Both the position numbers and the translations under genes were made by a program. Shown one piece after another: positions 1 to 64,000 of a stretch of 64,000 nt of DNA. This DNA is from Aquidulcibacter paucihalophilus (GTDB lineage Bacteria > Pseudomonadota > Alphaproteobacteria > Caulobacterales > Caulobacteraceae), in assembly GCA_030285985.1 (NCBI GenBank), contig CP127384.1, positions 2,344,501 to 2,408,500 of the forward strand, given 5' to 3'. Positions within the stretch are counted from its first letter, which is position 1. The number at the start of each line of letters is the position of its first letter. The notes beneath the pieces are model-generated. The model ran no database searches. It worked only from the letters and a program-made list of their open reading frames with translations, and was not told the origin of the DNA.

Positions 1-2131
1 GTTCAGCGGTCGTCACCTGGTGAGCGCCGGCACCGACGCAGCTTGCAGGAACCGGTCCGGCTCCCTCCGCTGCGCGGCCGGGGGCCGAACAGGGGTCGAA
101 GTCCGCGTCGAACAGGTTGAAGCCCCGGGCGGTGAACAGTTCGATCACATTCGGGGCCCGCACCGCGCGCGAATAGCTGGCGCGGAAGCGGACGTCTTCA
201 ACCGGCGCATAGTCGAGGCCGACCTTGTACGTGTCGGCGCCGAAGTTTTCGTACTCCGAACGACGGTAGGCGGCGTCCAGCGAGGCCGAATAGGCCCAGG
301 GCTGGTCGTCAGCGAGCGGAATCTGGATCTCACCGAAGACTTCAGCAACCTCGGTATCACCGACGAAGCCGATGGTGGCGCCGCCTTGACCGGCGCCGTC
401 GCCGGTGGCGAAGGCGCTGTCCGTGACCGAACCGAGGTAGTCACGGCGATACTCGGCACCGAACGCGACCTGAACGCTGCGTGAGGCGGCCGGCATGGAC
501 CAGCCCGTGTCGCCCGTGATGGCGGCGGTCACGACCTGCTGGGTGGTCTCGCCGGTCTGGAGCAGCGGGATCTGCACATAGTCCAGAGCCGCCTGGGTCA
601 CGCCACCCGGCGCGAAGATGTTGTAGGGCACACAGGTGGGATCCGACCCGTCCACCACCGACCGGCAGGTCGCGGTAACGCCGGGGCCCGGGTCGCTGTC
701 GACGACGTCAAACGCACGGGCGAGACGCGTGTTCGAGAAATCGTTCAGAGCGGTCCGTGCGAGGCGAACACGCGAGAACTGGGCGGCCACATCGTAGTTC
801 CAGCCGTCCGTGATCTCGCCGCGAACCCCGGCCACACCGCGGTAGGAGGTGTAGTTGAGCGAGTCCTGACGACCGCCGCCTTCGACGTTCCGGCGACCGA
901 TCAGCATGTCGACGGAACCGGCCAGGCCGCCGCCAGCGCAGCCGATGGTGGTGCGCTGTTGGGTCGACAGCAGCGGGTTGGCGCACTGCACCGTGATGAT
1001 CGGCCCGAGGAAGGCCCCCGAGGGAGCGATCTGCGCCACCGACTGATAGTCCGAGAACATCAGTTGGGCGAAGACTTCCGCCTTGTCGTTGACCTCATAG
1101 CGGCCGAAGGCGCCGAGGGTGTAACGCTCATCGGGGCGCTGGTAGTAGTTCGACGGGCCGTAGTTGTACTGGTTGAGGGCCGCGTTGAAGGGCGTGAAGG
1201 TGCCGGTGCCGACGCCGGCGGTCCCGCCGACGGTCGAATTGGACCCGGTGTTCAGCGAAATGAAGCGCCCCGGGAAGGAGGTGCTGGAGCCGCCGCAGAC
1301 GAAGTCGGCGGCGCCGGCCCCGCCATCGATCGCACAGGCCGAATAGTCGCGGTCGCGCTGCAGGATCGCATTGTTGTTGCGATAGCCGGCGTAGGCCATG
1401 ATGTTGCCGCGGCCGTCGGCCGAGGACGCGCCCAGGGTCACGTTCAGCGAGCGGCTCTCACCGTCGGAGACTTCGTCCTCGGGCAGGGCGAACTGCGACG
1501 GGTTGGTCGCGGCGCGACCGGCGATGACGTTCCGCAGGTTGCCCACGCCGTCATAGCCGTTGTTGTGCTGATAGAAGCCATACTGGGCGTCGATCTGCAG
1601 ACCTTCGAAGTCCTTCTTCATGATGAAGTTGACGACGCCGGCGACAGCGTCCGAGCCGTAAACGGCGGAGGCGCCGCCGGTCAGGACTTCAACGCGCTCA
1701 ACGAGTTGTTCCGGGATCTGGTTCAGGTCGGCGGCGTCGTCTCTCGGCGAACCGTAGCCCATCCGGCGACCGTCGATCAGCACCAGGGTGCGCGACGAGC
1801 CGAGGTTGCGCAGCGAAACCGTGGCCGTGCCCGAAGCGCCGTTCGAGACGGTCGAGTTCTGGGCGGCGAAGGCTTGCGGCAGTTGCGAGATCAGGTCTTC
1901 GACCCGGGTCACACCCGCGACGTCGATGTCCTCGCCGGTCACCTGCGTCACCGGGCTGGTGGTGACAAGATTGGCCTGCGGAATGCGCGAGCCGGTGACG
2001 ACGACATCGTCGAGTTCGGCATCCTGAGGCGCCGCATCCTGCGCAAGGGCCGGGGCTGCCGCCGAGAAAAGGGCGGCGCCGCAGATGATGGTGGAAGCCA
2101 GCAGTCGCTGGCGACGAAGAGTAGCTTTCAC
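1..2131 (-). CDS. TonB-dependent receptor, C-terminus cut by window edge
   Basis: Outer-membrane receptor that takes up a ligand using TonB energy. About 710 residues are visible and the frame is open to base 1, so the last beta-strands lie outside. The start is GTG at 2131, preceded by a good AGGAGA ribosome site. A signal peptide ends in an ALA-QD type cleavage site. A TonB-box-like stretch (DDVVVTGSRI) is followed by the plug domain (DLISQLPQ, LVLIDGRRMGYG, VEVLTGGASAVYGSDAVAGVVNFI) and the start of the barrel. The ligand cannot be read from sequence. Its promoter region lacks the palindrome shared by the cluster to its right, so it may belong to a different regulon. Family assignment is secure; the substrate is unknown. 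Confidence 0.94.
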   Translation of the reverse strand, partial: MKATLRRQRLLASTIICGAALFSAAAPALAQDAAPQDAELDDVVVTGSRIPQANLVTTSPVTQVTGEDIDVAGVTRVEDLISQLPQAFAAQNSTVSNGASGTATVSLRNLGSSRTLVLIDGRRMGYGSPRDDAADLNQIPEQLVERVEVLTGGASAVYGSDAVAGVVNFIMKKDFEGLQIDAQYGFYQHNNGYDGVGNLRNVIAGRAATNPSQFALPEDEVSDGESRSLNVTLGASSADGRGNIMAYAGYRNNNAILQRDRDYSACAIDGGAGAADFVCGGSSTSFPGRFISLNTGSNSTVGGTAGVGTGTFTPFNAALNQYNYGPSNYYQRPDERYTLGAFGRYEVNDKAEVFAQLMFSDYQSVAQIAPSGAFLGPIITVQCANPLLSTQQRTTIGCAGGGLAGSVDMLIGRRNVEGGGRQDSLNYTSYRGVAGVRGEITDGWNYDVAAQFSRVRLARTALNDFSNTRLARAFDVVDSDPGPGVTATCRSVVDGSDPTCVPYNIFAPGGVTQAALDYVQIPLLQTGETTQQVVTAAITGDTGWSMPAASRSVQVAFGAEYRRDYLGSVTDSAFATGDGAGQGGATIGFVGDTEVAEVFGEIQIPLADDQPWAYSASLDAAYRRSEYENFGADTYKVGLDYAPVEDVRFRASYSRAVRAPNVIELFTARGFNLFDADFDPCSAPGRAAEGAGPVPASCVGAGAHQVTTAE

Positions 2132-2956
2132 GGGGCGATTCTCCTGAAATCGGCGACGCCGCTCCAACCGAGCGACGGGCGCATCACTCCCGAGGGCTCA
2201 GCCCTGGGGAAACGCGTCGTGAATAGTTAGCGCCAACGAACCAACTCCGCTCAACGTATACATCTACTTATGTCTTGAATATTTCACGCAATGTCGCGAA
2301 ATTGGCACGACAACAGTCATACTATTGCCCGACAACTGCACTCTACTTGTAAATTGACGCAACAATTGATGCGGTTCGGTCGCGAGCCTGCACTGTTTCT
2401 GTCACAACCGATGCGGCAATGGCGGGCCGACTTGCGGCAGCGTACCCAGGAGCAGACGAGACCTGAAAGAGATGAGTCGCTCGATCGCCTCGCGCTCGCG
2501 CGCAGCTTTCCGGGCAATCAGGCCCCGCCGGCGCCCTTAGCGCCCGGAAGCCGCGAGAGACGCTATACGCGCCGAAGTATCTGTCCGGGTCACCGAACTG
2601 TTCGGCGAGTCCGCCAAAGTCGGACTGGCGGAGACCGATTGTCAGACGACTGCCGCCATCCTCAAGGCTTCACAAGGCCTCCATCTTATGGCACTCAAAG
2701 TGCCGCTAAAAGGTGGAGACAGTTCTGGCGCGCGGGGCAACACTCGCCCGAAAGGATCACACGGTTCTGCTGTCCCGCCCGTTCCACGGGTTCGCGGTTC
2801 CGGTCACCGGAGCGCCAGGCCTGAACTTCCCGGTTCGTCCCAAGGTGGCGGCTGCGCGACCAGGCATGGCGGCCAAGGGCTGCGGGCCAGGCCTGGGCCG
2901 GCTCCGGGTCTGGTGATCTGCCGGCGAATTCACAGACATATGGATTGAGGACGACG
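2132..2956. other. Long intergenic region between divergent TonB receptor and dehalogenase
   Basis: About 825 bases with no convincing gene. The left part (about 2230-2360) is AT-richer than its surroundings and probably holds the receptor promoter. One frame around 2560-2690 reads protein-like on the plus strand (RAEVSVRVTELFGESAKVGL) but follows a stop, lacks a start and ribosome site, and may be a decayed gene remnant. The operator-like palindrome at 2686-2708 lies near the right end. Confidence 0.5.
2686..2708 (+). promoter_or_regulatory. Cluster operator site 1
   Basis: Palindrome TTATGGCA-N7-TGCCGCTA, one of 11 copies of a 23-bp element with consensus TATTGGCA-N7-TGCCAATA. It lies about 250 bases before the first dehalogenase gene. 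Identity as a repressor site is inferred from repetition and position. Confidence 0.65.
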
Positions 2957-3856
2957 ATGGAATTTCTTCGCACCCCCGATGAGCGTTTCGCCAATCTGCC
3001 GGGCTACGCATTCACACCCCGCTACGACAGCGTCGAGGCCACGGACGGCTCGATGCTGCGGATCCACTATCTCGACGAGGGCCCCGCGCAGGGGCCGGTG
3101 GTGCTTCTGCTGCATGGAGAGCCGACCTGGTCGTATCTGTACCGGTCCATGATCGGTCCGTTGGCGGATGCCGGATTTCGCGTCCTCGCGCCCGACCTGA
3201 TCGGCTTCGGCCGGTCCGACAAGCCGGTCGCGCGCGAAGCCTATTCCTATGCCGCCAATCTGGATTGGCTGGAGCAGTGGTTCCTCAAGCGAGACCTCGC
3301 CGACGTCACGCTGTTCTGCCAGGACTGGGGCGGTCTCCTGGGTCTCAGACTGGTCGCGGCTCACCCCGACCGGTTCGCACGCGTACTCGCCTCCAATACC
3401 GCTCTTCCCGATGGCTCGGACCTGGGCGATGGTTTCCGGCAATGGCGCGACTTCAGTCAGAGCCGGCCGGACATGGAGGTCGGCAAGGTGGTGGCGCGGG
3501 GGGTCAATCGCCGCCTGACCCCTGCCGAGGTATCGGCCTATGACGCCCCCTTTCCCGACGTCACCTACAAGGCCGCCGTCCTGACGTTCCCGACACTTGT
3601 TCCCGTTGGTCCCGATGACCGCGAGGCAGCTGAGAACCGGCAAGCCTGGTCTGTGCTGGAACAGTTCCAGAAACCCTTCCTGACCGCGTTCGGCGACCGT
3701 GACCCCGTCCTTGGGCATCTGGACTCCGTTCTTCAGAAACGCATTCCCGGTGCGCAGAGTCGGCCTCACATCCGCCTGGAGTCAGCCGGGCATTTCAGCC
3801 AGGAGGATGAGGCGGCGTTCTTCGTCCATGCCCTGTTGAAGCTGATGGACAACTGA
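2957..3856 (+). CDS. Haloalkane dehalogenase-type alpha/beta hydrolase (first copy)
   Basis: Predicted to hydrolyse a carbon-halogen bond to an alcohol and halide by an Asp nucleophile; cytoplasmic, 299 residues, the usual length for the family. The start is ATG 2957 after a GAGG ribosome site; an upstream in-frame TTG is less likely. Visible motifs are HGEPTW (53-58), the nucleophile elbow FCQDWGG with Asp123 and the halide-binding Trp124, Asp249 as catalytic acid in GDRDPVLG, and His279 in SAGHF. This matches haloalkane dehalogenase subfamily I (DhlA-like). A second copy of exactly the same length, with all catalytic residues at the same positions, lies at 5654. An epoxide hydrolase or other hydrolase role is not excluded, but the Asp-Trp pair favours dehalogenase. 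Confidence 0.85.
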   Translation: MEFLRTPDERFANLPGYAFTPRYDSVEATDGSMLRIHYLDEGPAQGPVVLLLHGEPTWSYLYRSMIGPLADAGFRVLAPDLIGFGRSDKPVAREAYSYAANLDWLEQWFLKRDLADVTLFCQDWGGLLGLRLVAAHPDRFARVLASNTALPDGSDLGDGFRQWRDFSQSRPDMEVGKVVARGVNRRLTPAEVSAYDAPFPDVTYKAAVLTFPTLVPVGPDDREAAENRQAWSVLEQFQKPFLTAFGDRDPVLGHLDSVLQKRIPGAQSRPHIRLESAGHFSQEDEAAFFVHALLKLMDN

Positions 3857-3974
3857 CAGGCGCCGCGGGGGAAGCTAGTGCGCCCATCGCGTTGACGATT
3901 CCGCCCGAAGCGCCGCGAGCGGCATGGTTTCGAGGCGTGTCTGAAAGGCTTTGAGCTTGTTGTCGGCAGTCGTC

Positions 3975-4190
3975 ATCAGGCTCTCTCAAATTGCCGCACG
4001 ATCAGAGGGCAAATCTGATGGTCCTGCACCGCAGGGCCTGATCGCGGACCTCGCCCCCCCCGCTGCGTCATCCGACTCTCGATGTCGTGAAAACCATGGC
4101 TGACGCAAAAGCAGAGCCGGATGGCGTAGCGGATGAGGTCCGCCGGCAACTGGTCGCCGTTGAACGAGAACGGCTTCACGAAATCGCTTG
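3975..4190 (-). pseudogene. IS6-family transposase fragment, frameshifted
   Basis: On the minus strand one frame reads SDFVKPFSFNGDQLPADLIR, followed by AIRLCF and HDIESRMTQRG. This resembles the N-terminus of IS6-type transposases, in which a FPPDVIRHAVWLY-like stretch precedes a FRDVEE..AERG helix-turn-helix segment. The match continues in a different frame (EVRDQALRCRTIRFAL, then SCGNLRE). A run of eight C on the plus strand (near 4053-4061) marks the frameshift. Only about 70 residues remain; the DDE catalytic part and the terminal repeats are missing, so this is a dead remnant and a sign of past rearrangement beside the dehalogenase gene. The assignment is from pattern similarity only. 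Confidence 0.55.
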
Positions 4191-4273
4191 TTCGTCCAAG
4201 GCTTACAGCCGAACGGCCAGAGATCGCCTGCCGTTCGGCTGACACACCTCTGCGCGACAACTTGTCACTGACA

Positions 4274-4296
4274 TAACGGCACTCTTTGTGCCACAT
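4274..4296 (+). promoter_or_regulatory. Cluster operator site 2
   Basis: TAACGGCA-N7-TGCCACAT with a perfect GGCAC/GTGCC core, about 118 bases upstream of the gene at 4414. Same spacing as the other copies. Confidence 0.65.
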
Positions 4297-4413
4297 TTCT
4301 CGCCAGACGGGTGCCCGAGATCGGCGCGGCCGGCGACAGTCCGCGTGAGCCCAGGTTTTTGATCAAAACCAGACGTACCGCAGGAAACCCCGGAGCGATT
4401 CAGAAGGACTTGC

Positions 4414-5511
4414 ATGCCGGATCGCGCTGTTCGCAGCCTTGAGTTTCTGGAGAAGTCGGCCTCGACGGCCCGGGTTCTGAACCTGTTCAAGATCTTCAAG
4501 GCCCATGGCCATACCCGCGCCTGGCGCGAACAGCCGCTGTTCCAGACGGAGGGGCTGAACCAGGCCCTCCTGATCAAACACCGGCTGCGTCGCAATGAGA
4601 CCGATTTTTTCGAGGGCCCGCGCCGGGTAGCGACCAAGATCATACTGCCGATCGACAACCGTGAGCTCAAGGCGGGCGGTCGCTACTTCTTCTTCGGACA
4701 GATCAATTTCGCTTCGATTGTCAGGGAAGTGTTCGGCATCACACCGGAACACCCCGATTTCCGGACACTGGCGCTCATAGACCAGCTGCCTTCGCTGGAT
4801 CCCTTCCTGCTGCGGGAGCAGTTGAGCCGGGCAGGCATTGATCCGGCCCCCTGCTATTTCGCCATCAGTGAGGCCGACATGCAGAAGATGCTGAGCTTCG
4901 TCCAGGGCGAGATCGAACCCCTGGTCCAGCTCAGCCTCGGCGGAACGCAGGCCTCGCCCGATACGGTTGCCCGGATGGCGGCCAGGATTCTTTCCAATGC
5001 ACCCGGCGACCGTTTGGACAGCCTCGGCGAGGTCCTGAGACTCAACCCTGAGCAATATGAGGAAGGGATCTTCTGCTGGAAGGGCTTCCTCTATTTCAAA
5101 TGGACGCTCGGCAGTCTGGGCGAGCATCTCGTCACCGTGATGTCCCGGGTTTCCAGCATCAAACCGGTGGGCCCCCTGGATGGCGAATCCCGGGAGTATA
5201 TTGCCCGCGGTCGGGAGGTTGTCCGCAAACTGATCAAGCGGGCCCTCGCGGAAACCCGTCAGACGATGAAAATCTATGACGAGGCTTATGCCGGTCTTAC
5301 CCGGAACGACAATCCCCTGATCTTCCGGGACTTCCTGCTCAATGCCCCCGCGCTGTTCGCCCGCCTCGGTGACCAGCTTGGTGCCATTCAGCACGTCATC
5401 AGCTTCTGGAATTTCCGCTTCAGCCCGAAGTCCGAGGCCCCCAGTGTGTCGGAGCTGATCGACATCTTCATGGATTTTGAAACGAGCCTCAAAGGTCGGC
5501 CTGAAGCGTGA
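4414..5511 (+). CDS. Conserved-looking protein of unknown function in the dehalogenase cluster
   Basis: 365 residues, ATG start after an AAGGA ribosome site at 4404-4408. I do not recognise the family. No signal peptide or clear membrane span is visible, so a soluble cytoplasmic protein is expected. It is rich in amphipathic helical segments, for example around LFKIFKAHGHTRAW near the N-terminus and REVVRKLIKRALAETRQTMK in the C-terminal half. No nucleotide-binding or metal motif stands out. It has its own upstream copy of the cluster operator and is followed by the second dehalogenase, which has its own operator as well, so it is probably part of the same regulon. Coding character is clear; function is open. 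Confidence 0.75.
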   Translation: MPDRAVRSLEFLEKSASTARVLNLFKIFKAHGHTRAWREQPLFQTEGLNQALLIKHRLRRNETDFFEGPRRVATKIILPIDNRELKAGGRYFFFGQINFASIVREVFGITPEHPDFRTLALIDQLPSLDPFLLREQLSRAGIDPAPCYFAISEADMQKMLSFVQGEIEPLVQLSLGGTQASPDTVARMAARILSNAPGDRLDSLGEVLRLNPEQYEEGIFCWKGFLYFKWTLGSLGEHLVTVMSRVSSIKPVGPLDGESREYIARGREVVRKLIKRALAETRQTMKIYDEAYAGLTRNDNPLIFRDFLLNAPALFARLGDQLGAIQHVISFWNFRFSPKSEAPSVSELIDIFMDFETSLKGRPEA

Positions 5512-5618
5512 GCCAAGCGGGTGGGCGAGGGTGCCAGGTCACGAAAGACCCCCTTCCCTGCCCGACCTCAACCTGCAGCCTCACAGACCGCCATCCGCGA
5601 GATTGACGCAACAGATTA

Positions 5619-5641
5619 TATTGGCATCCTGCGTGCAATAT
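5619..5641 (+). promoter_or_regulatory. Cluster operator site 3
   Basis: TATTGGCA-N7-TGCAATAT, ending just before the ribosome site of the second dehalogenase. A TATATT hexamer (5617-5622) overlaps its left end and could be the -10 element, which would place bound protein directly on the promoter. Role inferred. Confidence 0.7.
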
Positions 5642-5653
5642 CTGGAGATGACC

Positions 5654-6553
5654 ATGCGGATTCTGAGAACGCCGGATTCCTGTTTCGAGGGTCTCGAAGG
5701 CTACGATTTCGCGCCCCACTACACAGAAATCGTCGACGCGGACGGCACGGCCATCCGCATCCACCACGTCGACGAGGGCCCAAGGGACGGACCGCCGGTC
5801 CTGCTGATGCACGGCAATCCGACCTGGGCCTATCTTTACCGCAAGATGATCCCGATCCTGGCCGCGGCCGGTTGCCGGGTCATGGCCGTCGACCTGGTCG
5901 GCTGCGGTCGGTCCGACAAGCCGAGCGAAAAGGACGACTACACCCTTGCCCGGCACTATGACTGGATCGGCCGCTGGCTGGCGGCGCTGGATCTGAAGGG
6001 GCTGACCCTCTTCTGTCAGGACTGGGGGGGAACGATCGGCCTCGCCCAGGTCGCCAACACCCCCGAGCGCTTCGACCGGGTCATCGCCTGCAACACCGGC
6101 GTGCCGGCGGGCGAAGGCGGCAATGAGATGCTGCGAAACTGGCTGGCGATGATGGCGGTCCTGCCGGAGTTTCCGTTCGACGCCGTCATGCAGGGCGGCA
6201 TGACGGTTCCGCTCACACCCGCCATGATGGCCGCCTGGAAGGCCCCCTTCCCCGAGCCCGCCTACCAGGCCGGCATCGTCGCCTTCCCGCAACTGATCGC
6301 CATCTTCGAGGACAATCCCGGGGTGCCATTGAACCGGGAAATCCGTGAGAAGCTGAAGCGCTTCGACAAGCCGTTCCTGACCGTCTGGGGCGGAAGGGAC
6401 ATGGTGACCCCCGGCGGCGACCGCCGCCTTCAGCGTGAGATCCCCGGAACGACGGGGCAGGCGCACGTTCACCTGCCCGAAGCCGGCCATTTCCTGCAGG
6501 AGGACGCCCCCGAGGAGGCGGCGCGGGCGATACTCTCCTTCATGGGGCGCTGA
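5654..6553 (+). CDS. Haloalkane dehalogenase-type alpha/beta hydrolase (second copy)
   Basis: 299 residues, predicted hydrolytic dehalogenase. The start is ATG 5654 with GGAG six bases upstream, the same arrangement as the first copy; the longer open frame reaching back into the preceding gene is not used. Motifs are HGNPTW (53-58), FCQDWGG with nucleophile Asp123 and Trp124, Asp249 in GGRDMV, and His279 in EAGHF. All catalytic positions are identical in number to those of the copy at 2957, while the cap-domain sequence (about 135-220) differs strongly. This suggests an old duplication with divergent substrate range. HGNPTW rather than HGEPTW is common in haloalkane dehalogenases. Confidence 0.86.
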   Translation: MRILRTPDSCFEGLEGYDFAPHYTEIVDADGTAIRIHHVDEGPRDGPPVLLMHGNPTWAYLYRKMIPILAAAGCRVMAVDLVGCGRSDKPSEKDDYTLARHYDWIGRWLAALDLKGLTLFCQDWGGTIGLAQVANTPERFDRVIACNTGVPAGEGGNEMLRNWLAMMAVLPEFPFDAVMQGGMTVPLTPAMMAAWKAPFPEPAYQAGIVAFPQLIAIFEDNPGVPLNREIREKLKRFDKPFLTVWGGRDMVTPGGDRRLQREIPGTTGQAHVHLPEAGHFLQEDAPEEAARAILSFMGR

Positions 6554-6574
6554 CCGGGAACGGAAGTCCCGCTG

Positions 6575-7048
6575 TCAGCCGGCCTCGATGCCTGACAGGT
6601 CCTGCGCCGCCCTGAGCCACGCCGGCAGCACGGTCTCGATGTTGAGCTGGCCTTCCAGGCCGGCCGCCCTGTGCACCGAGATCGCACGCCATTCCGCCGA
6701 GGTGCTCATGGCGGCAAGGGCGGCCCGGTCAGGATACTGGGCGAGGGCGACCTCGTCCCAGAGCCGGTCTACCTCGCCGATCGCCAGCCAGGTGACGTCC
6801 CCGACGAACAGGACCCGGCCGCCGTAGGCCGTGATCATGGGACCGACCTCCGCGCCGTAGAGGGCATAGGCCTCGCGGCCTGTCAGGTCGCAGGGGCGGC
6901 CGTCCTCATAGACGGCGCGATCACGGAATTTGAGCAGATTGACCATGACGATCGGCCCTTCCGGTCCGGCCTCGAACATGCCCTTCTTCTGGGCCTCCGA
7001 GACCGGGTAGAGTGCGTTTCTGACCTGGACGGCGGCAGTGGCGTTCAT
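6575..7048 (-). CDS. DUF1330-type dimeric alpha/beta barrel protein
   Basis: 157 residues with the DUF1330 pattern: PIVMVNLLKFRDRA near the N-terminus, then GREAYALYG and a central beta-alpha-beta ferredoxin-like fold ending with a stretch like AEWRAISVHRAAGL. These small proteins are often found beside catabolic enzymes; the biochemical role is mostly unknown. Start ATG 7048 has a GAGGA ribosome site. It is divergent from the DUF2855 gene, and operator site 4 lies between the two starts. A longer, membrane-anchored protein with a related pattern is encoded at 36795. Confidence 0.8.
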   Translation of the reverse strand: MNATAAVQVRNALYPVSEAQKKGMFEAGPEGPIVMVNLLKFRDRAVYEDGRPCDLTGREAYALYGAEVGPMITAYGGRVLFVGDVTWLAIGEVDRLWDEVALAQYPDRAALAAMSTSAEWRAISVHRAAGLEGQLNIETVLPAWLRAAQDLSGIEAG

Positions 7049-7064
7049 GAGGGTTCCTCGGTTG

Positions 7065-7087
7065 TTTCGTCACACATGATGCCATAA
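7065..7087 (-). promoter_or_regulatory. Cluster operator site 4
   Basis: On the minus strand TTATGGCA-N7-TGACGAAA. It lies midway between the divergent starts at 7048 and 7125. The left half is perfect, the right half is degraded. Confidence 0.6.
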
Positions 7088-7124
7088 GAATCCCACCAGA
7101 CAAGATTTTGACCGGAGGCTCATC

Positions 7125-8210
7125 GTGAACGAGATCACCCAGATCCAGGTGCGCAGGAACGACCTGCACACCACGCGGATCGTAAGTCGCCCCCTGCCCG
7201 TCCCGGCCGCGGGCGAAGTGGTGGTCTCCGTGGACCGGTTCGCCTTGACCGCCAACAACATCACCTATGCCGTCACCGGTGACTTTATCGGCTACTGGGG
7301 CTTCTTCCCCGTGGACGCCGATTGGGGCGTGGTTCCGGTCTGGGGTTACGGCACCGTGGTCGCCTCCAACTGCCCGGAGATTCCGGAGGGAGAGCGTCTG
7401 TACGGCTTCTTCCCCATGGCTTCGCATGTCGTGCTGCAGCCCGGCAAGGTGACGGCCGGTGCCTTCACGGATTTCGCCGAACATCGCCGGGCCTTGCCGG
7501 GCCTCTATAACCGCTATGTGCGGACCGCCGACGACGCCCCCGAGATCGCCGCCATGGGTGACGAGCGGTGCCTGTTGTTCCCGCTGTTCGCCACCTCCTA
7601 CATTCTCTCCGACTATCTGGAAGACAACGCCAATTTCGGCGCAAAGCGCGTGCTGATCGGCAGCGCCTCGTCCAAGACCGCCTTCGGCCTCGCCCATCTG
7701 CTCGCCAACGCCCCGAACCGGACCCTCGAGGTCATCGGCCTGACCTCGCCCGGCAATGTCGCGTTCACAACCGGCCTCGGTCTGTATGACCGGGTCATCA
7801 CCTATGATCAGATCGGCACCCTCGAGACCGGCATACCGACCGCGCTGGTGGACATGTCCGGGTCCGGTGCCGTGATCCAGGCGGTCGATGACCATCTGGG
7901 CAAGGACGTGGTCCTCAGTTCCATCGTCGGGGCAACCCACTGGGACGCCAAGCGGCACAAGGGCGAGACCCAGGGTGCACGGCCCACCTTCTTCTTCGCG
8001 CCCGCCCAGTTCGCCAAGCGCGAGCAGGACTGGGGCCCCGGCGTGGTGATGCAGCGCGCCCTCGAGGCCAGCGCGCAAGTCGCGGCCGACGCCCGGTCAC
8101 TGCTCGATGTCCGGCACAACCGGGGGGCAGAAGCCGTGCGCGACGCCTATGTGGAAATGCTCAATGGCCGGACCTCACCCGGCATCGGGGTGATGCTGAG
8201 CGTCGCCTGA
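7125..8210 (+). CDS. DUF2855 family protein, MDR-like
   Basis: 361 residues starting with GTG at 7125, GGAGG six bases upstream. The sequence follows the DUF2855 pattern, a degenerate medium-chain dehydrogenase/reductase-like fold: an N-terminal GroES-like part (GEVVVSVDRFALTANNITYA), then a nucleotide-binding-like region (KRVLIGSASSKTAFGLAHLL, about residues 185-205). The canonical MDR glycine motif is replaced by GSASSKT. No function is established for the family to my knowledge. It shares operator site 4 with the DUF1330 gene. Confidence 0.8.
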   Translation: MNEITQIQVRRNDLHTTRIVSRPLPVPAAGEVVVSVDRFALTANNITYAVTGDFIGYWGFFPVDADWGVVPVWGYGTVVASNCPEIPEGERLYGFFPMASHVVLQPGKVTAGAFTDFAEHRRALPGLYNRYVRTADDAPEIAAMGDERCLLFPLFATSYILSDYLEDNANFGAKRVLIGSASSKTAFGLAHLLANAPNRTLEVIGLTSPGNVAFTTGLGLYDRVITYDQIGTLETGIPTALVDMSGSGAVIQAVDDHLGKDVVLSSIVGATHWDAKRHKGETQGARPTFFFAPAQFAKREQDWGPGVVMQRALEASAQVAADARSLLDVRHNRGAEAVRDAYVEMLNGRTSPGIGVMLSVA

Positions 8211-8222
8211 GGCCCTGCCTGT

Positions 8223-8245
8223 GCCGGCCCCGGAAGGGGGCCGGC
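8223..8245. terminator. Hairpin between convergent genes
   Basis: Perfect 9-bp stem GCCGGCCCC / GGGGCCGGC with a 5-base loop, in the 37-base gap between the converging genes ending at 8210 and 8248. No T-run follows on either side, so termination is inferred from stem and position. Confidence 0.5.
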
Positions 8246-8247
8246 TG

Positions 8248-9051
8248 TCAGAGGCTGTCGGTGATGATGGCCGGGGCGGGGAAGGCGGCGCTGAGGCCAC
8301 CGCAGACATTCAGGGCCTGCCCGTTGATGTAGCGGGACTCATCGCTCGCAAGGAAAAGGGCGGCGTCGGCCATGTCCTCGGCCGCGCCGATCCGGCGCAT
8401 CGGATTGATGTCCGCGAGCGGATTGGATCCAACCGCCGCCTCGAGAAAGTCGAACGAAGGCTTGGTCATCGGCGTGGCGGTGCCGGCCGGGCAGAGCGCA
8501 TTCACGCGGACGCCCTTCCGGCCGAGCGACTGGGCCGTGTTCTGCACCAGGCTGATGACACCGGCCTTGGAGGCGCTGTAGTCGATCGGACCGGAGTTGG
8601 CCCGCTGGCCCGCAATGCTCGCCGTGACGATGATCGCGCCGGACCGCCGGGCGATCAATCGCGGCGCACCGTGCTTGATGAGCAGCATCGGCCCCACGAG
8701 ATTGATGCGGATCGTCTCCATGAAATTGGCGACATCCGTGCCCTGGACAGGAACCATCCAGCCCCCGACACCCGCGTTGGCGACCAGGACATCCAACCCG
8801 CCGAAACGCTCTTCGGCGGCCGCGACGAAGGCCGCCACCGAGGCCTCATCTGCCACATCGGCACGATGGAAGGCGATGCGGTCCGAAGTCGGCCCAAAGC
8901 CATCGAGGGCCGCATCAAGCCGACGCAGGGAGCGGTCGACGCCGAAGACCTGGGCACCCTCCGCCACGAACCGGCGGGCCATCGCCAGCCCGATGCCACC
9001 ACCGACCCCGGTGATCAGCGCGACTTTGCCCTCGAGTCGTCCACTGCCCAT
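8248..9051 (-). CDS. Short-chain dehydrogenase/reductase (SDR)
   Basis: 267-residue classical SDR, predicted NAD-dependent alcohol dehydrogenase or ketoreductase. Cofactor motif TGVGGGIG at 14-21, Asp39 at the end of the second strand (favours NAD), NAG at 92-94, and catalytic Asn117, Ser145, Tyr158 and Lys162 (YSASK). Start ATG 9051 follows GGGAGA. It is transcribed divergently from the MDR gene at 9133 with operator site 5 between. In this cluster it could oxidise the alcohol left by dehalogenation or desulfation, or a beta-hydroxyacyl intermediate; this is inference from neighbours. Confidence 0.88.
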   Translation of the reverse strand: MGSGRLEGKVALITGVGGGIGLAMARRFVAEGAQVFGVDRSLRRLDAALDGFGPTSDRIAFHRADVADEASVAAFVAAAEERFGGLDVLVANAGVGGWMVPVQGTDVANFMETIRINLVGPMLLIKHGAPRLIARRSGAIIVTASIAGQRANSGPIDYSASKAGVISLVQNTAQSLGRKGVRVNALCPAGTATPMTKPSFDFLEAAVGSNPLADINPMRRIGAAEDMADAALFLASDESRYINGQALNVCGGLSAAFPAPAIITDSL

Positions 9052-9072
9052 GATGCTCTCCCGATGCGATTC

Positions 9073-9095
9073 TTATGGCAGAGTTAGTGCCAATA
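9073..9095 (+). promoter_or_regulatory. Cluster operator site 5
   Basis: TTATGGCA-N7-TGCCAATA, one of the two best copies, between divergent starts at 9051 and 9133. On the minus strand it overlaps CTATATATTGGCA, the same 13 bases found at 35063-35075. Confidence 0.75.
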
Positions 9096-9132
9096 TATAG
9101 ACTGCCGCAACCCCTATTCACGGAGCCCAGTC

Positions 9133-10131
9133 ATGACCCGACCGACCCAGATCCGCCTCGCCCAGCGTCCCGTTGGATCGGCCGACGCTTCGACCTGGGC
9201 GACGACCCACGACGCCGGCCGTGATCCGGCAGCGGGTGAGATCCGGCTGAATGTGACCCACATCTCGCTCGACCCCGCCATGCGCGGATGGATCAACGCC
9301 GGTCGCAGCTATATCCCGCCGGTCGGCATCGGCGAGGTCATGCGGGCTATCGGCGTGGGCGAGGTGACGGCGACGGCCTCCGACCGTTTCAAGGTCGGGG
9401 AAATCGTGATGGGCCTGACAGGCGTCCAGACCGATGCCACGGTTGCCGCCAAGGATTTCAACAAGATAGAGCCGTCTTTGGCCCCGCCCTCCACCTTCCT
9501 TGGTGGCCTCGGGATGCCGGGCATGACCGCCTATTTCGGCCTGCTGGACGTGGGCAAGCCCGAGGCCGGGCAGACCGTGGTCGTCTCCGCCGCGGCCGGA
9601 GCGGTCGGCGCCGTCGTGGGGCAGATCGCAAAGCTCAAGGGGTGCCGGGTCGTCGGTCTGGCCGGGGGCGCCGACAAGTGCCGCTATGTGGTCGAGGAAC
9701 TGGGCTTCGACGCCTGCATCGACTATCGGGGAGGCGCGCTGCAGGAACAGTTGAAGGCGGCCTGCCCGGACCGGATCGACATCTATTTCGACAATGTCGG
9801 CGGCGAGATCCTGGACGTCTGTCTGGGCCTTCTGGCCCAGAAGGCCCGCGTCGTGATCTGTGGCGCCATCAGCCAGTACAACGCCACCGAAGGCATGACA
9901 GGGCCCGCCAACTACATGAGCCTGCTGGTCAACCGTGCGCGGATGGAGGGCTTCGTCGTGTTCGACTACCAGAAGCAGTTCCTGGGGGCGATCATGGAGA
10001 TGGCCGGCTGGATGATGTCCGGTCAGATCAAGTTCAAGGAACATGTGGTCGAGGGCATCGAGAGCTTCCCCCAAGCGTTCGACATGCTGTTTGCCGGCAC
10101 GAATTTCGGCAAGCTGGTGATCAAGGTCTAG
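9133..10131 (+). CDS. NADP-dependent MDR oxidoreductase (CurA/LTB4DH type)
   Basis: 332 residues, zinc-free medium-chain reductase of the CurA/leukotriene B4 dehydrogenase group, which typically reduces the double bond of alpha,beta-unsaturated carbonyls with NADPH. Visible are the N-terminal TWATTHDAGR / LDPAMRGWI region typical of this family, and the cofactor loop VSAAAGAVGAVVGQIAKLKG near 148-167 followed by GLAGG. No zinc-ligand cysteines are present at the usual sites. Start ATG 9133, ribosome site GGAG. The likely job is reduction of an enoyl or enone intermediate; substrate unknown. Confidence 0.87.
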   Translation: MTRPTQIRLAQRPVGSADASTWATTHDAGRDPAAGEIRLNVTHISLDPAMRGWINAGRSYIPPVGIGEVMRAIGVGEVTATASDRFKVGEIVMGLTGVQTDATVAAKDFNKIEPSLAPPSTFLGGLGMPGMTAYFGLLDVGKPEAGQTVVVSAAAGAVGAVVGQIAKLKGCRVVGLAGGADKCRYVVEELGFDACIDYRGGALQEQLKAACPDRIDIYFDNVGGEILDVCLGLLAQKARVVICGAISQYNATEGMTGPANYMSLLVNRARMEGFVVFDYQKQFLGAIMEMAGWMMSGQIKFKEHVVEGIESFPQAFDMLFAGTNFGKLVIKV

Positions 10132-10174
10132 CCGGGATCAGTGGGTCTTCCCGGACCGCCGGAACCGGGTGCCA

Positions 10175-10196
10175 CCCCGGTGCCGGCACACCGGGG
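10175..10196. terminator. Hairpin between convergent genes
   Basis: Perfect 8-bp stem CCCCGGTG / CACCGGGG with a 6-base loop in the gap between the MDR gene end (10131) and the membrane protein end (10228). No T-run; a candidate bidirectional terminator. Confidence 0.45.
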
Positions 10197-10227
10197 ATCG
10201 CCGTGCCCGGGCCGGGCGCCCGATCGG

Positions 10228-10644
10228 CTAGCGCCGGGCCAGCCCGGGCTTACGGTCGCCATAGACCGCGAGCAGCCAGGCGATCACGATGATCGGCAGC
10301 AGGACCATGTTGAAGATCTCGCCGGGGACTTCCACCGGCAGCGGCCTCCAGAAGTGGAGGTTCACGACGGCCCCCGCCGTCAGAAGAGCCTGCAGACCAA
10401 GCCCGAGCACAATGAGGTCCCGTCGGGCCGCGAGCATATAGGCCTCGAACAGCCCGATCACGATCTGGTTGACCCCGATGAGTGCGAACAGCGGGATGAT
10501 CGTGCTTGCCGAGGTGCTCAGATCCAGCCCCGCGATCGTGCCGGCACCCCCGTCAGGGCTGAAGGCATGGACCCCGCCCCGCGCCAGATTCATGAGGGCG
10601 AAAAGGCCCAGGACGATGGACGGCCCGAGTTTCAACGGGTTCAT
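10228..10644 (-). CDS. Small integral membrane protein, four predicted helices
   Basis: 138 residues, family not recognised. Hydrophobic segments near 7-22, 48-66, 78-95 and 108-128 suggest four membrane helices with a short basic C-terminus (GDRKPGLARR). Start ATG 10644 with a GGGGAAG ribosome site. It lies downstream of the esterase gene in the same direction, but operator site 6 between them suggests its own promoter. No functional residues can be pointed to. Confidence 0.7.
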   Translation of the reverse strand: MNPLKLGPSIVLGLFALMNLARGGVHAFSPDGGAGTIAGLDLSTSASTIIPLFALIGVNQIVIGLFEAYMLAARRDLIVLGLGLQALLTAGAVVNLHFWRPLPVEVPGEIFNMVLLPIIVIAWLLAVYGDRKPGLARR

Positions 10645-10756
10645 GTGATCAGCTTCCCCAAAATGTTAGCCGTTCCGCCCGGCCGACCGCTGCGGCCGTT
10701 CGGGTCGGTCGTCTGAGCCTTTGCCGGCCGGATTCACGGTCCGCCCTCCGCCGACC

Positions 10757-10779
10757 ATAATGCACCATGAGTGTCGATA
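10757..10779 (+). promoter_or_regulatory. Cluster operator site 6
   Basis: ATAATGCA-N7-TGTCGATA, a weaker copy with preserved spacing and AT flanks, 113 bases upstream of the membrane protein start at 10644 and downstream of the esterase stop. Confidence 0.5.
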
Positions 10780-10902
10780 GATGGCAAGTCTCGCGGGCGG
10801 TCCCGTCGTCGGATCGACAGTGGAGCCCATTTTCGCCCGCTGGTTCTCCCTCCGCTGGCCGGAGCGATCACGGCACCGTGGCCCCGGGTGTTCTGCGGAC
10901 AC

Positions 10903-11856
10903 TCAGGCCGGCGGCAGCGTAAGGGCCCGGCGCAAGGCGTCGAGACTATCCCGGGCCTGCTGCCGGCTGACCCGGGCCGGCAACACGACCGAGCCGTGGA
11001 AGGTCCCCGGATAGCTGTGCACCTCAACACTGACGCCGTCACGGAGGAGCTGCATGGCGTAGAGCAGTCCCTCATCGCGCAGCGGGTCGAACTCCATGGT
11101 GTTGACCAGGGCCGGAGGCAGGCCGCTGAGATCCGTCGCCCGCGCCGGCGCGGCCAGGACGGGCACATCATCCGCACCACGCCGATAGCCCGCCCCCAGA
11201 TAATAGTCCCAGCTGGTCTCGGCCAGGGACCGCGTCCAGACCGGCGTGTCCGTGAAGGCCCGGGCGCTGGGGGTGTCCAGTCGATCGTCGAGTTCGGGGA
11301 TGCTGAGATGCTGGAAACAGATGGCCGGCCCGGACCGGTCCCGGGCCAGGAGGCAGAGAGCGGCGGCCAGACCGCCGCCGGCACTGACGCCGTAGACCGC
11401 GATCCGCGCAGGGTCGATCCGCAACGCTGCGGCCTGCTGATGCATCCAGACGAGCGCGGCATAGCAGTCGTCCAGTCCGGCCGGATAGGGATGTTCCGGA
11501 GCGAGCCTGTAGTCGACGGTCACGACGGTCACGCCAAGGCTGACGGCGTTGTGCACGGCCAGACCGTGTTCGGTGTCCAGGCTGCCGACCACGAAGCCGC
11601 CGCCGTGGATCTGCAGAATTGCCGCCGAAACATCCGGGGCATCGTTTGGCCGATAGATCCGGATCGGCACCGGCGGCCGTCCTCCCTCGCCCGGCACCGA
11701 GCCATCCTCGATGACCAGGGCGCTGGTATCCACCCCGGCGGACAGCATCGCATTCACGTCCTCGAAGTACCGGCGTGCCGGGACCGGGTCGACGAACGAC
11801 CCTGAAGGGATCGAGGCAGCGAACTGCGCCAGCTCGGGATCGAGGGGATATTTCAT
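10903..11856 (-). CDS. HSL-family carboxylesterase
   Basis: 317-residue alpha/beta hydrolase of the hormone-sensitive lipase family, predicted to cleave carboxylic esters. HGGG oxyanion motif at 84-87, nucleophile Ser158 in GVSAGG, Asp256 in FDPLRDEG and His286 in GTFHG. No signal peptide, so cytoplasmic. It lies 26 bases downstream of the TetR gene and is probably co-transcribed with it. A Baeyer-Villiger-type monooxygenase is divergent to this pair; monooxygenase plus esterase is the usual way to turn a ketone into alcohol and acid, so the two may act in sequence. Confidence 0.9.
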   Translation of the reverse strand: MKYPLDPELAQFAASIPSGSFVDPVPARRYFEDVNAMLSAGVDTSALVIEDGSVPGEGGRPPVPIRIYRPNDAPDVSAAILQIHGGGFVVGSLDTEHGLAVHNAVSLGVTVVTVDYRLAPEHPYPAGLDDCYAALVWMHQQAAALRIDPARIAVYGVSAGGGLAAALCLLARDRSGPAICFQHLSIPELDDRLDTPSARAFTDTPVWTRSLAETSWDYYLGAGYRRGADDVPVLAAPARATDLSGLPPALVNTMEFDPLRDEGLLYAMQLLRDGVSVEVHSYPGTFHGSVVLPARVSRQQARDSLDALRRALTLPPA

Positions 11857-11882
11857 ACTGGGTCAGACCTGTTCGAGAAACT

Positions 11883-12524
11883 TCAGCGACTGGCGATACC
11901 GTCCAGCAGCATGCGCCTGACGGCAGAGTTCATCCGTTTGAGAAGTTCCTGATCACCCGCGTTGATGGTCATCAGGATCGTGCTGAAGATCATGCCCACC
12001 AGCAGATGGGCCGTGGCTTCCTTGTCCAGGTCGCTGCGCAGGAAGCCCTGCTGGATGCCGTTTTCGAAATAGGCATCGACCTGCCTGGCGCACCAGTCGA
12101 AGAAGTCGGTGATCCGCCGGGTCATTTCGGGGTCGATAGAGGTCGCCTCCAGCAGCAGGATCCGGAACAGGCCCGGCGTCTCATGGAGGATCTTGCTCAG
12201 TGAGACGCCCAGCCGTGCCAGCTGGCCCTCATAGTCTTGCAGCGTTTTGCTGGCCGTGGGCGCATTGGCCTCGGCCATGGCCAGCCTGATCTTCTCGCAA
12301 ACGCTATCGATAACGTGCTCGAGGATATCGCGCTTGTTCTCGAAGTATCTGTAAAACGTCCCGTGTCCGATGCCGAGACGTTTTGCGATGTGAGATATAC
12401 TGGTCTGGTGATAGCCGCGCTCAGAAAACCCTATGAAGGCAGCATCGATTATTTCTTGCCGTAACTGCAAGCGATGGCGTTCCGCCCGACTCACGGGCGC
12501 AATCACTGATGCGTTATTATTCAC
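11883..12524 (-). CDS. TetR-family transcriptional regulator (first)
   Basis: 213 residues. N-terminal helix-turn-helix of TetR type (TSISHIAKRLGIGHGTFYRY, about 42-61) followed by NKRDILEHVI, then a helical ligand-binding domain. The start is GTG 12524 with a weak ribosome site; a second GTG at 12506 is possible. It is divergent from the monooxygenase at 12695, and an AATGT-N13-ACATT palindrome lies between them, suggesting self-control and control of the monooxygenase. This palindrome differs from the element shared across the rest of the cluster, so this TetR probably serves the local BVMO/esterase pair. Confidence 0.88.
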   Translation of the reverse strand: MNNNASVIAPVSRAERHRLQLRQEIIDAAFIGFSERGYHQTSISHIAKRLGIGHGTFYRYFENKRDILEHVIDSVCEKIRLAMAEANAPTASKTLQDYEGQLARLGVSLSKILHETPGLFRILLLEATSIDPEMTRRITDFFDWCARQVDAYFENGIQQGFLRSDLDKEATAHLLVGMIFSTILMTINAGDQELLKRMNSAVRRMLLDGIASR

Positions 12525-12570
12525 CGGCTGTTTCTACGACCAAATCCAGACTCCATCAAGCCAAAGCTGA

Positions 12571-12593
12571 AATGTTGTTCCGAAACTGACATT
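12571..12593. promoter_or_regulatory. Candidate operator of the local TetR
   Basis: Inverted repeat AATGT-N13-ACATT with a near-symmetric core GTTCCGAAAC, in the 170-base gap between the divergent TetR and monooxygenase starts. It does not match the 23-bp cluster element. Role inferred. Confidence 0.4.
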
Positions 12594-12694
12594 GCATTCC
12601 GCTCAAGAGCCGACCATCATCACGCGGCCTGCGGGGACTGGATGTTCGCCGGAAAAACCCGCCGCCGGCGCGGTGGGCCCGGGAAAGAAATGCC

Positions 12695-14203
12695 ATGAGT
12701 TCAGCGACCCGGACGAACCAGCCCGGCCGCCTCGGGACGGACCCGGCATCCGGGAGCGAACATGTCCGGGTGATCGTGGTCGGTGCTGGTTTTGCCGGCA
12801 TCGGTGCTGCGATCCGGCTGCGCCAGGCCGGGATCGCCTTCGCACTTCTGGAAAAATCGGGGGAAATCGGCGGGGTATGGCGGGACAACACCTATCCGGA
12901 CTGTGCCTGCGACATCCCCTCGGCCTTCTATTCCTATTCGTTTGCACCGAACCCGCGCTGGAGCCGCTTCTTTGCCGCCCAGACCGAGATCCGGGACTAT
13001 TGCCAGGCCGTCGCCGCGCGTTTCGGCGTCATGCCGTTCGTGCGGGTGAATCACGAGCTCAAACAGGCCGTCTGGGATCCGGGGATGCGGCACTGGCGAC
13101 TGGAGACCAGCGCCGGCCGGTTCACGGCCGATTTCGTGATCATGGCCTGTGGCCCGATGCACCAGCCCCGCCTGCCCCGCATCAAGGGATTGGACAGCTT
13201 TGCCGGCGCCAGTTTTCACTCGGCGCGGTGGGATCACAGCTATGACCTGACGGACAAACGGATCGCGGTCATCGGCAGCGGGGCCTCGGCCATCCAGTTC
13301 CTGCCCGCCATCCAGCCCCGCGTGGCGCAGCTGACCCTGTTCCAGCGGACCGCGCCGTGGGTCCTGCCCAAGATGGATACAGCCGTGTCGGCGGCTTGGC
13401 AGCGCCGGTTCGAGCGCTTTCCGATCCTGCAGTCCCTGCTGCGGCAGGCGCTCTACCGGGCCTTCGAACGGCTGAACGGCAGCCTCAACCGACCGAAAGC
13501 CCGACAACGGTTGGAGGCACGGGCGCGCCGCAACATTGAGCGGGCGACCGAGGATGAGGCCCTGCGCAGAAAGCTGACGCCGGACTTCGCGATCGGCTGC
13601 AAACGCATTCTTCAGTCCAACACCTGGTATCGGGCCCTGGCCCGGCCGAATGTGGAGGTCGTCAGCGGGGTCGCCGAGGTTCGCGGCAACACGGTCATCG
13701 CCACCGACGGCTCGTCCTGCGAGGTGGACCTGATCATCTTCGGGACCGGATTTGAGGTCGCCAATCCACCTGTGGCGGAGATCATCGTCGGCACCAGCGG
13801 GCGGTCGCTTGCCGAACAGTGGCAAGGCAGCCCGGAAGCCTACCTCGGGACCACGACCCCGGATGCCCCTAACTGTTTCCTGATGTTCGGACCGAACCTC
13901 TACACGTTCTCATCGGCCTTCGTGATGATCGAGGCTCAGCTGGACTACATCATGGACGCCCTCCGGCAGGTCGAGGCGCGGAAGATAACCACCCTCGCGA
14001 TCCGCCCTGATGTCTCCCGGTCCTACAATGACGCAGTGCAGGCGGCGCTGCAGTCCAGCGTCTGGAACAGCGGCGGCTGCACCAGCTATTTCATCGACAG
14101 GAACGGCCGCAACAGCACCAACTGGCCGTGGAGCGCCGGCCGGCTGCGGCAGCGCCTGCGGCGGTTCCGGCTGCGGGACTATGAGATACAGACCGGGGCC
14201 TGA
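12695..14203 (+). CDS. Flavin-dependent Baeyer-Villiger-type monooxygenase
   Basis: 502 residues, class B flavoprotein monooxygenase: uses FAD, NADPH and O2 to insert oxygen next to a ketone or to oxygenate a soft nucleophile. FAD-binding GAGFAG at 30-35, the BVMO fingerprint FxGxxxHxxxW as FAGASFHSARW at 169-179, and the NADPH-binding GSGASA at 194-199. The length fits type I BVMOs. Start ATG 12695; the ribosome site is weak (GGGAAAGAAA). Its stop (14201-14203) directly abuts the stop of the convergent FGE gene with no bases between. It is likely paired with the esterase at 10903. Confidence 0.9.
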   Translation: MSSATRTNQPGRLGTDPASGSEHVRVIVVGAGFAGIGAAIRLRQAGIAFALLEKSGEIGGVWRDNTYPDCACDIPSAFYSYSFAPNPRWSRFFAAQTEIRDYCQAVAARFGVMPFVRVNHELKQAVWDPGMRHWRLETSAGRFTADFVIMACGPMHQPRLPRIKGLDSFAGASFHSARWDHSYDLTDKRIAVIGSGASAIQFLPAIQPRVAQLTLFQRTAPWVLPKMDTAVSAAWQRRFERFPILQSLLRQALYRAFERLNGSLNRPKARQRLEARARRNIERATEDEALRRKLTPDFAIGCKRILQSNTWYRALARPNVEVVSGVAEVRGNTVIATDGSSCEVDLIIFGTGFEVANPPVAEIIVGTSGRSLAEQWQGSPEAYLGTTTPDAPNCFLMFGPNLYTFSSAFVMIEAQLDYIMDALRQVEARKITTLAIRPDVSRSYNDAVQAALQSSVWNSGGCTSYFIDRNGRNSTNWPWSAGRLRQRLRRFRLRDYEIQTGA

Positions 14204-15187
14204 TCACGGCATCGGTGCGACCGTGCGGAAGCCGACATGGGAGGCCCCTAGGGTCAGGTCCTGGGCCTGGCGCGCGCCCGGGCGGTACCGCATGCAATAG
14301 TTGGGGGCACAGAGGTAGCTGCCGCCCTTGATGACCCCCACCGCGACGCCCGGCTGACGCGGATCGGCCCCGGGCTCGCCCGGTGTGATCGTCCGCGACC
14401 GGGTCTGCCGGTACGGATCAGAGGTCCACTCCCAGACATTGCCGATCATGTCGTGAATTCCGAGGCGGTTGGCCTTGAAACACCCCACGGGGGCGGCACC
14501 GTCATAGCCGTCCCGGCCCATGTTCCTGACCGGAAAAACGCCCTGCCAGGTGTTGGCCTCGGACGGTTGCTGACTGGAGTTTCCGGCGGCGGCATCCGCC
14601 GACCGCGCCGCCCATTCCCATTCGATCTCGGTCGGCAGGCGACGCCCGGCCCATTGCGCATAAGCCTGGGCATCGGCCAGGGCGATATGAACCACCGGCA
14701 GGAAGTCCCGGCCGTTCAGGTCACTTCCGGGTCCTTCGGGATGGCGCCAGGACGCGCCGGGAACGAAGGTCCACCAGGTCCCGGGATTGCCGGGATCGAA
14801 GCGCTCGCTGTCCAGCCGGAAAACCGCGGAACCCGGCTGGAGCGCCGCCGCCGGCATGCCGGGATACTGCGCCGGATCGACCGGCCGCTCGGCAACCGTG
14901 ACATAGCCAGTCTCGTCCACAAAGCGGGCGAACCGGGCATTGGTCACCTCGGTCGCATCAATGCGGAAGGCCGCGACCGTCTCGAGGCGTGGCGGACCCT
15001 CATCTTCATAGACGTCGTCGCCCATCAGGAAGCGTCCGGCCGGCACATTGATCAGCTGTCCCGGTTGATCCGTCTTGGGGGTCGCCGGGCAGACGACCGG
15101 AGCGATCCGGGCGGCGGGGCCGCAACTGCCCAGTCCCGCCATGACCAGGGCGGCAAGGACGGCGACCCGTTGCAGCCGACCGGTCAT
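14204..15187 (-). CDS. Formylglycine-generating enzyme-like protein, predicted lipoprotein
   Basis: 327 residues of the FGE/SUMF1 fold, the enzyme that converts a sulfatase cysteine to formylglycine. It keeps both active-site cysteines, Cys293 and Cys298, in GGSYLCAPNYCMRYRPGAR, and the family motif [11 protein letters not shown]. Unusually it starts with a signal peptide and lipobox (LGS-C, Cys22), which predicts a membrane-anchored periplasmic protein, whereas FGE normally acts on unfolded sulfatase in the cytoplasm. It is last in the six-gene operon; its ATG overlaps the stop of the acyl-CoA synthetase by 4 bases. It could be a periplasmic maturation factor or a repurposed FGE-fold protein. 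Confidence 0.87.
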   Translation of the reverse strand: MTGRLQRVAVLAALVMAGLGSCGPAARIAPVVCPATPKTDQPGQLINVPAGRFLMGDDVYEDEGPPRLETVAAFRIDATEVTNARFARFVDETGYVTVAERPVDPAQYPGMPAAALQPGSAVFRLDSERFDPGNPGTWWTFVPGASWRHPEGPGSDLNGRDFLPVVHIALADAQAYAQWAGRRLPTEIEWEWAARSADAAAGNSSQQPSEANTWQGVFPVRNMGRDGYDGAAPVGCFKANRLGIHDMIGNVWEWTSDPYRQTRSRTITPGEPGADPRQPGVAVGVIKGGSYLCAPNYCMRYRPGARQAQDLTLGASHVGFRTVAPMP

Positions 15188-16983
15188 AGCCGCAGGGTCC
15201 CGGAAACGATCTCGGAATGGAGTTCGGGCGACAGGCGCACATAGGCATCGTGGCGGGGGTCGTCGAACATGAGGGTGTCGGCGATGGCGCTGGGATCAAA
15301 CCCTTCCCGCACGGCCTCGGCCTTCTTCTGTTTGAACGTGCCGGTCACCTCCATGGCCGGGGTCAGGCGCAGAAACAGCGGCCGGGCGTAACCCGGAAGG
15401 CCCGAATGTACCGCCTCTCGAACCAGGGCCAGATCGCACTTCGCCTCGTCCACGACCAGACTGGCCATGCCGGTGCGGCCGCTGCAGCCGGGGATCTCCA
15501 CGCCATAGACGTTGACCTCGAGGATGCCCGGGACGGCGGCGATGACCCCGGCGACCTCGGCGGTGGAGACATTCTCGCCCTTCCAGCGGAACGTGTCCCC
15601 GATACGGTCGACGAAATAGAAATAGCCGAGCCGGTCGGATCGCATGAGGTCACCCGACCGGAACCAGGCATCCCCCGGCTCGAAGACGTCGCGGAGAATC
15701 TTGCTCTCGGTCGCACCGGCGTCGGAATAGCCTTCGAACCGCATCTCGGCCTTGGCCGGATCAATCCGGGCGATGGCTTCGCCCGCCTCGCCCTCGACAC
15801 AGGGGAGGCACCGGCCGGAGGTATCCCGAACCGGACATTCCGCAACGGGGTCGAACCGGATCAGGGCCACATTGACCGCGCCCTCCATATAGGAGGGGAC
15901 CCTGCCGATCGCGTGCGGCCCCCCATCCAGGTTGAACAGGGTCAGATTGCTCTCGGTCGCCCCGTAGAATTCGAGGATCCGCGGAATGGCGAACCGCGCC
16001 TGGAACCGGTCCCAGACGTCCGGCCGCAGGCCGTTGCCGATGACCAGCCGCAGCCGGTGCCGACGCTCGTCCGGGTGGGCCGGGGCGTTGAGCAGATAGC
16101 GGCAGAGTTCCCCGATATACTGGAACAGGGTCGCGTCGAAACGGACGCAATCGCTCCAGAAGGCGCTGGCCGAGAACTGACGGCGCAGACCGATGGCTCC
16201 CCCCACGGTCAGGGCGATGCCGGGCGCACAGACCCCGCCGACCGTGTGATAGAGCGGCAGGGGTGCATAGATGACGTCACGCGCTGTCGATCCTGTGGCC
16301 GCCGCGAAAGAATGCATGGTCAGCAGCATCCGCAGATGGGTGATCCGCGCGGCCTTCGGCAGTCCGGTCGTGCCACTCGTATAGATCAGCAGAACCAGGT
16401 CCTCCGCCCGGATGCCGGCGCGCAGCTTACGGTCGGGACGCGCCGACGAGGCGTTGAGCAACACCGGGTCGAGATCGGCGAAGTCGCCGGCCGCCGCGCC
16501 CGACAGCCAGGCCTTGGTCGGGGTCCGCAGATGGGGACGCGCAGACCGCCAGGCCTCGGCGAGCGGGGCATCAACGATGACATGGCCGGCCCCGGCAGTG
16601 TCCACACAATGGGCCAGTCCGGCTCCGGTCAGCTGGGTATTGATCAGCGCCGTCGACAGGCCGACCTTGGCCATGCCGAACCAGATCGCCAGATAGTCAG
16701 GCCGGTTCTCCATGAACAGGGCAACCGTCGCGCCCGGCTTCAACCCCTGGTCCAGCGCCCATGCGGCATAGCGGTTGGCCCTGCGCTCGAGGTCGGCATA
16801 GGTCCAGCGCTCATCCTCGAACAGGATGGCAAGCCGTGCGGCATGACGGTCGACAGCCCCTTCGAGGTCATCGGCAAGATTGACGCCGGAGCCCGGTTTG
16901 AGACGGCGGATACGGGCCAGCATGCGCAGCCCCCCGCGAAGGAAGCGAACCTCGCGCCCGAGCGCGGAAAACAGGCCGGTCAA
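15184..16983 (-). CDS. FATP-type long-chain acyl-CoA synthetase
   Basis: 599 residues of the ANL superfamily, FATP/very-long-chain acyl-CoA synthetase branch: activates a fatty or similar hydrophobic acid to its CoA thioester with ATP. AMP-binding motif [10 protein letters not shown] at 201-210, a [10 protein letters not shown] segment, and the hinge/core region [20 protein letters not shown]. The N-terminus ([12 protein letters not shown]) resembles the membrane-associated start of FATP proteins. The start is TTG 16983, which overlaps the TGA of the preceding GST gene (TTGA), so translation is coupled. This gene marks the acid end product of the pathway as a CoA-activated substrate. Confidence 0.92.
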
Positions 16984-17681
16984 TCCCTGGACCCACCCAT
17001 GTTGACCAGGGTTTGTCCCCCACGGGCGAAGGTCTCGGCACCGCTGCGAGTGGCCGCCATCATGGCCTCGAGGTCAAACGGCACCTTGATCCCTGCCTGG
17101 GCCGCCGGACGGGCTGCAATCGCGGCAACCCAACGCTGAAGGTGTTCAAACGGTTCGATGTTCACGCCCGACCATTTGTGCGTCCTGACCCAGCACCAGT
17201 TGGCGATATCGGCGATGGAATAGTCCCCGGCCAGCCATTCATGATCCGCCAGATGCCGATCGAGGACACCGAACAGCCGCCCGCTTTCGCCCTGGTAGCG
17301 ATCGATCACCACCTGGATCTTCTCGGGGAAATAGCGATGGAAGACATTGGCCTGTCCCATCATCGGGCCGATCCCGCCCATCTGGAACATCAGCCACTGG
17401 AGCACGCGACTGCGCCCCTTGGCGTCCGAGGGCATCAACTGACCGGTCTTTTCAGCAAGGTAGATCAGGATCGCCCCGGACTCGAAGACCGCGAAATCGT
17501 CGGCGTCGTGATCGACAATGGCCGGGATGCGGCCATTGGGGTTGATCGCCAGATAGTCCGGGGCCCGCTGCGCACCGGAGAGCAGGTCGATGGCATGGAC
17601 CTGATAGGGCAGGCCCAGTTCCTCAAGCGCAACGGAGGCCTTCCAGCCGTTCGGGGTCGGGGCGGTGTAGAGGGAAATCAT
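16980..17681 (-). CDS. Glutathione S-transferase, YfcG/Nu-class-like
   Basis: 233 residues. Thioredoxin-like N-domain with the TPNGWK segment typical of YfcG/Ure2-type GSTs (residues 8-13), [10 protein letters not shown] (cis-Pro loop) and [12 protein letters not shown] (GSH-binding Glu-Ser), then a helical C-domain with [12 protein letters not shown]. Start chosen at ATG 17681, whose ATGA overlaps the stop of the upstream FGE gene; the longer frame to 17720 would overlap that gene by 43 bases. These GSTs often act as disulfide-bond reductases or in dehalogenation and ether cleavage. This is the only GST of normal length in the cluster. Confidence 0.9.
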
Positions 17682-18532
17682 GGGGCTTCGTCCAGGCTGG
17701 AAGGCAGATCCCGGGCACACCGAAAACCGATGTGTCCTGTCGAGGTTTCGGGGGGCAGTCCGGTTCTAGCGGCCGGTCGGTAGCGCGCGCAATATTCGCC
17801 CGCACAGAGGTATGAACCGCCCTTCAGCGTCTGCCGGACCGCGCTGGCAGCGCCCTCGCCGCAGCCGCAGGTCGGGGTCCGGTCAAAGGGATCGGAGGTC
17901 CATTCCCAGACATTGCCGATCATGTCGAACAGTCCATAGCCATTGGCCGGATAGGCACCGACCGGGGTCGTTCCGGGTTCGGGAGCCTCCGACCACCACG
18001 GAAAGGCCCCTCGCCAGATGTTGGCCATCAGCCGCCCGCCCGGGGCAAGGCTGTCGCCCCAGGCATAGTCGGCCTGGTCCAGACCCCCGCGCGCCGCCAC
18101 CTCCCACTCCTGTGCGTTCGGCAGGCGCTTGCCGGCCCAGACGCAATAGGCGCGTGCATCCTCGCAGGAGACATGGACCACCGGGTGATCCTCGCGGCCC
18201 GCGATCGACGATCCCGGGCCCTGCGGACAGTGCCAGGCGGCTCCATCGACGAACCGCCACCACTGTTCCGGGCGGCTCAGGTCCACGGCCTCCCGGGTCA
18301 TGGCAAACACCGCCGAGCCCGGCGGATCGAGCTGTTCGGCGGTCGTCACCCACCCGGTCTCCGCGACAAACCGGGCAAAGGCCGCATTGGTCACCGGGCC
18401 AACGTCGATGGCAAAGCCGGGTACCTCGACCGCACGCACCGGGCGCTCCTCGGGATAATGGTCGTCGGACCCCAGGTGGAAGACACCACCGGGTATGACC
18501 ACCATGCTTCCGAGCGCTGCCCCTGGGGTCAT
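17678..18532 (-). CDS. Formylglycine-generating enzyme, cytoplasmic
   Basis: 284 residues, FGE/SUMF1 family without signal peptide. Both catalytic cysteines are present: Cys243 and Cys248 in [19 protein letters not shown]. Other family marks are the N-terminal [26 protein letters not shown] and [11 protein letters not shown]. It oxidises the sulfatase cysteine to formylglycine using O2 and copper. It directly follows the sulfatase gene with an ATGA overlap, which fits maturation of that sulfatase before export. The cluster also encodes a second, lipoprotein FGE at 14204. Confidence 0.92.
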
Positions 18533-20931
18533 ACGGTCATGCCCATACGATCAAGGAAGCGACGGGTTTCAAGGGGATTGGTCGGCTTGTTGTCGACCTC
18601 GATCAGGACCCGCTCGATCGTACCGCCGAACGGGTTCGGCCCCGAATAGCGAGCCGAGACCTGGTTGCCGTAATCGGCACCGATCGAAAACCCGTCATAG
18701 CCCGGCGAGAACAGGACCTGTTCATAGGTCCGCTCGCCGGCCTTGCGACCGTTCACAAACAGGCTGCCGCGGCCGTCAAACGGTCGGGCCGTCAACGTCT
18801 GGACATAGCGGACGGTATTCCGGCCCCGCACCAGCGGGACGCTGGCGACGATCCGCTCGCTCCAGGGCACGAGGCTGTATTCATAGGTCAGCCGCCCGTC
18901 CTCGACATACAGCACATAGCCGGCATGTTTGGATCCGGACGCCAGCAGCACCCCGTCCTGTCCCGGTGCCCAGGTCAGATCGACGGTGATCTTGTGGTCG
19001 AGACCACAGACGAGCGGGGACACGTCCGGCCCGAGTCGCTCGACCGGCGGCCGGAAGTCCCAGCGCGCCCGAAGACCCTTGGCCTGGCGGTCCTGCACGA
19101 GCTTGAGCATGAGGCTGCGGTCATCCAGCGGGAAGACGTTGTATTTCTCCGCATCGGCCTGCCATGCAGCCCGGAGCCGCTGCACGACCTCGGGATTGGC
19201 CGCCGCGAGGTCCCTGCTCTCGTTGGAGTCCTGGCTGAGGTCGTACAGTTCCCAGACATCATCTTCCTGCAGGGTCCCGCGTTTGTGTCGGCTGACCAGC
19301 CGCCAGCGGCCGTCCTCATAAGCCCTGTTGCCTCCCAGTTCGTAGTATTGTCCGGTCCGCGTATTTGCCCGGCCGGAAAGAAGGTTGGGCAGGAAACTCG
19401 CCCCCTCCAACGGCTTTTGAGGGGCTCCGAGATAGGTGTCCGGCCGCTCCACGCCGGCTGCTTCGAGCAGGGTCGGCATGACATCGACGACGTGGACGAA
19501 CTTCTCCCGCACCCGGCCCTTGTCGCGGATCCGGCGGGGCCAGGAGACGATCAGGGGGTCGGCGACGCCACCCAGGTGCGCGTACTGCTTGTAGAGGCGG
19601 AACGGCGTGTTCGAGACACAGGCCCAGGCCATCGGGTAGTGGGGGAAGGTCGCGTCCTCGCCCATCACATCATAGAGTTCGGCGGCCTTCTCCACCGGCA
19701 CCGGCCGACCGAACGCAGGGGCGAAGACATTGGGCGATCCGTCGGGGGTTCCTTCGCCGGATCCTCCGTTGTCCGACATGACCAGCACCAGGGTGTTATC
19801 GGCCTGACCGAGGTCGCGCAGCGTCTCCATCAGCCGCCCGACATTGCGGTCCATATTGGTGATCATGGCGGCATAGACCTCCATGTAGCGGGCAAAGACC
19901 CGCCGCTCGACGGCGTTCAGCTCGGCCCAGGGCCGGGTGCCGAAGGACAGGGGCGGCAGGCTGGTCGTCGCCGGCGACAGACCCATTGCCTTCTGCCGCT
20001 CCAGCCGGGCCGCACGCACCGCATCCCAGCCGATGTCATACTGCCCCTTGTAGGCGTCGCGCTCGCGTCCCCGTGCCTGCAGCGGGGAATGGGCACCCGG
20101 GAAGGCCAGCTGGAGATGGAAGGGCTTGTCCGGCGACAGCGCCTGCTGCGTGCGGATATAGCTGATCGCCCGGTCGGTCAGATCGTCACAGACATAGTAG
20201 TCGTCCGAGACGGGCGCTTCGACCGGAGTCACGCCGTCGTGCAGGGTAGAGGGTTTGAAATAGTCGGTCGAATGGCCCTGGAACCAGTAGGCGCGCTCAA
20301 ATCCGCGCGAGGTCGGCCAGTTGTGATAGGGCCCGTTGGGGCCGCTGCTGCCCGAATTATTGACATGCCATTTGCCGACCAGGAAGGTCGACCAGCCGGC
20401 ATCGCGCAGGATCTCGGGCATGGTCGCGGCCTCGCGGGTCAGGTCGCCGCGATAGCCGGGATAGCCGGCGTCGATATCCGCCAGCCAGCCCATGCCGGCC
20501 GAATGGGAATTAAGACCCGTGAGCAGCGCCGCCCGGGTCGGCGAACACATGGCGCAGGTGCGGAAATTGGAATAGCGCACGCCCGCCCCGGCCAGGGCGT
20601 CGAAGGCCGGTGTCCGGATCTCGCTGCCGTAACAGCCCAGATCGGCGAAACCGACATCATCCAGGACGATCGTGATGATGTTCGGCGCGCCCTGCGGGGC
20701 CGTCGGCTCAGCGGAATAGGACGGGCGTGAATCCCGGAAGGATTCCCGCACCCGCGCGGCCGCGCCGGCAGGCACTGCCGCGGGGGTGATGTAGGGCGCT
20801 GTGGCCTCGCGGATCGCTCCGATCCCCAGGGCACCACCGGCCGCCGCCGCGGTCCCGGCCGCCGTCCCGATCAACAGCGACCGTCGGTCGAGCTGGCGGA
20901 ACGACCACTTCTTCGGGTCCTGATCGGTCAT
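18529..20931 (-). CDS. Tat-exported formylglycine sulfatase
   Basis: 800 residues with start ATG 20931; the longer frame to 21060 is rejected because it would overlap the upstream gene, while 20931 makes an ATGA overlap with it. The N-terminus has a twin-arginine signal ([12 protein letters not shown]). Metal-binding Asp91/Asp92 lie in VLDDVG. The formylglycine motif is [11 protein letters not shown] with Cys129, so a class I sulfatase; LVGKWH and MSDNGG segments follow. A C-terminal part of about 180 residues beyond the sulfatase fold carries a concanavalin-like beta region, as in arylsulfatases of the AtsA type. Predicted to hydrolyse a sulfate ester in the periplasm. Neighbouring FGE genes supply maturation. 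Confidence 0.93.
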
Positions 20932-21971
20932 GCCGCAACTCCTTCGGATCCGTCGCTGGTGAGCAGCGAGTAACACCCGGTTTCTGCAAGAACAGGCTCG
21001 AGCCTGGCGCGCGCTTCGTGGTCCAGGCCCGCGAAGGCCGAAAGCACCGCCTGGAGGCATTTGGCCTGATAGCGATCCGTCGGCTGGGACAACTCAACGC
21101 CGCCTGCCCGATAGCGGAACGTCGTCTGCCCCGAGCGCAGGGCGGCGGCATTGGCCATCAGACAGGGCAGGTAGTGTGTCGCGCATTCGACCAGCAGGGC
21201 CCTCAGCGCCGGCGAGTCGACGTCCTCATCCCACTGGCCCTCGACCTCGCCCGACAGGTCGTCGGATATCTGTACCCAGCGGAACAGCCACGGATACAGG
21301 TCCCGCATCAGTGCCTGGGGCGTCGGGTCGGTGGCCAGCTGGGTCAGCTGACCGTAGAAGGCCATGTCCGCCGCACTCGGTCGGTCACCAAACAGGAAGC
21401 CCCGCTCGACCACCCGCTGGTTCAGGGCGGCCATGATCCTGGCGGCCGAGGCTTCGATGACTGGCTGGGCCGCCTCGCCCGCCCCCACGAGATCGCGGCG
21501 CCCGACCTGACGGTCCCGCCAGACCGCAGCCTGTTCGACAACGGCATCGACCCCGCCCCCCCGAAGGGCGTCAAAGGCAAGCCAGCGGCTCATCTGTTCC
21601 TGGTCGACCGGCCGGGCCCAGCGGTAAAGATACATGGCCTTTGACAGCCACTCGTCCGCCATGTCCTCGAGCAGCAGCGACAGGAAGGCCACCGCTGGAT
21701 CCGTCGGGACCAGGCTGCGCGCGCCAGGGTGCCAGACCTCAAGTTGCTGGATCAACCGGGTGGAGTCGTTCCAGGCCTCACCCTCCGGGGTGACGAGCAC
21801 GGGCACGACCTTGGCCTTCATCGCCTGGGCCGCCATGAACCCGACCAGACCACCCTGCCAGACAAACGGAATTCGCCGATACCGGAGGACCGCGCGCATC
21901 TTCATCGAATAGGGCGATCCGATCGCCCCCTTGAGCTGATACAGGCCCGACCCCGCCAGATCCTCGTGCAA
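20928..21971 (-). CDS. Long GST-fold protein with C-terminal extension (first)
   Basis: 347 residues, much longer than a usual 200-230 residue GST. N-domain: GAIGSPYSMKMRAVLRYRRI (GST first strand and helix), then VPVLVTPEGE and NDSTRLIQQLE (GSH-binding Asp/Ser-Thr). The C-domain includes GDRPSAADMAFYGQL. The last ~90 residues carry CLMANAAA, FRYRAGG and a TDRY...LQAVLSAFAGL segment, also found in the divergent gene at 22076. The start is TTG 21971 with GGAGG five bases upstream. First gene of the six-gene leftward operon; operator site 7 lies between it and 22076. Substrate unknown; GSH-dependent dehalogenation or ether cleavage would fit the neighbourhood. Confidence 0.84.
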   Translation of the reverse strand: MHEDLAGSGLYQLKGAIGSPYSMKMRAVLRYRRIPFVWQGGLVGFMAAQAMKAKVVPVLVTPEGEAWNDSTRLIQQLEVWHPGARSLVPTDPAVAFLSLLLEDMADEWLSKAMYLYRWARPVDQEQMSRWLAFDALRGGGVDAVVEQAAVWRDRQVGRRDLVGAGEAAQPVIEASAARIMAALNQRVVERGFLFGDRPSAADMAFYGQLTQLATDPTPQALMRDLYPWLFRWVQISDDLSGEVEGQWDEDVDSPALRALLVECATHYLPCLMANAAALRSGQTTFRYRAGGVELSQPTDRYQAKCLQAVLSAFAGLDHEARARLEPVLAETGCYSLLTSDGSEGVAA

Positions 21972-22005
21972 ATTAACCTCCGTTGCAGGGGTTGGAACTG
22001 TCTAC

Positions 22006-22028
22006 TATTGGCATTCAGGCTGCCATAA
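22006..22028 (+). promoter_or_regulatory. Cluster operator site 7
   Basis: TATTGGCA-N7-TGCCATAA, one of the best copies, between divergent starts at 21971 and 22076. It would control both the six-gene sulfatase operon and the rightward GST pair. Confidence 0.75.
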
Positions 22029-22075
22029 TGATGATGGCAGGGAGGCCGGTCAATCGATCTGGCCGGAGTGTTTCA

Positions 22076-23137
22076 ATGCTGGTCGTGCATGGGCTGGATC
22101 TGTCGTATTTTACGGGCAAGCTGGAAGGCTATCTGCGCGCCAAGGGCCTGCCCTATCGACTGACCGAGATGAGCGTCGGCAGCTTCCGCCGGCTCGCCCG
22201 CCACACCGGCGTGCAGCAGATGCCGCAGCTGGAAATGCCGGACGGACGCTGGATGACGGATACGGTCCGGATCATCGACGCCCTCGAGACCGAATGTCCG
22301 GAACCCGCCCTGACCCCTTCAGACCCGGCCTGTCGGTTCATGGCCGAACTCATCGAGACCTTTGGAGACGAGCACCTCTGGCGACCGGCGCTCTACTACC
22401 GATGGGCTTTCGCCGACGATGCGCGTCTGATGAGCGCGCGCCTGGCGCGCGGCATGCTGCGGGACATCCCCGGTCCGGCGGCCCTGAAACGCTTGCCGAT
22501 CCTGTGGCGGCAGCGCGCCCACTATCTGCGAGGCGAAGGCGTTACCCCGGCGAACCGGGCCGCGATCGAGGCGGACTATCTCGATCTGCTGGATGCCCTG
22601 GAGCCTGTCCTCAGCCGACGGGACTGGGTCATGGGCGATGCGCCGACACGGGCTGATATCGGGCTGTTCGGTCCGATGTTCCGCCATTTCCACTGCGACC
22701 CGACGCCGGGCCGGATCATGCGGGCGCGGGCACCGTCCGTCGCAGCCTGGGTCACGCGACTGTGGGCGCTGAACGGAGCGGGGGGAGCCGACGCCCGGTC
22801 AGTGACGTCGATCCCCGACGATCTGGGCGCTGTCATCAGCCTGGTCGTGGAGCGTTTCCTGCCCGAGCTCATGGCGAATGCCGCCGCCTGCGCAGCCGGC
22901 GCGGGCGAGGTCCGATACCGTCTCGGCAACCACGACATTCGCTATTCGACCAACCCCTACCGGGCCGGGCGGCTGTCACGCCTGCAGCAGGCCTTCGCGG
23001 CCCTGCCCCCATCTGCCCGGAACACTTTGACCGACCGGCTCGGCGCGGCTGCCGTTCGGCTGCTGTCAGGGCCGGTCATCCCCGATTTCGCCCCTGCCCC
23101 CGGTCTGAGTGACCGCCAGGGCCGCCCAATCCGCTGA
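22076..23137 (+). CDS. Long GST-fold protein with C-terminal extension (second)
   Basis: 353 residues from ATG 22076 (GGAG seven bases upstream); an in-frame upstream extension overlaps the operator and is rejected. The N-domain starts LSYFTGKLEGYLRAKGLPY, with QMPQLEMPDG and TDTVRIIDALE as GSH-site segments. The C-domain has GDAPTRADIGLFGPM. The C-terminal extension has ELMANAAAC, VRYRLGNHDI and PYRAGRLSRLQQAFAALPP, matching the divergent neighbour at 20928. Probably co-transcribed with 23150 (12-base gap). Exact reaction unknown. Confidence 0.84.
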   Translation: MLVVHGLDLSYFTGKLEGYLRAKGLPYRLTEMSVGSFRRLARHTGVQQMPQLEMPDGRWMTDTVRIIDALETECPEPALTPSDPACRFMAELIETFGDEHLWRPALYYRWAFADDARLMSARLARGMLRDIPGPAALKRLPILWRQRAHYLRGEGVTPANRAAIEADYLDLLDALEPVLSRRDWVMGDAPTRADIGLFGPMFRHFHCDPTPGRIMRARAPSVAAWVTRLWALNGAGGADARSVTSIPDDLGAVISLVVERFLPELMANAAACAAGAGEVRYRLGNHDIRYSTNPYRAGRLSRLQQAFAALPPSARNTLTDRLGAAAVRLLSGPVIPDFAPAPGLSDRQGRPIR

Positions 23138-23149
23138 CGAGGTACAGCC

Positions 23150-24313
23150 ATGACGCAACCCTATCTTCTCTACGGCATGCCGGTATCCATGTTTACCGGC
23201 AAGGCCCGGGCCCACCTGCGCAAACGCGGCGTTCCGTTCCAGGAACGGCTGGTCAATGACCCGCGATTTGGCGGCACCATCGCGCCGGCACTCGGCCGGT
23301 TCATGATCCCGGTCCTCGAGACGCCCGACGGCACCATCATCCAGGATACGGCCGATATTCTCGATCACGTCGAACAGGCCTTTCCGGCGGCTGTCCCGAT
23401 CTATCCGACCGGACCCCGACAGTCGGTCATCGCCCGCATTTTCGAACTGTTCGGTGATGAAGGCATGATCCGGACCGGCATGCACTATCGCTGGAGCTTT
23501 CCCGAACAGAACCACGCCTTTATCCAGGCCGGGTTCGCCGCCGGGATCGCGCCCTCTGCCGAGCCGTCGCAGGTCCCGATGATCGCCGAAGCAGCGATGG
23601 CGAAAATGGGGGGCTACCTGCCCATCCTGGGTGTCACGGCCGAGACCATCCCCGCCATCGAACAGGCCTATGAGATCCTGCTGGCCGCTCTGAACGAGCA
23701 TTTCCGCCGGTCGCCCTACCTGCTGGGCGGCGTGCCCAGCATCGGCGATTTCGGCCTGCTGTCGTCCTTCTATGCCCATCTGGGCCGTGACCCCTACCCG
23801 GCCGATCAGATGCGGCGGAAGGCCTATTTCGTCTTGCGCTGGGTCGAGCGGATGAATGCGGCCGATGCCGACATGCCGGAGTTCGCCGATCTGGATCCGG
23901 CCTATGCCGCGGACGACAGCCTGGCCGAGACCCTGGGTCCGGTCTGCGCGGCCGTGGCCGGGATCTACGGTGCCGAACTGACCGCCCAGGTCGAGGCGCT
24001 GGACCGCTGGCTGGCCGACCATCCAGACCTCGCGGCCGGTGAGCTCCTGCAGTCAGAGGACCGGAGCCGCCGTCCGAAGGGGCAAGTGACCTTCGACCTG
24101 ATGGGGACGCCGGTCACGACCACCCTGAGGGCCTTCAGTGTCTTCAAACTGCAGTCGGTGACCGACGCGTTTGAGCGGCTGGAACCGGCCGGGCGCGAGT
24201 CCGTGCGGGCCTATCTCGCGCCGCTGGGACTGGCCCACTGGCTGGAACTCAAGGCGCGCCGACGCATTGAGCGTGTTGGGAACCGCGAGGTGTGGGCCGG
24301 TCTCCCGAGCTGA
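23150..24313 (+). CDS. Long GST-fold protein with C-terminal extension (third)
   Basis: 387 residues. The N-domain VSMFTGKARAHLRKRGVPF is related to that of the 22076 product, followed by FMIPVLETPDG and DTADILDHVEQ. The C-domain has GGVPSIGDFGLLSSF. The extension includes VTFDLMGTPV, TLRAFSVFKLQSVTDAFERL and AGRESVRAYLAPLG, a divergent version of the module in the two other long GSTs. Start ATG 23150, ribosome site GAGG. It ends 20 bases before the convergent SCP2 gene. Confidence 0.84.
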   Translation: MTQPYLLYGMPVSMFTGKARAHLRKRGVPFQERLVNDPRFGGTIAPALGRFMIPVLETPDGTIIQDTADILDHVEQAFPAAVPIYPTGPRQSVIARIFELFGDEGMIRTGMHYRWSFPEQNHAFIQAGFAAGIAPSAEPSQVPMIAEAAMAKMGGYLPILGVTAETIPAIEQAYEILLAALNEHFRRSPYLLGGVPSIGDFGLLSSFYAHLGRDPYPADQMRRKAYFVLRWVERMNAADADMPEFADLDPAYAADDSLAETLGPVCAAVAGIYGAELTAQVEALDRWLADHPDLAAGELLQSEDRSRRPKGQVTFDLMGTPVTTTLRAFSVFKLQSVTDAFERLEPAGRESVRAYLAPLGLAHWLELKARRRIERVGNREVWAGLPS

Positions 24314-24333
24314 GCGACCGGCCCGGCTGTTCT

Positions 24334-24636
24334 CTAGTTCAGGATATTGCCCAGCTGCATGGCCAGGCCCATGTCGCCTTCGATCTTGATCTTGCCCGAC
24401 ATGAAGCCAGCCGTCGGGTTCAGGCGGCCGGCAGCCATTTCGAGGAAGTCGTCTTTCGAGATCTTGACCGTGCAGTCGGCCGCGCTGTCTTCATTGTCGA
24501 CCACCGCCTCGTCGCCCCGGGAGTCGATCCGGATGGCTCCATCGTCGCCGAAATGGAACTTCACCGTCTTGCCCTTGATGCCACCGTTGGCCGCGACGCG
24601 GCCCCGGATCTCCGAGGTGATTTCGTCTAGCGTCAT
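24334..24636 (-). CDS. SCP2 sterol-binding domain protein
   Basis: 100 residues, a stand-alone SCP2 domain: KFHFGDDGAIRI, ADCTVKISKDDFLEMAAGRLNP, FMSGKIKIEGDMGLAMQLGNIL. SCP2 domains bind hydrophobic ligands such as fatty acyl-CoAs or sterols in the cytoplasm. Start ATG 24636 has a GGAGGA ribosome site; the longer frame to 24789 is rejected because it would run into the divergent TetR gene. Its promoter region carries operator site 8. A carrier for the hydrophobic substrate or acyl-CoA is a reasonable inference. Confidence 0.9.
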   Translation of the reverse strand: MTLDEITSEIRGRVAANGGIKGKTVKFHFGDDGAIRIDSRGDEAVVDNEDSAADCTVKISKDDFLEMAAGRLNPTAGFMSGKIKIEGDMGLAMQLGNILN

Positions 24637-24673
24637 GTCACGTTCCTCCGGTATGGGAATAAAACAGGTTAAG

Positions 24674-24690
24674 GTGGCTGGAATAGCCAC
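24674..24690. promoter_or_regulatory. Secondary inverted repeat in TetR/SCP2 control region
   Basis: Perfect 6-bp inverted repeat GTGGCT/AGCCAC with a 5-base spacer, between the SCP2 start and operator site 8. A further repeat, GGAATGC-N11-GCATTCC (24693-24717), overlaps the operator. Function unknown. Confidence 0.35.
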
Positions 24691-24705
24691 GCGGAATGCG
24701 TAATG

Positions 24706-24728
24706 TTTTGGCATTCCGGATGTCAATA
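24706..24728 (+). promoter_or_regulatory. Cluster operator site 8 at the TetR gene itself
   Basis: TTTTGGCA-N7-TGTCAATA, ending just upstream of the ribosome site (GGAG 24732-24735) of the TetR gene at 24743. Position suggests autoregulation by that TetR and control of SCP2. Confidence 0.7.
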
Positions 24729-24742
24729 TTTGGAGCATTCTT

Positions 24743-25369
24743 TTGCTGGAAAGCGCGGACGAAGAGTCTGTTGTCGACGGTCGGCGCATCCGCAGTCAGC
24801 GCAGCCGCTCTGCGGTCGCCCGGGCACTGCTCGACCTGGTTCGCGAGACACGTCAGATGCCGACGATGGACGCCGTCGCCGACCGGGCCAATGTGTCCCG
24901 GCGCTCCGTCTTCCGGCATTTCGCCGACACCAATGAGCTGATCATCGCGGCGACCCAATTGCAGCGCGAAGAGGTCTTCGCCCGGTTTCATTCACGCGAC
25001 ATCAGCGGGCTGCCCGAACCCGAGCTGATTACTGCCGTGGCGCAGAGACTGGGCCGGCTGTGGGAATATGTCAGCCCGGTGCGGGATGTCGCCCGATCCA
25101 TGCGCGCCATGAATCCTGTGATCGACCGCATGCTGCGCGAGGACGAAGGCACCCACCGCAACTACCTGAACACCGTCTTCTCGACGTCTCTGAACCAGGC
25201 GGCCGAAGCCGACCGGGAACTGTTCCTGCGCTCCATGGTCCTGGCCTCATCCTGGCCGACATGGATCGGAATGCGCCGCGACCAGCAATTGACCGTAGTC
25301 GAGGCCAGACGGGTGATGGAGCACACGCTTCGGTCGCTGCTGCTGGCCGCCCGAACGCCGGCCGGCTGA
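24743..25369 (+). CDS. TetR-family regulator (second), candidate master repressor of the cluster
   Basis: 208 residues, start TTG 24743 with GGAG seven bases upstream. Helix-turn-helix PTMDAVADRANVSRRSVFRH at about 40-59, then DTNELIIAATQ; the C-terminal helical domain is likely ligand-binding. The 23-bp palindrome repeated through the cluster overlaps its own promoter, the usual autoregulatory setup for TetR proteins, which makes it the best candidate to bind all copies. An inducer would be a pathway substrate or acyl-CoA; this is inferred. The first TetR (11883) has a different palindrome. Confidence 0.88.
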   Translation: MLESADEESVVDGRRIRSQRSRSAVARALLDLVRETRQMPTMDAVADRANVSRRSVFRHFADTNELIIAATQLQREEVFARFHSRDISGLPEPELITAVAQRLGRLWEYVSPVRDVARSMRAMNPVIDRMLREDEGTHRNYLNTVFSTSLNQAAEADRELFLRSMVLASSWPTWIGMRRDQQLTVVEARRVMEHTLRSLLLAARTPAG

Positions 25370-25409
25370 GCCCGGAAGCAACCGGGACCGAGCGGCCTGC
25401 CGCGGGCCG

Positions 25410-25435
25410 GGTCTGGACGCGATCACGTCCAGACC
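25410..25435. terminator. Strong hairpin between convergent genes
   Basis: Perfect 10-bp stem GGTCTGGACG / CGTCCAGACC with a 6-base loop, between the TetR stop (25369) and the metallohydrolase stop (25445). Candidate bidirectional terminator; no long T-run. Confidence 0.6.
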
Positions 25436-25444
25436 GAACGCGAT

Positions 25445-26530
25445 CTAGAACAGGCGTTTGCGCTGCATGCTGTCGTCACCGCGCGGCAGGCTGAACAGCA
25501 TGCCGTCCTCGCCGACGATGATCGGGCCGTCAAAATGCTTGCGCGCATCGCCCAGGAAGGCCGCGTACCCATAGTCGAGGGGCTGGGGTGGCACGAGGTG
25601 GTTCAGAACCAGCGTGTCCACGCCCGCGGCCTTCGCCGCATCGGCTGCCTGTTCGGGGGTGGCGTGATAGTCGACGATGTCACGCATGACCTGGGCCAGA
25701 TTGGCCTGCCCCTTGTCATCCAGTCGCTTTTCGATGGTCGAAAGCAGGGCCGGCTGCAGGGCATCGTGAACGAGGATGTCGGCACCGGCCGCCATGGCGT
25801 TCAGGTGGGCCGAGACCGCCGTGTCGCCGCTGAAGACCACGCTGCGCCCGGCATAGTCGAAGCGATAGCCTACGGCCGTATGGACCGGATTATGATTGAC
25901 GGTGAACGCCGTCACCACGAGGCCATCGGCATTATAGACCACGAGCCCGCCGGCGGCCGCTGCACCCTGGATACTGAAGGCGACGGGGGCGGCCCCCTGT
26001 CCGGAGGGCGGCGCAATGGCAGCGCTGTGGTGCGCGACCCGATAGCCCGAGTCGAGCACATAGGCGGCATTGAACCCGGCGGCCACACTCTCGACGCCCT
26101 CCGGTCCGTAGAGAGGCATTGGCCGGGTGCGGGTCCCGCTGACCCAGCTCTGCAGCAGGACCGGCGGCAGACCGTCGATGTGGTCGGAATGGAAATGGGT
26201 CAGGAAGATCGCTTCGATCCGCGAGGCCGGAATCCCCATTCTCGCCAGGCTGCGGGCGGCCCCCTCCCCGCTGTCGATCACGAAGACCTTGCCACCGACA
26301 ATCACGGCGCTGCATGGACCCGCCCGGGTCGGGTCGGGGAAGGGTGACCCGGTTCCGCAAAGCGCGACATTGAGACCGTCCGCCATGTCAGCGACACTGT
26401 CGCGACCGACCTGGGTGTTCGCAATACGCCCCAGCACGCCGGCCCCGATGGGTCGCTGGAACACGATCAGCACTCCGGCCGCCAGAACGACGAGGATGAG
26501 ACCGGCGAGTGCAACGCGGCGAAGGTTCAT
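25445..26530 (-). CDS. Membrane-anchored metallo-beta-lactamase-fold hydrolase
   Basis: 361 residues. An N-terminal hydrophobic segment (about 6-24) acts as signal anchor, so the enzyme probably faces the periplasm. The metal site motif is THFHSDHIDG (His112, His114, Asp116, His117), with later ligands in VNHNPVHT, FSGDT and LNHLVPP, as in the RNase Z/arylsulfatase-like branch of the MBL fold. Two zinc ions and hydrolysis of an ester, sulfate ester or phosphodiester are possible. It lacks the domain plan of SdsA-type alkylsulfatases. The ATG overlaps the stop of the upstream gene (ATGA), placing it third in the TonB receptor operon. Confidence 0.87.
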   Translation of the reverse strand: MNLRRVALAGLILVVLAAGVLIVFQRPIGAGVLGRIANTQVGRDSVADMADGLNVALCGTGSPFPDPTRAGPCSAVIVGGKVFVIDSGEGAARSLARMGIPASRIEAIFLTHFHSDHIDGLPPVLLQSWVSGTRTRPMPLYGPEGVESVAAGFNAAYVLDSGYRVAHHSAAIAPPSGQGAAPVAFSIQGAAAAGGLVVYNADGLVVTAFTVNHNPVHTAVGYRFDYAGRSVVFSGDTAVSAHLNAMAAGADILVHDALQPALLSTIEKRLDDKGQANLAQVMRDIVDYHATPEQAADAAKAAGVDTLVLNHLVPPQPLDYGYAAFLGDARKHFDGPIIVGEDGMLFSLPRGDDSMQRKRLF

Positions 26531-27876
26531 GTTTTTGTTCCGGTTCCGAAGTCTGAGGCGGTCGCCTTGGGCCCGCCGAGGGTTTCAATAATGGCCTGCT
26601 CGACCAGCCAGAGCCGGTCCTGGCCCCAGGTGGCCAGGTCTCCGAAACGGAACGACGGCACGCCCCAGAGCTGATCAGCGAACATGGAGCGGCGATTGTC
26701 CTCGGCGACCTCGCGCCAGCTCTCATCCGCCATCCAGACGAGGGCCTGTTGCCAGTCGAGTCCGGCCCGTTCGACCAGATGACGCAGGCCACTGTCGGAG
26801 CCGGCATCGATCGCCTCGGCGAACACACCGCGCAGGAAGGAGCATGCGAAAGCCATGCCGGATCCCGTTGCGATGGCACCGTTCAGGATGGCCAGACCGC
26901 GTTCCACCGGCCGTCCCACCGGATCGCAGACAGAGCCAAAGGGAAACCCGAGATGGTCGGCCTCCCGTTTGCAGTCGCGCAGGATATAGGTCCGCTTGGC
27001 CGCCGGGACCGGAAGGCCGCGCATGACCATGGGCAGGACAAATCGCAGGCGCAGTTCCACCCCGTAGTGGCTGACAAGGGCCCGGACCCGTTCCATCGCC
27101 AGATAGGTGTAGGGACTTCGGAACGAGAGAAACATCTCCAGGGCCGGTGTACGCGTGTCTGCGGCTCGAGCGGTTTCGAGAAACCTCAGTTGCGGGCGCG
27201 TGGCCAGGGCGTGGAACGCCGGGCCGCCGTCGCCGCATCCAAGGGCCCCGAGCCGCATCTCCAGATCGCCGAGACGATCAACGCCCCAATACCACTCACC
27301 GGCATGATGCAGGGTCGCGCCGAGATAGTGACCAAGCCGGTTCCGCAGGCGGTCGCCAGCCTCAAGCGCCGCCGCGACGGTCGCCGGGGTCGCTGAACCG
27401 AACGCCGCCTCAGCAGCGTCGAGGGAGTCTCCCGCGCCGAGGGCACGCGCGACAACCGGGGCCGCGACCGCAAAACGCCCGGTGTCGATCGCGGACTTCA
27501 GAATGGACTGGGCCCGTTCCACCTCCGGCGCGGACGGAATGGCCCGGTCACAATAGTCCAGACCATAGGCGGGGGCGATCAGCGCCGCGTCCCGCCGGGC
27601 ATAGACCGTCAGCTTCTGCCGCTCCGGTGCCGCCCAGCCGGGCGGCGGGGGCACCAGATGTGGCGTGAGTACGACCCCGTATTGCTCGACCAGGCCGGCA
27701 AGCCGGCCGGCCATCAGGGCAGAATAGGGGTCGTCCACCTGATGGAAATACAGGACTTCATGCGGTTTTCCGGCCCGAACACGAGCATCCTCGAACCGGC
27801 GACGCTGCGTATCGCGTCGCCGGTTCGAGGTGATCGCCCGGCTGACCATGGGCCCGATCAGTGCCTTGATCCCCAT
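26527..27876 (-). CDS. Tandem DsbA/HCCA-isomerase-like thioredoxin-fold protein
   Basis: 449 residues built of two related thioredoxin-fold units. The N-terminal unit (about 35-215) has YFHQVDDPYSALMAGRLAGL. The C-terminal unit (about 245-445) has LEMFLSFRSPYTYLAMERV and WGVPSFRFGD, the segments typical of 2-hydroxychromene-2-carboxylate isomerase and kappa-class GST. These enzymes use glutathione. The SPYTY form in the second unit keeps the Ser-Pro active-site turn; the first unit has DPYSA, so it may be catalytically altered. No signal peptide. It lies 23 bases after the TonB receptor gene. Domain duplication is seen; reaction is not known. Confidence 0.8.
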   Translation of the reverse strand: MGIKALIGPMVSRAITSNRRRDTQRRRFEDARVRAGKPHEVLYFHQVDDPYSALMAGRLAGLVEQYGVVLTPHLVPPPPGWAAPERQKLTVYARRDAALIAPAYGLDYCDRAIPSAPEVERAQSILKSAIDTGRFAVAAPVVARALGAGDSLDAAEAAFGSATPATVAAALEAGDRLRNRLGHYLGATLHHAGEWYWGVDRLGDLEMRLGALGCGDGGPAFHALATRPQLRFLETARAADTRTPALEMFLSFRSPYTYLAMERVRALVSHYGVELRLRFVLPMVMRGLPVPAAKRTYILRDCKREADHLGFPFGSVCDPVGRPVERGLAILNGAIATGSGMAFACSFLRGVFAEAIDAGSDSGLRHLVERAGLDWQQALVWMADESWREVAEDNRRSMFADQLWGVPSFRFGDLATWGQDRLWLVEQAIIETLGGPKATASDFGTGTKT

Positions 27877-27899
27877 GGCCGAGCCCTGGCGTCCCCCGA

Positions 27900-30353
27900 T
27901 CAGAAGTTACGACGAAGGGTGATGCCCATCGTACGCGGAGCCTCCATGAAGGCGCTCTGGCTGCCCGTCTGGAAGACCGTGTCGAAAACAATGTTGGCGA
28001 CCCGTTCGTCCGTCAGGTTGCGAACCCAGATCTCCGCACCCCAGGCCTCGTCAAGCGTGCCAATGCCGATGCTGGCATTGAGCATGACATAGCCGTCCTG
28101 GAAGGAGAGCGGGTCGAGGTCCTGGGCGGTGGCGTATTCCGACCGGTACAGATAGTTGAGGTTGGCCCGCAGACCGAGGGAACCGGTCAACGGCGTCTCA
28201 TAGGTGATGCCGCCGGAGATCAGGACCTCGGAGACGAAGTTCGGCGTCCTGCCGCTCAGGTCCTGAACGTTCTGACCGGCAAGGACCTGGGCTGCGGTAG
28301 CCTGGGCGTTGGCAAAGTCGGTGTACTGGACGTCCTGCAGGGTGCCGCCGCCATCGATGATGATGTTGTCGGTCAGCCGGATGCGGTAGTCCCACTCCAG
28401 TCCCTTGCTCTCCAGTCCGCCGGCGTTGGTAATCCGGAAGCTGCTGCCGTCAAAAGCATTGGTCTGGTAATCTTCCAGCGCCTGGAAGAACAGGTTGGCG
28501 TTGAGCTGGCCCCGACCGTCCCAGAAGCGGATCTTGGTCCCCACTTCAAAGGCATCGACGACCTCGGGGTTGAAGATCACCCTGTTGGGGTCAGCCACCG
28601 GGTTGCCCGGCGTGGTCTGCGCGGCCGTACGGTTGAGGTTGAAACCGCCCGACTTGTAACCCCGGGCATAGCGGGCAAACAGGTTGACCTCATCGGAGAG
28701 CTCATAGGCCACGCTGACCGTCCCGGAGAGATCGTCATCCTTGATTTCTGCAGTGAACGGATTGACCGCCGGGTAGAGCTGCAGACTCCGGAGCGCCGCA
28801 AACGGAGCCAGGGGACCAACGAACTGGATCTGGGAGAGCGTATCGAATGACTGGATCCGATAGTCGGCATTCTTCTCTTCACGCGAGTAGCGAAGCCCAC
28901 CCGTGATCGCGAGCCGATCCGTCACATTGAAGGTCGCCTGGCCGAACAGGGCCGCGCTGCGGCTTTCGTAGTCATAGTCGTCGTTGACGGCGACGCCGGG
29001 GGCCAGGAACGTGCCCACAGGGCGTCCGGTCACCTGCTCCAGACGGGTCAGGATCGGCACGGTCACCCCGGGCGCGACAGGCACGCGCGGCGTGATCGCC
29101 TCGATATAGGCGCGGAGCTGGTTGCCGTAGCGGAGCTCCTGGTCGGCGAAGATGTCCTGGTTGAACAGGAAACCGCCGATCAGCCACTCGAGCCGGGCAT
29201 CCGGATCCGCCGAGGCCAGACGGACCTCGAGGGACCCCTCCGTGATGTCCTGACCGGTGGTCTGGGACAGCATGTTGAGGTTGGTGAAGTCGGCATCGAC
29301 CGTGGGCATGGTCTCAAAGGTGCGACGCGAGGCGATGACGGTCAGGTCGGTCGCCCCCAGGTTCCAGTCCAGCTGGGCCGAAACACCCTGGTCGACCGAG
29401 GAGTCGTCGAGGGGCTGGGTGGCCGGATTCACAGCCACATCATAGATGCTGTTGTCGACAAAGCGGCCGGCGAAACCGCCATGGGACCCTGCCGTCCCTG
29501 TCCGCAGCACGCCCCCCAGCGCAGTGAGCGCCGCCGAGGTCGGGCCATAGAAGACGGGTATGGCGGCACAGCAGACCTCCTCGGTCTCGGACCGGTCGGC
29601 GATCAGACGCAGCGTCGCATCGGGCGAGATATCCCAGAGCAGTTGCCCCTTAACCGACCAGCGCGACCGGTCATTGTAGGTGCCGCCCAGGCGGAAATCG
29701 TCGACGTAGCCGTCACGCTCCTGCGAGGTCGCGGTCAGGCGTCCCGCCACGGAGTCGCCCAGCAGGGGTCCGGTGACAGTCGCCATGAACTGGCGATGGC
29801 CATAGTCGCCCGCAGACGCCGTGAACTGGCCGCCGGGGACAAACTCGGGCTGTCTTGTCTGCACGGCGATGACGCCGCCAGACGTATTCCGACCAAACAG
29901 CGTGCCCTGCGGTCCGCGCAGCACCTCGATCTGGCTGACGTCGGCGAGGTCGCCGAGGGCCGCCCCGGGACGGCCGCGATAGACGCCATCCAGGAACACG
30001 CCAACGGACTGCTCAAGCCCGGTGTTCTGGCCGGCAGTGCCGACACCGCGGATGGTGAAGACCGTCTGGGTCGATCCGGTGCTGGAGTTGACCGCAAGGG
30101 TCGGGGCCACAATCTGCAGATCGCGCACATCGCGGACCTGGGCGGCCTGAAGCTGCTCGCTTGAATAGGCGGTCACGGCCACCGGAACATCGAACAGGCT
30201 CTCGGACCGCTTGGTCGCCTGGACGATGATCTCGTCCAGCCTTGCGGGCTCCGAGGCACCGCTCTGCGGGTCCTGCGCCATGGCAACATTGGAAGCTGCC
30301 ATGGCCGCTGTAAGCGACAACAGCGATACGCCGAGTTTCCTGGTGGTCTTCAT
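27900..30353 (-). CDS. TonB-dependent receptor of the catabolic cluster
   Basis: 817 residues, start ATG 30353 with GGGGAGG upstream. Signal peptide (MKTTRKLGVSLLSLTAAMAA...AMA-QD), TonB box DEIIVQATKR, plug domain (QIEVLRGPQGTLFGRNTSGG), then a beta-barrel with DEVNLFARYARGYKSGGFNL, ending in the canonical terminal aromatic (TLRRNF). The sequence type is common among sphingomonad/caulobacter receptors for organic molecules. It heads an operon with the tandem thioredoxin-fold protein and the metallohydrolase and is preceded by operator site 9, so it is the likely uptake route for the cluster substrate. Confidence 0.95.
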   Translation of the reverse strand: MKTTRKLGVSLLSLTAAMAASNVAMAQDPQSGASEPARLDEIIVQATKRSESLFDVPVAVTAYSSEQLQAAQVRDVRDLQIVAPTLAVNSSTGSTQTVFTIRGVGTAGQNTGLEQSVGVFLDGVYRGRPGAALGDLADVSQIEVLRGPQGTLFGRNTSGGVIAVQTRQPEFVPGGQFTASAGDYGHRQFMATVTGPLLGDSVAGRLTATSQERDGYVDDFRLGGTYNDRSRWSVKGQLLWDISPDATLRLIADRSETEEVCCAAIPVFYGPTSAALTALGGVLRTGTAGSHGGFAGRFVDNSIYDVAVNPATQPLDDSSVDQGVSAQLDWNLGATDLTVIASRRTFETMPTVDADFTNLNMLSQTTGQDITEGSLEVRLASADPDARLEWLIGGFLFNQDIFADQELRYGNQLRAYIEAITPRVPVAPGVTVPILTRLEQVTGRPVGTFLAPGVAVNDDYDYESRSAALFGQATFNVTDRLAITGGLRYSREEKNADYRIQSFDTLSQIQFVGPLAPFAALRSLQLYPAVNPFTAEIKDDDLSGTVSVAYELSDEVNLFARYARGYKSGGFNLNRTAAQTTPGNPVADPNRVIFNPEVVDAFEVGTKIRFWDGRGQLNANLFFQALEDYQTNAFDGSSFRITNAGGLESKGLEWDYRIRLTDNIIIDGGGTLQDVQYTDFANAQATAAQVLAGQNVQDLSGRTPNFVSEVLISGGITYETPLTGSLGLRANLNYLYRSEYATAQDLDPLSFQDGYVMLNASIGIGTLDEAWGAEIWVRNLTDERVANIVFDTVFQTGSQSAFMEAPRTMGITLRRNF

Positions 30354-30441
30354 AACAATCCTCCCCTTGGCTGCCACGCTATTGAAAGCTGGAGCCTCCC
30401 CTCGTCCTGTCTCGTTTTTTACACGGCGGACCTGAGGGGTA

Positions 30442-30464
30442 CGTTAGCACCATAAGTGCCAAAA
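30442..30464 (+). promoter_or_regulatory. Cluster operator site 9
   Basis: CGTTAGCA-N7-TGCCAAAA, 89 bases upstream of the TonB receptor start and shared with the divergent membrane protein at 30600. Confidence 0.65.
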
Positions 30465-30599
30465 TAAAGTGGGCTTGCGACGATTAAGCTTTGCCGCAGA
30501 ATACCGGCTTGGTTAAGCGTTCCGGGCGATCGGCGGTCAGGAGGATCCTGACCATACCGGACGCAGTTCTGTCACCGACCATGCCAAGAGGGCCGCGTC

Positions 30600-30971
30600 T
30601 TGAATACCATCGTCCGGTTTGCACTGTTTGGCCTCGGGGCCCTGACCCTGCCGCTGGCCGCAGGATTCCTGCTGACACCTGCTCGGGTCGCCCTGCGACT
30701 GGGACTGGAACCGACAGGCCCGGTCGGACTGTCGACCCTGCGCGGCGACTTCTTCGCCCTCTTCCTGATGTTCGGCCTCTCGGCGATCTATGCCGCGGTG
30801 CGTAACCGGTCGGACGTCCTGCTCATCCCGATGATCATGCTCGCGGTCATCATCCTGGGACGCCTGGTCAGTGCCGTCCTGGACGGCAGCGGCGCAAAGG
30901 CCATGCCGCTGATCGCGGTCGAGGTGGTGATGCTGGCGATTGTCTTCGTCGGCTACCGGACCCTGCCGTAG
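30600..30971 (+). CDS. Small membrane protein, DUF4345-like
   Basis: 123 residues with four hydrophobic segments (about 4-24, 46-66, 73-92, 101-120). The GLSTLRGDFFALFLMFGLSAIY segment resembles DUF4345 proteins, of unknown function. The start is TTG 30600 after AAGAGGG; no ATG is available nearby. It faces the TonB receptor operon across operator site 9. Confidence 0.68.
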   Translation: MNTIVRFALFGLGALTLPLAAGFLLTPARVALRLGLEPTGPVGLSTLRGDFFALFLMFGLSAIYAAVRNRSDVLLIPMIMLAVIILGRLVSAVLDGSGAKAMPLIAVEVVMLAIVFVGYRTLP

Positions 30972-30989
30972 CGCCGTCCTGCACCCTGT

Positions 30990-31006
30990 CCGGGGGAATG
31001 CCCCGG
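30990..31006. terminator. Short hairpin between convergent genes
   Basis: CCGGGG / CCCCGG stem with a 5-base loop in the 36-base gap between the genes ending at 30971 and 31008. Weak terminator candidate. Confidence 0.4.
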
Positions 31007-31007
31007 T

Positions 31008-32438
31008 TCAGGATTTGAGTGCGATGCCGGCAGCGAAGCGGAACACGGCACCATAGGGCGGCGCGATCAGCCGGCTCGAGTGCCACCGGCCCGCCTCGAA
31101 CACGCTGCGGGCATGGCTGAACTCCTCGAAGCCACGCTGTCCGTGATAGGCCCCCGAGCCACTCTCGCCGACGCCGCCGAATGGCAGGTGTTCATTGGAG
31201 AGATGGACCATGGTCGTGTTCACCGAGACCCCGCCCGAGAGGGTGCTGTCCAGCACCTGACGGACGACGGCACGGTCATCGCTGAACACATAGAGCGCCA
31301 GGGGCCGTTCCCCCGCGTTCACCCGGGCGCAGGCCGCGGCAATGGAGGCGCTGCTCACGATCGGCAGCACCGGTCCGAAAATCTCCTCACGCATGACGGC
31401 CAGGTCGGCGGGCGGATCAATCATGACGGTGGGAGCTATCCGCCGGCTACCGGCAAGGGACGCGGCGTCGTGGGGCGGCTGCAGGATCTGCACCCCCCTG
31501 TGTCGCGCCTCGTCGATCATCGCCGTCAATCGCGCATGGTGCCGGTCCGAGACGATGGCGGTGTAGTCGGGGTTGGAAGCGAATTCGGGATAGAAGACCC
31601 CCGCCTGCCGGATCACGGCCTGACCCAGGGCCTCGGCGCGGTGGCCCTCGACCAGCACATAGTCCGGCGCGACGCAGGTCTGGCCCGCGTTCAGGAACCG
31701 GCCCCAGGCCAGGGGATGGGCCACGCGGTCCAGAGGGATTGAGGCATCAACGATGACCGGGGACTTGCCGCCGAGTTCCAGCGTGACCGGCGTCAGGTTC
31801 CGGGCGGCGGCCTGACCCACGGAACGGCCGATCCGCGTTGAGCCGGTATAGAACAGATGGTCGAACCGCTCGCTGCAAAAGACCTCGGCGACATCGGCCC
31901 CACCGGTCACCACCGCAACCTGGTCAGCGGGGAAGCGCTCGGACAGCAGACGAGCCATCAGGTCACTGGTCCGGGGGGTCAGTTCGGACGGCTTGATCAG
32001 GGCCCGGCAGCCGGCCGCCAGGGCAGCAATCAACGGAACGAGGCTCAACTGGATCGGATAGTTCCAGGGCGCGACAATCCCGACGACGCCCTTGGGCTCA
32101 TACCGGACAAGGGATCGCCCCGGTGCCGCCATTGAAGGCGTCGGCACCGTGCGAACCTTCATCCATCGCGACAGGTCCTTGCGGGCATGCCGCGCCGCCT
32201 GGGCCGTGACGACAATCTCCAGCAGCCGCGTCTCGTTGCGCGATCGCCCGCCGAAATCGGCATCGATCGCCTCGGCAATGGCGTCCTCATTGTCGAGCAC
32301 TAGGGCTTCCACGATGCCCAGGTCGCGCCGCCGGTCGGCCAGCGAACGCCGGGGATCCTGTGCGAAAGCGGCCTGCTGGGCCGCGATAAGGGCCCGGATC
32401 CTGTCCGATGCAGGTGGGGCTGTCAGGGTCCCGGTCAT
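31008..32438 (-). CDS. NAD(P)-dependent aldehyde dehydrogenase
   Basis: 476 residues, ALDH superfamily, closest in pattern to the coniferyl-aldehyde/fatty-aldehyde dehydrogenase group (short form, hydrophobic C-terminus). Catalytic Glu221 in TLELGGKSP and Cys255 in NAGQTCVAPDY; PWNYP cofactor segment at about 124-128. Oxidises an aldehyde to the acid. The ATG overlaps the stop of the GMC oxidoreductase (ATGA). Together the two would take a primary alcohol to an acid, which the acyl-CoA synthetase at 15184 could activate. Confidence 0.92.
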   Translation of the reverse strand: MTGTLTAPPASDRIRALIAAQQAAFAQDPRRSLADRRRDLGIVEALVLDNEDAIAEAIDADFGGRSRNETRLLEIVVTAQAARHARKDLSRWMKVRTVPTPSMAAPGRSLVRYEPKGVVGIVAPWNYPIQLSLVPLIAALAAGCRALIKPSELTPRTSDLMARLLSERFPADQVAVVTGGADVAEVFCSERFDHLFYTGSTRIGRSVGQAAARNLTPVTLELGGKSPVIVDASIPLDRVAHPLAWGRFLNAGQTCVAPDYVLVEGHRAEALGQAVIRQAGVFYPEFASNPDYTAIVSDRHHARLTAMIDEARHRGVQILQPPHDAASLAGSRRIAPTVMIDPPADLAVMREEIFGPVLPIVSSASIAAACARVNAGERPLALYVFSDDRAVVRQVLDSTLSGGVSVNTTMVHLSNEHLPFGGVGESGSGAYHGQRGFEEFSHARSVFEAGRWHSSRLIAPPYGAVFRFAAGIALKS

Positions 32439-34039
32439 TGGGCTGTCTCCAGGATCATAGCGGCGCCAAGGGTGGCGATCATGATGGTCGGGGCATTGGT
32501 GTTGCCGCCGACCAGCCGGGGCATGACGGACGCGTCGACGACCCGGAGCCCCTCAACGCCCCGTACCCTCAGTTGCGGGTCGACCACAGAGAGCTCGCCC
32601 TGCCCCATCATGCAGGTGCCGACCGGATGATAAAGGGTCTCGGCCCGTGCCCGGACGTCATCCATCAGCGCGGAACGGCTGGTCTTGTCCGGACCCGGCA
32701 GCAACTCGGCGCGGCGGTCAAATTCAAACGCTGCCGAACCCAGCAAGGTCCGGACGATCTCCAGCCCATCGGTCAGGACCTCGAGGTCATGCGGGGCCGT
32801 CAGATAGGCCGGGTCGATCGCCGGCGGCACGGCCGGATCGTCGCTGACGATGCGGATCCGGCCGCGGCTCTCCGGATAGAGCACACAGGCATGGAGCGTC
32901 GCCCCGTGCCCGAGCGGCAGTTCGCGTCCGTGCGGCGCGGCCAGACCCGGTGTGAAAACCAGCTGGATGTCCGGCAGGTCGCCGGCCCGGGATGAACGGA
33001 CAAAGGCACCGCCCTGGATCGGATTGGTCGACAGGGGGCCCGGCCGCCCGGCCAGCCAGGCGGCGACACCGCCCACCAGGGGCGGCAATCCCCGCAAGGA
33101 CAGGCCGATTGAGGCCGCGCTACGGGTCGAGATCTGGCCGATAATGTCGATATGGTCCTGCAGGTTGCGGCCGACGCCCGGCAGGTCGACTTCGGGCGTG
33201 ACGCCTGCGGCGCGAAGATCCGCGGCATCGCCAACGCCAGACAGCTGCAGCAGTTGCGGCGAGTTCACGGCACCGCCGCAAAGGATCACCTCACGCCGGG
33301 CGGTGAACGGCTCGTGCTGGCCGGTGCCCCCCAACTCCACGCCCCGGGCGACGCCACCTTCGATCAGGATCCGACGGGCGAGCGCGCCGGTCCTGACGGT
33401 CAGATTCGGTCGCGACAGGGCCGGCTTCAGGAAGGCATCGGCCGCACTCCAGCGGTGCAGGCCACGCTGTGTGACCTGATAGGGACCGAATCCCAGCTGG
33501 GCGGCCCCGTTGAAATCGGGGTTTCGCGGATACTGGAGCAGCCCCCCGGCCTCGAAAAAGGCCTCTGTCAGCCGGTTCAGCGGGGCAATGTCCTGCACCG
33601 TCAACGGTCCATCGGCACCGTGATACGCGTCTGCTCCGCGCGTCTGGCCCTCGACCTCCCGGAACGCCGGCAAGGCCCTGTCCCAGCCCCAGCCCTCGCA
33701 TCCGAAAACGTCGCGCCATTCGTCGTAGTTTCCGGGCGCTCCCCGGATGTAGTGCATCGCATTGATCGCACTCGAACCGCCCAGGGTCCTGCCCCTGGGC
33801 CAGTAAAGCCGCCGGTCGTTCAGCCCGGCCTGGGCTTCGGTCTCATAGTGCCAGTTGTAGGCCCGGGACTGAATGGCGAGGCCCATCAGCATCGGCGTGC
33901 GGATCAGGGCACTGTTATCCGGCCCGCCCGCCTCCAGCAGCAGAACGGTATGGTCCGCATCGCGCGAAAGTCGCTCGGCCAGCACACAGCCGGCCGAGCC
34001 GGCACCGACAATGATGAAGTCGTAGATCGCCTCGCGCAT
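32435..34039 (-). CDS. GMC-family FAD alcohol oxidoreductase
   Basis: 534 residues, choline dehydrogenase/long-chain alcohol dehydrogenase type. FAD-binding GAGSAG at 12-17, GMC signature WPRGRTLGGSSAINAM, a second signature GGAVNSPQLLQLSGVG, catalytic His471 in YHPVGTCMMG and the partner Asn in GGNTNAPTIM. Oxidises a primary alcohol to an aldehyde with FAD. Start ATG 34039, two bases after the MaoC stop. It forms an operon MaoC - GMC - ALDH. Confidence 0.92.
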   Translation of the reverse strand: MREAIYDFIIVGAGSAGCVLAERLSRDADHTVLLLEAGGPDNSALIRTPMLMGLAIQSRAYNWHYETEAQAGLNDRRLYWPRGRTLGGSSAINAMHYIRGAPGNYDEWRDVFGCEGWGWDRALPAFREVEGQTRGADAYHGADGPLTVQDIAPLNRLTEAFFEAGGLLQYPRNPDFNGAAQLGFGPYQVTQRGLHRWSAADAFLKPALSRPNLTVRTGALARRILIEGGVARGVELGGTGQHEPFTARREVILCGGAVNSPQLLQLSGVGDAADLRAAGVTPEVDLPGVGRNLQDHIDIIGQISTRSAASIGLSLRGLPPLVGGVAAWLAGRPGPLSTNPIQGGAFVRSSRAGDLPDIQLVFTPGLAAPHGRELPLGHGATLHACVLYPESRGRIRIVSDDPAVPPAIDPAYLTAPHDLEVLTDGLEIVRTLLGSAAFEFDRRAELLPGPDKTSRSALMDDVRARAETLYHPVGTCMMGQGELSVVDPQLRVRGVEGLRVVDASVMPRLVGGNTNAPTIMIATLGAAMILETAQ

Positions 34040-34041
34040 CG

Positions 34042-34500
34042 TCAGGCCGTCAGTTGCAGGATCAGGGACTCAGCCGTCAGGGCCGGCTTGTCCGTGCCCC
34101 GGATCTCGACCGTAATCTCATTGCGCAGCAGCCAGCCGGATCCCCGCGGGGTGGCGCCCAGGAACTTGTGCCGGGCCCGGATCTCCGAGCCCGAGCGAAC
34201 GGGCGCGATCAGCCGGACCTTTTCGAACCCGTAGTTCACCGCCATCACCAGACCCTCTACGAGCAGATAGCCGGGGGGCAGCATGGCAATGGCCATGGAC
34301 AGGGTCAGCATGCCGTGGGCGATGGTGCCGCCAAACGGGGTCTGTGCCGCCGCCACCGGATCGACATGGATGAACTGGTGATCGCCGGTCGCCGCCGCGA
34401 ACCGGTCGATCCGCTCCTGATCGACCAGAACCCAGTCCGAAAAACCGAGATCGTCCCCCACGCGGCCCACGAGACTGTCGGCAGAGATGATGTGTGGCAT
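34042..34500 (-). CDS. MaoC-like (R)-enoyl-CoA hydratase
   Basis: 152 residues, single hot-dog domain with the hydratase motif TGDHQFIHVD (Asp40, His45 catalytic) and PFGGTIAHGMLTLS. Adds water to a 2-enoyl-CoA. Start placed at ATG 34500, giving the normal N-terminus; the longer frame to 34545 would start inside the degenerate operator. The ribosome site is weak. It heads the MaoC-GMC-ALDH operon and suggests beta-oxidation-like processing of a CoA-bound intermediate. Confidence 0.88.
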   Translation of the reverse strand: MPHIISADSLVGRVGDDLGFSDWVLVDQERIDRFAAATGDHQFIHVDPVAAAQTPFGGTIAHGMLTLSMAIAMLPPGYLLVEGLVMAVNYGFEKVRLIAPVRSGSEIRARHKFLGATPRGSGWLLRNEITVEIRGTDKPALTAESLILQLTA

Positions 34501-34536
34501 GGGCCTGGGTCTCGCTCGACGGCACGCCCGCCATCT

Positions 34537-34559
34537 GAGTGGCACTCAAGGCGCAGACC
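34537..34559 (+). promoter_or_regulatory. Degenerate cluster operator site 10
   Basis: GAGTGGCA-N7-CGCAGACC: left half good, right half poor, but at the expected place upstream of the MaoC operon. It also contains the 11-base perfect palindrome GAGTGGCACTC. Confidence 0.35.
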
Positions 34560-34733
34560 GTGCTTGGGGGTTGAATGACTAAGCCGCCCTGAAAGCCGGA
34601 CGGGGGATGCGGTGGATCGCCTCTTTGGTGCCCGGGACCTTTGCCAGCCCTGCCGGACACGGGAACGGACGGCGGGTTTCATTTCCCGCTCGAGGGCACC
34701 GCGCGACCGGCGTCATCGGGGCGGCTGATGTTG

Positions 34734-35021
34734 CTAGCGGAGCTGCAGTTCGGCGCGTGACAATTGCCCGTTGCGGTCGCTGTCCAGTTGCTGGAAGGCC
34801 CGGTCATAGACATTCCGGTCACGGACCATGACCGCCCGGGGGCGCCCGGCCGCGGCCCCGAGACTGATGAAGCGACGAAACTCGGCGGGACTGAGCGTGG
34901 CGGAGCGGTCGGCATCACTGGCGACGAAGTCCTCAGCCGGGGTTCCCGCCATGGCCGCGCCCGGAGCCAGGATCAGGCCTGCTAACAGAAAAAGGGTCGC
35001 CATCACGTGTCGCTCGCTCAT
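34734..35021 (-). CDS. Small secreted EF-hand calcium-binding protein
   Basis: 95 residues. Signal peptide MSERHVMATLFLLAGLIL...AMA, mature part with two canonical 12-residue EF-hand loops: Asp36-Glu47 (DADRSATLSPAE) and Asp80-Glu91 (DSDRNGQLSRAE). Expected in the periplasm, binding Ca2+. It is divergent from a sulfatase gene across operator site 11; class I sulfatases hold a divalent metal, usually Ca2+, so a calcium-supply or sensing role is possible but unproven. The ribosome site is weak. Confidence 0.82.
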   Translation of the reverse strand: MSERHVMATLFLLAGLILAPGAAMAGTPAEDFVASDADRSATLSPAEFRRFISLGAAAGRPRAVMVRDRNVYDRAFQQLDSDRNGQLSRAELQLR

Positions 35022-35067
35022 TTTGGCAGGTTCCTGAAGGTTCCGGGACTTTACAGGCCCTTCTATA

Positions 35068-35090
35068 TATTGGCATCCTCTATGACAATA
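35068..35090 (+). promoter_or_regulatory. Cluster operator site 11
   Basis: TATTGGCA-N7-TGACAATA between divergent starts at 35021 and 35132. It overlaps CTATATATTGGCA (35063-35075), identical to the reverse strand of site 5. Confidence 0.7.
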
Positions 35091-35131
35091 AAAGACGGGT
35101 CCGTTCCGAGGGGCCCGACGGGGGACAGACC

Positions 35132-36787
35132 ATGAAGCGGGCCATTTGGATTGGTGGAGCCCTGGCGGGCCTCTTTTTGCTCGGCTTCGGTGGCCTCGCG
35201 CTCAAGGACTATGTGATCCTTCACATGGCCGGCTGGCGCGGCCCCCCGGTCGGACCGAACCGCCCGGTTGTCTGGGAAGCCGGACCGGCAACGCCGGCGA
35301 TGGCCCCCGCCGATCGGCCGCCGAACGTGATCGTCATCCTGGCCGATGACCTGGGCTTCAACGACATCAGCCTGAATGGCGGTCTGGGCGACGGCACCGT
35401 CCCCACGCCCCACATCGATGCCCTGGCCCGGGGCGGCGCGATTCTGGCCGAGGGCTATGCCGGCAACGCGACCTGCTCCCCCTCCCGCGCGGCCCTGATG
35501 ACCGGCCGCTACCCAACCCGGTTCGGCTTTGAGTTCACCTCTGTTCCGGTCCAGATGGCGCGGCTGCTGCCGACCCTGTCGCGCAAAGACAATGAAATGC
35601 GACCCGTTTTCCGCAGCGACCGGGTGGACCAGGTCCCTCCCTATGAGCAGATGGGCGTCCCGGCCGGCGAGATCACAATCGCGGAGCTGATGCAGTCCCG
35701 CGGCTACCACACCATGCACCTGGGCAAGTGGCACCTGGGCGAGACTGCCGGCATGCGGCCCGAGGATCAGGGCTTTGACGAGAGCCTGGGCTTTATGGTC
35801 GGCGCACAGATGTTCCTGCCGGAACGCGACCCGAACGTGGTCAACTCGCGTCAGTCATTCGATCCACTCGACCGCTTCCTGTGGGCCAACCTGCCTTACA
35901 GCGTCCAGTACAACGGCGGGCCGCGGTTCCATCCCGACCGCTATATGACCGACTATATGACGGATCAGGCGCTGGCCGGGATCCGGGCCAACCGTAATCG
36001 GCCGTTCTTCATGTACCTGGCCTATAATGCGCCGCACACACCCCTGCAGGCCCTCAAGTCGGACTACGACGCCCTCTCGCACATCACCAACCACCGTGAG
36101 CGCGTCTATGCGGCGATGATCATCGCCCTGGACCGCGGCGTCGGCCGGATCATGAACGAACTGAAGGCCCAGGGGCTCGACGAGAACACGCTCGTGGTCT
36201 TCAGCAGCGACAACGGCGGGGCCAACTACATCGGCCTCCCGAACATCAACAAGCCTTTCCGGGGCTGGAAACTGACCTTCTTCGAGGGTGGAATCCGGGT
36301 GCCCTACTACATGAACTGGCCCGCACGCATTCCCGCCGGGACGCGTATGTCAGCGCCGGTCTCCCATTTCGACATCTTCGCGACAGCGGCTGCGGCGGCC
36401 GGCGCAACCCTGCCGACGGACCGACGGATGGACGGCGTCGATCTGACGCCCTTCCTGGCCGACGGCAGGGCCGGACGGCCGCATGAATCCCTCTTCTGGC
36501 GTTCGGGCGGCTATCGCGTGGTCCGTTCCGGTGACTGGAAACTGCAGGTGCTCGACCGGCCGGCGCGTGCCTGGCTTTACGACCTGGCCAACGACCCGAC
36601 CGAACGGACCAACCTTGCGGCCAGCCGCCCCGAGGTCGTCGCCAGGCTGAGGGCAGAGCTGCAGGCCCATGACGCCACCCAGATGGCCCCGATGTGGCCG
36701 GCCCTTGTCGAGGCACCGGTGGGGGTTGACCGGACCGGTGAGGACCCGATCCGTCCCGGCGACACCTATGTGACCTGGTCGAACTGA
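35132..36787 (+). CDS. Membrane-anchored formylglycine sulfatase
   Basis: 551 residues. N-terminal hydrophobic segment (about 5-24) as signal or anchor. Metal-binding Asp pair in ILADDLGFND; formylglycine motif CSPSRAALMTGRYPTR with Cys115; HLGKWHLGE and FSSDNGG complete the class I sulfatase signature. Predicted to cleave a sulfate ester outside the cytoplasmic membrane. It needs FGE; the two FGE genes lie in the other operon at 14204 and 17678. It is followed after 7 bases by the membrane-anchored DUF1330-like gene. Confidence 0.94.
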   Translation: MKRAIWIGGALAGLFLLGFGGLALKDYVILHMAGWRGPPVGPNRPVVWEAGPATPAMAPADRPPNVIVILADDLGFNDISLNGGLGDGTVPTPHIDALARGGAILAEGYAGNATCSPSRAALMTGRYPTRFGFEFTSVPVQMARLLPTLSRKDNEMRPVFRSDRVDQVPPYEQMGVPAGEITIAELMQSRGYHTMHLGKWHLGETAGMRPEDQGFDESLGFMVGAQMFLPERDPNVVNSRQSFDPLDRFLWANLPYSVQYNGGPRFHPDRYMTDYMTDQALAGIRANRNRPFFMYLAYNAPHTPLQALKSDYDALSHITNHRERVYAAMIIALDRGVGRIMNELKAQGLDENTLVVFSSDNGGANYIGLPNINKPFRGWKLTFFEGGIRVPYYMNWPARIPAGTRMSAPVSHFDIFATAAAAAGATLPTDRRMDGVDLTPFLADGRAGRPHESLFWRSGGYRVVRSGDWKLQVLDRPARAWLYDLANDPTERTNLAASRPEVVARLRAELQAHDATQMAPMWPALVEAPVGVDRTGEDPIRPGDTYVTWSN

Positions 36788-36794
36788 GGGCGTC

Positions 36795-37427
36795 GTGAAT
36801 CCTCACCCCTGGATGATCTGGGCGCTGGCCGCGGGCCTGTATCTCATTTTTCGGCTCTGGTACGACAACTGGCGGGGACCGCTCCGGCCGCATGAGGTCG
36901 AGGCTTTCGTGGCCCGGGCCGAGGCCCTCTGGCCCCAGGGCCTCAATGACATGACTCTGATCCGGCGTTTCCTGGAACAGGATGACGGCCGCGAGTTCTT
37001 CATGTTCAACCTGATCCGCATCAGGCGCGAGCCGGCGGCGGATCCGGTCTCGGGCAAGATCCGCAGTGGAACGGATCTGATGAAGCACTATTTTTCGGTC
37101 TTCGCCCCGACGCTGATTGCCGGCGGCGGGATCCCCCTGCTGACGTACCGGAAGGTTTCGACCTATGTCGACCCGCTCAATGTCCCGGCGGACCCGGGCT
37201 GGAGTCTCGTCGGCCTGATGCGCTATCGCAGCCGTCGCGACATGATGGTGCTCTCGACCAATGCTGCCTTCCTGCAGGCGCACGAATACAAGATGATGGC
37301 CCTGACCCACGCCATGGCCTTTCCGACACAGCCGGTCTCGACCCTGGTTGCCGGGCCGAGGGTTGCCGTGGCGGGCGTCCTTGTCCTGGCCGCTGCGCTC
37401 ACCCACCTGGCCTGGCTGACCCTCTGA
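36795..37427 (+). CDS. Membrane-anchored DUF1330-like protein
   Basis: 210 residues, start GTG 36795. An N-terminal membrane helix (about 8-24), a soluble core and a C-terminal hydrophobic segment (about 185-207). The core reads FFMFNLIRIR, then SGTDLMKHYFSVFAPTLIAG, GWSLVGLMRYRSRRDMMVLS and AFLQAHEYKMMALTHAMAF. This parallels the order of segments in the 157-residue DUF1330 protein at 6575 (VMVNLLKFRDRA, GREAYALYGAEV, ALAQYPDRAALAAMS, AEWRAISVHRAAGL). I infer a membrane-tethered relative. Co-transcribed with the sulfatase. Confidence 0.72.
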   Translation: MNPHPWMIWALAAGLYLIFRLWYDNWRGPLRPHEVEAFVARAEALWPQGLNDMTLIRRFLEQDDGREFFMFNLIRIRREPAADPVSGKIRSGTDLMKHYFSVFAPTLIAGGGIPLLTYRKVSTYVDPLNVPADPGWSLVGLMRYRSRRDMMVLSTNAAFLQAHEYKMMALTHAMAFPTQPVSTLVAGPRVAVAGVLVLAAALTHLAWLTL

Positions 37428-37433
37428 GTCAGG

Positions 37434-37449
37434 CCTGCCTCCCGGCAGG
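37434..37449. terminator. Hairpin between convergent genes at the cluster's right edge
   Basis: CCTGCC / GGCAGG stem with a 4-base loop in the 31-base gap between the genes ending at 37427 and 37459. It marks the boundary between the palindrome-controlled cluster and the dct module. Confidence 0.45.
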
Positions 37450-37458
37450 AGGGACGGC

Positions 37459-38583
37459 CTAGTTCAGCGTGGGGTTGATGAGAAACTTCTCACCTGTCGC
37501 CTTGCGTTCATAGGCGCGCAGCAGGTCAGGATCGAGGGCTTCGCCAAGACCAATCGTCCTGGTGTAGTGCGTCGCAAAGGTCGTGGTCAGCTCATCAAAC
37601 ACGCGCTTGCGCAGACGCATCACGGTTTCGGCCCCTGCCTTCTGCAGGAACGGGGTCAGCAGCCACCCGGATACGCTCCATTGAAAACCGAACGCCAGGC
37701 GATCCAGGACCATCGGTGAGAGATCCAGGGCACCATAGACGTACAGCTGCTTGAAGCTCGTCGAGCCGTATCGGCTGTACTCTGTCATGCGATTGACAGC
37801 CCCCTTCTCCATCGCACGCATGATGTCGCTGCCGAGCGAGCCCCCGCCGATCGCATCAAACGCGACGGTCGCCCCGGTCGCGCTGACCGCATCGACGAGC
37901 TGCGACCTGAAGTCTGCGTCAAGGCTGTTGAGGACAAACTGCGCGCCCATGCCCCGCAGCAGTTGGACCTGTTCGTCAGAGCGAACGATATTGACGAGGG
38001 GGATGCCGTCGCTGGCGCAGATCTTCTGCAGCATCTGTCCGAGGCTTGAGGCCGCAGCGGTGTGCACGATCGCCGCGTGACCTTCGGCGCGCGCTGTTTC
38101 TACAAAGCCAAGGGCCGTCAGCGGATTGACCGTCAGCGCAGCCCCTTCCGCCGCTGCCACACCCTTCGGAAGCGGGAGCGCGTCGCGCGTCCTGATCTTG
38201 CGAAGGTCAGCATACATCCCGCCCCCGACCAGGCCGACGCACCGCCCTATCCAGTCCTTTGCCTGCTCACCCGCGGCGACGACCGTGCCGGCCCCCTCAT
38301 TCCCGACGCTCAGCGACTGGCCGACGCGGGCCGCGACACTGGCGCGCCGGGCCTCCGGAATGTCGAAAGCCAATGCGGGCCGGCCGGAGGATCCCTCTGA
38401 ACGCATCGACGCAACGTCAGCCGGGCCGAGCAACAGGCCGAGATCACTCGGATTGATCGGAGCCGCCTCGACCCGCACGACGATTTCGTCCGGCGCCAGG
38501 TCTCCGACCACGACCTCATCGAGTGACAGCCTCAGCACCCCGTCAGAAACGGTCGACCGTAGTTCACGTCCCGTGAGCGACAT
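37459..38583 (-). CDS. Zinc-free MDR oxidoreductase
   Basis: 374 residues from ATG 38583 (AAGGG upstream); an in-frame ATG at 38610 has no ribosome site. Quinone-oxidoreductase-like MDR: APDEIVVRVEAAPINPSDLG, VGNEGAGTVVAAG, and a nucleotide-binding segment HTAAASSLGQMLQKIC in place of the typical glycine motif, then VAFDAIGGGSLG. It resembles alcohol dehydrogenases or enoyl reductases acting on small or CoA-bound substrates. It is last in the leftward dctA operon or has its own promoter (109-base gap). Confidence 0.83.
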   Translation of the reverse strand: MSLTGRELRSTVSDGVLRLSLDEVVVGDLAPDEIVVRVEAAPINPSDLGLLLGPADVASMRSEGSSGRPALAFDIPEARRASVAARVGQSLSVGNEGAGTVVAAGEQAKDWIGRCVGLVGGGMYADLRKIRTRDALPLPKGVAAAEGAALTVNPLTALGFVETARAEGHAAIVHTAAASSLGQMLQKICASDGIPLVNIVRSDEQVQLLRGMGAQFVLNSLDADFRSQLVDAVSATGATVAFDAIGGGSLGSDIMRAMEKGAVNRMTEYSRYGSTSFKQLYVYGALDLSPMVLDRLAFGFQWSVSGWLLTPFLQKAGAETVMRLRKRVFDELTTTFATHYTRTIGLGEALDPDLLRAYERKATGEKFLINPTLN

Positions 38584-38692
38584 ACGCTTGCATCCCTTTT
38601 CGGCAGTCATGACGGCTGAGAGGATACCGGTGCCTCTGCCGGTTCAGAAGCGCAAGTGGCGGCACTTGACCGCCGACCCACGCGCTTCCCCG

Positions 38693-39973
38693 TCAGCGTG
38701 CAATGAACAGGCAGGGCCCCTGCTGCGACCAGAGCGCTTGGCATCGGGCCTGGAAGGCGGCGGGGTCTGGCCGTTGGCCACGATCAATCCAGCGCTCCAG
38801 CGCATCCAGGACTGTCATATATCCCGCGTCTGACAGTTTGCTGTGGTCGGATTCATCCGTGACCGCCTGCACAAGCCACGCCGACCGGCCGGCCGCGGAG
38901 ACGGTCGCGGCGTACAGGGCTTCAAGATCAACGCTCACAGTCGGATCGTGGAGGCCGTGCAATGTCAGGGTCGGGCGGACGATCTCGCCCGTCAGATCCG
39001 CATCATGCGCCAGCAGCGCCACGCCCTGCGGATCGGCCGCAAAGCGCTGGACGCCCGCGTTCAGCGCCGCATCGTCAGCGGATCCACTGTACACCGTCGC
39101 GCTGTTGTCGAACGGATTGCGTCCTTCGAGCCGCAGCAGGACCATGTCCTGGAACAGGAAGGTCGCCCAGCTCAGGTGGCTGACCAGCTGGGCTTCGGCC
39201 ACGCCGGTCACGGCCAGGATGTCCCGCAGCCGTGCGGCCTGGTCGGGAGACCGGCGCGCAGCGGGCCGGTCCACGCCGGTACAGGCCTCAACCCGCCGCC
39301 GCAGCTCCGCCCGGGTCATGCGGCTGTCCAGCGGCAGGCCCTGCCAGAGCGGATAGGCGGGCTCATCCGGGGCCGGATGGTTGGCGCAGTAGTACTGATA
39401 GACCGCCCTCAGATCAGCGCGGAAGCCATAGGCGCGGGTGCCGCCTGAAACGACGCCATTGGTGATCAGGACGCCGTCATAGTTCCAGCCCGGTTCAGCG
39501 CTTCCGGCATAGAGCTCTGACGCCTTGGCGGCGACATTGCCGCCCCAGGACTGGCCATGCAGCAGGGTGCGCTCGGGGCGGCCGTACAATGACCAGAAGA
39601 CCGCGCGACTGTTGTCGGTGTCCTCGGCGGCCATTCTCACGCCGTAGCCGCCGCGCCGATAGGTGGAGCCGATCCAGGCATAGCCATGGCGCACCATGAC
39701 CGAGAACCGGTCAAGATCCTCCAGCGGATCGGCCGCCTCGGGCGTCCCGGTGCGGGGCCCGCCGTGGGCGTGGACGATCAGCCGGTTGTTCCAGTTCGGC
39801 GGGATCGCGAGAACGTACCAGGCGCCGTTGGCGTCCTGTCCCGAGAGGCACCGCGTTCCGCGTCCGGCCGAAGCGGGACAATCGATCGGGCGCGGCGTCG
39901 GCGGGTCAGCCCGCACGCCGGTTGCGGCGATGAAGCCGGCGATCGCAAGCGCCGCTGCCGCCAGCTGCCTCAT
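38693..39973 (-). CDS. Secreted alpha/beta hydrolase
   Basis: 426 residues with a cleavable signal peptide (ends GVRA-DP) and start ATG 39973 after AGGAGA. Alpha/beta-hydrolase marks: HAHGGP (about 68-73), nucleophile Ser142 in GQSWGG, an Asp in LHGLHDPTVS and a His in ESDHSKL. Cysteines near 32/42 and at the C-terminus may form disulfides in the periplasm. Probably an esterase or peptidase-like hydrolase. It lies 63 bases after the TonB receptor in the dctA operon; it may release a dicarboxylate or similar acid from an imported ester, which is inference. Confidence 0.82.
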   Translation of the reverse strand: MRQLAAAALAIAGFIAATGVRADPPTPRPIDCPASAGRGTRCLSGQDANGAWYVLAIPPNWNNRLIVHAHGGPRTGTPEAADPLEDLDRFSVMVRHGYAWIGSTYRRGGYGVRMAAEDTDNSRAVFWSLYGRPERTLLHGQSWGGNVAAKASELYAGSAEPGWNYDGVLITNGVVSGGTRAYGFRADLRAVYQYYCANHPAPDEPAYPLWQGLPLDSRMTRAELRRRVEACTGVDRPAARRSPDQAARLRDILAVTGVAEAQLVSHLSWATFLFQDMVLLRLEGRNPFDNSATVYSGSADDAALNAGVQRFAADPQGVALLAHDADLTGEIVRPTLTLHGLHDPTVSVDLEALYAATVSAAGRSAWLVQAVTDESDHSKLSDAGYMTVLDALERWIDRGQRPDPAAFQARCQALWSQQGPCLFIAR

Positions 39974-40036
39974 GCCTGTCTCTCCTGCCGGGTCAGACAG
40001 GCGCCGTGACCCATGTCAGCGGCGCCGGTCCCGGTG

Positions 40037-43000
40037 TCAGAACGTCTTGGTAATGCTGGCGTACCAGTAGCGGCCATAGGGACGATAGAGCGATCCCAGA
40101 TAGCCCGACGAAGTCAGCGGCGGCGCCTCGTCGGTGATGTTCCGGGCACCGACGCGGATGCGGGTGTCGGCAGCCCAGCCCGCGCCCTCGAACTCATACT
40201 GGCCGTACAGGTTCGCCGTGGTCTGGGCCTCCACAATCCAGGCATCGCCGGTCGTGTTGAGGAAGCCGGTTTCTTCCACCGCGCTGGTGTACTGGACGAA
40301 GGCACCGACCTGGAACGGTCCCTGGCTCCAGGTCAGCGTGCTCGACACCTTGAACTCGGGCCGTCCATTCCGTGCCAGCAGGTCGCTGGCGATGGGCAGC
40401 GGGGTCGAGGGATTGATTGCGCCGGCGTCGCGCGCGTCGTCGAGCGCCTGCACGGTCGGGCCGGCATCACGATGGAACTCGAGCAGCTGGGCGACATTCA
40501 CCTGGGCCCGGAAATCGCCCCACGGCGTGTCCCGAAGACGCCAGTTCACGGCATAGTCCACGCCCTGCACGTCCTGCGGCAGCAGGTTGACGAAACCGTC
40601 ATTGACGAAGAGGACCGCCCCGACCGGCGCGATGCCGGTTCCGGTGAAGAAGGCGATGTCGTCGACGTTCGGGACCGCGCGCACCACATTGGGATTGGAG
40701 GAACCGTTCAGACGGGCCAGATAGTCCTGGACCACCGCCGTCTGGCCGCCGATCAGGCCGACGATGTCCTCCTGCTGGATGCGCCAGCGATCCACCATGA
40801 AGGTGAAGTCGCCGAATGCCTCAGGCAGGAATTTGGGCTCGAAGACCAGGCCGACCGACTGGTTGGTGCTTTCTTCCGGCTTCAGGTCTGGGTTCCCCGA
40901 GACACGCAGCGAATAGCTGACCGACCGGGCGCAGGCGTTGAAGGTCGCGATCCGACCGGCGCGAAGATCGGCCTCGCAGCGGAGATAGTCGTTGTTTGAT
41001 GCGAGGCGCGAATAGGTCGTCGCATTGGTCTGCTCAAGGTTCGGCGCGCGGAAGCCTTCGGAATAGGACGCCCGCAGCCGCAGCCCGTCGAAGATGTCCA
41101 GGGCCATGGCGATCTTGGGTTTCGCCACGTCTCCGAAGTCGCTGTAGTGCTCCATACGGCCTGCGACCTGGAACTCCAGATTATGGATCAGCGGGATGTT
41201 CATCTCGGGTGAAACGACCGGCACGGCGAACTCGAGATAGGCCGAGGTCACATTGCGCGTACCCGAAGTATCCGGGTTGGAGCTGACCGCCGACAGGTTC
41301 GAGACGCTGATCGCGCCATCGATCATGTCGGTGAAGACATTGGTCCCGTCGAGGTCGGAGTCCCGGTCATCGTTCTGGGTCTCGTGTCGGAACTCGACAC
41401 CGAAGGCTACGCCCAGCGGGCCGCCGGGAAGCTCCATCAGGTCAGGCCGGCTCATCTTGAAGTCAGCCATGGTCAGCGAAGTGCTCGACACCCGGACCAG
41501 TTCGGTCGAGATCGCGTCAATGGCGACCTGTGAACTCGGCGTGCAGTCGCCAAAGGTCGTGGTCGCGACGCAACCGCCGTTGAACGGGTTGTAGGCGTCC
41601 GGCGTGGACAGGGCCAGGCTGGCCTGCAACGCCGTCATGTTGACGGCATTGGAGGTGTCCGTGGCTTCGGCCTCCGAATAGACGATCGCCGTCTCCCAGT
41701 CGAAGCCCCACCGCTCGCCGCGCAGCCCGCCCAGGATCCGGGACTGGTAGTTTTCGACGTCCACGATCTGGAAGCCCGCGTCGTTGAAGCGGTAGTTGCC
41801 GAGGCGGACATTGAGACCGCCGACCGGCACGCCCGTCAGGCCGGAGAGACGGTTCGGATTGGCCTGGCCGTTCGCGAAGGTCACCGGTCCGAACGGGTTC
41901 CAGTAGTTGGACGCCGGGATCCAGAGGGCGTTCAGGCTGATGGTCGGCGGCTGGATGTTCTGGGTCGTCGCCTGGTAGAATCCGATCTCGCCGAAGGCCT
42001 CGAGTTCATCGTTCAGATCATAGCGGCCGGTGAGGAACACGTTCAGGCGCTCCACCTCGGGGGTGACCGTCGTACCCACCTGGGTGTCGTACCGGAGGTC
42101 GCGCTGAATGCCGTTGGCGCTGGCATTGCCCGTGGCGATACAGATGTCCGTTCCGATCGGCGTCGCGCAGCCGAAACTGGCGGGCTGGGTGTGGAAGAAC
42201 CCGGCCGAGGTGGTCAGGGCCGTGCCGTTGCGTCGAATGGTGGTGCTGGTCTGCGCCTGCAGATTGGCCCACGCCCCGCGGGTGGCGCGGCCGTCGGGAT
42301 CAAGGCTGGTGTCAAAGCCCGGCTCATTGGCAAACAGGCTGCGCAGGTTGGACGAGGCCGTATAGTCCTGATCCTCCGCCAGAAGGGCGGTTCGGTCCGT
42401 ATAGTCGATGAAGCCGGAGATGTTGCCGCGCTCGAAATTCCGGCCTGCGAAGATGTTGGTCGTGAGCTCGCGCATATGGGTGCCCTCGGCACCGCCGTAC
42501 TGGGTCTGGATGCGGAGCCCGTCGAAATTGTCGCGCAGGACGGTGTTCACAACACCCGCCACGGCGTCGGCACCATAGATGGCCGCCGCCCCGTCGAGCA
42601 GGACCTCGACCCGGCCGGTGCCGGACACCGGGATGGCGTTGGAGTTGTAGCTCAGCACCGGCACCGTGCCCGTGTCGGACGTGCCCTGGCTGGTCGGGTG
42701 GGTGATGATGCGGCGACCGTTGAGCAGCACCAGGGTGTTGCCAACGCCCAGCGAGCGCAGGTTGACGGAGTTGACGTCCCCGCGCGCGGCATTGGACGTC
42801 TGCGGATTGTTGGCGGCGCTGAAGAGGACGTCGCCCATCTGCGGAATCGACCGAAGCAGGTCATCACCGTTGACGGCGCCGGTCGCGAGGATCTGCTCCT
42901 CGTTCACCACGGTGACCGGCAAGGCGGCGTTCACCGCGGCTCCGCGGATCTGCGAGCCCACAACCACGACCTCGTCGAGATTGTTGGCCGCGTCCTGCGA

Positions 43001-43102
43001 CCCGGTCGCCGGCGCCGTCTGCGCCCAGGCCCCCGAAGCCGACGCCAGCAGCGTCAGCATGGCGGCGCTGCCGAGCAGCGCTGTCTTGTGGATGGTCCTC
43101 AT
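40037..43102 (-). CDS. TonB-dependent receptor of the dct operon
   Basis: 1021 residues, start ATG 43102 with GGGAGGAAG upstream. Signal peptide ending AWA-QT, TonB-box-like DEVVVVGSQIRG, plug (LVLLNGRRI, VEVLLDGAAAIYGADAVAGVVN), long barrel and terminal SITKTF. Typical of the large receptors common in Caulobacterales and Sphingomonadales. It lies 33 bases downstream of dctA, so outer- and inner-membrane transporters are likely made together. Confidence 0.95.
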   Translation of the reverse strand: MRTIHKTALLGSAAMLTLLASASGAWAQTAPATGSQDAANNLDEVVVVGSQIRGAAVNAALPVTVVNEEQILATGAVNGDDLLRSIPQMGDVLFSAANNPQTSNAARGDVNSVNLRSLGVGNTLVLLNGRRIITHPTSQGTSDTGTVPVLSYNSNAIPVSGTGRVEVLLDGAAAIYGADAVAGVVNTVLRDNFDGLRIQTQYGGAEGTHMRELTTNIFAGRNFERGNISGFIDYTDRTALLAEDQDYTASSNLRSLFANEPGFDTSLDPDGRATRGAWANLQAQTSTTIRRNGTALTTSAGFFHTQPASFGCATPIGTDICIATGNASANGIQRDLRYDTQVGTTVTPEVERLNVFLTGRYDLNDELEAFGEIGFYQATTQNIQPPTISLNALWIPASNYWNPFGPVTFANGQANPNRLSGLTGVPVGGLNVRLGNYRFNDAGFQIVDVENYQSRILGGLRGERWGFDWETAIVYSEAEATDTSNAVNMTALQASLALSTPDAYNPFNGGCVATTTFGDCTPSSQVAIDAISTELVRVSSTSLTMADFKMSRPDLMELPGGPLGVAFGVEFRHETQNDDRDSDLDGTNVFTDMIDGAISVSNLSAVSSNPDTSGTRNVTSAYLEFAVPVVSPEMNIPLIHNLEFQVAGRMEHYSDFGDVAKPKIAMALDIFDGLRLRASYSEGFRAPNLEQTNATTYSRLASNNDYLRCEADLRAGRIATFNACARSVSYSLRVSGNPDLKPEESTNQSVGLVFEPKFLPEAFGDFTFMVDRWRIQQEDIVGLIGGQTAVVQDYLARLNGSSNPNVVRAVPNVDDIAFFTGTGIAPVGAVLFVNDGFVNLLPQDVQGVDYAVNWRLRDTPWGDFRAQVNVAQLLEFHRDAGPTVQALDDARDAGAINPSTPLPIASDLLARNGRPEFKVSSTLTWSQGPFQVGAFVQYTSAVEETGFLNTTGDAWIVEAQTTANLYGQYEFEGAGWAADTRIRVGARNITDEAPPLTSSGYLGSLYRPYGRYWYASITKTF

Positions 43103-43135
43103 GTCTCTTCCTCCCGCTTTTATTGTCGACCGCTC

Positions 43136-44494
43136 TCAGTCGGCCGTTACGACGTCTCGATCACCCGGCCCTGCCGCCGGATCCGGCGGTGCGGCCAATG
43201 CCTTCGGTCCGGACCCGAGCGCCGCGTGCAGCGCCTCCCGGTCCAGTTCCCCCTCCCAGCGGGCGACGACCAGGGTCGCCACCGCATTGCCCACGAAGTT
43301 CGTCAGCGCCCGGCACTCGCTCATGAAGCGGTCAATGCCGAGGATCAGCGCCATGCCGGCGACCGGGACGCCCGGCACCACCGCCAGCGTCGCCGCCAGG
43401 GTGATGAAGCCCGCTCCCGTAATGCCGGCGGCCCCCTTTGAGCTGATCATGGCGACCAGCAGCAGCAGCAGTTGATCCTGCAGGCTGAGCTCGATGTTCA
43501 TGGCCTGGGCGATGAACAGGGCCGCCAGAGTCATATAGATGTTGGTGCCGTCCAGATTGAACGAATAGCCCGTCGGGACGACCAGCCCGACCACCGACTT
43601 GGGCGCACCGGCGCGCTCCAGCTTCTGCATCAGGCTGGGCAGCGCCGCCTCCGACGACGAGGTGCCGAGCACCAGCAGAAGCTCTTCCTTCAGATAGCTG
43701 ATCAGCCGGAAGATCGAGAAGCCGTTGACCAGGCAGACCAGCCCCAGCACGCCGACCACGAAGACCAGAGACGTCACATAGAAGGTGGCGATCAGGGCGG
43801 CGAGGTTGGCAATCGCGCCGAGACCATAGGCACCGATGGTGAAGGCGAAGGCTCCGAAGGCACCGATCGGCGCGGCCTTCATCAGGATCGCCACCAGTTT
43901 GAAGACGACCTGGCTGAGGGCGTCCAGCGCGCGGGTCACCGGGGCTGCGACATCGCCGGCCATGGCCAGGGCGATGCCGAACAGGATCGACACGAACAGC
44001 GTCTGCAGGATGTTGCCCTCGACGAAGGCGCTGACGAGGGTGTTGGGAATGATGCCGGTCAGGAAGCCGACAATGGTGCTCTCGTGCGCCGCGGCGGTGT
44101 ACTGCGCGACGGCACCGGCGTTGAGCGTGGCGGGGTCGATGTTCAGGCCGCGGCCCGGCTGGACCACATTGGCAATCACCAGTCCGATGATCAGGGCGAG
44201 GGTCGAGAAGACCAGGAAATAGGCAAAGGCCTTCGCCGCCACACGACCCACCTGTTTCAGGTCGCGCATACCGGCGATGCCGGTGGTGATGGTCAGGAAG
44301 ATCACCGGGGCGATGATCATCTTCACCAGTTTGATGAAGGCGTCGCCGAGCGGCTTCAGGGACTGGCCGAAGTCAGGCCACAGGTGGCCGATCACGCCAC
44401 CCGCCACGATCGCCAGCAGGACGGTGAAGTACAGGCTGCGATAGAAGGGACGGCGCACGGCGGGCGCACCGCTGGTGGCGGCTGGATGCAACAA
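43136..44494 (-). CDS. dctA: C4-dicarboxylate:cation symporter DctA
   Basis: 452 residues, DAACS family. Takes up succinate, fumarate, malate or aspartate with protons or sodium across the inner membrane. Recognisable features are the N-terminal [19 protein letters not shown], the conserved [18 protein letters not shown] hairpin, [22 protein letters not shown] and [11 protein letters not shown]. The start is TTG 44494 (GGGAGG four bases upstream) or the next TTG. Divergent dctB-dctD and two inverted repeats upstream point to control by that two-component system. As first gene of an operon with a TonB receptor and a secreted hydrolase, it may import a product of that hydrolase. Confidence 0.93.
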
Positions 44495-44546
44495 ACGACC
44501 TCCCTTGGAACCGCTGCCCGGCCCCGGTCACTGGCGCGCTCTCATC

Positions 44547-44562
44547 GGCGCGATTGGTTCCA
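44547..44562 (-). promoter_or_regulatory. Weak sigma-54-like promoter candidate for dctA
   Basis: On the minus strand a GG-N10-GC arrangement within TGGAACC-N4-GCGCC, about 50 bases before dctA. It matches the -24/-12 pattern only loosely (TGGCAC-N5-TTGC expected). Low certainty. Confidence 0.25.
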
Positions 44563-44664
44563 GTATCGATCAACTATCCAACGCAACAAGCGGCCTCAGC
44601 CGCCGACAGTTCGTGTTGAAAATATTGAGGTATTCAGGATCAGAGGCCTGATCGGCGGGAACAT

Positions 44665-44682
44665 TGTGCGGTAATCCGCACA
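44665..44682. promoter_or_regulatory. DctD-type binding site 1
   Basis: Perfect 7-bp inverted repeat TGTGCGG / CCGCACA with a 4-base centre. Resembles the paired upstream sites of rhizobial dctA. It lies about 170 bases upstream of dctA and before dctB. Confidence 0.65.
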
Positions 44683-44697
44683 TTCTCGATGGATTTT

Positions 44698-44715
44698 TGT
44701 GCGTAATCTCGCATA
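44698..44715. promoter_or_regulatory. DctD-type binding site 2
   Basis: TGTGCG-N6-CGCATA, one mismatch in the arms, exactly 33 bases (about three helical turns) from site 1, so both face the same side of DNA. It ends 8 bases before the dctB start. Confidence 0.6.
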
Positions 44716-44723
44716 GTCGCTCA

Positions 44724-46529
44724 ATGAGAGGCCCGGGATCCCCAACGACTCAATGGCGCGTGTTCGGCGTGGTCTGGGCCCTCGTCGCTGTCATCGCGGT
44801 CATCTCGAGCGGCGAGATCGCACGGCGGGATGCCAGGGCATCCGCGGGAGGTCAGGCGGCGACGGCAAGCGCACTGCATGCGGCGGTCCTTCGCAGCGAA
44901 CTGGAACGGCACCGCTCCCTGCCCATGGTGCTCGCCCAGGACCCCGATCTGGAAGCCCTTCTCCGCCGACCCGATGCGCCGGGCGCGGCGCGCCTCAACC
45001 GGAAATTCGAGGCCCTGGCGAAGGAGGTCCGCGCGGCCGCCATCTACGCCCTCGACTCCGACGGCCGCACACTGGCCGCCAGCAACTGGCGACTGCCGAC
45101 CAGTTTCGTCGGTTCCAGCTACCGCTTCCGACCCTACTATTACGAAGCCATGCGGGATGGGCAGGCGAGCTTCTTCGCCCTCGGCACCGTCAGCGGCCGT
45201 CCCGGACTCTATCTGTCCCGGCGCGTCGACGATCCTTCCGGGCGGCCACTGGGCGTCATTGTGGCCAAGGTCGAGTTCGATGCGCTGGAGGCCGACTGGC
45301 GGGCGTCGGGCGAACCCACCTACGTCACCGATGCCGATGGCGTGGTGGTGATCACCACCGTGCCGGCCTGGCGGTTCCATACCGCCCGTCCCCTGTCCGC
45401 CGACCTGCGGCGGCGGCTCGCAGCGACCCAGACTGCCGGTTCGACCATTCCCACGCCCCTGCCCTTCGAAGCCGACGGTTCCGGCCTCGTCCGGGTTTCG
45501 ACAGACATCCCCCAGGGATTGTATGCCGCTGCGTCGGACCCGATCCCGGAGATCGGCTGGCGGCTGAACCTGCTCGCGCCGTCCGGTGACGCGATCGACC
45601 GCGCTGTGGCCGTCGCGCGTTGGCTCAGCGCGCTCACCGTGGCCCTGCTGGCCGCCCTTACCGGCATCCTCCTTCGGCGGCGACAGCGCGCCGCGGCGCG
45701 GGCGACGGAGGACGAGCAGGCCCGCGTTGAGCTGGAGCGGCAGATCGACCTTCGGACGTCGGAACTGCGCTCCGCCAACGATCAGCTGAACCATGAGATC
45801 GACGAGCGCCGACGTCTGGAGACCGTTCGCCAGGACCTCCAGGACGAGCTGATCCAGGCCAACAAGCTGGCGACCCTGGGCCAGATCGCCGCCGGCGTGG
45901 CGCATGAGATCAATCAGCCGGTCGCGGCGATCCGGACACACGCCGACAGCGCTGCGGTCCTCCTGCGACGCGACGACAGCGCCGGGGCGCTTCGATCCCT
46001 GGCCAATATTGATCGCCTGACCGAGCGGGTCGGGGTCATCACAGACGAACTCCGGGCCTTCTCCCGCAAGACCCGGTCGGAGACGGTCGCCGTGAGCGTC
46101 GACGGAGCCATCGACGGCGCGCTCCTCCTTGTCGGCGGACGGCTCAGGGAAAAGGGCATCACCCTCGAGCGTCGCCGGGCACCCGCGGGGCTCGCGGTGC
46201 GGGCGGAAAGGAACCGGCTTGAACAGGTCGTGCTCAACCTGCTCCAGAACGCGATCGAGGCTCTCGACGGCATCGCTGATCCGGTGATCACCCTTGGCGT
46301 TCAGGTCCGCGGCAAACGGGTGACGATTCACGTCACGGACAACGGACCCGGCGTCACGCCGGCCGTGCAGCAACGACTGTTCACGCCATTCACGACCGAC
46401 AAGGCGGACGGCCTCGGGCTTGGGCTGGTCATCAGCCGCGATATCGTTGCGGCCTTCGGCGGAGAACTGGTGCTCGAACCGACCTCCACCGGCGCGAGGT
46501 TCACCATCCGGTTGGCGAAGGCGTCATGA
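44724..46529 (+). CDS. dctB: Sensor histidine kinase DctB
   Basis: 601 residues from ATG 44724; a longer frame from TTG 44664 would start within the binding site and is rejected. Membrane helices near 12-29 and 300-318 enclose a periplasmic double-PAS/Cache sensor with FVGSSYRFRPYYYEAM, as in DctB. A coiled coil (about 325-378) leads to the dimerisation region with phospho-acceptor His394 in GVAHEINQPVAAIR, then ATPase N (LNLLQNAIEAL), G1 (VTDNGPGV) and G2 (GLGLGL) boxes. It senses C4-dicarboxylates and phosphorylates DctD. The stop overlaps the dctD start by 4 bases. Confidence 0.92.
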   Translation: MRGPGSPTTQWRVFGVVWALVAVIAVISSGEIARRDARASAGGQAATASALHAAVLRSELERHRSLPMVLAQDPDLEALLRRPDAPGAARLNRKFEALAKEVRAAAIYALDSDGRTLAASNWRLPTSFVGSSYRFRPYYYEAMRDGQASFFALGTVSGRPGLYLSRRVDDPSGRPLGVIVAKVEFDALEADWRASGEPTYVTDADGVVVITTVPAWRFHTARPLSADLRRRLAATQTAGSTIPTPLPFEADGSGLVRVSTDIPQGLYAAASDPIPEIGWRLNLLAPSGDAIDRAVAVARWLSALTVALLAALTGILLRRRQRAAARATEDEQARVELERQIDLRTSELRSANDQLNHEIDERRRLETVRQDLQDELIQANKLATLGQIAAGVAHEINQPVAAIRTHADSAAVLLRRDDSAGALRSLANIDRLTERVGVITDELRAFSRKTRSETVAVSVDGAIDGALLLVGGRLREKGITLERRRAPAGLAVRAERNRLEQVVLNLLQNAIEALDGIADPVITLGVQVRGKRVTIHVTDNGPGVTPAVQQRLFTPFTTDKADGLGLGLVISRDIVAAFGGELVLEPTSTGARFTIRLAKAS

Positions 46530-47860
46530 GCTTCGAGGCTCTCAACCGGATCGCGCTCATCGATGACGACGACAGCTTCCGTGACGCCCTCGCGGAGCGA
46601 CTTGAACTGGAGGGGCTGACGGTCCTCGCGTTCGGGTCCGCAGAGGCAGCGCTCAAGGTGGTCAACGACCGGTTTGAGGGCGTCGTGGCGACCGACCTGA
46701 GAATGCCGGGCATGGACGGCCGGCAGTTGGTGGAACGCCTCAACGACCTCGATCCCGATCTGCCGGTGGTCATGATGACGGGTCACGGCGACATCGCCGA
46801 GGCCGTCGACGCGATGAAGCGCGGCGCCTACGATTTCCTCGCCAAACCCTTTGCACCGGAGCGGCTGATCGAGACGCTCGGTCGGGCCCTGGAGAAGCGC
46901 GCGCTGGTTCTCGACAATCGTCGACTGGCCGCCCTCGCCGCCGACGACGAGGGCTCAATCCCGCTCAGCGGCTCAAGTCGACCGGTGGAGTCCCTTCGCG
47001 CCGCGGTCCAGCGCCTCGCCGACGCAGAGGTCGACGTCCTCATCGAGGGCGAGACCGGTTCCGGAAAGGAGGCTGTGGCTCGCGCCATTCACAACGCCGG
47101 CCGTCGGCGCCTGCGACCGTTCGTTGCGGTGTCCTGCGCCGCCTTGCCGGAAACGGGGCTTGAAAGCCTGCTGATGGGCGATGTGGCCGGCCCGTCCGGC
47201 GCGTTTCGCCGGCGCGTGGGACAGATCGAACAGTCCCACCAGGGCACCCTCTTCCTCGACGAAATCGATCTTGCGCCGCGCGCCGCCCAGCTGTTGCTCC
47301 TGCGCGTTCTGGAGGAACGCGAGATCCTGCCGGTCGGGGCGGTGGAGCCGCAGGCCCTCGACCTGCGGATCCTTGCCGCAACCAAGGGCGACCCGGTCGA
47401 GGCTGTCGTGCGCGGCGACCTCCGGGAAGACCTGTACTATCGGCTGAACGTCATCCGTCTTCGGACGCCGCCCCTGCGCGAACGACGCGAGGACGTGCCG
47501 CTGCTGTTCGCCCGCTTCCTGAGCCGGGTGGCTGGCCGTCTGGGACGGGACATGCCGACGGTCGACCATGCCATTCGCCGCCGCCTGCTCGAACACGACT
47601 GGCCGGGAAACCTGCGCGAGCTGGCCAACTACGCGAGCCAGGTCGCAGTGGGCCTCAGCCCCCTCATGTCGGAAACCCGGTCTGACGAAGGGCTGGTCCA
47701 GCGCGTGCAAAACTATGAGGCCGAGCTGATCCGGGAGTCCCTGACCCGTCACGAGGGCGACATCCGGCAGGTCACCGCGGACCTGCAGATCCCCCGCAAG
47801 ACGCTCTACGACAAGATGACCCGCCACGGACTGATCCCCGCCCGCCACCGCCGGCGATAG
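46526..47860 (+). CDS. dctD: DctD-like NtrC-family response regulator with altered GAFTGA loop
   Basis: 444 residues: receiver domain (phospho-acceptor Asp57 in TDLRMPG), AAA+ central domain with Walker A GETGSGKE (175-182) and Walker B TLFLDEID (241-248), and a C-terminal Fis-type helix-turn-helix (TADLQIPRKTLYDKMTRHGL). The GAFTGA loop, needed by sigma-54 activators to contact sigma-54, reads GPSGA at 222-226, i.e. one residue shorter and without Phe-Thr. It may therefore work without sigma-54, which agrees with the lack of a clear -24/-12 promoter at dctA. Gene order and the adjacent sites support the DctD name. Confidence 0.87.
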   Translation: MSFEALNRIALIDDDDSFRDALAERLELEGLTVLAFGSAEAALKVVNDRFEGVVATDLRMPGMDGRQLVERLNDLDPDLPVVMMTGHGDIAEAVDAMKRGAYDFLAKPFAPERLIETLGRALEKRALVLDNRRLAALAADDEGSIPLSGSSRPVESLRAAVQRLADAEVDVLIEGETGSGKEAVARAIHNAGRRRLRPFVAVSCAALPETGLESLLMGDVAGPSGAFRRRVGQIEQSHQGTLFLDEIDLAPRAAQLLLLRVLEEREILPVGAVEPQALDLRILAATKGDPVEAVVRGDLREDLYYRLNVIRLRTPPLRERREDVPLLFARFLSRVAGRLGRDMPTVDHAIRRRLLEHDWPGNLRELANYASQVAVGLSPLMSETRSDEGLVQRVQNYEAELIRESLTRHEGDIRQVTADLQIPRKTLYDKMTRHGLIPARHRRR

Positions 47861-47866
47861 AGGTCG

Positions 47867-47921
47867 GTCGCGGGCGGGGTGGAGCCTCCCCCTCCGGACA
47901 AGCTCCACATCCCCGCCCGAC
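47867..47921. terminator. Large imperfect stem-loop between convergent dctD and autotransporter genes
   Basis: GTCG.GGGCGGGG..TGGAGC pairs with GCTCCA...CCCCGCCCGAC around a 16-base loop. It lies in the 104-base convergent gap; a second hairpin GGCTCC/GGAGCC follows at 47923-47938. Probably bidirectional termination. Confidence 0.6.
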
Positions 47922-47964
47922 CGGCTCCCGACGGAGCCAGACTACCGGTGGCCTGGCAGCACCC

Positions 47965-50900
47965 CTACCAGCGAACGTTCAGCTTCATCCCGAACTGGTT
48001 GTCGTTCAGACGCTCGCTGAACAGGCCGCGGTATCCGGCGGAGATCGAGACGCCGTCGGCGGCCTCGACCTCGAGTCCGAACTCGGTGACGCCGGCCAAC
48101 GGCGGGGTTTCAGCCCCTTCGATGGTGAAGGCTCCGAAGCCCGTCGGCGCGCCGCTGAAGCGCATGTCGCCCGTGGCCTGCCGGTCGCCGGTGGTGAGCA
48201 GGACGCCCAGGCCACCGTAGACCTTCATCGTGCGGCCATTGACCCGATAGGGCTGGGCAGCGCGGGCGCTGATGTTCAGCGTCTGCCAGTCCCGCTCCAG
48301 TCCGGCGACCGTCAGGGACAGGGCACCCGCGCCGGTTTCGGTGAAGCCGTCGACGGAAGCGTTGGACAGTGTCCCGATGACGCCCAGGGCGATCGTGCCA
48401 TCATCTTCGAGGTGGAAGCGGCGGGCGACGCTGGCGGCGATCGCCTGACCTTCCGCATGGGTGTCACCGATCGCGGTGCCGCTGAACGCGCCGACGCTCA
48501 CAGTACGACGGGTGTCCGCCTCGCCACCGAAGACCGATGCGGTCACGTCGGCGGCCCACTGGCCGTCATCGTAGCCGAAATACCCGGCCGCATGGCTGAG
48601 GTCGGTCTCATAGCGCGAGGCGCGGTCCACGACATCGCCTTCCATACGCGACACCCCGGCCGCGCCGCCGAAGCTCCACGGTCCGTTGGACACGCCATAG
48701 CCGCCGGCGAAGCCGCTGTGGCGGCTGTCGACGGTGGCCTGGCCGGGCTTCTTGCCTTCCAGTTCCTGGTCGCCGGTGAAGACCGACACCCAGCCCCCGC
48801 TCGCGCCGTTCATGGACGCGCCCGGATCATAGGCATTGAGCACGCCGGCCAGCTGGCTGGCCGGGCTGGCACGGTCGGCGGTCAACGACAGCTGGCTGGC
48901 GAAGCTGAGCGAGCCCGCGTTGTTGTCGCCGCGACCGCCCGAGGATTGAACGGTCTGCATGAAGTGGTCGTTGGCGGAGAACAGCGAGGTGGTCATGTCC
49001 GCCAGCGCCTCGCCGGAGACGCTGTCGAAGGCTGTGTTGCGTTCGGCATCGGACAGGCCCGAAAGGATCGAAAGGACTCCGGCGTAGTCGTCGGAGGCTT
49101 CGAGCTGGCCGCCGCTGAACGCGACGCCGACCGCACCCTGGTTGGCCGTCCCCGACTGGCCCGGATCGAAGTCCGTCAACTGACGCAGCTCGAGGACCGC
49201 GCTGTTGGGGGCGAGATCGTAGCGAACCCGCCAGAACAGGCCGTCCTGGGCTGCAGCCGTAAACGCCGAACCGTTGGAGAAGGTGCCCACCAAGCGGTTG
49301 GCCTGCAGGAAGAGATAGCGGGTCGAGAAGTCGAAGCCCGAGGCCGGCCCCTGGAAGAGCGGCGAGACCGTGCCGCCGGTCAGGGTGGCGGTGCCGAGCA
49401 CCCGGATCTGGTCGATCAGGCTGCCGGCGGCTGTGCCGGTGACGTCAAGGTTCAGGCGACCGCCCGTGAGGTTGAGGCCGCCGACCGTGAAGCCGCCGAT
49501 CCCGTTCAACTGACCCGCCAGACCCGGCGACAGAACGGCGCCATTCGACACCGTCAGGGCTCCGCCGATGGTGCCGGCACCCGTCAGGGTTCCACCGGTC
49601 ACCGAAACAGCACCGGTTGTGGAGCCGAGGAAGCGCAGTTCACCCGACTGGTTGATGATGTTTGCGATCGTGTGGTCGCCGAGGAGGGTGAACAGGCCGC
49701 CGGCGTGCGCCAGCGTGCCCGCGCCGCTCAGCCGCCCGCCGAAGCCGGACTCGGCTCCGCCCAGCGTCAGGCGGCCGGTCGAGCCGATGCTCACATCGCC
49801 CATGCCATACAGGGAGCCGATCCGCTCCTGCCAGGCACCGACCGCCAGGGTCGCACCGGACGAGACCGAAACCGTCGCCGTGTCGGACAGTCGTTCGGAG
49901 GCACCCAGGCGAAGCGTCCCGCCCTGGACCGAAACCAGGTTCTGGGCCGCCGTTCCGTTCAGGATCGACTCCCCGGCCAGGTTGAAGAGACGCGCGCCTG
50001 CGAGATTGGCGTTTACCGTCGCGCCGCTCAGCTGGGTTTCCGCGGCCGTGAGCGTGCCGGTGCCGTTCAGCGTACCCGACAGACCGAACAGGCCGACGGT
50101 GTCGTTGAAGGCGTTCAGGTTCAGCACCGCACCACTGCCGACCACCACCGTGGCGGTGTCCGACAGACGGTTCGAAGCACCGAGGTCCAGCGTGCCGCCG
50201 ACGATGCTGACCATCTGTGACCCCGAGGTCCCGTTCAGCGTCGAGACGCCGGAGATCTGGATCAGGTCCCCCGCGCCGAGGTTGGCGTTCACTGTCGCGC
50301 CGGTGAGCTGGTACGCGCCGGCGGTCAGCGTGCCGGTGCCGTTCAGCGTACCCGACAGACCGAACAGGCCGACGGTGTCGTTGAAGGCATTCAGGTTCAG
50401 CACCGCACCACTGCCGACCACCACCGTGGCGGTGTCCGACAGACGGTTCGAGGCACCGAGGGCCAAAGTGCCGCCTGCCATGGTCACCGCTTCAGAAGCG
50501 GCGGTGCCGTTCAGCGTCGAGATGCCCGAGATCTGGAACAGGTTTCCTGCGCCCAGGTTGGCGTTCACCGTCGCGGCGTTGAGCTGGTACTCGCTCGCCG
50601 TCAGCGTCCCCGTGCCGTTGAGCGTGCCGTTCAGTCCGGCCAGGCCGACCGTTTCATCGAAGGCCCCCAGGTCGAGCGTTCCGCCGGTGCCGATCAGGAG
50701 CGTGGCGGTATCGGACAGCCGATCCGCCGCGCCGAGGGACAACGTGCCACCGGCCACGGTCACGGCTTCCGAAGCCGAAGTCCCGTTCAGCGTGGAGACG
50801 CCCGAGACCTGGAACAGGTTTCCCGCGCCCAGGTTGGCGTTCAGCGTCGCGGCATTGAGCTGATACTCGCTCGCCGTCAGGGTACCCGTGCCGTTCAGCG

Positions 50901-53900
50901 TGCCGGACAGTCCGGCGATGCCGACCGCTTCATCGAAAGCACCGATATCCAGCGTGCCATCCGCACCGACCACGAGCGTGGCGGTATCGGACAAACGGTC
51001 AGCGGCACCGAGAGTCAGCGTGCCGCCGGCGATGGTGACCGCTTCGGACGCGGACGTGCCGTTCAGCCTCGAGACGCCCGAGACCTGGAACAGGTTTCCG
51101 GCACCGAGGTTGGCATTCACGGTCGCGCCGTTGAGCTGGTACTCGCCCGCGGTCAGTGTGCCGATTCCGTCCAGCGTGCCGGACAGTCCGGCGATGCCGA
51201 CCGTTTCGTCGAAGGCACCGAGGTCCAGAACCCCGCTCGCACCGACCATCAGCGTAGCTGTGTCGGACAGACGGTCAGCGGCACCGAGAGTCAGCGTGCC
51301 GCCGGCGACGGTCACGGCTTCCGAGGCCGAGGTCCCGTTCAGCGTCGACATGCCCGAGACCTGGAACAGGTTTCCGGCACCGAGGTTGGCATTCACGGTC
51401 GCGCCGTTGAGCTGGTATTCGCCCGCGGTCAGCGTTCCCGTGCCGTTCAGCGTCCCCGACAGGCCGAGCAGGCCGATGGTGTCGTCGAAGGCGTTCAGGT
51501 TCAGGTCGGCGCCGCTGGCGACCACCACCGTGGCGGTGTCGGACAGACGGTCCGCGGTGCCGAGCGACAGCGTGCCGCCTGTGATGGCGACGGCTTCCGA
51601 GGCCGAAGCCCCGTTCAGCGTCGAGACGCCCGAGACCTGGAAGAGGTTTCCGGCGCCGAGGTTGGCGTTCACGGTCGCGGCGTTGAGCTGGTACTCGCCC
51701 GCCGTCAGCGTGCCCGTGCCGTTCAGCGTGCCCGACAGGGCCAGAATGCCGACCGTGTCATTGAAGGCGCCGAGGTCCAGGATCGCACCGGTCGCGACGT
51801 TGACGCCGGTCAGGTCCGACAGGACATCGGATGCGCCGAGAACCAGAGCGCCGCCCTCGATGGCGGTCACGCCCGTGTAGGTGTTGGTGCCGGACAGGGT
51901 GAGCGTGCCGCCGAGCAGGGTCAGACCGCCGGAGCCGCCGATGACGCCGGCATAGGCGCCGCCGTTCACGACACCGAGGGTATTGGCGCCGAGATCGACC
52001 TGGCCAGCACCGACCAGCGAGCCGATGGCTTCGTCGGACAGGAGCGCCAGAATGCCGTTTGCGCCGACCGTCACGGTGACATCATCGCCGATCGCCAGAC
52101 CGCCAGAGGCCGTCAGGACACCGGCGTTGATCGTCCAGCCCGCGCTGGATGTGTCCGCCCCGGTCAGGGCGAAGACGCCCGCGCCCTGCATGGTGCGGCT
52201 CTCGAAATTCACGACGGTCCCGATATCGACCGTACCGACGCCACCGCCGTCCAGCACGAAGGCATCGAAGCCGTCGCCGCCGTCGAGGATGCCGCTGAAG
52301 CTGCCGGTGTCGAACAGGGTCACGGTGTCCGTCCCCGCGCCCGCGCCGACAGAGCCGGTGAGCAGGCCCGCCAGGGAGATCAGATCGTCGCCGCCGTCGG
52401 ACAGCACCGAGCCCGTGGTCGTCGAACCGGTGAGGAAGGTCAGGGTGTCGTTGAACGCGCCGACGCTTTCAACGGCATTGCCGCCGCCGGAGATCGAACC
52501 CGAACTGGTCAGGTTGAGGCCCGCCAGCGAGCGAACCCCGACCAGGGCACCGGAGATGGAGCCGCTGTTGTCGACCAGGCCGCCGGCGTTGAGGTTCACG
52601 CCATGCGCCGTCGTGCCGACGATGGACCCGGCGTTGTTCACCGAGCCGGCCGCCGCAACGAAGGTGGCTCCGCTGAGTTGACCGGTGATCGAGCCACCGG
52701 CGAGGTTGGTCACCACGCCGCCGTTGCCCACGACGCCGGAGCCGACCAGGCCGATCAGGGTTCCGCTGTTGGTCAGCGCGCCGCCACTGCCGACAAGGCT
52801 CACGGCATTCGCGCCCCGGATCGTGCCGGCGTTCAGCACCGTGGAGCCGGTGCCGTCCAGATAGACGCCCGTGCCCGTTCCTGAGGTGTTGATCTCGCCG
52901 CCGGCCTGGTTGGTCACGATCGAGTTCGCGCCGAACAGCCGGATCGTCGAGGCGGCTCCACCGCCCCGGATCAGACCGCTGTTGGTCACCGAGCCCGTGC
53001 CCTGGGTGTAGATCGCGTTCGTGCCCGAGGTAATCGAGCCCGTGTTCAGGATCGTCCCGGTCCCGCCGGCATAGATGCCCGAGCTGTTGAAGTTGGCGAC
53101 GGTCGCATCGATCGAACCGTTGTTCGTCAGATTCAGGTTCTGCAGCGCGCTGATTGCGAACAGACCGGTGATGCTGCCCGACGCACCGTTGGTCAGGGTC
53201 AGGTCCGCATTGGCGAACACGGCGGTAGCGGTGCCGCTGATCGTGCCCAGATTGTCGACGAAGCCATTGGCGGCCGTGACGAAGACCCCGGTGCCGTTCA
53301 GGCTCTGAACCACGCCGCCGCTCGCGACGTTCACGGTGGCATTCGCGCCGCTCATGACCACCGCATTGCCCGCCGTCAGGCTGACGTTCGACAGCGTCGC
53401 AACCGAACCGGCACCGACGTTCACCCCGTTCGTGGCGGTGATCGGGCCCGTCAAGGTCACGACGCCATTGATCACCACCGTGCCCGTGCCGCTCACGGCA
53501 TTGTTGAACACCTGGTTGTCGCTACGCGCGAAGGCCAGGGTTCCGCCGTTGGCCAGCGTCACCGCTCCGAGGATCGAGCCGGTCGTTCCACCGGCACCGA
53601 TCTGGAGACGGCCGGTGTCGATGGAAGTACCGCCGGTATAGGTGTTCCCGGCCGTCAGGATCAGCGTGCCGAGGTCGGTCCGCGCCAGCTGGCCTGCGCC
53701 CGTCAGTTCCGATCCGATCGTGGTCGTCCAGCCGGCACCCGCCAGGGTGCCGTTGCCGACGCGGATCGTCGTGGTCGCCGCCGCCAGGTTGATCGAGTCG
53801 CCCTGGATCGAATAGCCGTCGGCCGCGAACTGCATGCCCGTGACGCCGACTGCGCCGGCCACGTCATCGACCGTGATCAGGCCGCCCGTGCCCTGGAAGA

Positions 53901-56900
53901 TGGCGAAGCCGGGTTGCGGCTCCATGGCACCGTTGAACAGACCGTTGGCATCGGTCCATTCCGAACCGGCCGCCGTCCAGACGCCCGCGCCGCCGTTGAC
54001 GGCACCGTTGTCGTGCTGACCGCCGTTTCCGCCGTCCCAGAACAACAGGGTGGTCGGCGCGTGAATCACATTGATCTGGCCCGCGACGGAGGTCTGCACC
54101 GACACGCGCTGCGTGCCGCCCGGCGTGGTGCCGACGGTGAGGCCGTTGTCGGTCAGGACACCGCCGTAGGTCATCAGGCCGTAGACGCCGAAGCCATAGG
54201 CACCGCTGCTTGCGACGTTGAGCGTGCCGTCCAGCGTCAGGTCGTCGGAGATCGCGAACAGCGCGGGCCCACCGGCACCGCTGAAGGTCGCATTGATGAT
54301 CGAGCCGGACGACAGGTTGAGCGCGCCGATGGCGAGGTCACTGCCTTGAGCGCCCGTCAGGATGCCGCCGTCGGCGATGGTAAGAGCACCGTTGATCGTG
54401 CCCGAGCCGCCCAGGGTGGCACCGCTGTTGACGAGGGTGTCAGCCGCGAGCGTGCCGTTAACCAGCAGCGTTCCGCCGTTGACGGTCGCGCCGTTCGTGA
54501 AGCCGCCCGCGCCGGTCAGGGTCAGCTGACCCGAGTTGTGCGCGAAGGTCTCGAAACCGGTGATTGCCGAAAGCGAGAGCGTCGCCACGCCGGCACCGCC
54601 GAGGGTCGAAGCGAAGCTGTCCGTACCGGTCCCGCCGTCCAGGACGCCGCTGACGCTGCCCCCCTGATAGGTGAACATGTCGGCGCCTGCGCCAAGGTTG
54701 GCCGAGGTCATGGACCCCGTGCTGGCCAGGGTCAGGATGTCGATGCCTGAGGTCGACCCAGCGTTGTAGGCACCGTTCAGCGTTCCGGCGATGGTCGCCG
54801 TGACGCCGCCGGCGGCGGCGACGCGGATATCGCCGTTGGTGGTCGAGCCCGCCTGCAGGTTGATGGTGGTCGCGCTTGAGCCGTCGATCAGGATCGAGCC
54901 CGCGCCGCCGATGACGCCGCCCGACTGGTTGGTGATGGTGACGGTGCCGGTGTTGGTGGCGTTCTGGATGCCATAGAAGCCGTTGCCGGTAATCGTGCCG
55001 GAGTTCGTCACCGAACCGCCGCCCCGGATCGCTACGCCCGCGTAGTTGGTGCCACTGATCGTGCCCGAGTTGGTCAGGATCAGACCCGCGGTCGAGGAGA
55101 TGCCGTCGCCCAGACCGGAGATCGTGCCGGCATTGCCCAGCGTCAGCGCGCTTCCGGTGTTGCGGATACCCCAGCCATTGGTGCCGAGGCCGCTGATCGT
55201 GCCGCCCAGCGCATTGGTGAAGCTGCCGCCGTTGGACAGGTTCAGGCCGTCGCCACTGGATCCCGAAATGGTCCCCGCATTGGATCCGCTGATCGCGCCG
55301 ACCGAGCGGACACCGAAGGTCGCGCCGGAAATGGAACCGCCGACCTGGTTGCTGAGCGCCAGCGCGCCGCCCCCCGCCTGGATGGCGGCCCCGGTCTGGG
55401 CCGTGATCGTCCCGGCGTTGACAATGGATGTCGAGCCGCCGTTCGCGAGGATACCGATCGCGCCTCCGGTGACCTGGCCGCCGGCCTGGTTGGCCAGGAT
55501 CAGGGTGCCACCGGCGCTGGTGATGCCGTTGCCCGAGGCATCCGTCGATGAAATCACACCGGCGTTGGTGAAGTTCATGACGCCGCCGCCGACGATCCCG
55601 GTATACCGCCCCCGGATCAGGCCGGCCGCAAAGTTGTTGACCGTCAGGTTGCCGGCGCTGTTCTCGATCCCGTTATACAGGTTGCCGATCACGTTGCCGT
55701 AGTTGTTGACGACCAGGGTGTCCGTGCCGCCCTGGTGCCGGATGCCGGCGTTGCTGCCCTGGATCAATGAGCCCGCACCGGTGTCGGTCAGCGACCCGTT
55801 GTTGATCGTGGTGGTGCCGGAAGCACTCGAGACATAGACCGCCGCGCCGATCGTCCCATCAGCGCCCGTGCCGACATTGGTGATCGAGCCGAGGTTGTTC
55901 AGCGTCGAGCCCGTGCTCGCCAGACGCACCGCTATGAACTGTCCGCCCTGGATCGAGCCGGTGTTTGCGACCGAGAGATTGCCGGAATTGACCGTCACCG
56001 CGCTTGCGTTCGCACCGCTGACGGCGCCGCCCAGGGTAACGCTTGTGCCGACGCCCTGGACAACCACGCCCGAACCGGTGATCGACCCGTTGAGGGTCAG
56101 GGTACCGGCCAGGAACACCTGGGAGCCGCTGTTTCCGGTGATGTTGCTGCTGTTCACATAGCCGTCGTTCCGGTTGAACCAGACGTTGCTGTTGACCAGT
56201 GAGATCGGGCCAGTGATCGAGCCGGTCGTCCCGCCATTGCCGATCAGCAGATTGGAGAAGCCGTCGACCGTCGTCCCGCCGGTGAAGGTGTTGGTCCCCA
56301 GCAAGGTGACGGCGCCGCCGGACGTCATGCGCAACGAGCCTGTGCCGGATATGGCGGACGCAAAATTCCCCGCGCTACCCTGGCTGAATACCAGGGCACC
56401 GTTGTTGAGGACGCTGCCACCCGAAATGGTGGTCGTCAGGCCCTGAAGCGTCGTGCCGGAGTTGATCCGCGTCTGTCCGGTCCAGCTGTTCCCTGTGTTG
56501 GTGAGAACGAACGTCCCGGCATTGGCTACGCCATTCGCGTCCACGCTGCTGAAGACCAGCGGCTGGCCGGCGGTCGCCTGGGTGATGGCACCGCTGAGCG
56601 TGGCAATGATCCCGGTGCCGAAGGTCTGCAGATTGGTCGGATCGTTGACCGTGTCCGAGGCTGCCAGCGAGATCGCGTTCGTATAGGTTCCGCTCGCTCC
56701 GAACTGCAGCGTCGGATTGATCATGGTGATCAGGCCCGTGCCCAGGGCGGCGGCGTTCATGGCGCGAACGGTCGCGCCGTTGATGGTGATGCCGGCCGTC
56801 AGGCCGGTACCGTTCAGGATCAGCAGCCCGTCATTGCCGCCGCCGTCGCCGGCGTTGATCGTGGTGATGCCCGCGCCGTCGCCGGTCAGGGTCCAGGCGC

Positions 56901-59900
56901 CGAGGTCCAGCTTGTTCAGGATCGACGCGCCGGTGACCGAGCCGCCGCTGAGGTCATAGGTTCCGGCCGTTCCGTTGGCTGCCGTTCCGTCGCCAAGGCC
57001 CCGCAGTTGCAGCGTGTTGGTTCCGCCGCCCAGATCCGCCGTGCCGAATATGGCCGCGCCGAGGGTTCCGGCGTTCTGCAGGGTGATGCCCGAGGTCCCG
57101 TCGGTCGTCGCCAGACCGGCCGTGCCCCGCCCGCTGTAGACCGACAGGCTGTCATCGCCCGCTCCCGTCAGGATCGAGCCGGTCGTCGAGCCGGCATGCA
57201 GGTTGATGGTGGTCGCTGCGTCGGAGAACTGGCGGAAGCCTCCACCGACGGCCGCCCCGCCGATGGCGGTTCCGTAATTGTTGAACGTGGTGACACCGAA
57301 TGTCTGGATCGCGTTGCCGAACGCGACGTCCGTGCCGCCCTCCAGCAGGCCGCCCGCAGCATTCGAGACCGTGCTGGCGCCACTGCTCAGGTTAATCGCC
57401 GCATAGGTCGGTTCGATACCCGTCCCTGCCCGGTCGGTGACGGTGATCGAGCCCGAGTTCAGGATCGTCGCGCCGAGCGCCCAGATGGCGTCCTGGGTGT
57501 TGGGGGCATAGCCCTGGCCGCCCCGGATCGCGCCGGTGTTGGTCAGGTTCAGCGTGCCGGCGTTGGAGAAGATCGCAGCGCCGCCGCCGCGGATCGTGCC
57601 GCTGTTGTTGATCGTGCCGCCGTTGGCGAGGTTGATCGCATAGCCGGTGCCGCCGAACGTGTAGACGCCCGCGCCGTCGACCGAGCCCGTGCCGATCAGA
57701 CCGGCGTTGGTGATGATGGTCGTGCCAATGGTTGAGATCGCGGCGTCGCTGCCAACAATCTGACCCGAGAGATTGTTGGTGATCGAGACCGCGCCGCTGC
57801 CCGCCGCGACGATGCCGCCATTGGCGCCGCCTAGGATGCGGCCACTGTTGTTGAGCGTCAGACGCGACGAGCCGCCCGTAGCGATTGCGACAGCGCCGCT
57901 GATCTCAGCGCCCGCGGCGTTGGTCACCGAGAGCAGCCCGCCATAGTTCGTTGCGCCCTGCAGCGAACCGCTGATGATGCCACCGGCTCCACCGCTGATC
58001 GTGCCGGCGTTGTTGGTGACGGTGACGCCCGCGAGCCGCGACAGCACGCCGAAGCCCGTGGTGGCATTGTTGCCGCCCGTCAGGATGCCGGAGTTCGTGA
58101 TCGTCGAAACGCCAAAGCCCGTGCCGAAGGCCGCGTCCGTGCCCGCCGTGATTGTACCGGTGTTCGTCGCCGTCAGCCCGCCGTTGGTGAGGAGACCGGT
58201 GTTCGAGCCGGTCACCGTGCCGGCGTTGCTGAAGGTGTGCCCGCCCCCGGTGTTAAACCAGACGCCCACAAAGGCGTTGAGCGTTGAACCGGTCAGGATC
58301 GACACCGTCGCCGGCGAACCATTGCCGTTCATGGTGATGCCGTACCCCGTCCCGGTCGTCACGGTGAGCGACCCGTCCAGCGTGAGGCTGGATCCGGGAA
58401 CGAGAGTCCAGCCCGGGCCGGTAGCGCGGCTGCCCGTCAGGGTCAGGTTGCCCGACTGGTGGTTGTAGCTGTCGAAATTGCTGAGGTTTGAGAGGTTCAG
58501 CGAACCGCTGACTCCCTCGCCGAGGGCGCTGTTGAAGACGTCGCTAGAACCCGTGCCGGCGTTGATGACGCCACCGATCGTGCCGCCCTGCCAGTTGAAC
58601 GTGTCATTGGCCGAACCAAAGGTCGCAGCCAGCATCGAACCGGTTGATGCAAGCGTGAAAGTCATCGCCCCTAGAGCAGAGGAGCCGTTGTAGTTACCCG
58701 TCATCGCCCCGGCGAGGGAGACCGTCGTGGTGCCGCTACCGTTGATCACGTTCACGCCGCCGGTGGTCGATCCTTCGCGCAGATCGAGAATATTGGCGCC
58801 GCTGCCCTGGTTGAACAGAGCGATCGCAGGCGTGCCGTTACCCCCGCCATTGCCGGTGATTGAGCCGCCGGACAGGTTGGTGATCGACGTCACATAGGCG
58901 CCGTTGCCCCCGGAGTAGATGCCAGCGCCGCCCGCCGCGATCGTACCGGAGTTGGTGATTGTCAGACCCGTATTGGCGGAAATGCCGATTGCGCTGCCGA
59001 CGGTCGTGATCGAGCCGAAATTGGTGACGTTGCCCGCCTGCGCAAACTGGATGGCCGAGTTCGCGTTCGTGGTGGAATTGCTGATCGTGCCGTTGTTGAC
59101 GACCACGCCATCGCCGGACTGCATCAGAATAGTGCGACCGTTGGTGCCACTGGCTGCGATCGTCGCGCCCGCCCCGACATTGATGGTGTAGCCTTGGCCG
59201 ACCGTATTCACCGCAGCCAGCCCGCCGCCCGTAATGTCGGCGTTCAGGTTCAGGACGTTGCCGGTGGTCGCAGCACTGGACGAATAGATTGCGCTGCCGG
59301 TCGCGGTGATCGCCGCAGTGTTGGTCACCGAAACGATGCCGGCGCCGGCATTCGTCGCGCTCACGCCGGTCGCGAAGGCGGTCAGGTTGCCGATCGCGGC
59401 CCCCACCGTGACATTGACGGCGGCCGTTCCACCCGAACTGGACGCAATTATCCCGGTTCCGTTGCCCGCTACGTTGCTGTTGATCGTGCCGGCACCGCTG
59501 GTAGTGACATCCGCCCCGTCCGTGTTGGTGGTGTGGATGCCCGTCGGCGCGACGATCGCCGCCTGGGACTGGATGTTGCTGCGGCCGCCCGTGGCGTCCG
59601 CGCGGATCCCGGTCACCAGGGCATTGATCGACCCACCGGTCATCTCAATGAAGCTGCCGTAGAAATTGCTGGCGTTGATGCCGGTGTCGAAGCCCGAGAT
59701 CGTGGACGTACCGAGCTGAATACCGGCGTTGACGCCGCTGACGGCATTGAATCCCGCGACATGGGTGCCGTTGGCCACGAACGACAGGCTCTGGCCGGAC
59801 GCGTCGAACGATATGAAGCCCGACGGCGCCTGCAGGTTTATGCCGTAGCTGCCGGTGAAGGTGGACCCACTGGAGGTAATACCGACGCCCAGGTTGGCGT

Positions 59901-60348
59901 TGGTCGTGACGAACAGGGCAGAGCCGCCGTTGACCGTCGTCGTCAGGGTGCTCACGCCGGACAGGGTTACACCGGTCGAGTTCAGGCCACTGGTCGAGCC
60001 CACGACGCGCAAGGCGTCTGAAGTGGGCGAACCCGTCGTATTGTTGATGGTGACGCCGATGACGTTGGTCAGCGTCGACTGGGTCACATTGGTCAGCTGG
60101 ACGCCGCCGCCAGACCCCGACTGGTCACTGACCGTAGGATTGCTACCGCCGGTCCGGCCGATGGTCCCTCCCCCGGCCGGGCTGGCGACCGTCGTCTGGG
60201 CGAAGGCACCGGACGCCGCCAGCGACGCCGCGACCAGTGCCGTCGAGGCCAGAAGGCCTGCGCGGACGCGGCGACGCGTGCGCTCGGAGGCTGCGTTGGA
60301 CGACTGGGCGGCCGCGCCGGCGGCGCGTTTCGAGATCTTGCTGGTCAT
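47965..60348 (-). CDS. Giant autotransporter adhesin-like protein
   Basis: 4127 residues, one uninterrupted 12.4-kb gene. Start ATG 60348 with AGGTGGG five bases upstream; an in-frame GTG at 60357 is less likely. A long basic N-region (RTRRRVRAG) precedes a signal peptide ending GAFA-QT. The passenger is Gly/Thr/Asn/Ser-rich with hundreds of short beta-helix turns (ITNSGTI, VTNAGTI type) and autotransporter-associated repeats. Residues encoded at 51738-49807 form seven tandem 92-residue repeats. The last ~280 residues form an autotransporter beta-barrel (GGWVSVFTGDQELEG ... FGMKLNVRW, terminal aromatic). Expected surface-exposed; adhesion or biofilm role inferred from family. No protease motif seen. 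Confidence 0.92.
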   Translation of the reverse strand: MTSKISKRAAGAAAQSSNAASERTRRRVRAGLLASTALVAASLAASGAFAQTTVASPAGGGTIGRTGGSNPTVSDQSGSGGGVQLTNVTQSTLTNVIGVTINNTTGSPTSDALRVVGSTSGLNSTGVTLSGVSTLTTTVNGGSALFVTTNANLGVGITSSGSTFTGSYGINLQAPSGFISFDASGQSLSFVANGTHVAGFNAVSGVNAGIQLGTSTISGFDTGINASNFYGSFIEMTGGSINALVTGIRADATGGRSNIQSQAAIVAPTGIHTTNTDGADVTTSGAGTINSNVAGNGTGIIASSSGGTAAVNVTVGAAIGNLTAFATGVSATNAGAGIVSVTNTAAITATGSAIYSSSAATTGNVLNLNADITGGGLAAVNTVGQGYTINVGAGATIAASGTNGRTILMQSGDGVVVNNGTISNSTTNANSAIQFAQAGNVTNFGSITTVGSAIGISANTGLTITNSGTIAAGGAGIYSGGNGAYVTSITNLSGGSITGNGGGNGTPAIALFNQGSGANILDLREGSTTGGVNVINGSGTTTVSLAGAMTGNYNGSSALGAMTFTLASTGSMLAATFGSANDTFNWQGGTIGGVINAGTGSSDVFNSALGEGVSGSLNLSNLSNFDSYNHQSGNLTLTGSRATGPGWTLVPGSSLTLDGSLTVTTGTGYGITMNGNGSPATVSILTGSTLNAFVGVWFNTGGGHTFSNAGTVTGSNTGLLTNGGLTATNTGTITAGTDAAFGTGFGVSTITNSGILTGGNNATTGFGVLSRLAGVTVTNNAGTISGGAGGIISGSLQGATNYGGLLSVTNAAGAEISGAVAIATGGSSRLTLNNSGRILGGANGGIVAAGSGAVSITNNLSGQIVGSDAAISTIGTTIITNAGLIGTGSVDGAGVYTFGGTGYAINLANGGTINNSGTIRGGGAAIFSNAGTLNLTNTGAIRGGQGYAPNTQDAIWALGATILNSGSITVTDRAGTGIEPTYAAINLSSGASTVSNAAGGLLEGGTDVAFGNAIQTFGVTTFNNYGTAIGGAAVGGGFRQFSDAATTINLHAGSTTGSILTGAGDDSLSVYSGRGTAGLATTDGTSGITLQNAGTLGAAIFGTADLGGGTNTLQLRGLGDGTAANGTAGTYDLSGGSVTGASILNKLDLGAWTLTGDGAGITTINAGDGGGNDGLLILNGTGLTAGITINGATVRAMNAAALGTGLITMINPTLQFGASGTYTNAISLAASDTVNDPTNLQTFGTGIIATLSGAITQATAGQPLVFSSVDANGVANAGTFVLTNTGNSWTGQTRINSGTTLQGLTTTISGGSVLNNGALVFSQGSAGNFASAISGTGSLRMTSGGAVTLLGTNTFTGGTTVDGFSNLLIGNGGTTGSITGPISLVNSNVWFNRNDGYVNSSNITGNSGSQVFLAGTLTLNGSITGSGVVVQGVGTSVTLGGAVSGANASAVTVNSGNLSVANTGSIQGGQFIAVRLASTGSTLNNLGSITNVGTGADGTIGAAVYVSSASGTTTINNGSLTDTGAGSLIQGSNAGIRHQGGTDTLVVNNYGNVIGNLYNGIENSAGNLTVNNFAAGLIRGRYTGIVGGGVMNFTNAGVISSTDASGNGITSAGGTLILANQAGGQVTGGAIGILANGGSTSIVNAGTITAQTGAAIQAGGGALALSNQVGGSISGATFGVRSVGAISGSNAGTISGSSGDGLNLSNGGSFTNALGGTISGLGTNGWGIRNTGSALTLGNAGTISGLGDGISSTAGLILTNSGTISGTNYAGVAIRGGGSVTNSGTITGNGFYGIQNATNTGTVTITNQSGGVIGGAGSILIDGSSATTINLQAGSTTNGDIRVAAAGGVTATIAGTLNGAYNAGSTSGIDILTLASTGSMTSANLGAGADMFTYQGGSVSGVLDGGTGTDSFASTLGGAGVATLSLSAITGFETFAHNSGQLTLTGAGGFTNGATVNGGTLLVNGTLAADTLVNSGATLGGSGTINGALTIADGGILTGAQGSDLAIGALNLSSGSIINATFSGAGGPALFAISDDLTLDGTLNVASSGAYGFGVYGLMTYGGVLTDNGLTVGTTPGGTQRVSVQTSVAGQINVIHAPTTLLFWDGGNGGQHDNGAVNGGAGVWTAAGSEWTDANGLFNGAMEPQPGFAIFQGTGGLITVDDVAGAVGVTGMQFAADGYSIQGDSINLAAATTTIRVGNGTLAGAGWTTTIGSELTGAGQLARTDLGTLILTAGNTYTGGTSIDTGRLQIGAGGTTGSILGAVTLANGGTLAFARSDNQVFNNAVSGTGTVVINGVVTLTGPITATNGVNVGAGSVATLSNVSLTAGNAVVMSGANATVNVASGGVVQSLNGTGVFVTAANGFVDNLGTISGTATAVFANADLTLTNGASGSITGLFAISALQNLNLTNNGSIDATVANFNSSGIYAGGTGTILNTGSITSGTNAIYTQGTGSVTNSGLIRGGGAASTIRLFGANSIVTNQAGGEINTSGTGTGVYLDGTGSTVLNAGTIRGANAVSLVGSGGALTNSGTLIGLVGSGVVGNGGVVTNLAGGSITGQLSGATFVAAAGSVNNAGSIVGTTAHGVNLNAGGLVDNSGSISGALVGVRSLAGLNLTSSGSISGGGNAVESVGAFNDTLTFLTGSTTTGSVLSDGGDDLISLAGLLTGSVGAGAGTDTVTLFDTGSFSGILDGGDGFDAFVLDGGGVGTVDIGTVVNFESRTMQGAGVFALTGADTSSAGWTINAGVLTASGGLAIGDDVTVTVGANGILALLSDEAIGSLVGAGQVDLGANTLGVVNGGAYAGVIGGSGGLTLLGGTLTLSGTNTYTGVTAIEGGALVLGASDVLSDLTGVNVATGAILDLGAFNDTVGILALSGTLNGTGTLTAGEYQLNAATVNANLGAGNLFQVSGVSTLNGASASEAVAITGGTLSLGTADRLSDTATVVVASGADLNLNAFDDTIGLLGLSGTLNGTGTLTAGEYQLNGATVNANLGAGNLFQVSGMSTLNGTSASEAVTVAGGTLTLGAADRLSDTATLMVGASGVLDLGAFDETVGIAGLSGTLDGIGTLTAGEYQLNGATVNANLGAGNLFQVSGVSRLNGTSASEAVTIAGGTLTLGAADRLSDTATLVVGADGTLDIGAFDEAVGIAGLSGTLNGTGTLTASEYQLNAATLNANLGAGNLFQVSGVSTLNGTSASEAVTVAGGTLSLGAADRLSDTATLLIGTGGTLDLGAFDETVGLAGLNGTLNGTGTLTASEYQLNAATVNANLGAGNLFQISGISTLNGTAASEAVTMAGGTLALGASNRLSDTATVVVGSGAVLNLNAFNDTVGLFGLSGTLNGTGTLTAGAYQLTGATVNANLGAGDLIQISGVSTLNGTSGSQMVSIVGGTLDLGASNRLSDTATVVVGSGAVLNLNAFNDTVGLFGLSGTLNGTGTLTAAETQLSGATVNANLAGARLFNLAGESILNGTAAQNLVSVQGGTLRLGASERLSDTATVSVSSGATLAVGAWQERIGSLYGMGDVSIGSTGRLTLGGAESGFGGRLSGAGTLAHAGGLFTLLGDHTIANIINQSGELRFLGSTTGAVSVTGGTLTGAGTIGGALTVSNGAVLSPGLAGQLNGIGGFTVGGLNLTGGRLNLDVTGTAAGSLIDQIRVLGTATLTGGTVSPLFQGPASGFDFSTRYLFLQANRLVGTFSNGSAFTAAAQDGLFWRVRYDLAPNSAVLELRQLTDFDPGQSGTANQGAVGVAFSGGQLEASDDYAGVLSILSGLSDAERNTAFDSVSGEALADMTTSLFSANDHFMQTVQSSGGRGDNNAGSLSFASQLSLTADRASPASQLAGVLNAYDPGASMNGASGGWVSVFTGDQELEGKKPGQATVDSRHSGFAGGYGVSNGPWSFGGAAGVSRMEGDVVDRASRYETDLSHAAGYFGYDDGQWAADVTASVFGGEADTRRTVSVGAFSGTAIGDTHAEGQAIAASVARRFHLEDDGTIALGVIGTLSNASVDGFTETGAGALSLTVAGLERDWQTLNISARAAQPYRVNGRTMKVYGGLGVLLTTGDRQATGDMRFSGAPTGFGAFTIEGAETPPLAGVTEFGLEVEAADGVSISAGYRGLFSERLNDNQFGMKLNVRW
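49807..51738 (-). repeat. Seven tandem 276-bp repeats inside the autotransporter
   Basis: The anchor TGCCGTTCAG (or variants) recurs at 50061, 50337, 50613, 50889, 51165, 51441 and 51717, exactly 276 bases apart with no indels. Each unit encodes 92 residues of the type LSGTLNGTGTLTAGEYQL...TVNANLGAG...ADRLSDTATVVV. Neighbouring units share stretches of over 100 near-identical bases, so copy number may vary by recombination. Confidence 0.92.
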
Positions 60349-61072
60349 GTCGCCCACCTACCCGACCCCGTCCATCGGACAGGGTCGCCAAAAAACGGCG
60401 GACCAACGCGGACATGCCGTGGGGACCTACAACTCCCCAGTGCGGAACTAACACCGGTCTCCAAGGTGAGGAATGTCTGGGAATCTCAATGACTGAGACG
60501 TTCAGGCAAGGTTTCAGTAACCATGTCCGGTTGACATTTCCAGCTTCCGCCCGTCAGTGCCCCAGATGCTATCCAGGGCCAGAAACAGCCGATCGATCAG
60601 CGGCGTTGCCAGACGAAGTTCCGGAAATAGTTGAGTTTGTTGGGCCGTGGGACGGCACTCCATCCCTTGCGCGCATCATCGGGCCAAACGGCAGGGCCCG
60701 TCCTGCCCCCGGACTCGCAGGCATGCAGGCTTGCCGGGCACGGCACGAGCGACGAGTTGGTTACGCCGCCGGATCATCAACTATTACGTGCGATCCGTCA
60801 GCGGCAGACCCGCCATCACACCACTTAGCTTTCCGCACCTCAGCGCCGGCCAGGGCCGCCCGTGGAGGCGAGCGCGCGGCCCTGGCCGGCAACGCCGTCT
60901 CTGTGACCTGTCCTGAAAGACAGGCCATCGACCCCCGTTCTTGTCTGCCCGTCTCACCCCTTGAGACTCACAGGCAATATTTTGTATTCCTTGGCAGTTC
61001 GTTGGCAATTCAACGCGCACTAGGCCAATCGAACCCCTGTAGTCGTGTGAGGACCGTCCGACATTCCGGCGG
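60349..61072. other. Intergenic region between divergent autotransporter and AraC genes
   Basis: About 724 bases with no convincing gene; the open frames here lack starts, ribosome sites and coding character. It should contain the promoters of both flanking genes. The only clear structure is the long hairpin at 60845-60890. Confidence 0.5.
60845..60890. repeat. 15-bp perfect inverted repeat
   Basis: Arms GCCGGCCAGGGCCGC (60845-60859) and GCGGCCCTGGCCGGC (60876-60890) with a 16-base loop. No T-run follows. It lies about 500 bases upstream of the autotransporter and 180 upstream of the AraC gene. Could be a regulatory hairpin, a terminator for an unseen transcript or a small mobile repeat. Confidence 0.6.
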
Positions 61073-62134
61073 TTGTATAGGGTTCTTGAGTTGCCGAGTT
61101 CGCGTACGCTTTCCTGGGATGTTTCGACCCGCACACTGCCCGACGCCTTTGAGCGCTATCTCGCGGGAATAGCGGACCTGTATGACGTTGCGGACGTCAG
61201 CGAGACAGATCGTCGGAACTTCTTCAACACCACAACGGCCACGCTGTCCCCCTCAGGCTCTATCGGCCAGGGCCGGTCCGTGCGCCAGACACTTGCCCGG
61301 GGTCCCACCACGCTGCGGCGGTCTGATGTCGACGGTCTCAACATATTCATCAACCGCACCGCCCTGATCGGGGACTGCGACGGCAGGCCGGTGGACGCCC
61401 AGCCTGGCGCCCTGCAGTTCCGTGACATGAGCCGACCATCCACCTCCCGCTTTGATTCCGTCGACGTCATGACCGTCCTGGTCCCGCGCCACATCGTCCC
61501 GCTGGTGTTGTTGAGACCCGACATTCATGGACTCGTCATCCCGCCAGAAAGTCCCGGGGTCCGACTGATCCAGGCCCAGATGATCACCTTGCTCGACCTG
61601 GCTGATGACCTCGGCGAGGCCGAACTGGAGACAGCAGTGCAAGCGCTTTTGCTCGTTGCGTCCCATATTGCGGGTGCCAGGGTCTCGGTCGGGGGACCCG
61701 AGCTTGCAGCGCTGCAAGGCGCTGTTCGCCGGGCCGCCGCCGAATACGTGGAGGGGCGCATCGACGCCCTGGACCTGCCCATCAACATCGATGCCGTCGC
61801 CCATGCCGGCGGCGTCTCACGCGCGACGCTCTATCGAGCCTTCGACGGCGAGGGTGGGGTCAACCGGTACATCCAGGATCGCCGCCTGCACCAGGCCCGG
61901 AGCGCCCTGCGCCGCCGCCGGGGGGCGAGCCCCACGATCGCGGAAATTTCCCACGACTACGGCTTCGCTTCCCCAAATCACTTCAGTCGGCTGTTCCGGA
62001 CCCGCTACGGCTATTCACCGAGCGAGGTCAGCGGCCCGGAAGCGTCACCCGGCATCTCGATGTCGAGCGGGCCCATGCGGCACGACATCCTCGGCGCCTG
62101 GCTCAGGGACCCGCGCAAGGGTGACGGCCTCTGA
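61073..62134 (+). CDS. AraC-family transcriptional regulator
   Basis: Up to 353 residues. The N-terminal part (about 20-150) has the AraC-binding-like pattern FFNTTTATLSPSGSIGQG, RSDVDGLNIFINRTA. The C-terminal part (about 235-325) is the AraC double helix-turn-helix: VSRATLYRAFDGEGGVNRYI, then RLHQARSALRR and ISHDYGFASPNHFSRLFRTRYGYSPSE. The start is uncertain: TTG 61073 opens the frame but has no ribosome site, and later TTG codons are possible. The autotransporter gene is divergent, so it may be a target; this is positional inference. Confidence 0.86.
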   Translation: MYRVLELPSSRTLSWDVSTRTLPDAFERYLAGIADLYDVADVSETDRRNFFNTTTATLSPSGSIGQGRSVRQTLARGPTTLRRSDVDGLNIFINRTALIGDCDGRPVDAQPGALQFRDMSRPSTSRFDSVDVMTVLVPRHIVPLVLLRPDIHGLVIPPESPGVRLIQAQMITLLDLADDLGEAELETAVQALLLVASHIAGARVSVGGPELAALQGAVRRAAAEYVEGRIDALDLPINIDAVAHAGGVSRATLYRAFDGEGGVNRYIQDRRLHQARSALRRRRGASPTIAEISHDYGFASPNHFSRLFRTRYGYSPSEVSGPEASPGISMSSGPMRHDILGAWLRDPRKGDGL

Positions 62135-62153
62135 CGACAGGCCAGGGTGCCGG

Positions 62154-62171
62154 CCGGGCCTCAGGGCCCGG
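62154..62171. terminator. Hairpin after the AraC gene
   Basis: CCGGGCC / GGCCCGG 7-bp stem with a 4-base loop, between the AraC stop (62134) and the convergent methyltransferase stop (62205). Confidence 0.5.
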
Positions 62172-62204
62172 AACGCCACCGTGGCGAGCCCCCTTCCCTC
62201 GGCC

Positions 62205-62894
62205 TCAGAGCAACCGGAGGGCCGGCGTCAGCAGATGGAATTCGTGCAGGGCTGCAATCCCCCGGAACAGGGGGATGGCCAGAAGCATCACCGAACTGTC
62301 ACGCAGGGTGGTCAGGAAATACTCGGGTGCCATCACCAGCGCAGGCTCGTCACGCCAGCCGGACCAGCGCGGCCAGAACCGCGGCGTCCTGTCGTGATAG
62401 CGTCGGTAGTCTTCGCCGAACGTCCCCGTCAGCCAAGCTTCCTCCCGCCGCACCGTGGCGAAAAACACGGTCATCGCGATGGCTGTGAACAGGCCAGCAA
62501 GTGTCAGGCTTCCGGTCTGCGCGCCCATGCCGAAGGCACCCAGGAAGCTGAAGACATAGAGGGGGTTCCGGGAGACTGAATACGGCCCCCGATCGACGAT
62601 CTCCGCCTTCTTGCGGCCGCCGATATAGAGCGAGCACCAGGCGCGACCGACGATGGCCACCACAAGCACCATCACGCCGATACCGAGGATGATCGCGTGG
62701 GTGGCCGTCCCGGTGAGGACGGGGGCCGTCACCAGGGACAGGCCGATGACCGCGAGGATCGCGACCAGCAGCACCGCCTTGCGGATCCGCTGGACGCGCT
62801 GGATGGCACCGGGATCGGGCCGAACGTCGTTTGGCAGCACGGCCTCGATCACAGCCTTCTCTGCCGTTCCGGGTTCGGCGAGCAAGTCAGTCAC
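62205..62894 (-). CDS. ICMT/PEMT-like membrane methyltransferase
   Basis: 229 residues with membrane helices near 39-57, 66-84, 110-130 and 135-150. The motif RGPYSVSRNPLYVFSFLG is typical of the isoprenylcysteine carboxyl methyltransferase-like and phospholipid methyltransferase families, followed by REEAWLTGTFGEDYRRYHDRTPRF, which binds S-adenosylmethionine. The start is GTG 62894, overlapping the TPR stop (GTGA). Substrate unknown; a lipid or isoprenoid is likely from the family. Confidence 0.84.
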   Translation of the reverse strand: MTDLLAEPGTAEKAVIEAVLPNDVRPDPGAIQRVQRIRKAVLLVAILAVIGLSLVTAPVLTGTATHAIILGIGVMVLVVAIVGRAWCSLYIGGRKKAEIVDRGPYSVSRNPLYVFSFLGAFGMGAQTGSLTLAGLFTAIAMTVFFATVRREEAWLTGTFGEDYRRYHDRTPRFWPRWSGWRDEPALVMAPEYFLTTLRDSSVMLLAIPLFRGIAALHEFHLLTPALRLL

Positions 62895-63541
62895 AGGTGA
62901 GTCCTGACCTGGGCGAGGAGGGTACGGGCCTCGGCCTTCCGGCCGCGGTCGGCGGCCGCCCGGCCCGGGCGGGCCGGCGCTGCCAGCGCCCGTTCCAGCG
63001 AGCGCGCTGCGCCCGCGTAGTCATGCTCACGGTTGAGCAGATCTCCCATGAAGTAGTTGGCGTCGACGTCATTGGGGGCGATCGTCAGGGCGCGCTGGAG
63101 ATAGGTGCGCGCCCGCGTACGATTGCCGAAGCCGATCGGCGCGCCGGGCACCTGCGCATAAAGCGATCCCAGCGAGGTGAGGGCGGCCCCGTTGAGCGCC
63201 CGCGGATTGATCGCCTCGGCGCGTTCCAGCAGGGTTCGGGCTTCCCGCGCGAGGCCGAGCCCGCCCAGACCGCCCCGCAGACCGGCTTCGGAGGCAGTGA
63301 TGATGGCACTCCAGATCAGGGGCTCGGCGCGCCCCGGAGAGGCGGCGACGACGGCATCCGCCTGGGTGTTCAGCCGGGCCATCTCGGCCAGCCGCGTCCC
63401 CTGCGGAACCTCGTAATTGATGTGGTCCCAGCTTCGCTGAAGCACGGCGACACGGTCGTCCACCGCGTCGGCGCGAGCTGGCTGGACAGCGGCGAACGTC
63501 AGGACCGAGGTGAGGCCCAGGGCCAGGATCAGGCGTTTCAT
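62891..63541 (-). CDS. Secreted TPR protein
   Basis: 216 residues from ATG 63541 with GAAGGAG upstream. Cleavable signal peptide (MKRLILALGLTSV...ARA-DA) and two or three TPR-like helical repeats (ARTLLERAEAINP, ARTYLQRALTIAPNDVDANYFMGDLL, AARSLERALAAP). Likely a periplasmic scaffold. Second gene of the SDR-TPR-methyltransferase operon. Confidence 0.83.
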   Translation of the reverse strand: MKRLILALGLTSVLTFAAVQPARADAVDDRVAVLQRSWDHINYEVPQGTRLAEMARLNTQADAVVAASPGRAEPLIWSAIITASEAGLRGGLGGLGLAREARTLLERAEAINPRALNGAALTSLGSLYAQVPGAPIGFGNRTRARTYLQRALTIAPNDVDANYFMGDLLNREHDYAGAARSLERALAAPARPGRAAADRGRKAEARTLLAQVRTHL

Positions 63542-63552
63542 GGCGGTCTCCT

Positions 63553-64000
63553 TCAATGCGATTGTGAGGGGGTGAACAGGGCCCGGGCCTTCAGGTCATT
63601 GGCGCGCAGGGCACCGTCGATCAGACCGGGCGCGAAGCCGTTGAGGCGCACGAAGAGCGCCTCGGGGAAGCCGAGGTAGACGTCCTTGCGCCCGTCGCGG
63701 ATGGCGCGGACGATGCGCCGGGCGATCGCTTCGGGTTCGTCCATCGTCATCCCGGTGAGCTTCGCCCAGGCATTGACGGCGTCACTGTTCAGGGGCGTCC
63801 GCACGGCGCGTGGGGCGACGTAGGTGACGCCAACCCCTGTCTGGATCAGTTCGCGGCGAAGCGCCTGGCTGAGCGCGCGAAGGCCCGCCTTGGAGCTGGA
63901 ATAGGTCGCGAAATGGGCGAAGTTGATGGAGCCGAAGATCGAGCCGACATTGGCGATCTGTCCCCTGCCCCGCGCCTTCATGCCCGGCAGAACGGCCTGT
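63553..64000 (-). CDS. Short-chain dehydrogenase, N-terminus beyond window
   Basis: About 149 C-terminal residues are visible and the frame is open to base 64000. Catalytic Ser lies in NVGSIFGSI and the Tyr/Lys pair in YSSSKAGLRAL; PRAVRTPL follows. The tail (DGRKDVYLGFPEALFVRLNG) is typical of SDRs of the DltE/YqjQ sort associated with lipid metabolism. It ends 11 bases before the TPR gene start. Confidence 0.85.
   Translation of the reverse strand, partial: QAVLPGMKARGRGQIANVGSIFGSINFAHFATYSSSKAGLRALSQALRRELIQTGVGVTYVAPRAVRTPLNSDAVNAWAKLTGMTMDEPEAIARRIVRAIRDGRKDVYLGFPEALFVRLNGFAPGLIDGALRANDLKARALFTPSQSH

Follow-up and report, generated by a model that had tools for sequence, protein, structure and literature searches.

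KstR-type TetR regulators govern cholesterol catabolism in actinobacteria, and those of the FadR/PsrA type act in fatty-acid metabolism. The gene set described here spans 33 kb in a Brevundimonas bacterium with a genome of 3.1 Mb, and most of its promoters carry the same inverted repeat. It resembles KstR-type regulons in that a single TetR goes along with many similar operators across a large catabolic cluster, and KstR structures are among the fold matches of a model of the proposed regulator, TetR_B. However, the best PDB sequence match of TetR_B (4.6e-06) is another TetR, with KstR reached at E 0.47, which speaks against TetR_B being a KstR ortholog. The KstR operator also differs from the repeat of the cluster, as do the genes of the KstR regulon. 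With the FadR/PsrA type the cluster shares a lipid-related gene, a long-chain acyl-CoA ligase, and FadR and DesT appear in the TetR_B fold search; in contrast, TetR_B matches no NCBIfam family, and the cluster further contains sulfatases, GSTs, and dehalogenase homologs. Like the sulfatase clusters for algal polysaccharides, i.e., carrageenan regulons, it contains S1 sulfatases, and among PDB entries sulfatase 2 is nearest to carrageenan sulfatases, but the annotated cluster genes include no glycoside hydrolase and instead encode acyl-CoA ligase, GMC, aldehyde dehydrogenase, GST, and dehalogenase homologs. Regulation of the cluster very probably is a new example of a familiar type of control, with one TetR and many operators. 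The literature listings showed no title dealing with this cluster, which does not imply absence from print, and the four longer motif strings did not occur among the literature matches listed.

The cluster apparently serves in the breakdown of a sulfated, perhaps halogenated compound. Its regulon comprises a TonB receptor, two sulfatases, two sulfatase-maturation homologs, haloalkane dehalogenase and GST homologs, a long-chain acyl-CoA ligase that scores over its NCBIfam cut-off, a GMC dehydrogenase, and an aldehyde dehydrogenase. In the window, i.e., the whole 64-kb stretch of DNA that was analyzed, the plus-strand genes abh1 (2957–3856) and abh2 (5648–6553) reach 432 and 373 bits on the NCBIfam model PRK00870 (cut-off 265), and abh2 also matches haloalkane dehalogenases of the PDB. 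Both contain the QDWGG and GHF motifs, with the Asp-Trp nucleophile motif and the His, and family model and motifs together predict that both are haloalkane dehalogenases. Same-strand gene runs on the minus strand were read as operons: FGE1, acyl-CoA ligase, GSTa, FGE2, sulfatase 1, and GSTb (14204–21971); an MBL hydrolase, a DSBA/HCCA-isomerase-like protein, and the TonB receptor (25445–30353); and aldehyde dehydrogenase, GMC oxidoreductase, and MaoC (31008–34500). GSTc and GSTd, which show GST domains, are found on the plus strand (22076–24313), the sterol-carrier-like SCP2 (Pfam SCP2) on the minus strand (24334–24636), and sulfatase 2 again on the plus strand (35132–36787). A Pfam Sulfatase domain and a CxPxR motif, CSPTR in sulfatase 1 and CSPSR in sulfatase 2, assign both sulfatases to the S1 type.

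The shared element is a 23-bp inverted repeat of approximately TWWTGGCAYYCWGRRTGCCAWWA. An initial annotation had listed eleven copies with constant spacing; the coordinates are real, nine of the eleven sites are strong, and for these nine inverted repeats the spacing holds. Scored with a symmetric position weight matrix (PWM) built from the nine, they reach 23.9–31.6 bits. Five lie between divergent starts, whereas a sixth such site, also annotated, was not confirmed. These five are the sites at 7065–7087 between DUF1330 (minus) and DUF2855 (plus; 25.4 bits) and at 9073–9095 between SDR (minus) and a medium-chain reductase (plus; 29.1 bits), both kept in the relatives G033 and G141; at 22006–22028 between GSTb (minus) and GSTc (plus; 31.6 bits), kept in G033, G122, and G141; at 24706–24728 between SCP2 (minus) and TetR_B (plus; 28.5 bits), kept in G013, G033, and G122; and at 30442–30464 between the TonB receptor (minus) and a small ORF (plus; 23.9 bits), kept in G033 and G122. 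The site at 5619–5641 (24.6 bits; kept in G033 and G141) is located 6 bp upstream of abh2, and that at 35068–35090 (30.0 bits; kept in G033 and G122) 41 bp upstream of sulfatase 2. Distances from site to start are 14 bp for TetR_B and 6–47 bp for eight other starts. The site at 2686–2708 (24.8 bits) is found 248 bp upstream of the dehalogenase homolog at 2957; the stretches of G033 and G122 showed no ortholog of this gene. The site at 4274–4296 (26.2 bits) precedes g2 (4414) by 117 bp and has no counterpart at the g2 homologs in the G013 and G023 stretches.

Two sites are weak, as had been annotated. The one at 10757–10779, 112 bp upstream of a small gene (10644, minus), scores 14.1 bits, yet it aligns with site 31131 of G033 (17.3 bits) and is conserved in this relative. 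The other, at 34537–34559 and 36 bp upstream of MaoC (34500, minus), is not a good site and probably a decayed one, with 2.0 bits and rank 77 on leave-one-out scoring. It aligns to the MaoC side of the same G033 site and looks like a decayed copy of the site at 10757. Palindromy of individual sites is imperfect, with 3 to 8 of 11 pairs, and the CA/TG step is invariant across the 25 sites from the window, G033, G122, and G141.

Apart from the nine strong sites, the window holds nothing above 15.85 bits (54954, within an ORF of 4130 aa), and in a leave-one-out PWM the nine occupy ranks 1 to 10, with 10757 at rank 11 (14.6 bits). With up to three mismatches, the idealized string TATTGGCA-N7-TGCCAATA finds only four places (9073, 22006, 24706, and 35068) versus a chance mean of 0.02. 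One hundred first-order Markov windows held no place of at least 23.8 bits (maximum 21.5) and 29 places of at least 14 bits. Left of 2.6 kb and right of 37.4 kb, where the initial annotation had seen no copies in promoter regions, the window scan returned no strong site either. A genome-wide motif search, which it had named as a check, showed that the motif is not equally common elsewhere. A degenerate pattern with up to three mismatches has 12 places in the genome versus 3 for a reversed control pattern; all eight with at most two mismatches lie in the cluster, and so do two of the four with three. Since this pattern was derived from the window sites, their matching is by construction, and the weight rests on its near-absence elsewhere and on the relatives. 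The 19-bp core with at most one mismatch gives seven places, five of them in the cluster (control 1). The sole exact core match, C1:2509822, lies outside the cluster within a 545-aa ORF and was rejected (8.1 bits). C1:639370 (16.2 bits) directly precedes an ORF of 394 aa and has an identical counterpart in G141; it was excluded because it overlaps an apparent ribosome-binding site. Cluster restriction in the genome and the Markov windows together lead us to reject a chance origin of the repeats.

Among 131 Brevundimonas genomes, places with at most one mismatch occur in four (the window's own, G033, G122, and G141), and TetR_B at 78% or above is found in four as well (the window's own, G013, G033, and G122). 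At orthologous promoters, G033 has eight sites (17.3–33.5 bits) in a rearranged cluster, G122 has four, and G141 has four that are spread over three contigs; none of the sites in these three relatives was used in building the PWM. Alignment of orthologous promoters showed conserved repeats in diverged flanks. Counting against TetR_B as common regulator, neither DUF2855 nor the reductase is preceded by a site in G122. G013 retains a remnant with TetR_B, SCP2, and one GST, most of the cluster being lost, and its single site (27.8 bits) is found just upstream of TetR_B.

TetR_B (24743–25369, plus strand) carries an N-terminal TetR helix-turn-helix (TetR_N 1.5e-06, 28.3 bits versus a cut-off of 24). 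Its model (pLDDT 89.9) is all-helical and shows the TetR fold, with the transcriptional regulator 2np5 as best Foldseek match (E 6.3e-05). The inverted repeat beside its own gene, kept in all three genomes with an ortholog, is a probable autoregulation site. Wider homolog searches, with gene context, covered 61 relatives; they gave five matches at order level (398 genomes), all within the genus, five distant matches besides the window's own at class level (385 genomes), and no match in plasmids. A TetR_B clade at 55–60% contains P0031, P0033, P0039, and P0043. On sequence evidence, strong repeats occur in promoter regions, are restricted to the cluster, are conserved at orthologous promoters, and go with the TetR_B gene. 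With a probability of roughly 0.85, we take TetR_B to be a single local TetR-family repressor for which the repeats serve as operators. Comparison of genomes supports the earlier proposal of one TetR-type regulator, which had not chosen between the two TetR genes; in three relatives, TetR_B accompanies the sites. The extension to the whole cluster was somewhat too wide, since the PWM scan found no site at the abh3, TetR_A, and FMO promoters near 12.5 kb.

Alternatively, the sites might bind TetR_A (11883–12524, minus strand, TetR_N) or a regulator from another part of the genome, with TetR_B as a passenger, which we consider unlikely. Both TetR genes lie within the cluster, and G141 combines sites with TetR_A (92%) and no TetR_B at E 1e-20, although this is an 83% complete MAG in which the TonB ortholog of that segment is also missing. 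Moreover, recognition helix and operator are not simply linked in the TetR_B relatives of 45–51% in G146, G139, and G023, where the helix is nearly the same and no such site is found nearby; a search for another operator near these genes gave nothing convincing. However, G033, G122, and G013 keep sites and show no TetR_A at E 1e-10, the TetR_A promoter is devoid of a site, and the G013 remnant keeps TetR_B beside its single site. From this distribution, TetR_A probably is not the regulator of these sites, which most likely is TetR_B.

Scattered places with two mismatches also occur in G023 (eight, control 0), G139 (four, control 2), and G146 (two). In the lower-GC genomes G023 and G139, they score 12.7–22.9 bits, which comes close to the weakest of the strong sites in the window, and score alone therefore does not split signal from background there. 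The CA/TG step is broken in nine of the 14, four lie within ORFs of at least 192 aa, and a comparison of the flanks of ten places gave no neighboring ORF that matches a cluster protein at E 1e-8. Two of the G023 places may be another element, as the DNA around them aligns with parts of G139 that also hold places; they were read as background for the operator question. G023 68521 (20.7 bits), upstream of an apparent tRNA gene as judged by eye and with a counterpart in G139, was excluded.

It is less probable still that TetR_B is an activator or that the sites mix activation and repression: some TetR proteins do activate, and two sites are located as far as 117 and 248 bp upstream of the gene start, but the nine starts with a site 6–47 bp upstream fit better to blocking. 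Sigma-54 promoters can be dismissed, because, although the consensus TGGCAC-N5-TTGCW has TGGCA and TGC at identical spacing in common with the repeat, GG and GC occur together in 10 of the 18 readings that the nine sites give on both strands, and a sigma-54 activator gene is present at 46529–47857, a T precedes TGC in none of the 18, GG or GC is broken in eight, the repeat is symmetric with its AT-rich ends included, and a strict sigma-54 regex has no match in the window.

With TetR_B as the repressor, its dimer would occupy each repeat and block RNA polymerase, also at its own gene. The ligand that frees TetR_B from DNA could be the substrate itself or an intermediate derived from it, such as an acid or a CoA compound. 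Release would then lead to a joint onset of uptake, desulfation, oxidation, CoA activation, and glutathione- or hydrolase-type steps.

Chlorosulfolipids, known originally from a freshwater chrysophyte, are sulfated lipids that carry chlorine. That the regulon encodes a pathway specialized in such compounds is speculative, and we would give it a low chance; among the papers listed in a search on bacterial chlorosulfolipid degradation, none was on topic as judged by title and abstract. If it were true, the two sulfatases would take off the sulfates, GMC and aldehyde dehydrogenases would oxidize the resulting alcohol, the long-chain ligase would form the CoA ester, and dehalogenase and GST homologs would strip the chlorine, while TetR_B would sense the lipid or its acid. 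In general, operators tell which genes act together, and sulfatases, dehalogenase homologs, GSTs, and lipid-type oxidation enzymes may hence be read as one inducible pathway. The divergent promoter at 22006 together with TetR_B would give a simple reporter for the inducer and hence for the substrate.

All eleven 23-bp inverted repeats claimed in the initial annotation (starting at 2686, 4274, 5619, 7065, 9073, 10757, 22006, 24706, 30442, 34537 and 35068) are present in the window, and its view that the sixth and tenth are weak held up. With a symmetric PWM built from the nine strong sites, leave-one-out scoring placed all nine within ranks 1 to 10 of the window, with 10757 next at rank 11 and 34537 only at rank 77. 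The strong sites score 23.9–31.6 bits, the next place in the window 15.85, and no place reached 23.8 bits in 100 Markov windows (maximum 21.5). The literal string with up to three mismatches recovered 4 of the eleven sites and nothing further in the window. All 8 places matching a degenerate pattern at ≤2 mismatches in the 3.1-Mb genome lie in the cluster, as do 2 of the 4 places at 3 mismatches (30442 and 30567), with 3 places for the reversed control pattern. The possible second weak site at 30567–30589 (3 mismatches, 13.4 bits) lies upstream of a small ORF at 30600, and its block TCACC...ATG is kept in part in the relatives G033 and G122.

Since the degenerate pattern was derived from these same sites, it is other genomes that provide the independent test. 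Among 131 Brevundimonas genomes, 22 contain at least one place at ≤2 mismatches, and places at 0–1 mismatch occur only in the window's own genome (4), G033 (4), G122 (3) and G141 (3). At ≤3 mismatches, G033, G122, G013 and G141 hold 11, 7, 3 and 10 places (reversed controls 0, 4, 0 and 3), of which 6, 4, 1 and 4 are described cluster sites and the remainder are located elsewhere. The cluster order is rearranged in G033, which nonetheless has 8 sites (17.3–33.5 bits) at the promoters of abh2, DUF1330/DUF2855, SDR/reductase, small gene and MaoC, sulfatase 2, TonB, TetR_B/SCP2 and GSTb/GSTc. G122 retains 4, at sulfatase 2, TonB, TetR_B and GSTb/GSTc, with none at DUF2855 or the reductase, and G141 retains 4 on three contigs. 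In alignments with relatives, which covered the listed sites other than 2686 and 4274, the repeat is preserved amid diverged flanks, and the inner CA of each half is invariant in 25 sites (window, G033, G122 and G141). Both 10757 and 34537 align to a single G033 site, 31131, which there separates the small gene from MaoC; this promoter pair seems to have been split by rearrangement into one weak copy (10757) and one decayed copy (34537).

The proposed regulator TetR_B (24743..25369, + strand) is a TetR protein by domain, structure model and fold search, and its start lies 14 bp downstream of site 24706. Matches (E 1e-20) occur in 7 of the 131 genomes, the window's own included, with identities of 92% in G013, 78% in G122 and G033, 51% in G146 and 45% in G139 and G023. 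The G013 stretch examined still carries TetR_B, SCP2 and GSTa, fragments of FGE2 and of the ligase, a distant g2 and a single strong site, at TetR_B; apart from g2, these make up a decayed cluster remnant near 51900–54100 of contig C12 (L038). The second TetR, TetR_A (11883..12524, − strand), was not found in G033, G122 or G013 (E 1e-10). Relatives of TetR_B at 56–58% identity (P0031, P0033, P0038, P0043) and of GSTb at 60–61% (P0092, P0093, P0088, P0085) come with longest contigs of equal size (11031, 19664, 9650, 213402), which suggests that these genes are linked in other organisms.

Sites lie 6–47 bp upstream of nine starts (abh2, DUF1330, DUF2855, SDR, reductase, GSTb, GSTc, TetR_B and sulfatase 2) and 69–248 bp upstream of SCP2, TonB, g2, the small ORF and abh1, distances consistent with blocking of RNA polymerase. 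A repressor bound there would block the polymerase at the predicted promoters; judging from its family, TetR_B would also repress its own gene and be released by a ligand.

Two sets of results run against this model. G141 has sites and TetR_A, and TetR_B was not found there (E 1e-20); as this assembly is 83% complete in 270 contigs, with a TonB match of only 38%, it probably lacks the TetR_B segment through incompleteness. Furthermore, the recognition helix is nearly identical in the G146, G139 and G023 relatives (AGVSRRSVFRHY vs ANVSRRSVFRHF), and no comparable site occurs near the TetR_B relative in any of the three. Scattered 2-mismatch places number 8 in G023 and 4 in G139 (controls 0 and 2) and score 12.7–22.9 bits; in the majority of them the invariant CA/TG step is disrupted, and the flanking ORFs compared showed no likeness to cluster proteins. 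G+C is 61.5–63.5% in the G023/G139 stretches vs 66–68% for G033, G122 and G013, hence a higher background of AT-rich ends. In L045 (G023:C9 69–75 kb) and L062 (G139:C27 2–6 kb), the 45% TetR_B relative adjoins GMC and aldehyde dehydrogenase homologues (59–63%), L045 additionally having a 59% sulfatase 2 homologue; the motif was not found in either, and they are perhaps a reduced version of the pathway, possibly with a different operator. Palindrome-like places common to aligned stretches of G023 (L078, L079) and G139 (L085, L087), away from cluster genes, are possibly another regulatory element.

Elsewhere in the window, a dicarboxylate symporter (SDF) is encoded next to a histidine kinase with a Cache domain and a response regulator of the sigma-54 type (43136–47860), a set resembling DctA/DctB/DctD; a strict sigma-54 regex had no match in the window. 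A 4130-aa ORF (47965–60357, − strand) had no Pfam match at E 0.001. Within the cluster, g2 (4414–5511) had no Pfam or NCBIfam match and is one of a large family that includes many Brevundimonas proteins; where named among the matches listed, family members are called hypothetical proteins.

Encoded in the cluster are two S1 sulfatases that carry the CxPxR motif, two proteins resembling FGE and four resembling GST. A long-chain acyl-CoA ligase and both haloalkane dehalogenase homologues exceed their NCBIfam cut-offs. Further products are GMC and aldehyde dehydrogenases, MaoC, a TonB receptor, an MBL hydrolase, an HCCA-isomerase-like protein and SCP2. On the simplest reading of this gene content, the substrate is putatively sulfated, lipid-like and possibly halogenated, although the dehalogenase homologues may use other substrates. 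Chlorosulfolipids, which passages of one source describe from a freshwater chrysophyte (PMC13413282), would be a speculative candidate, and two of the relatives are titled as pond MAGs. The cluster is likely a real local regulon with TetR_B as its likely regulator, new in its details and familiar in kind.
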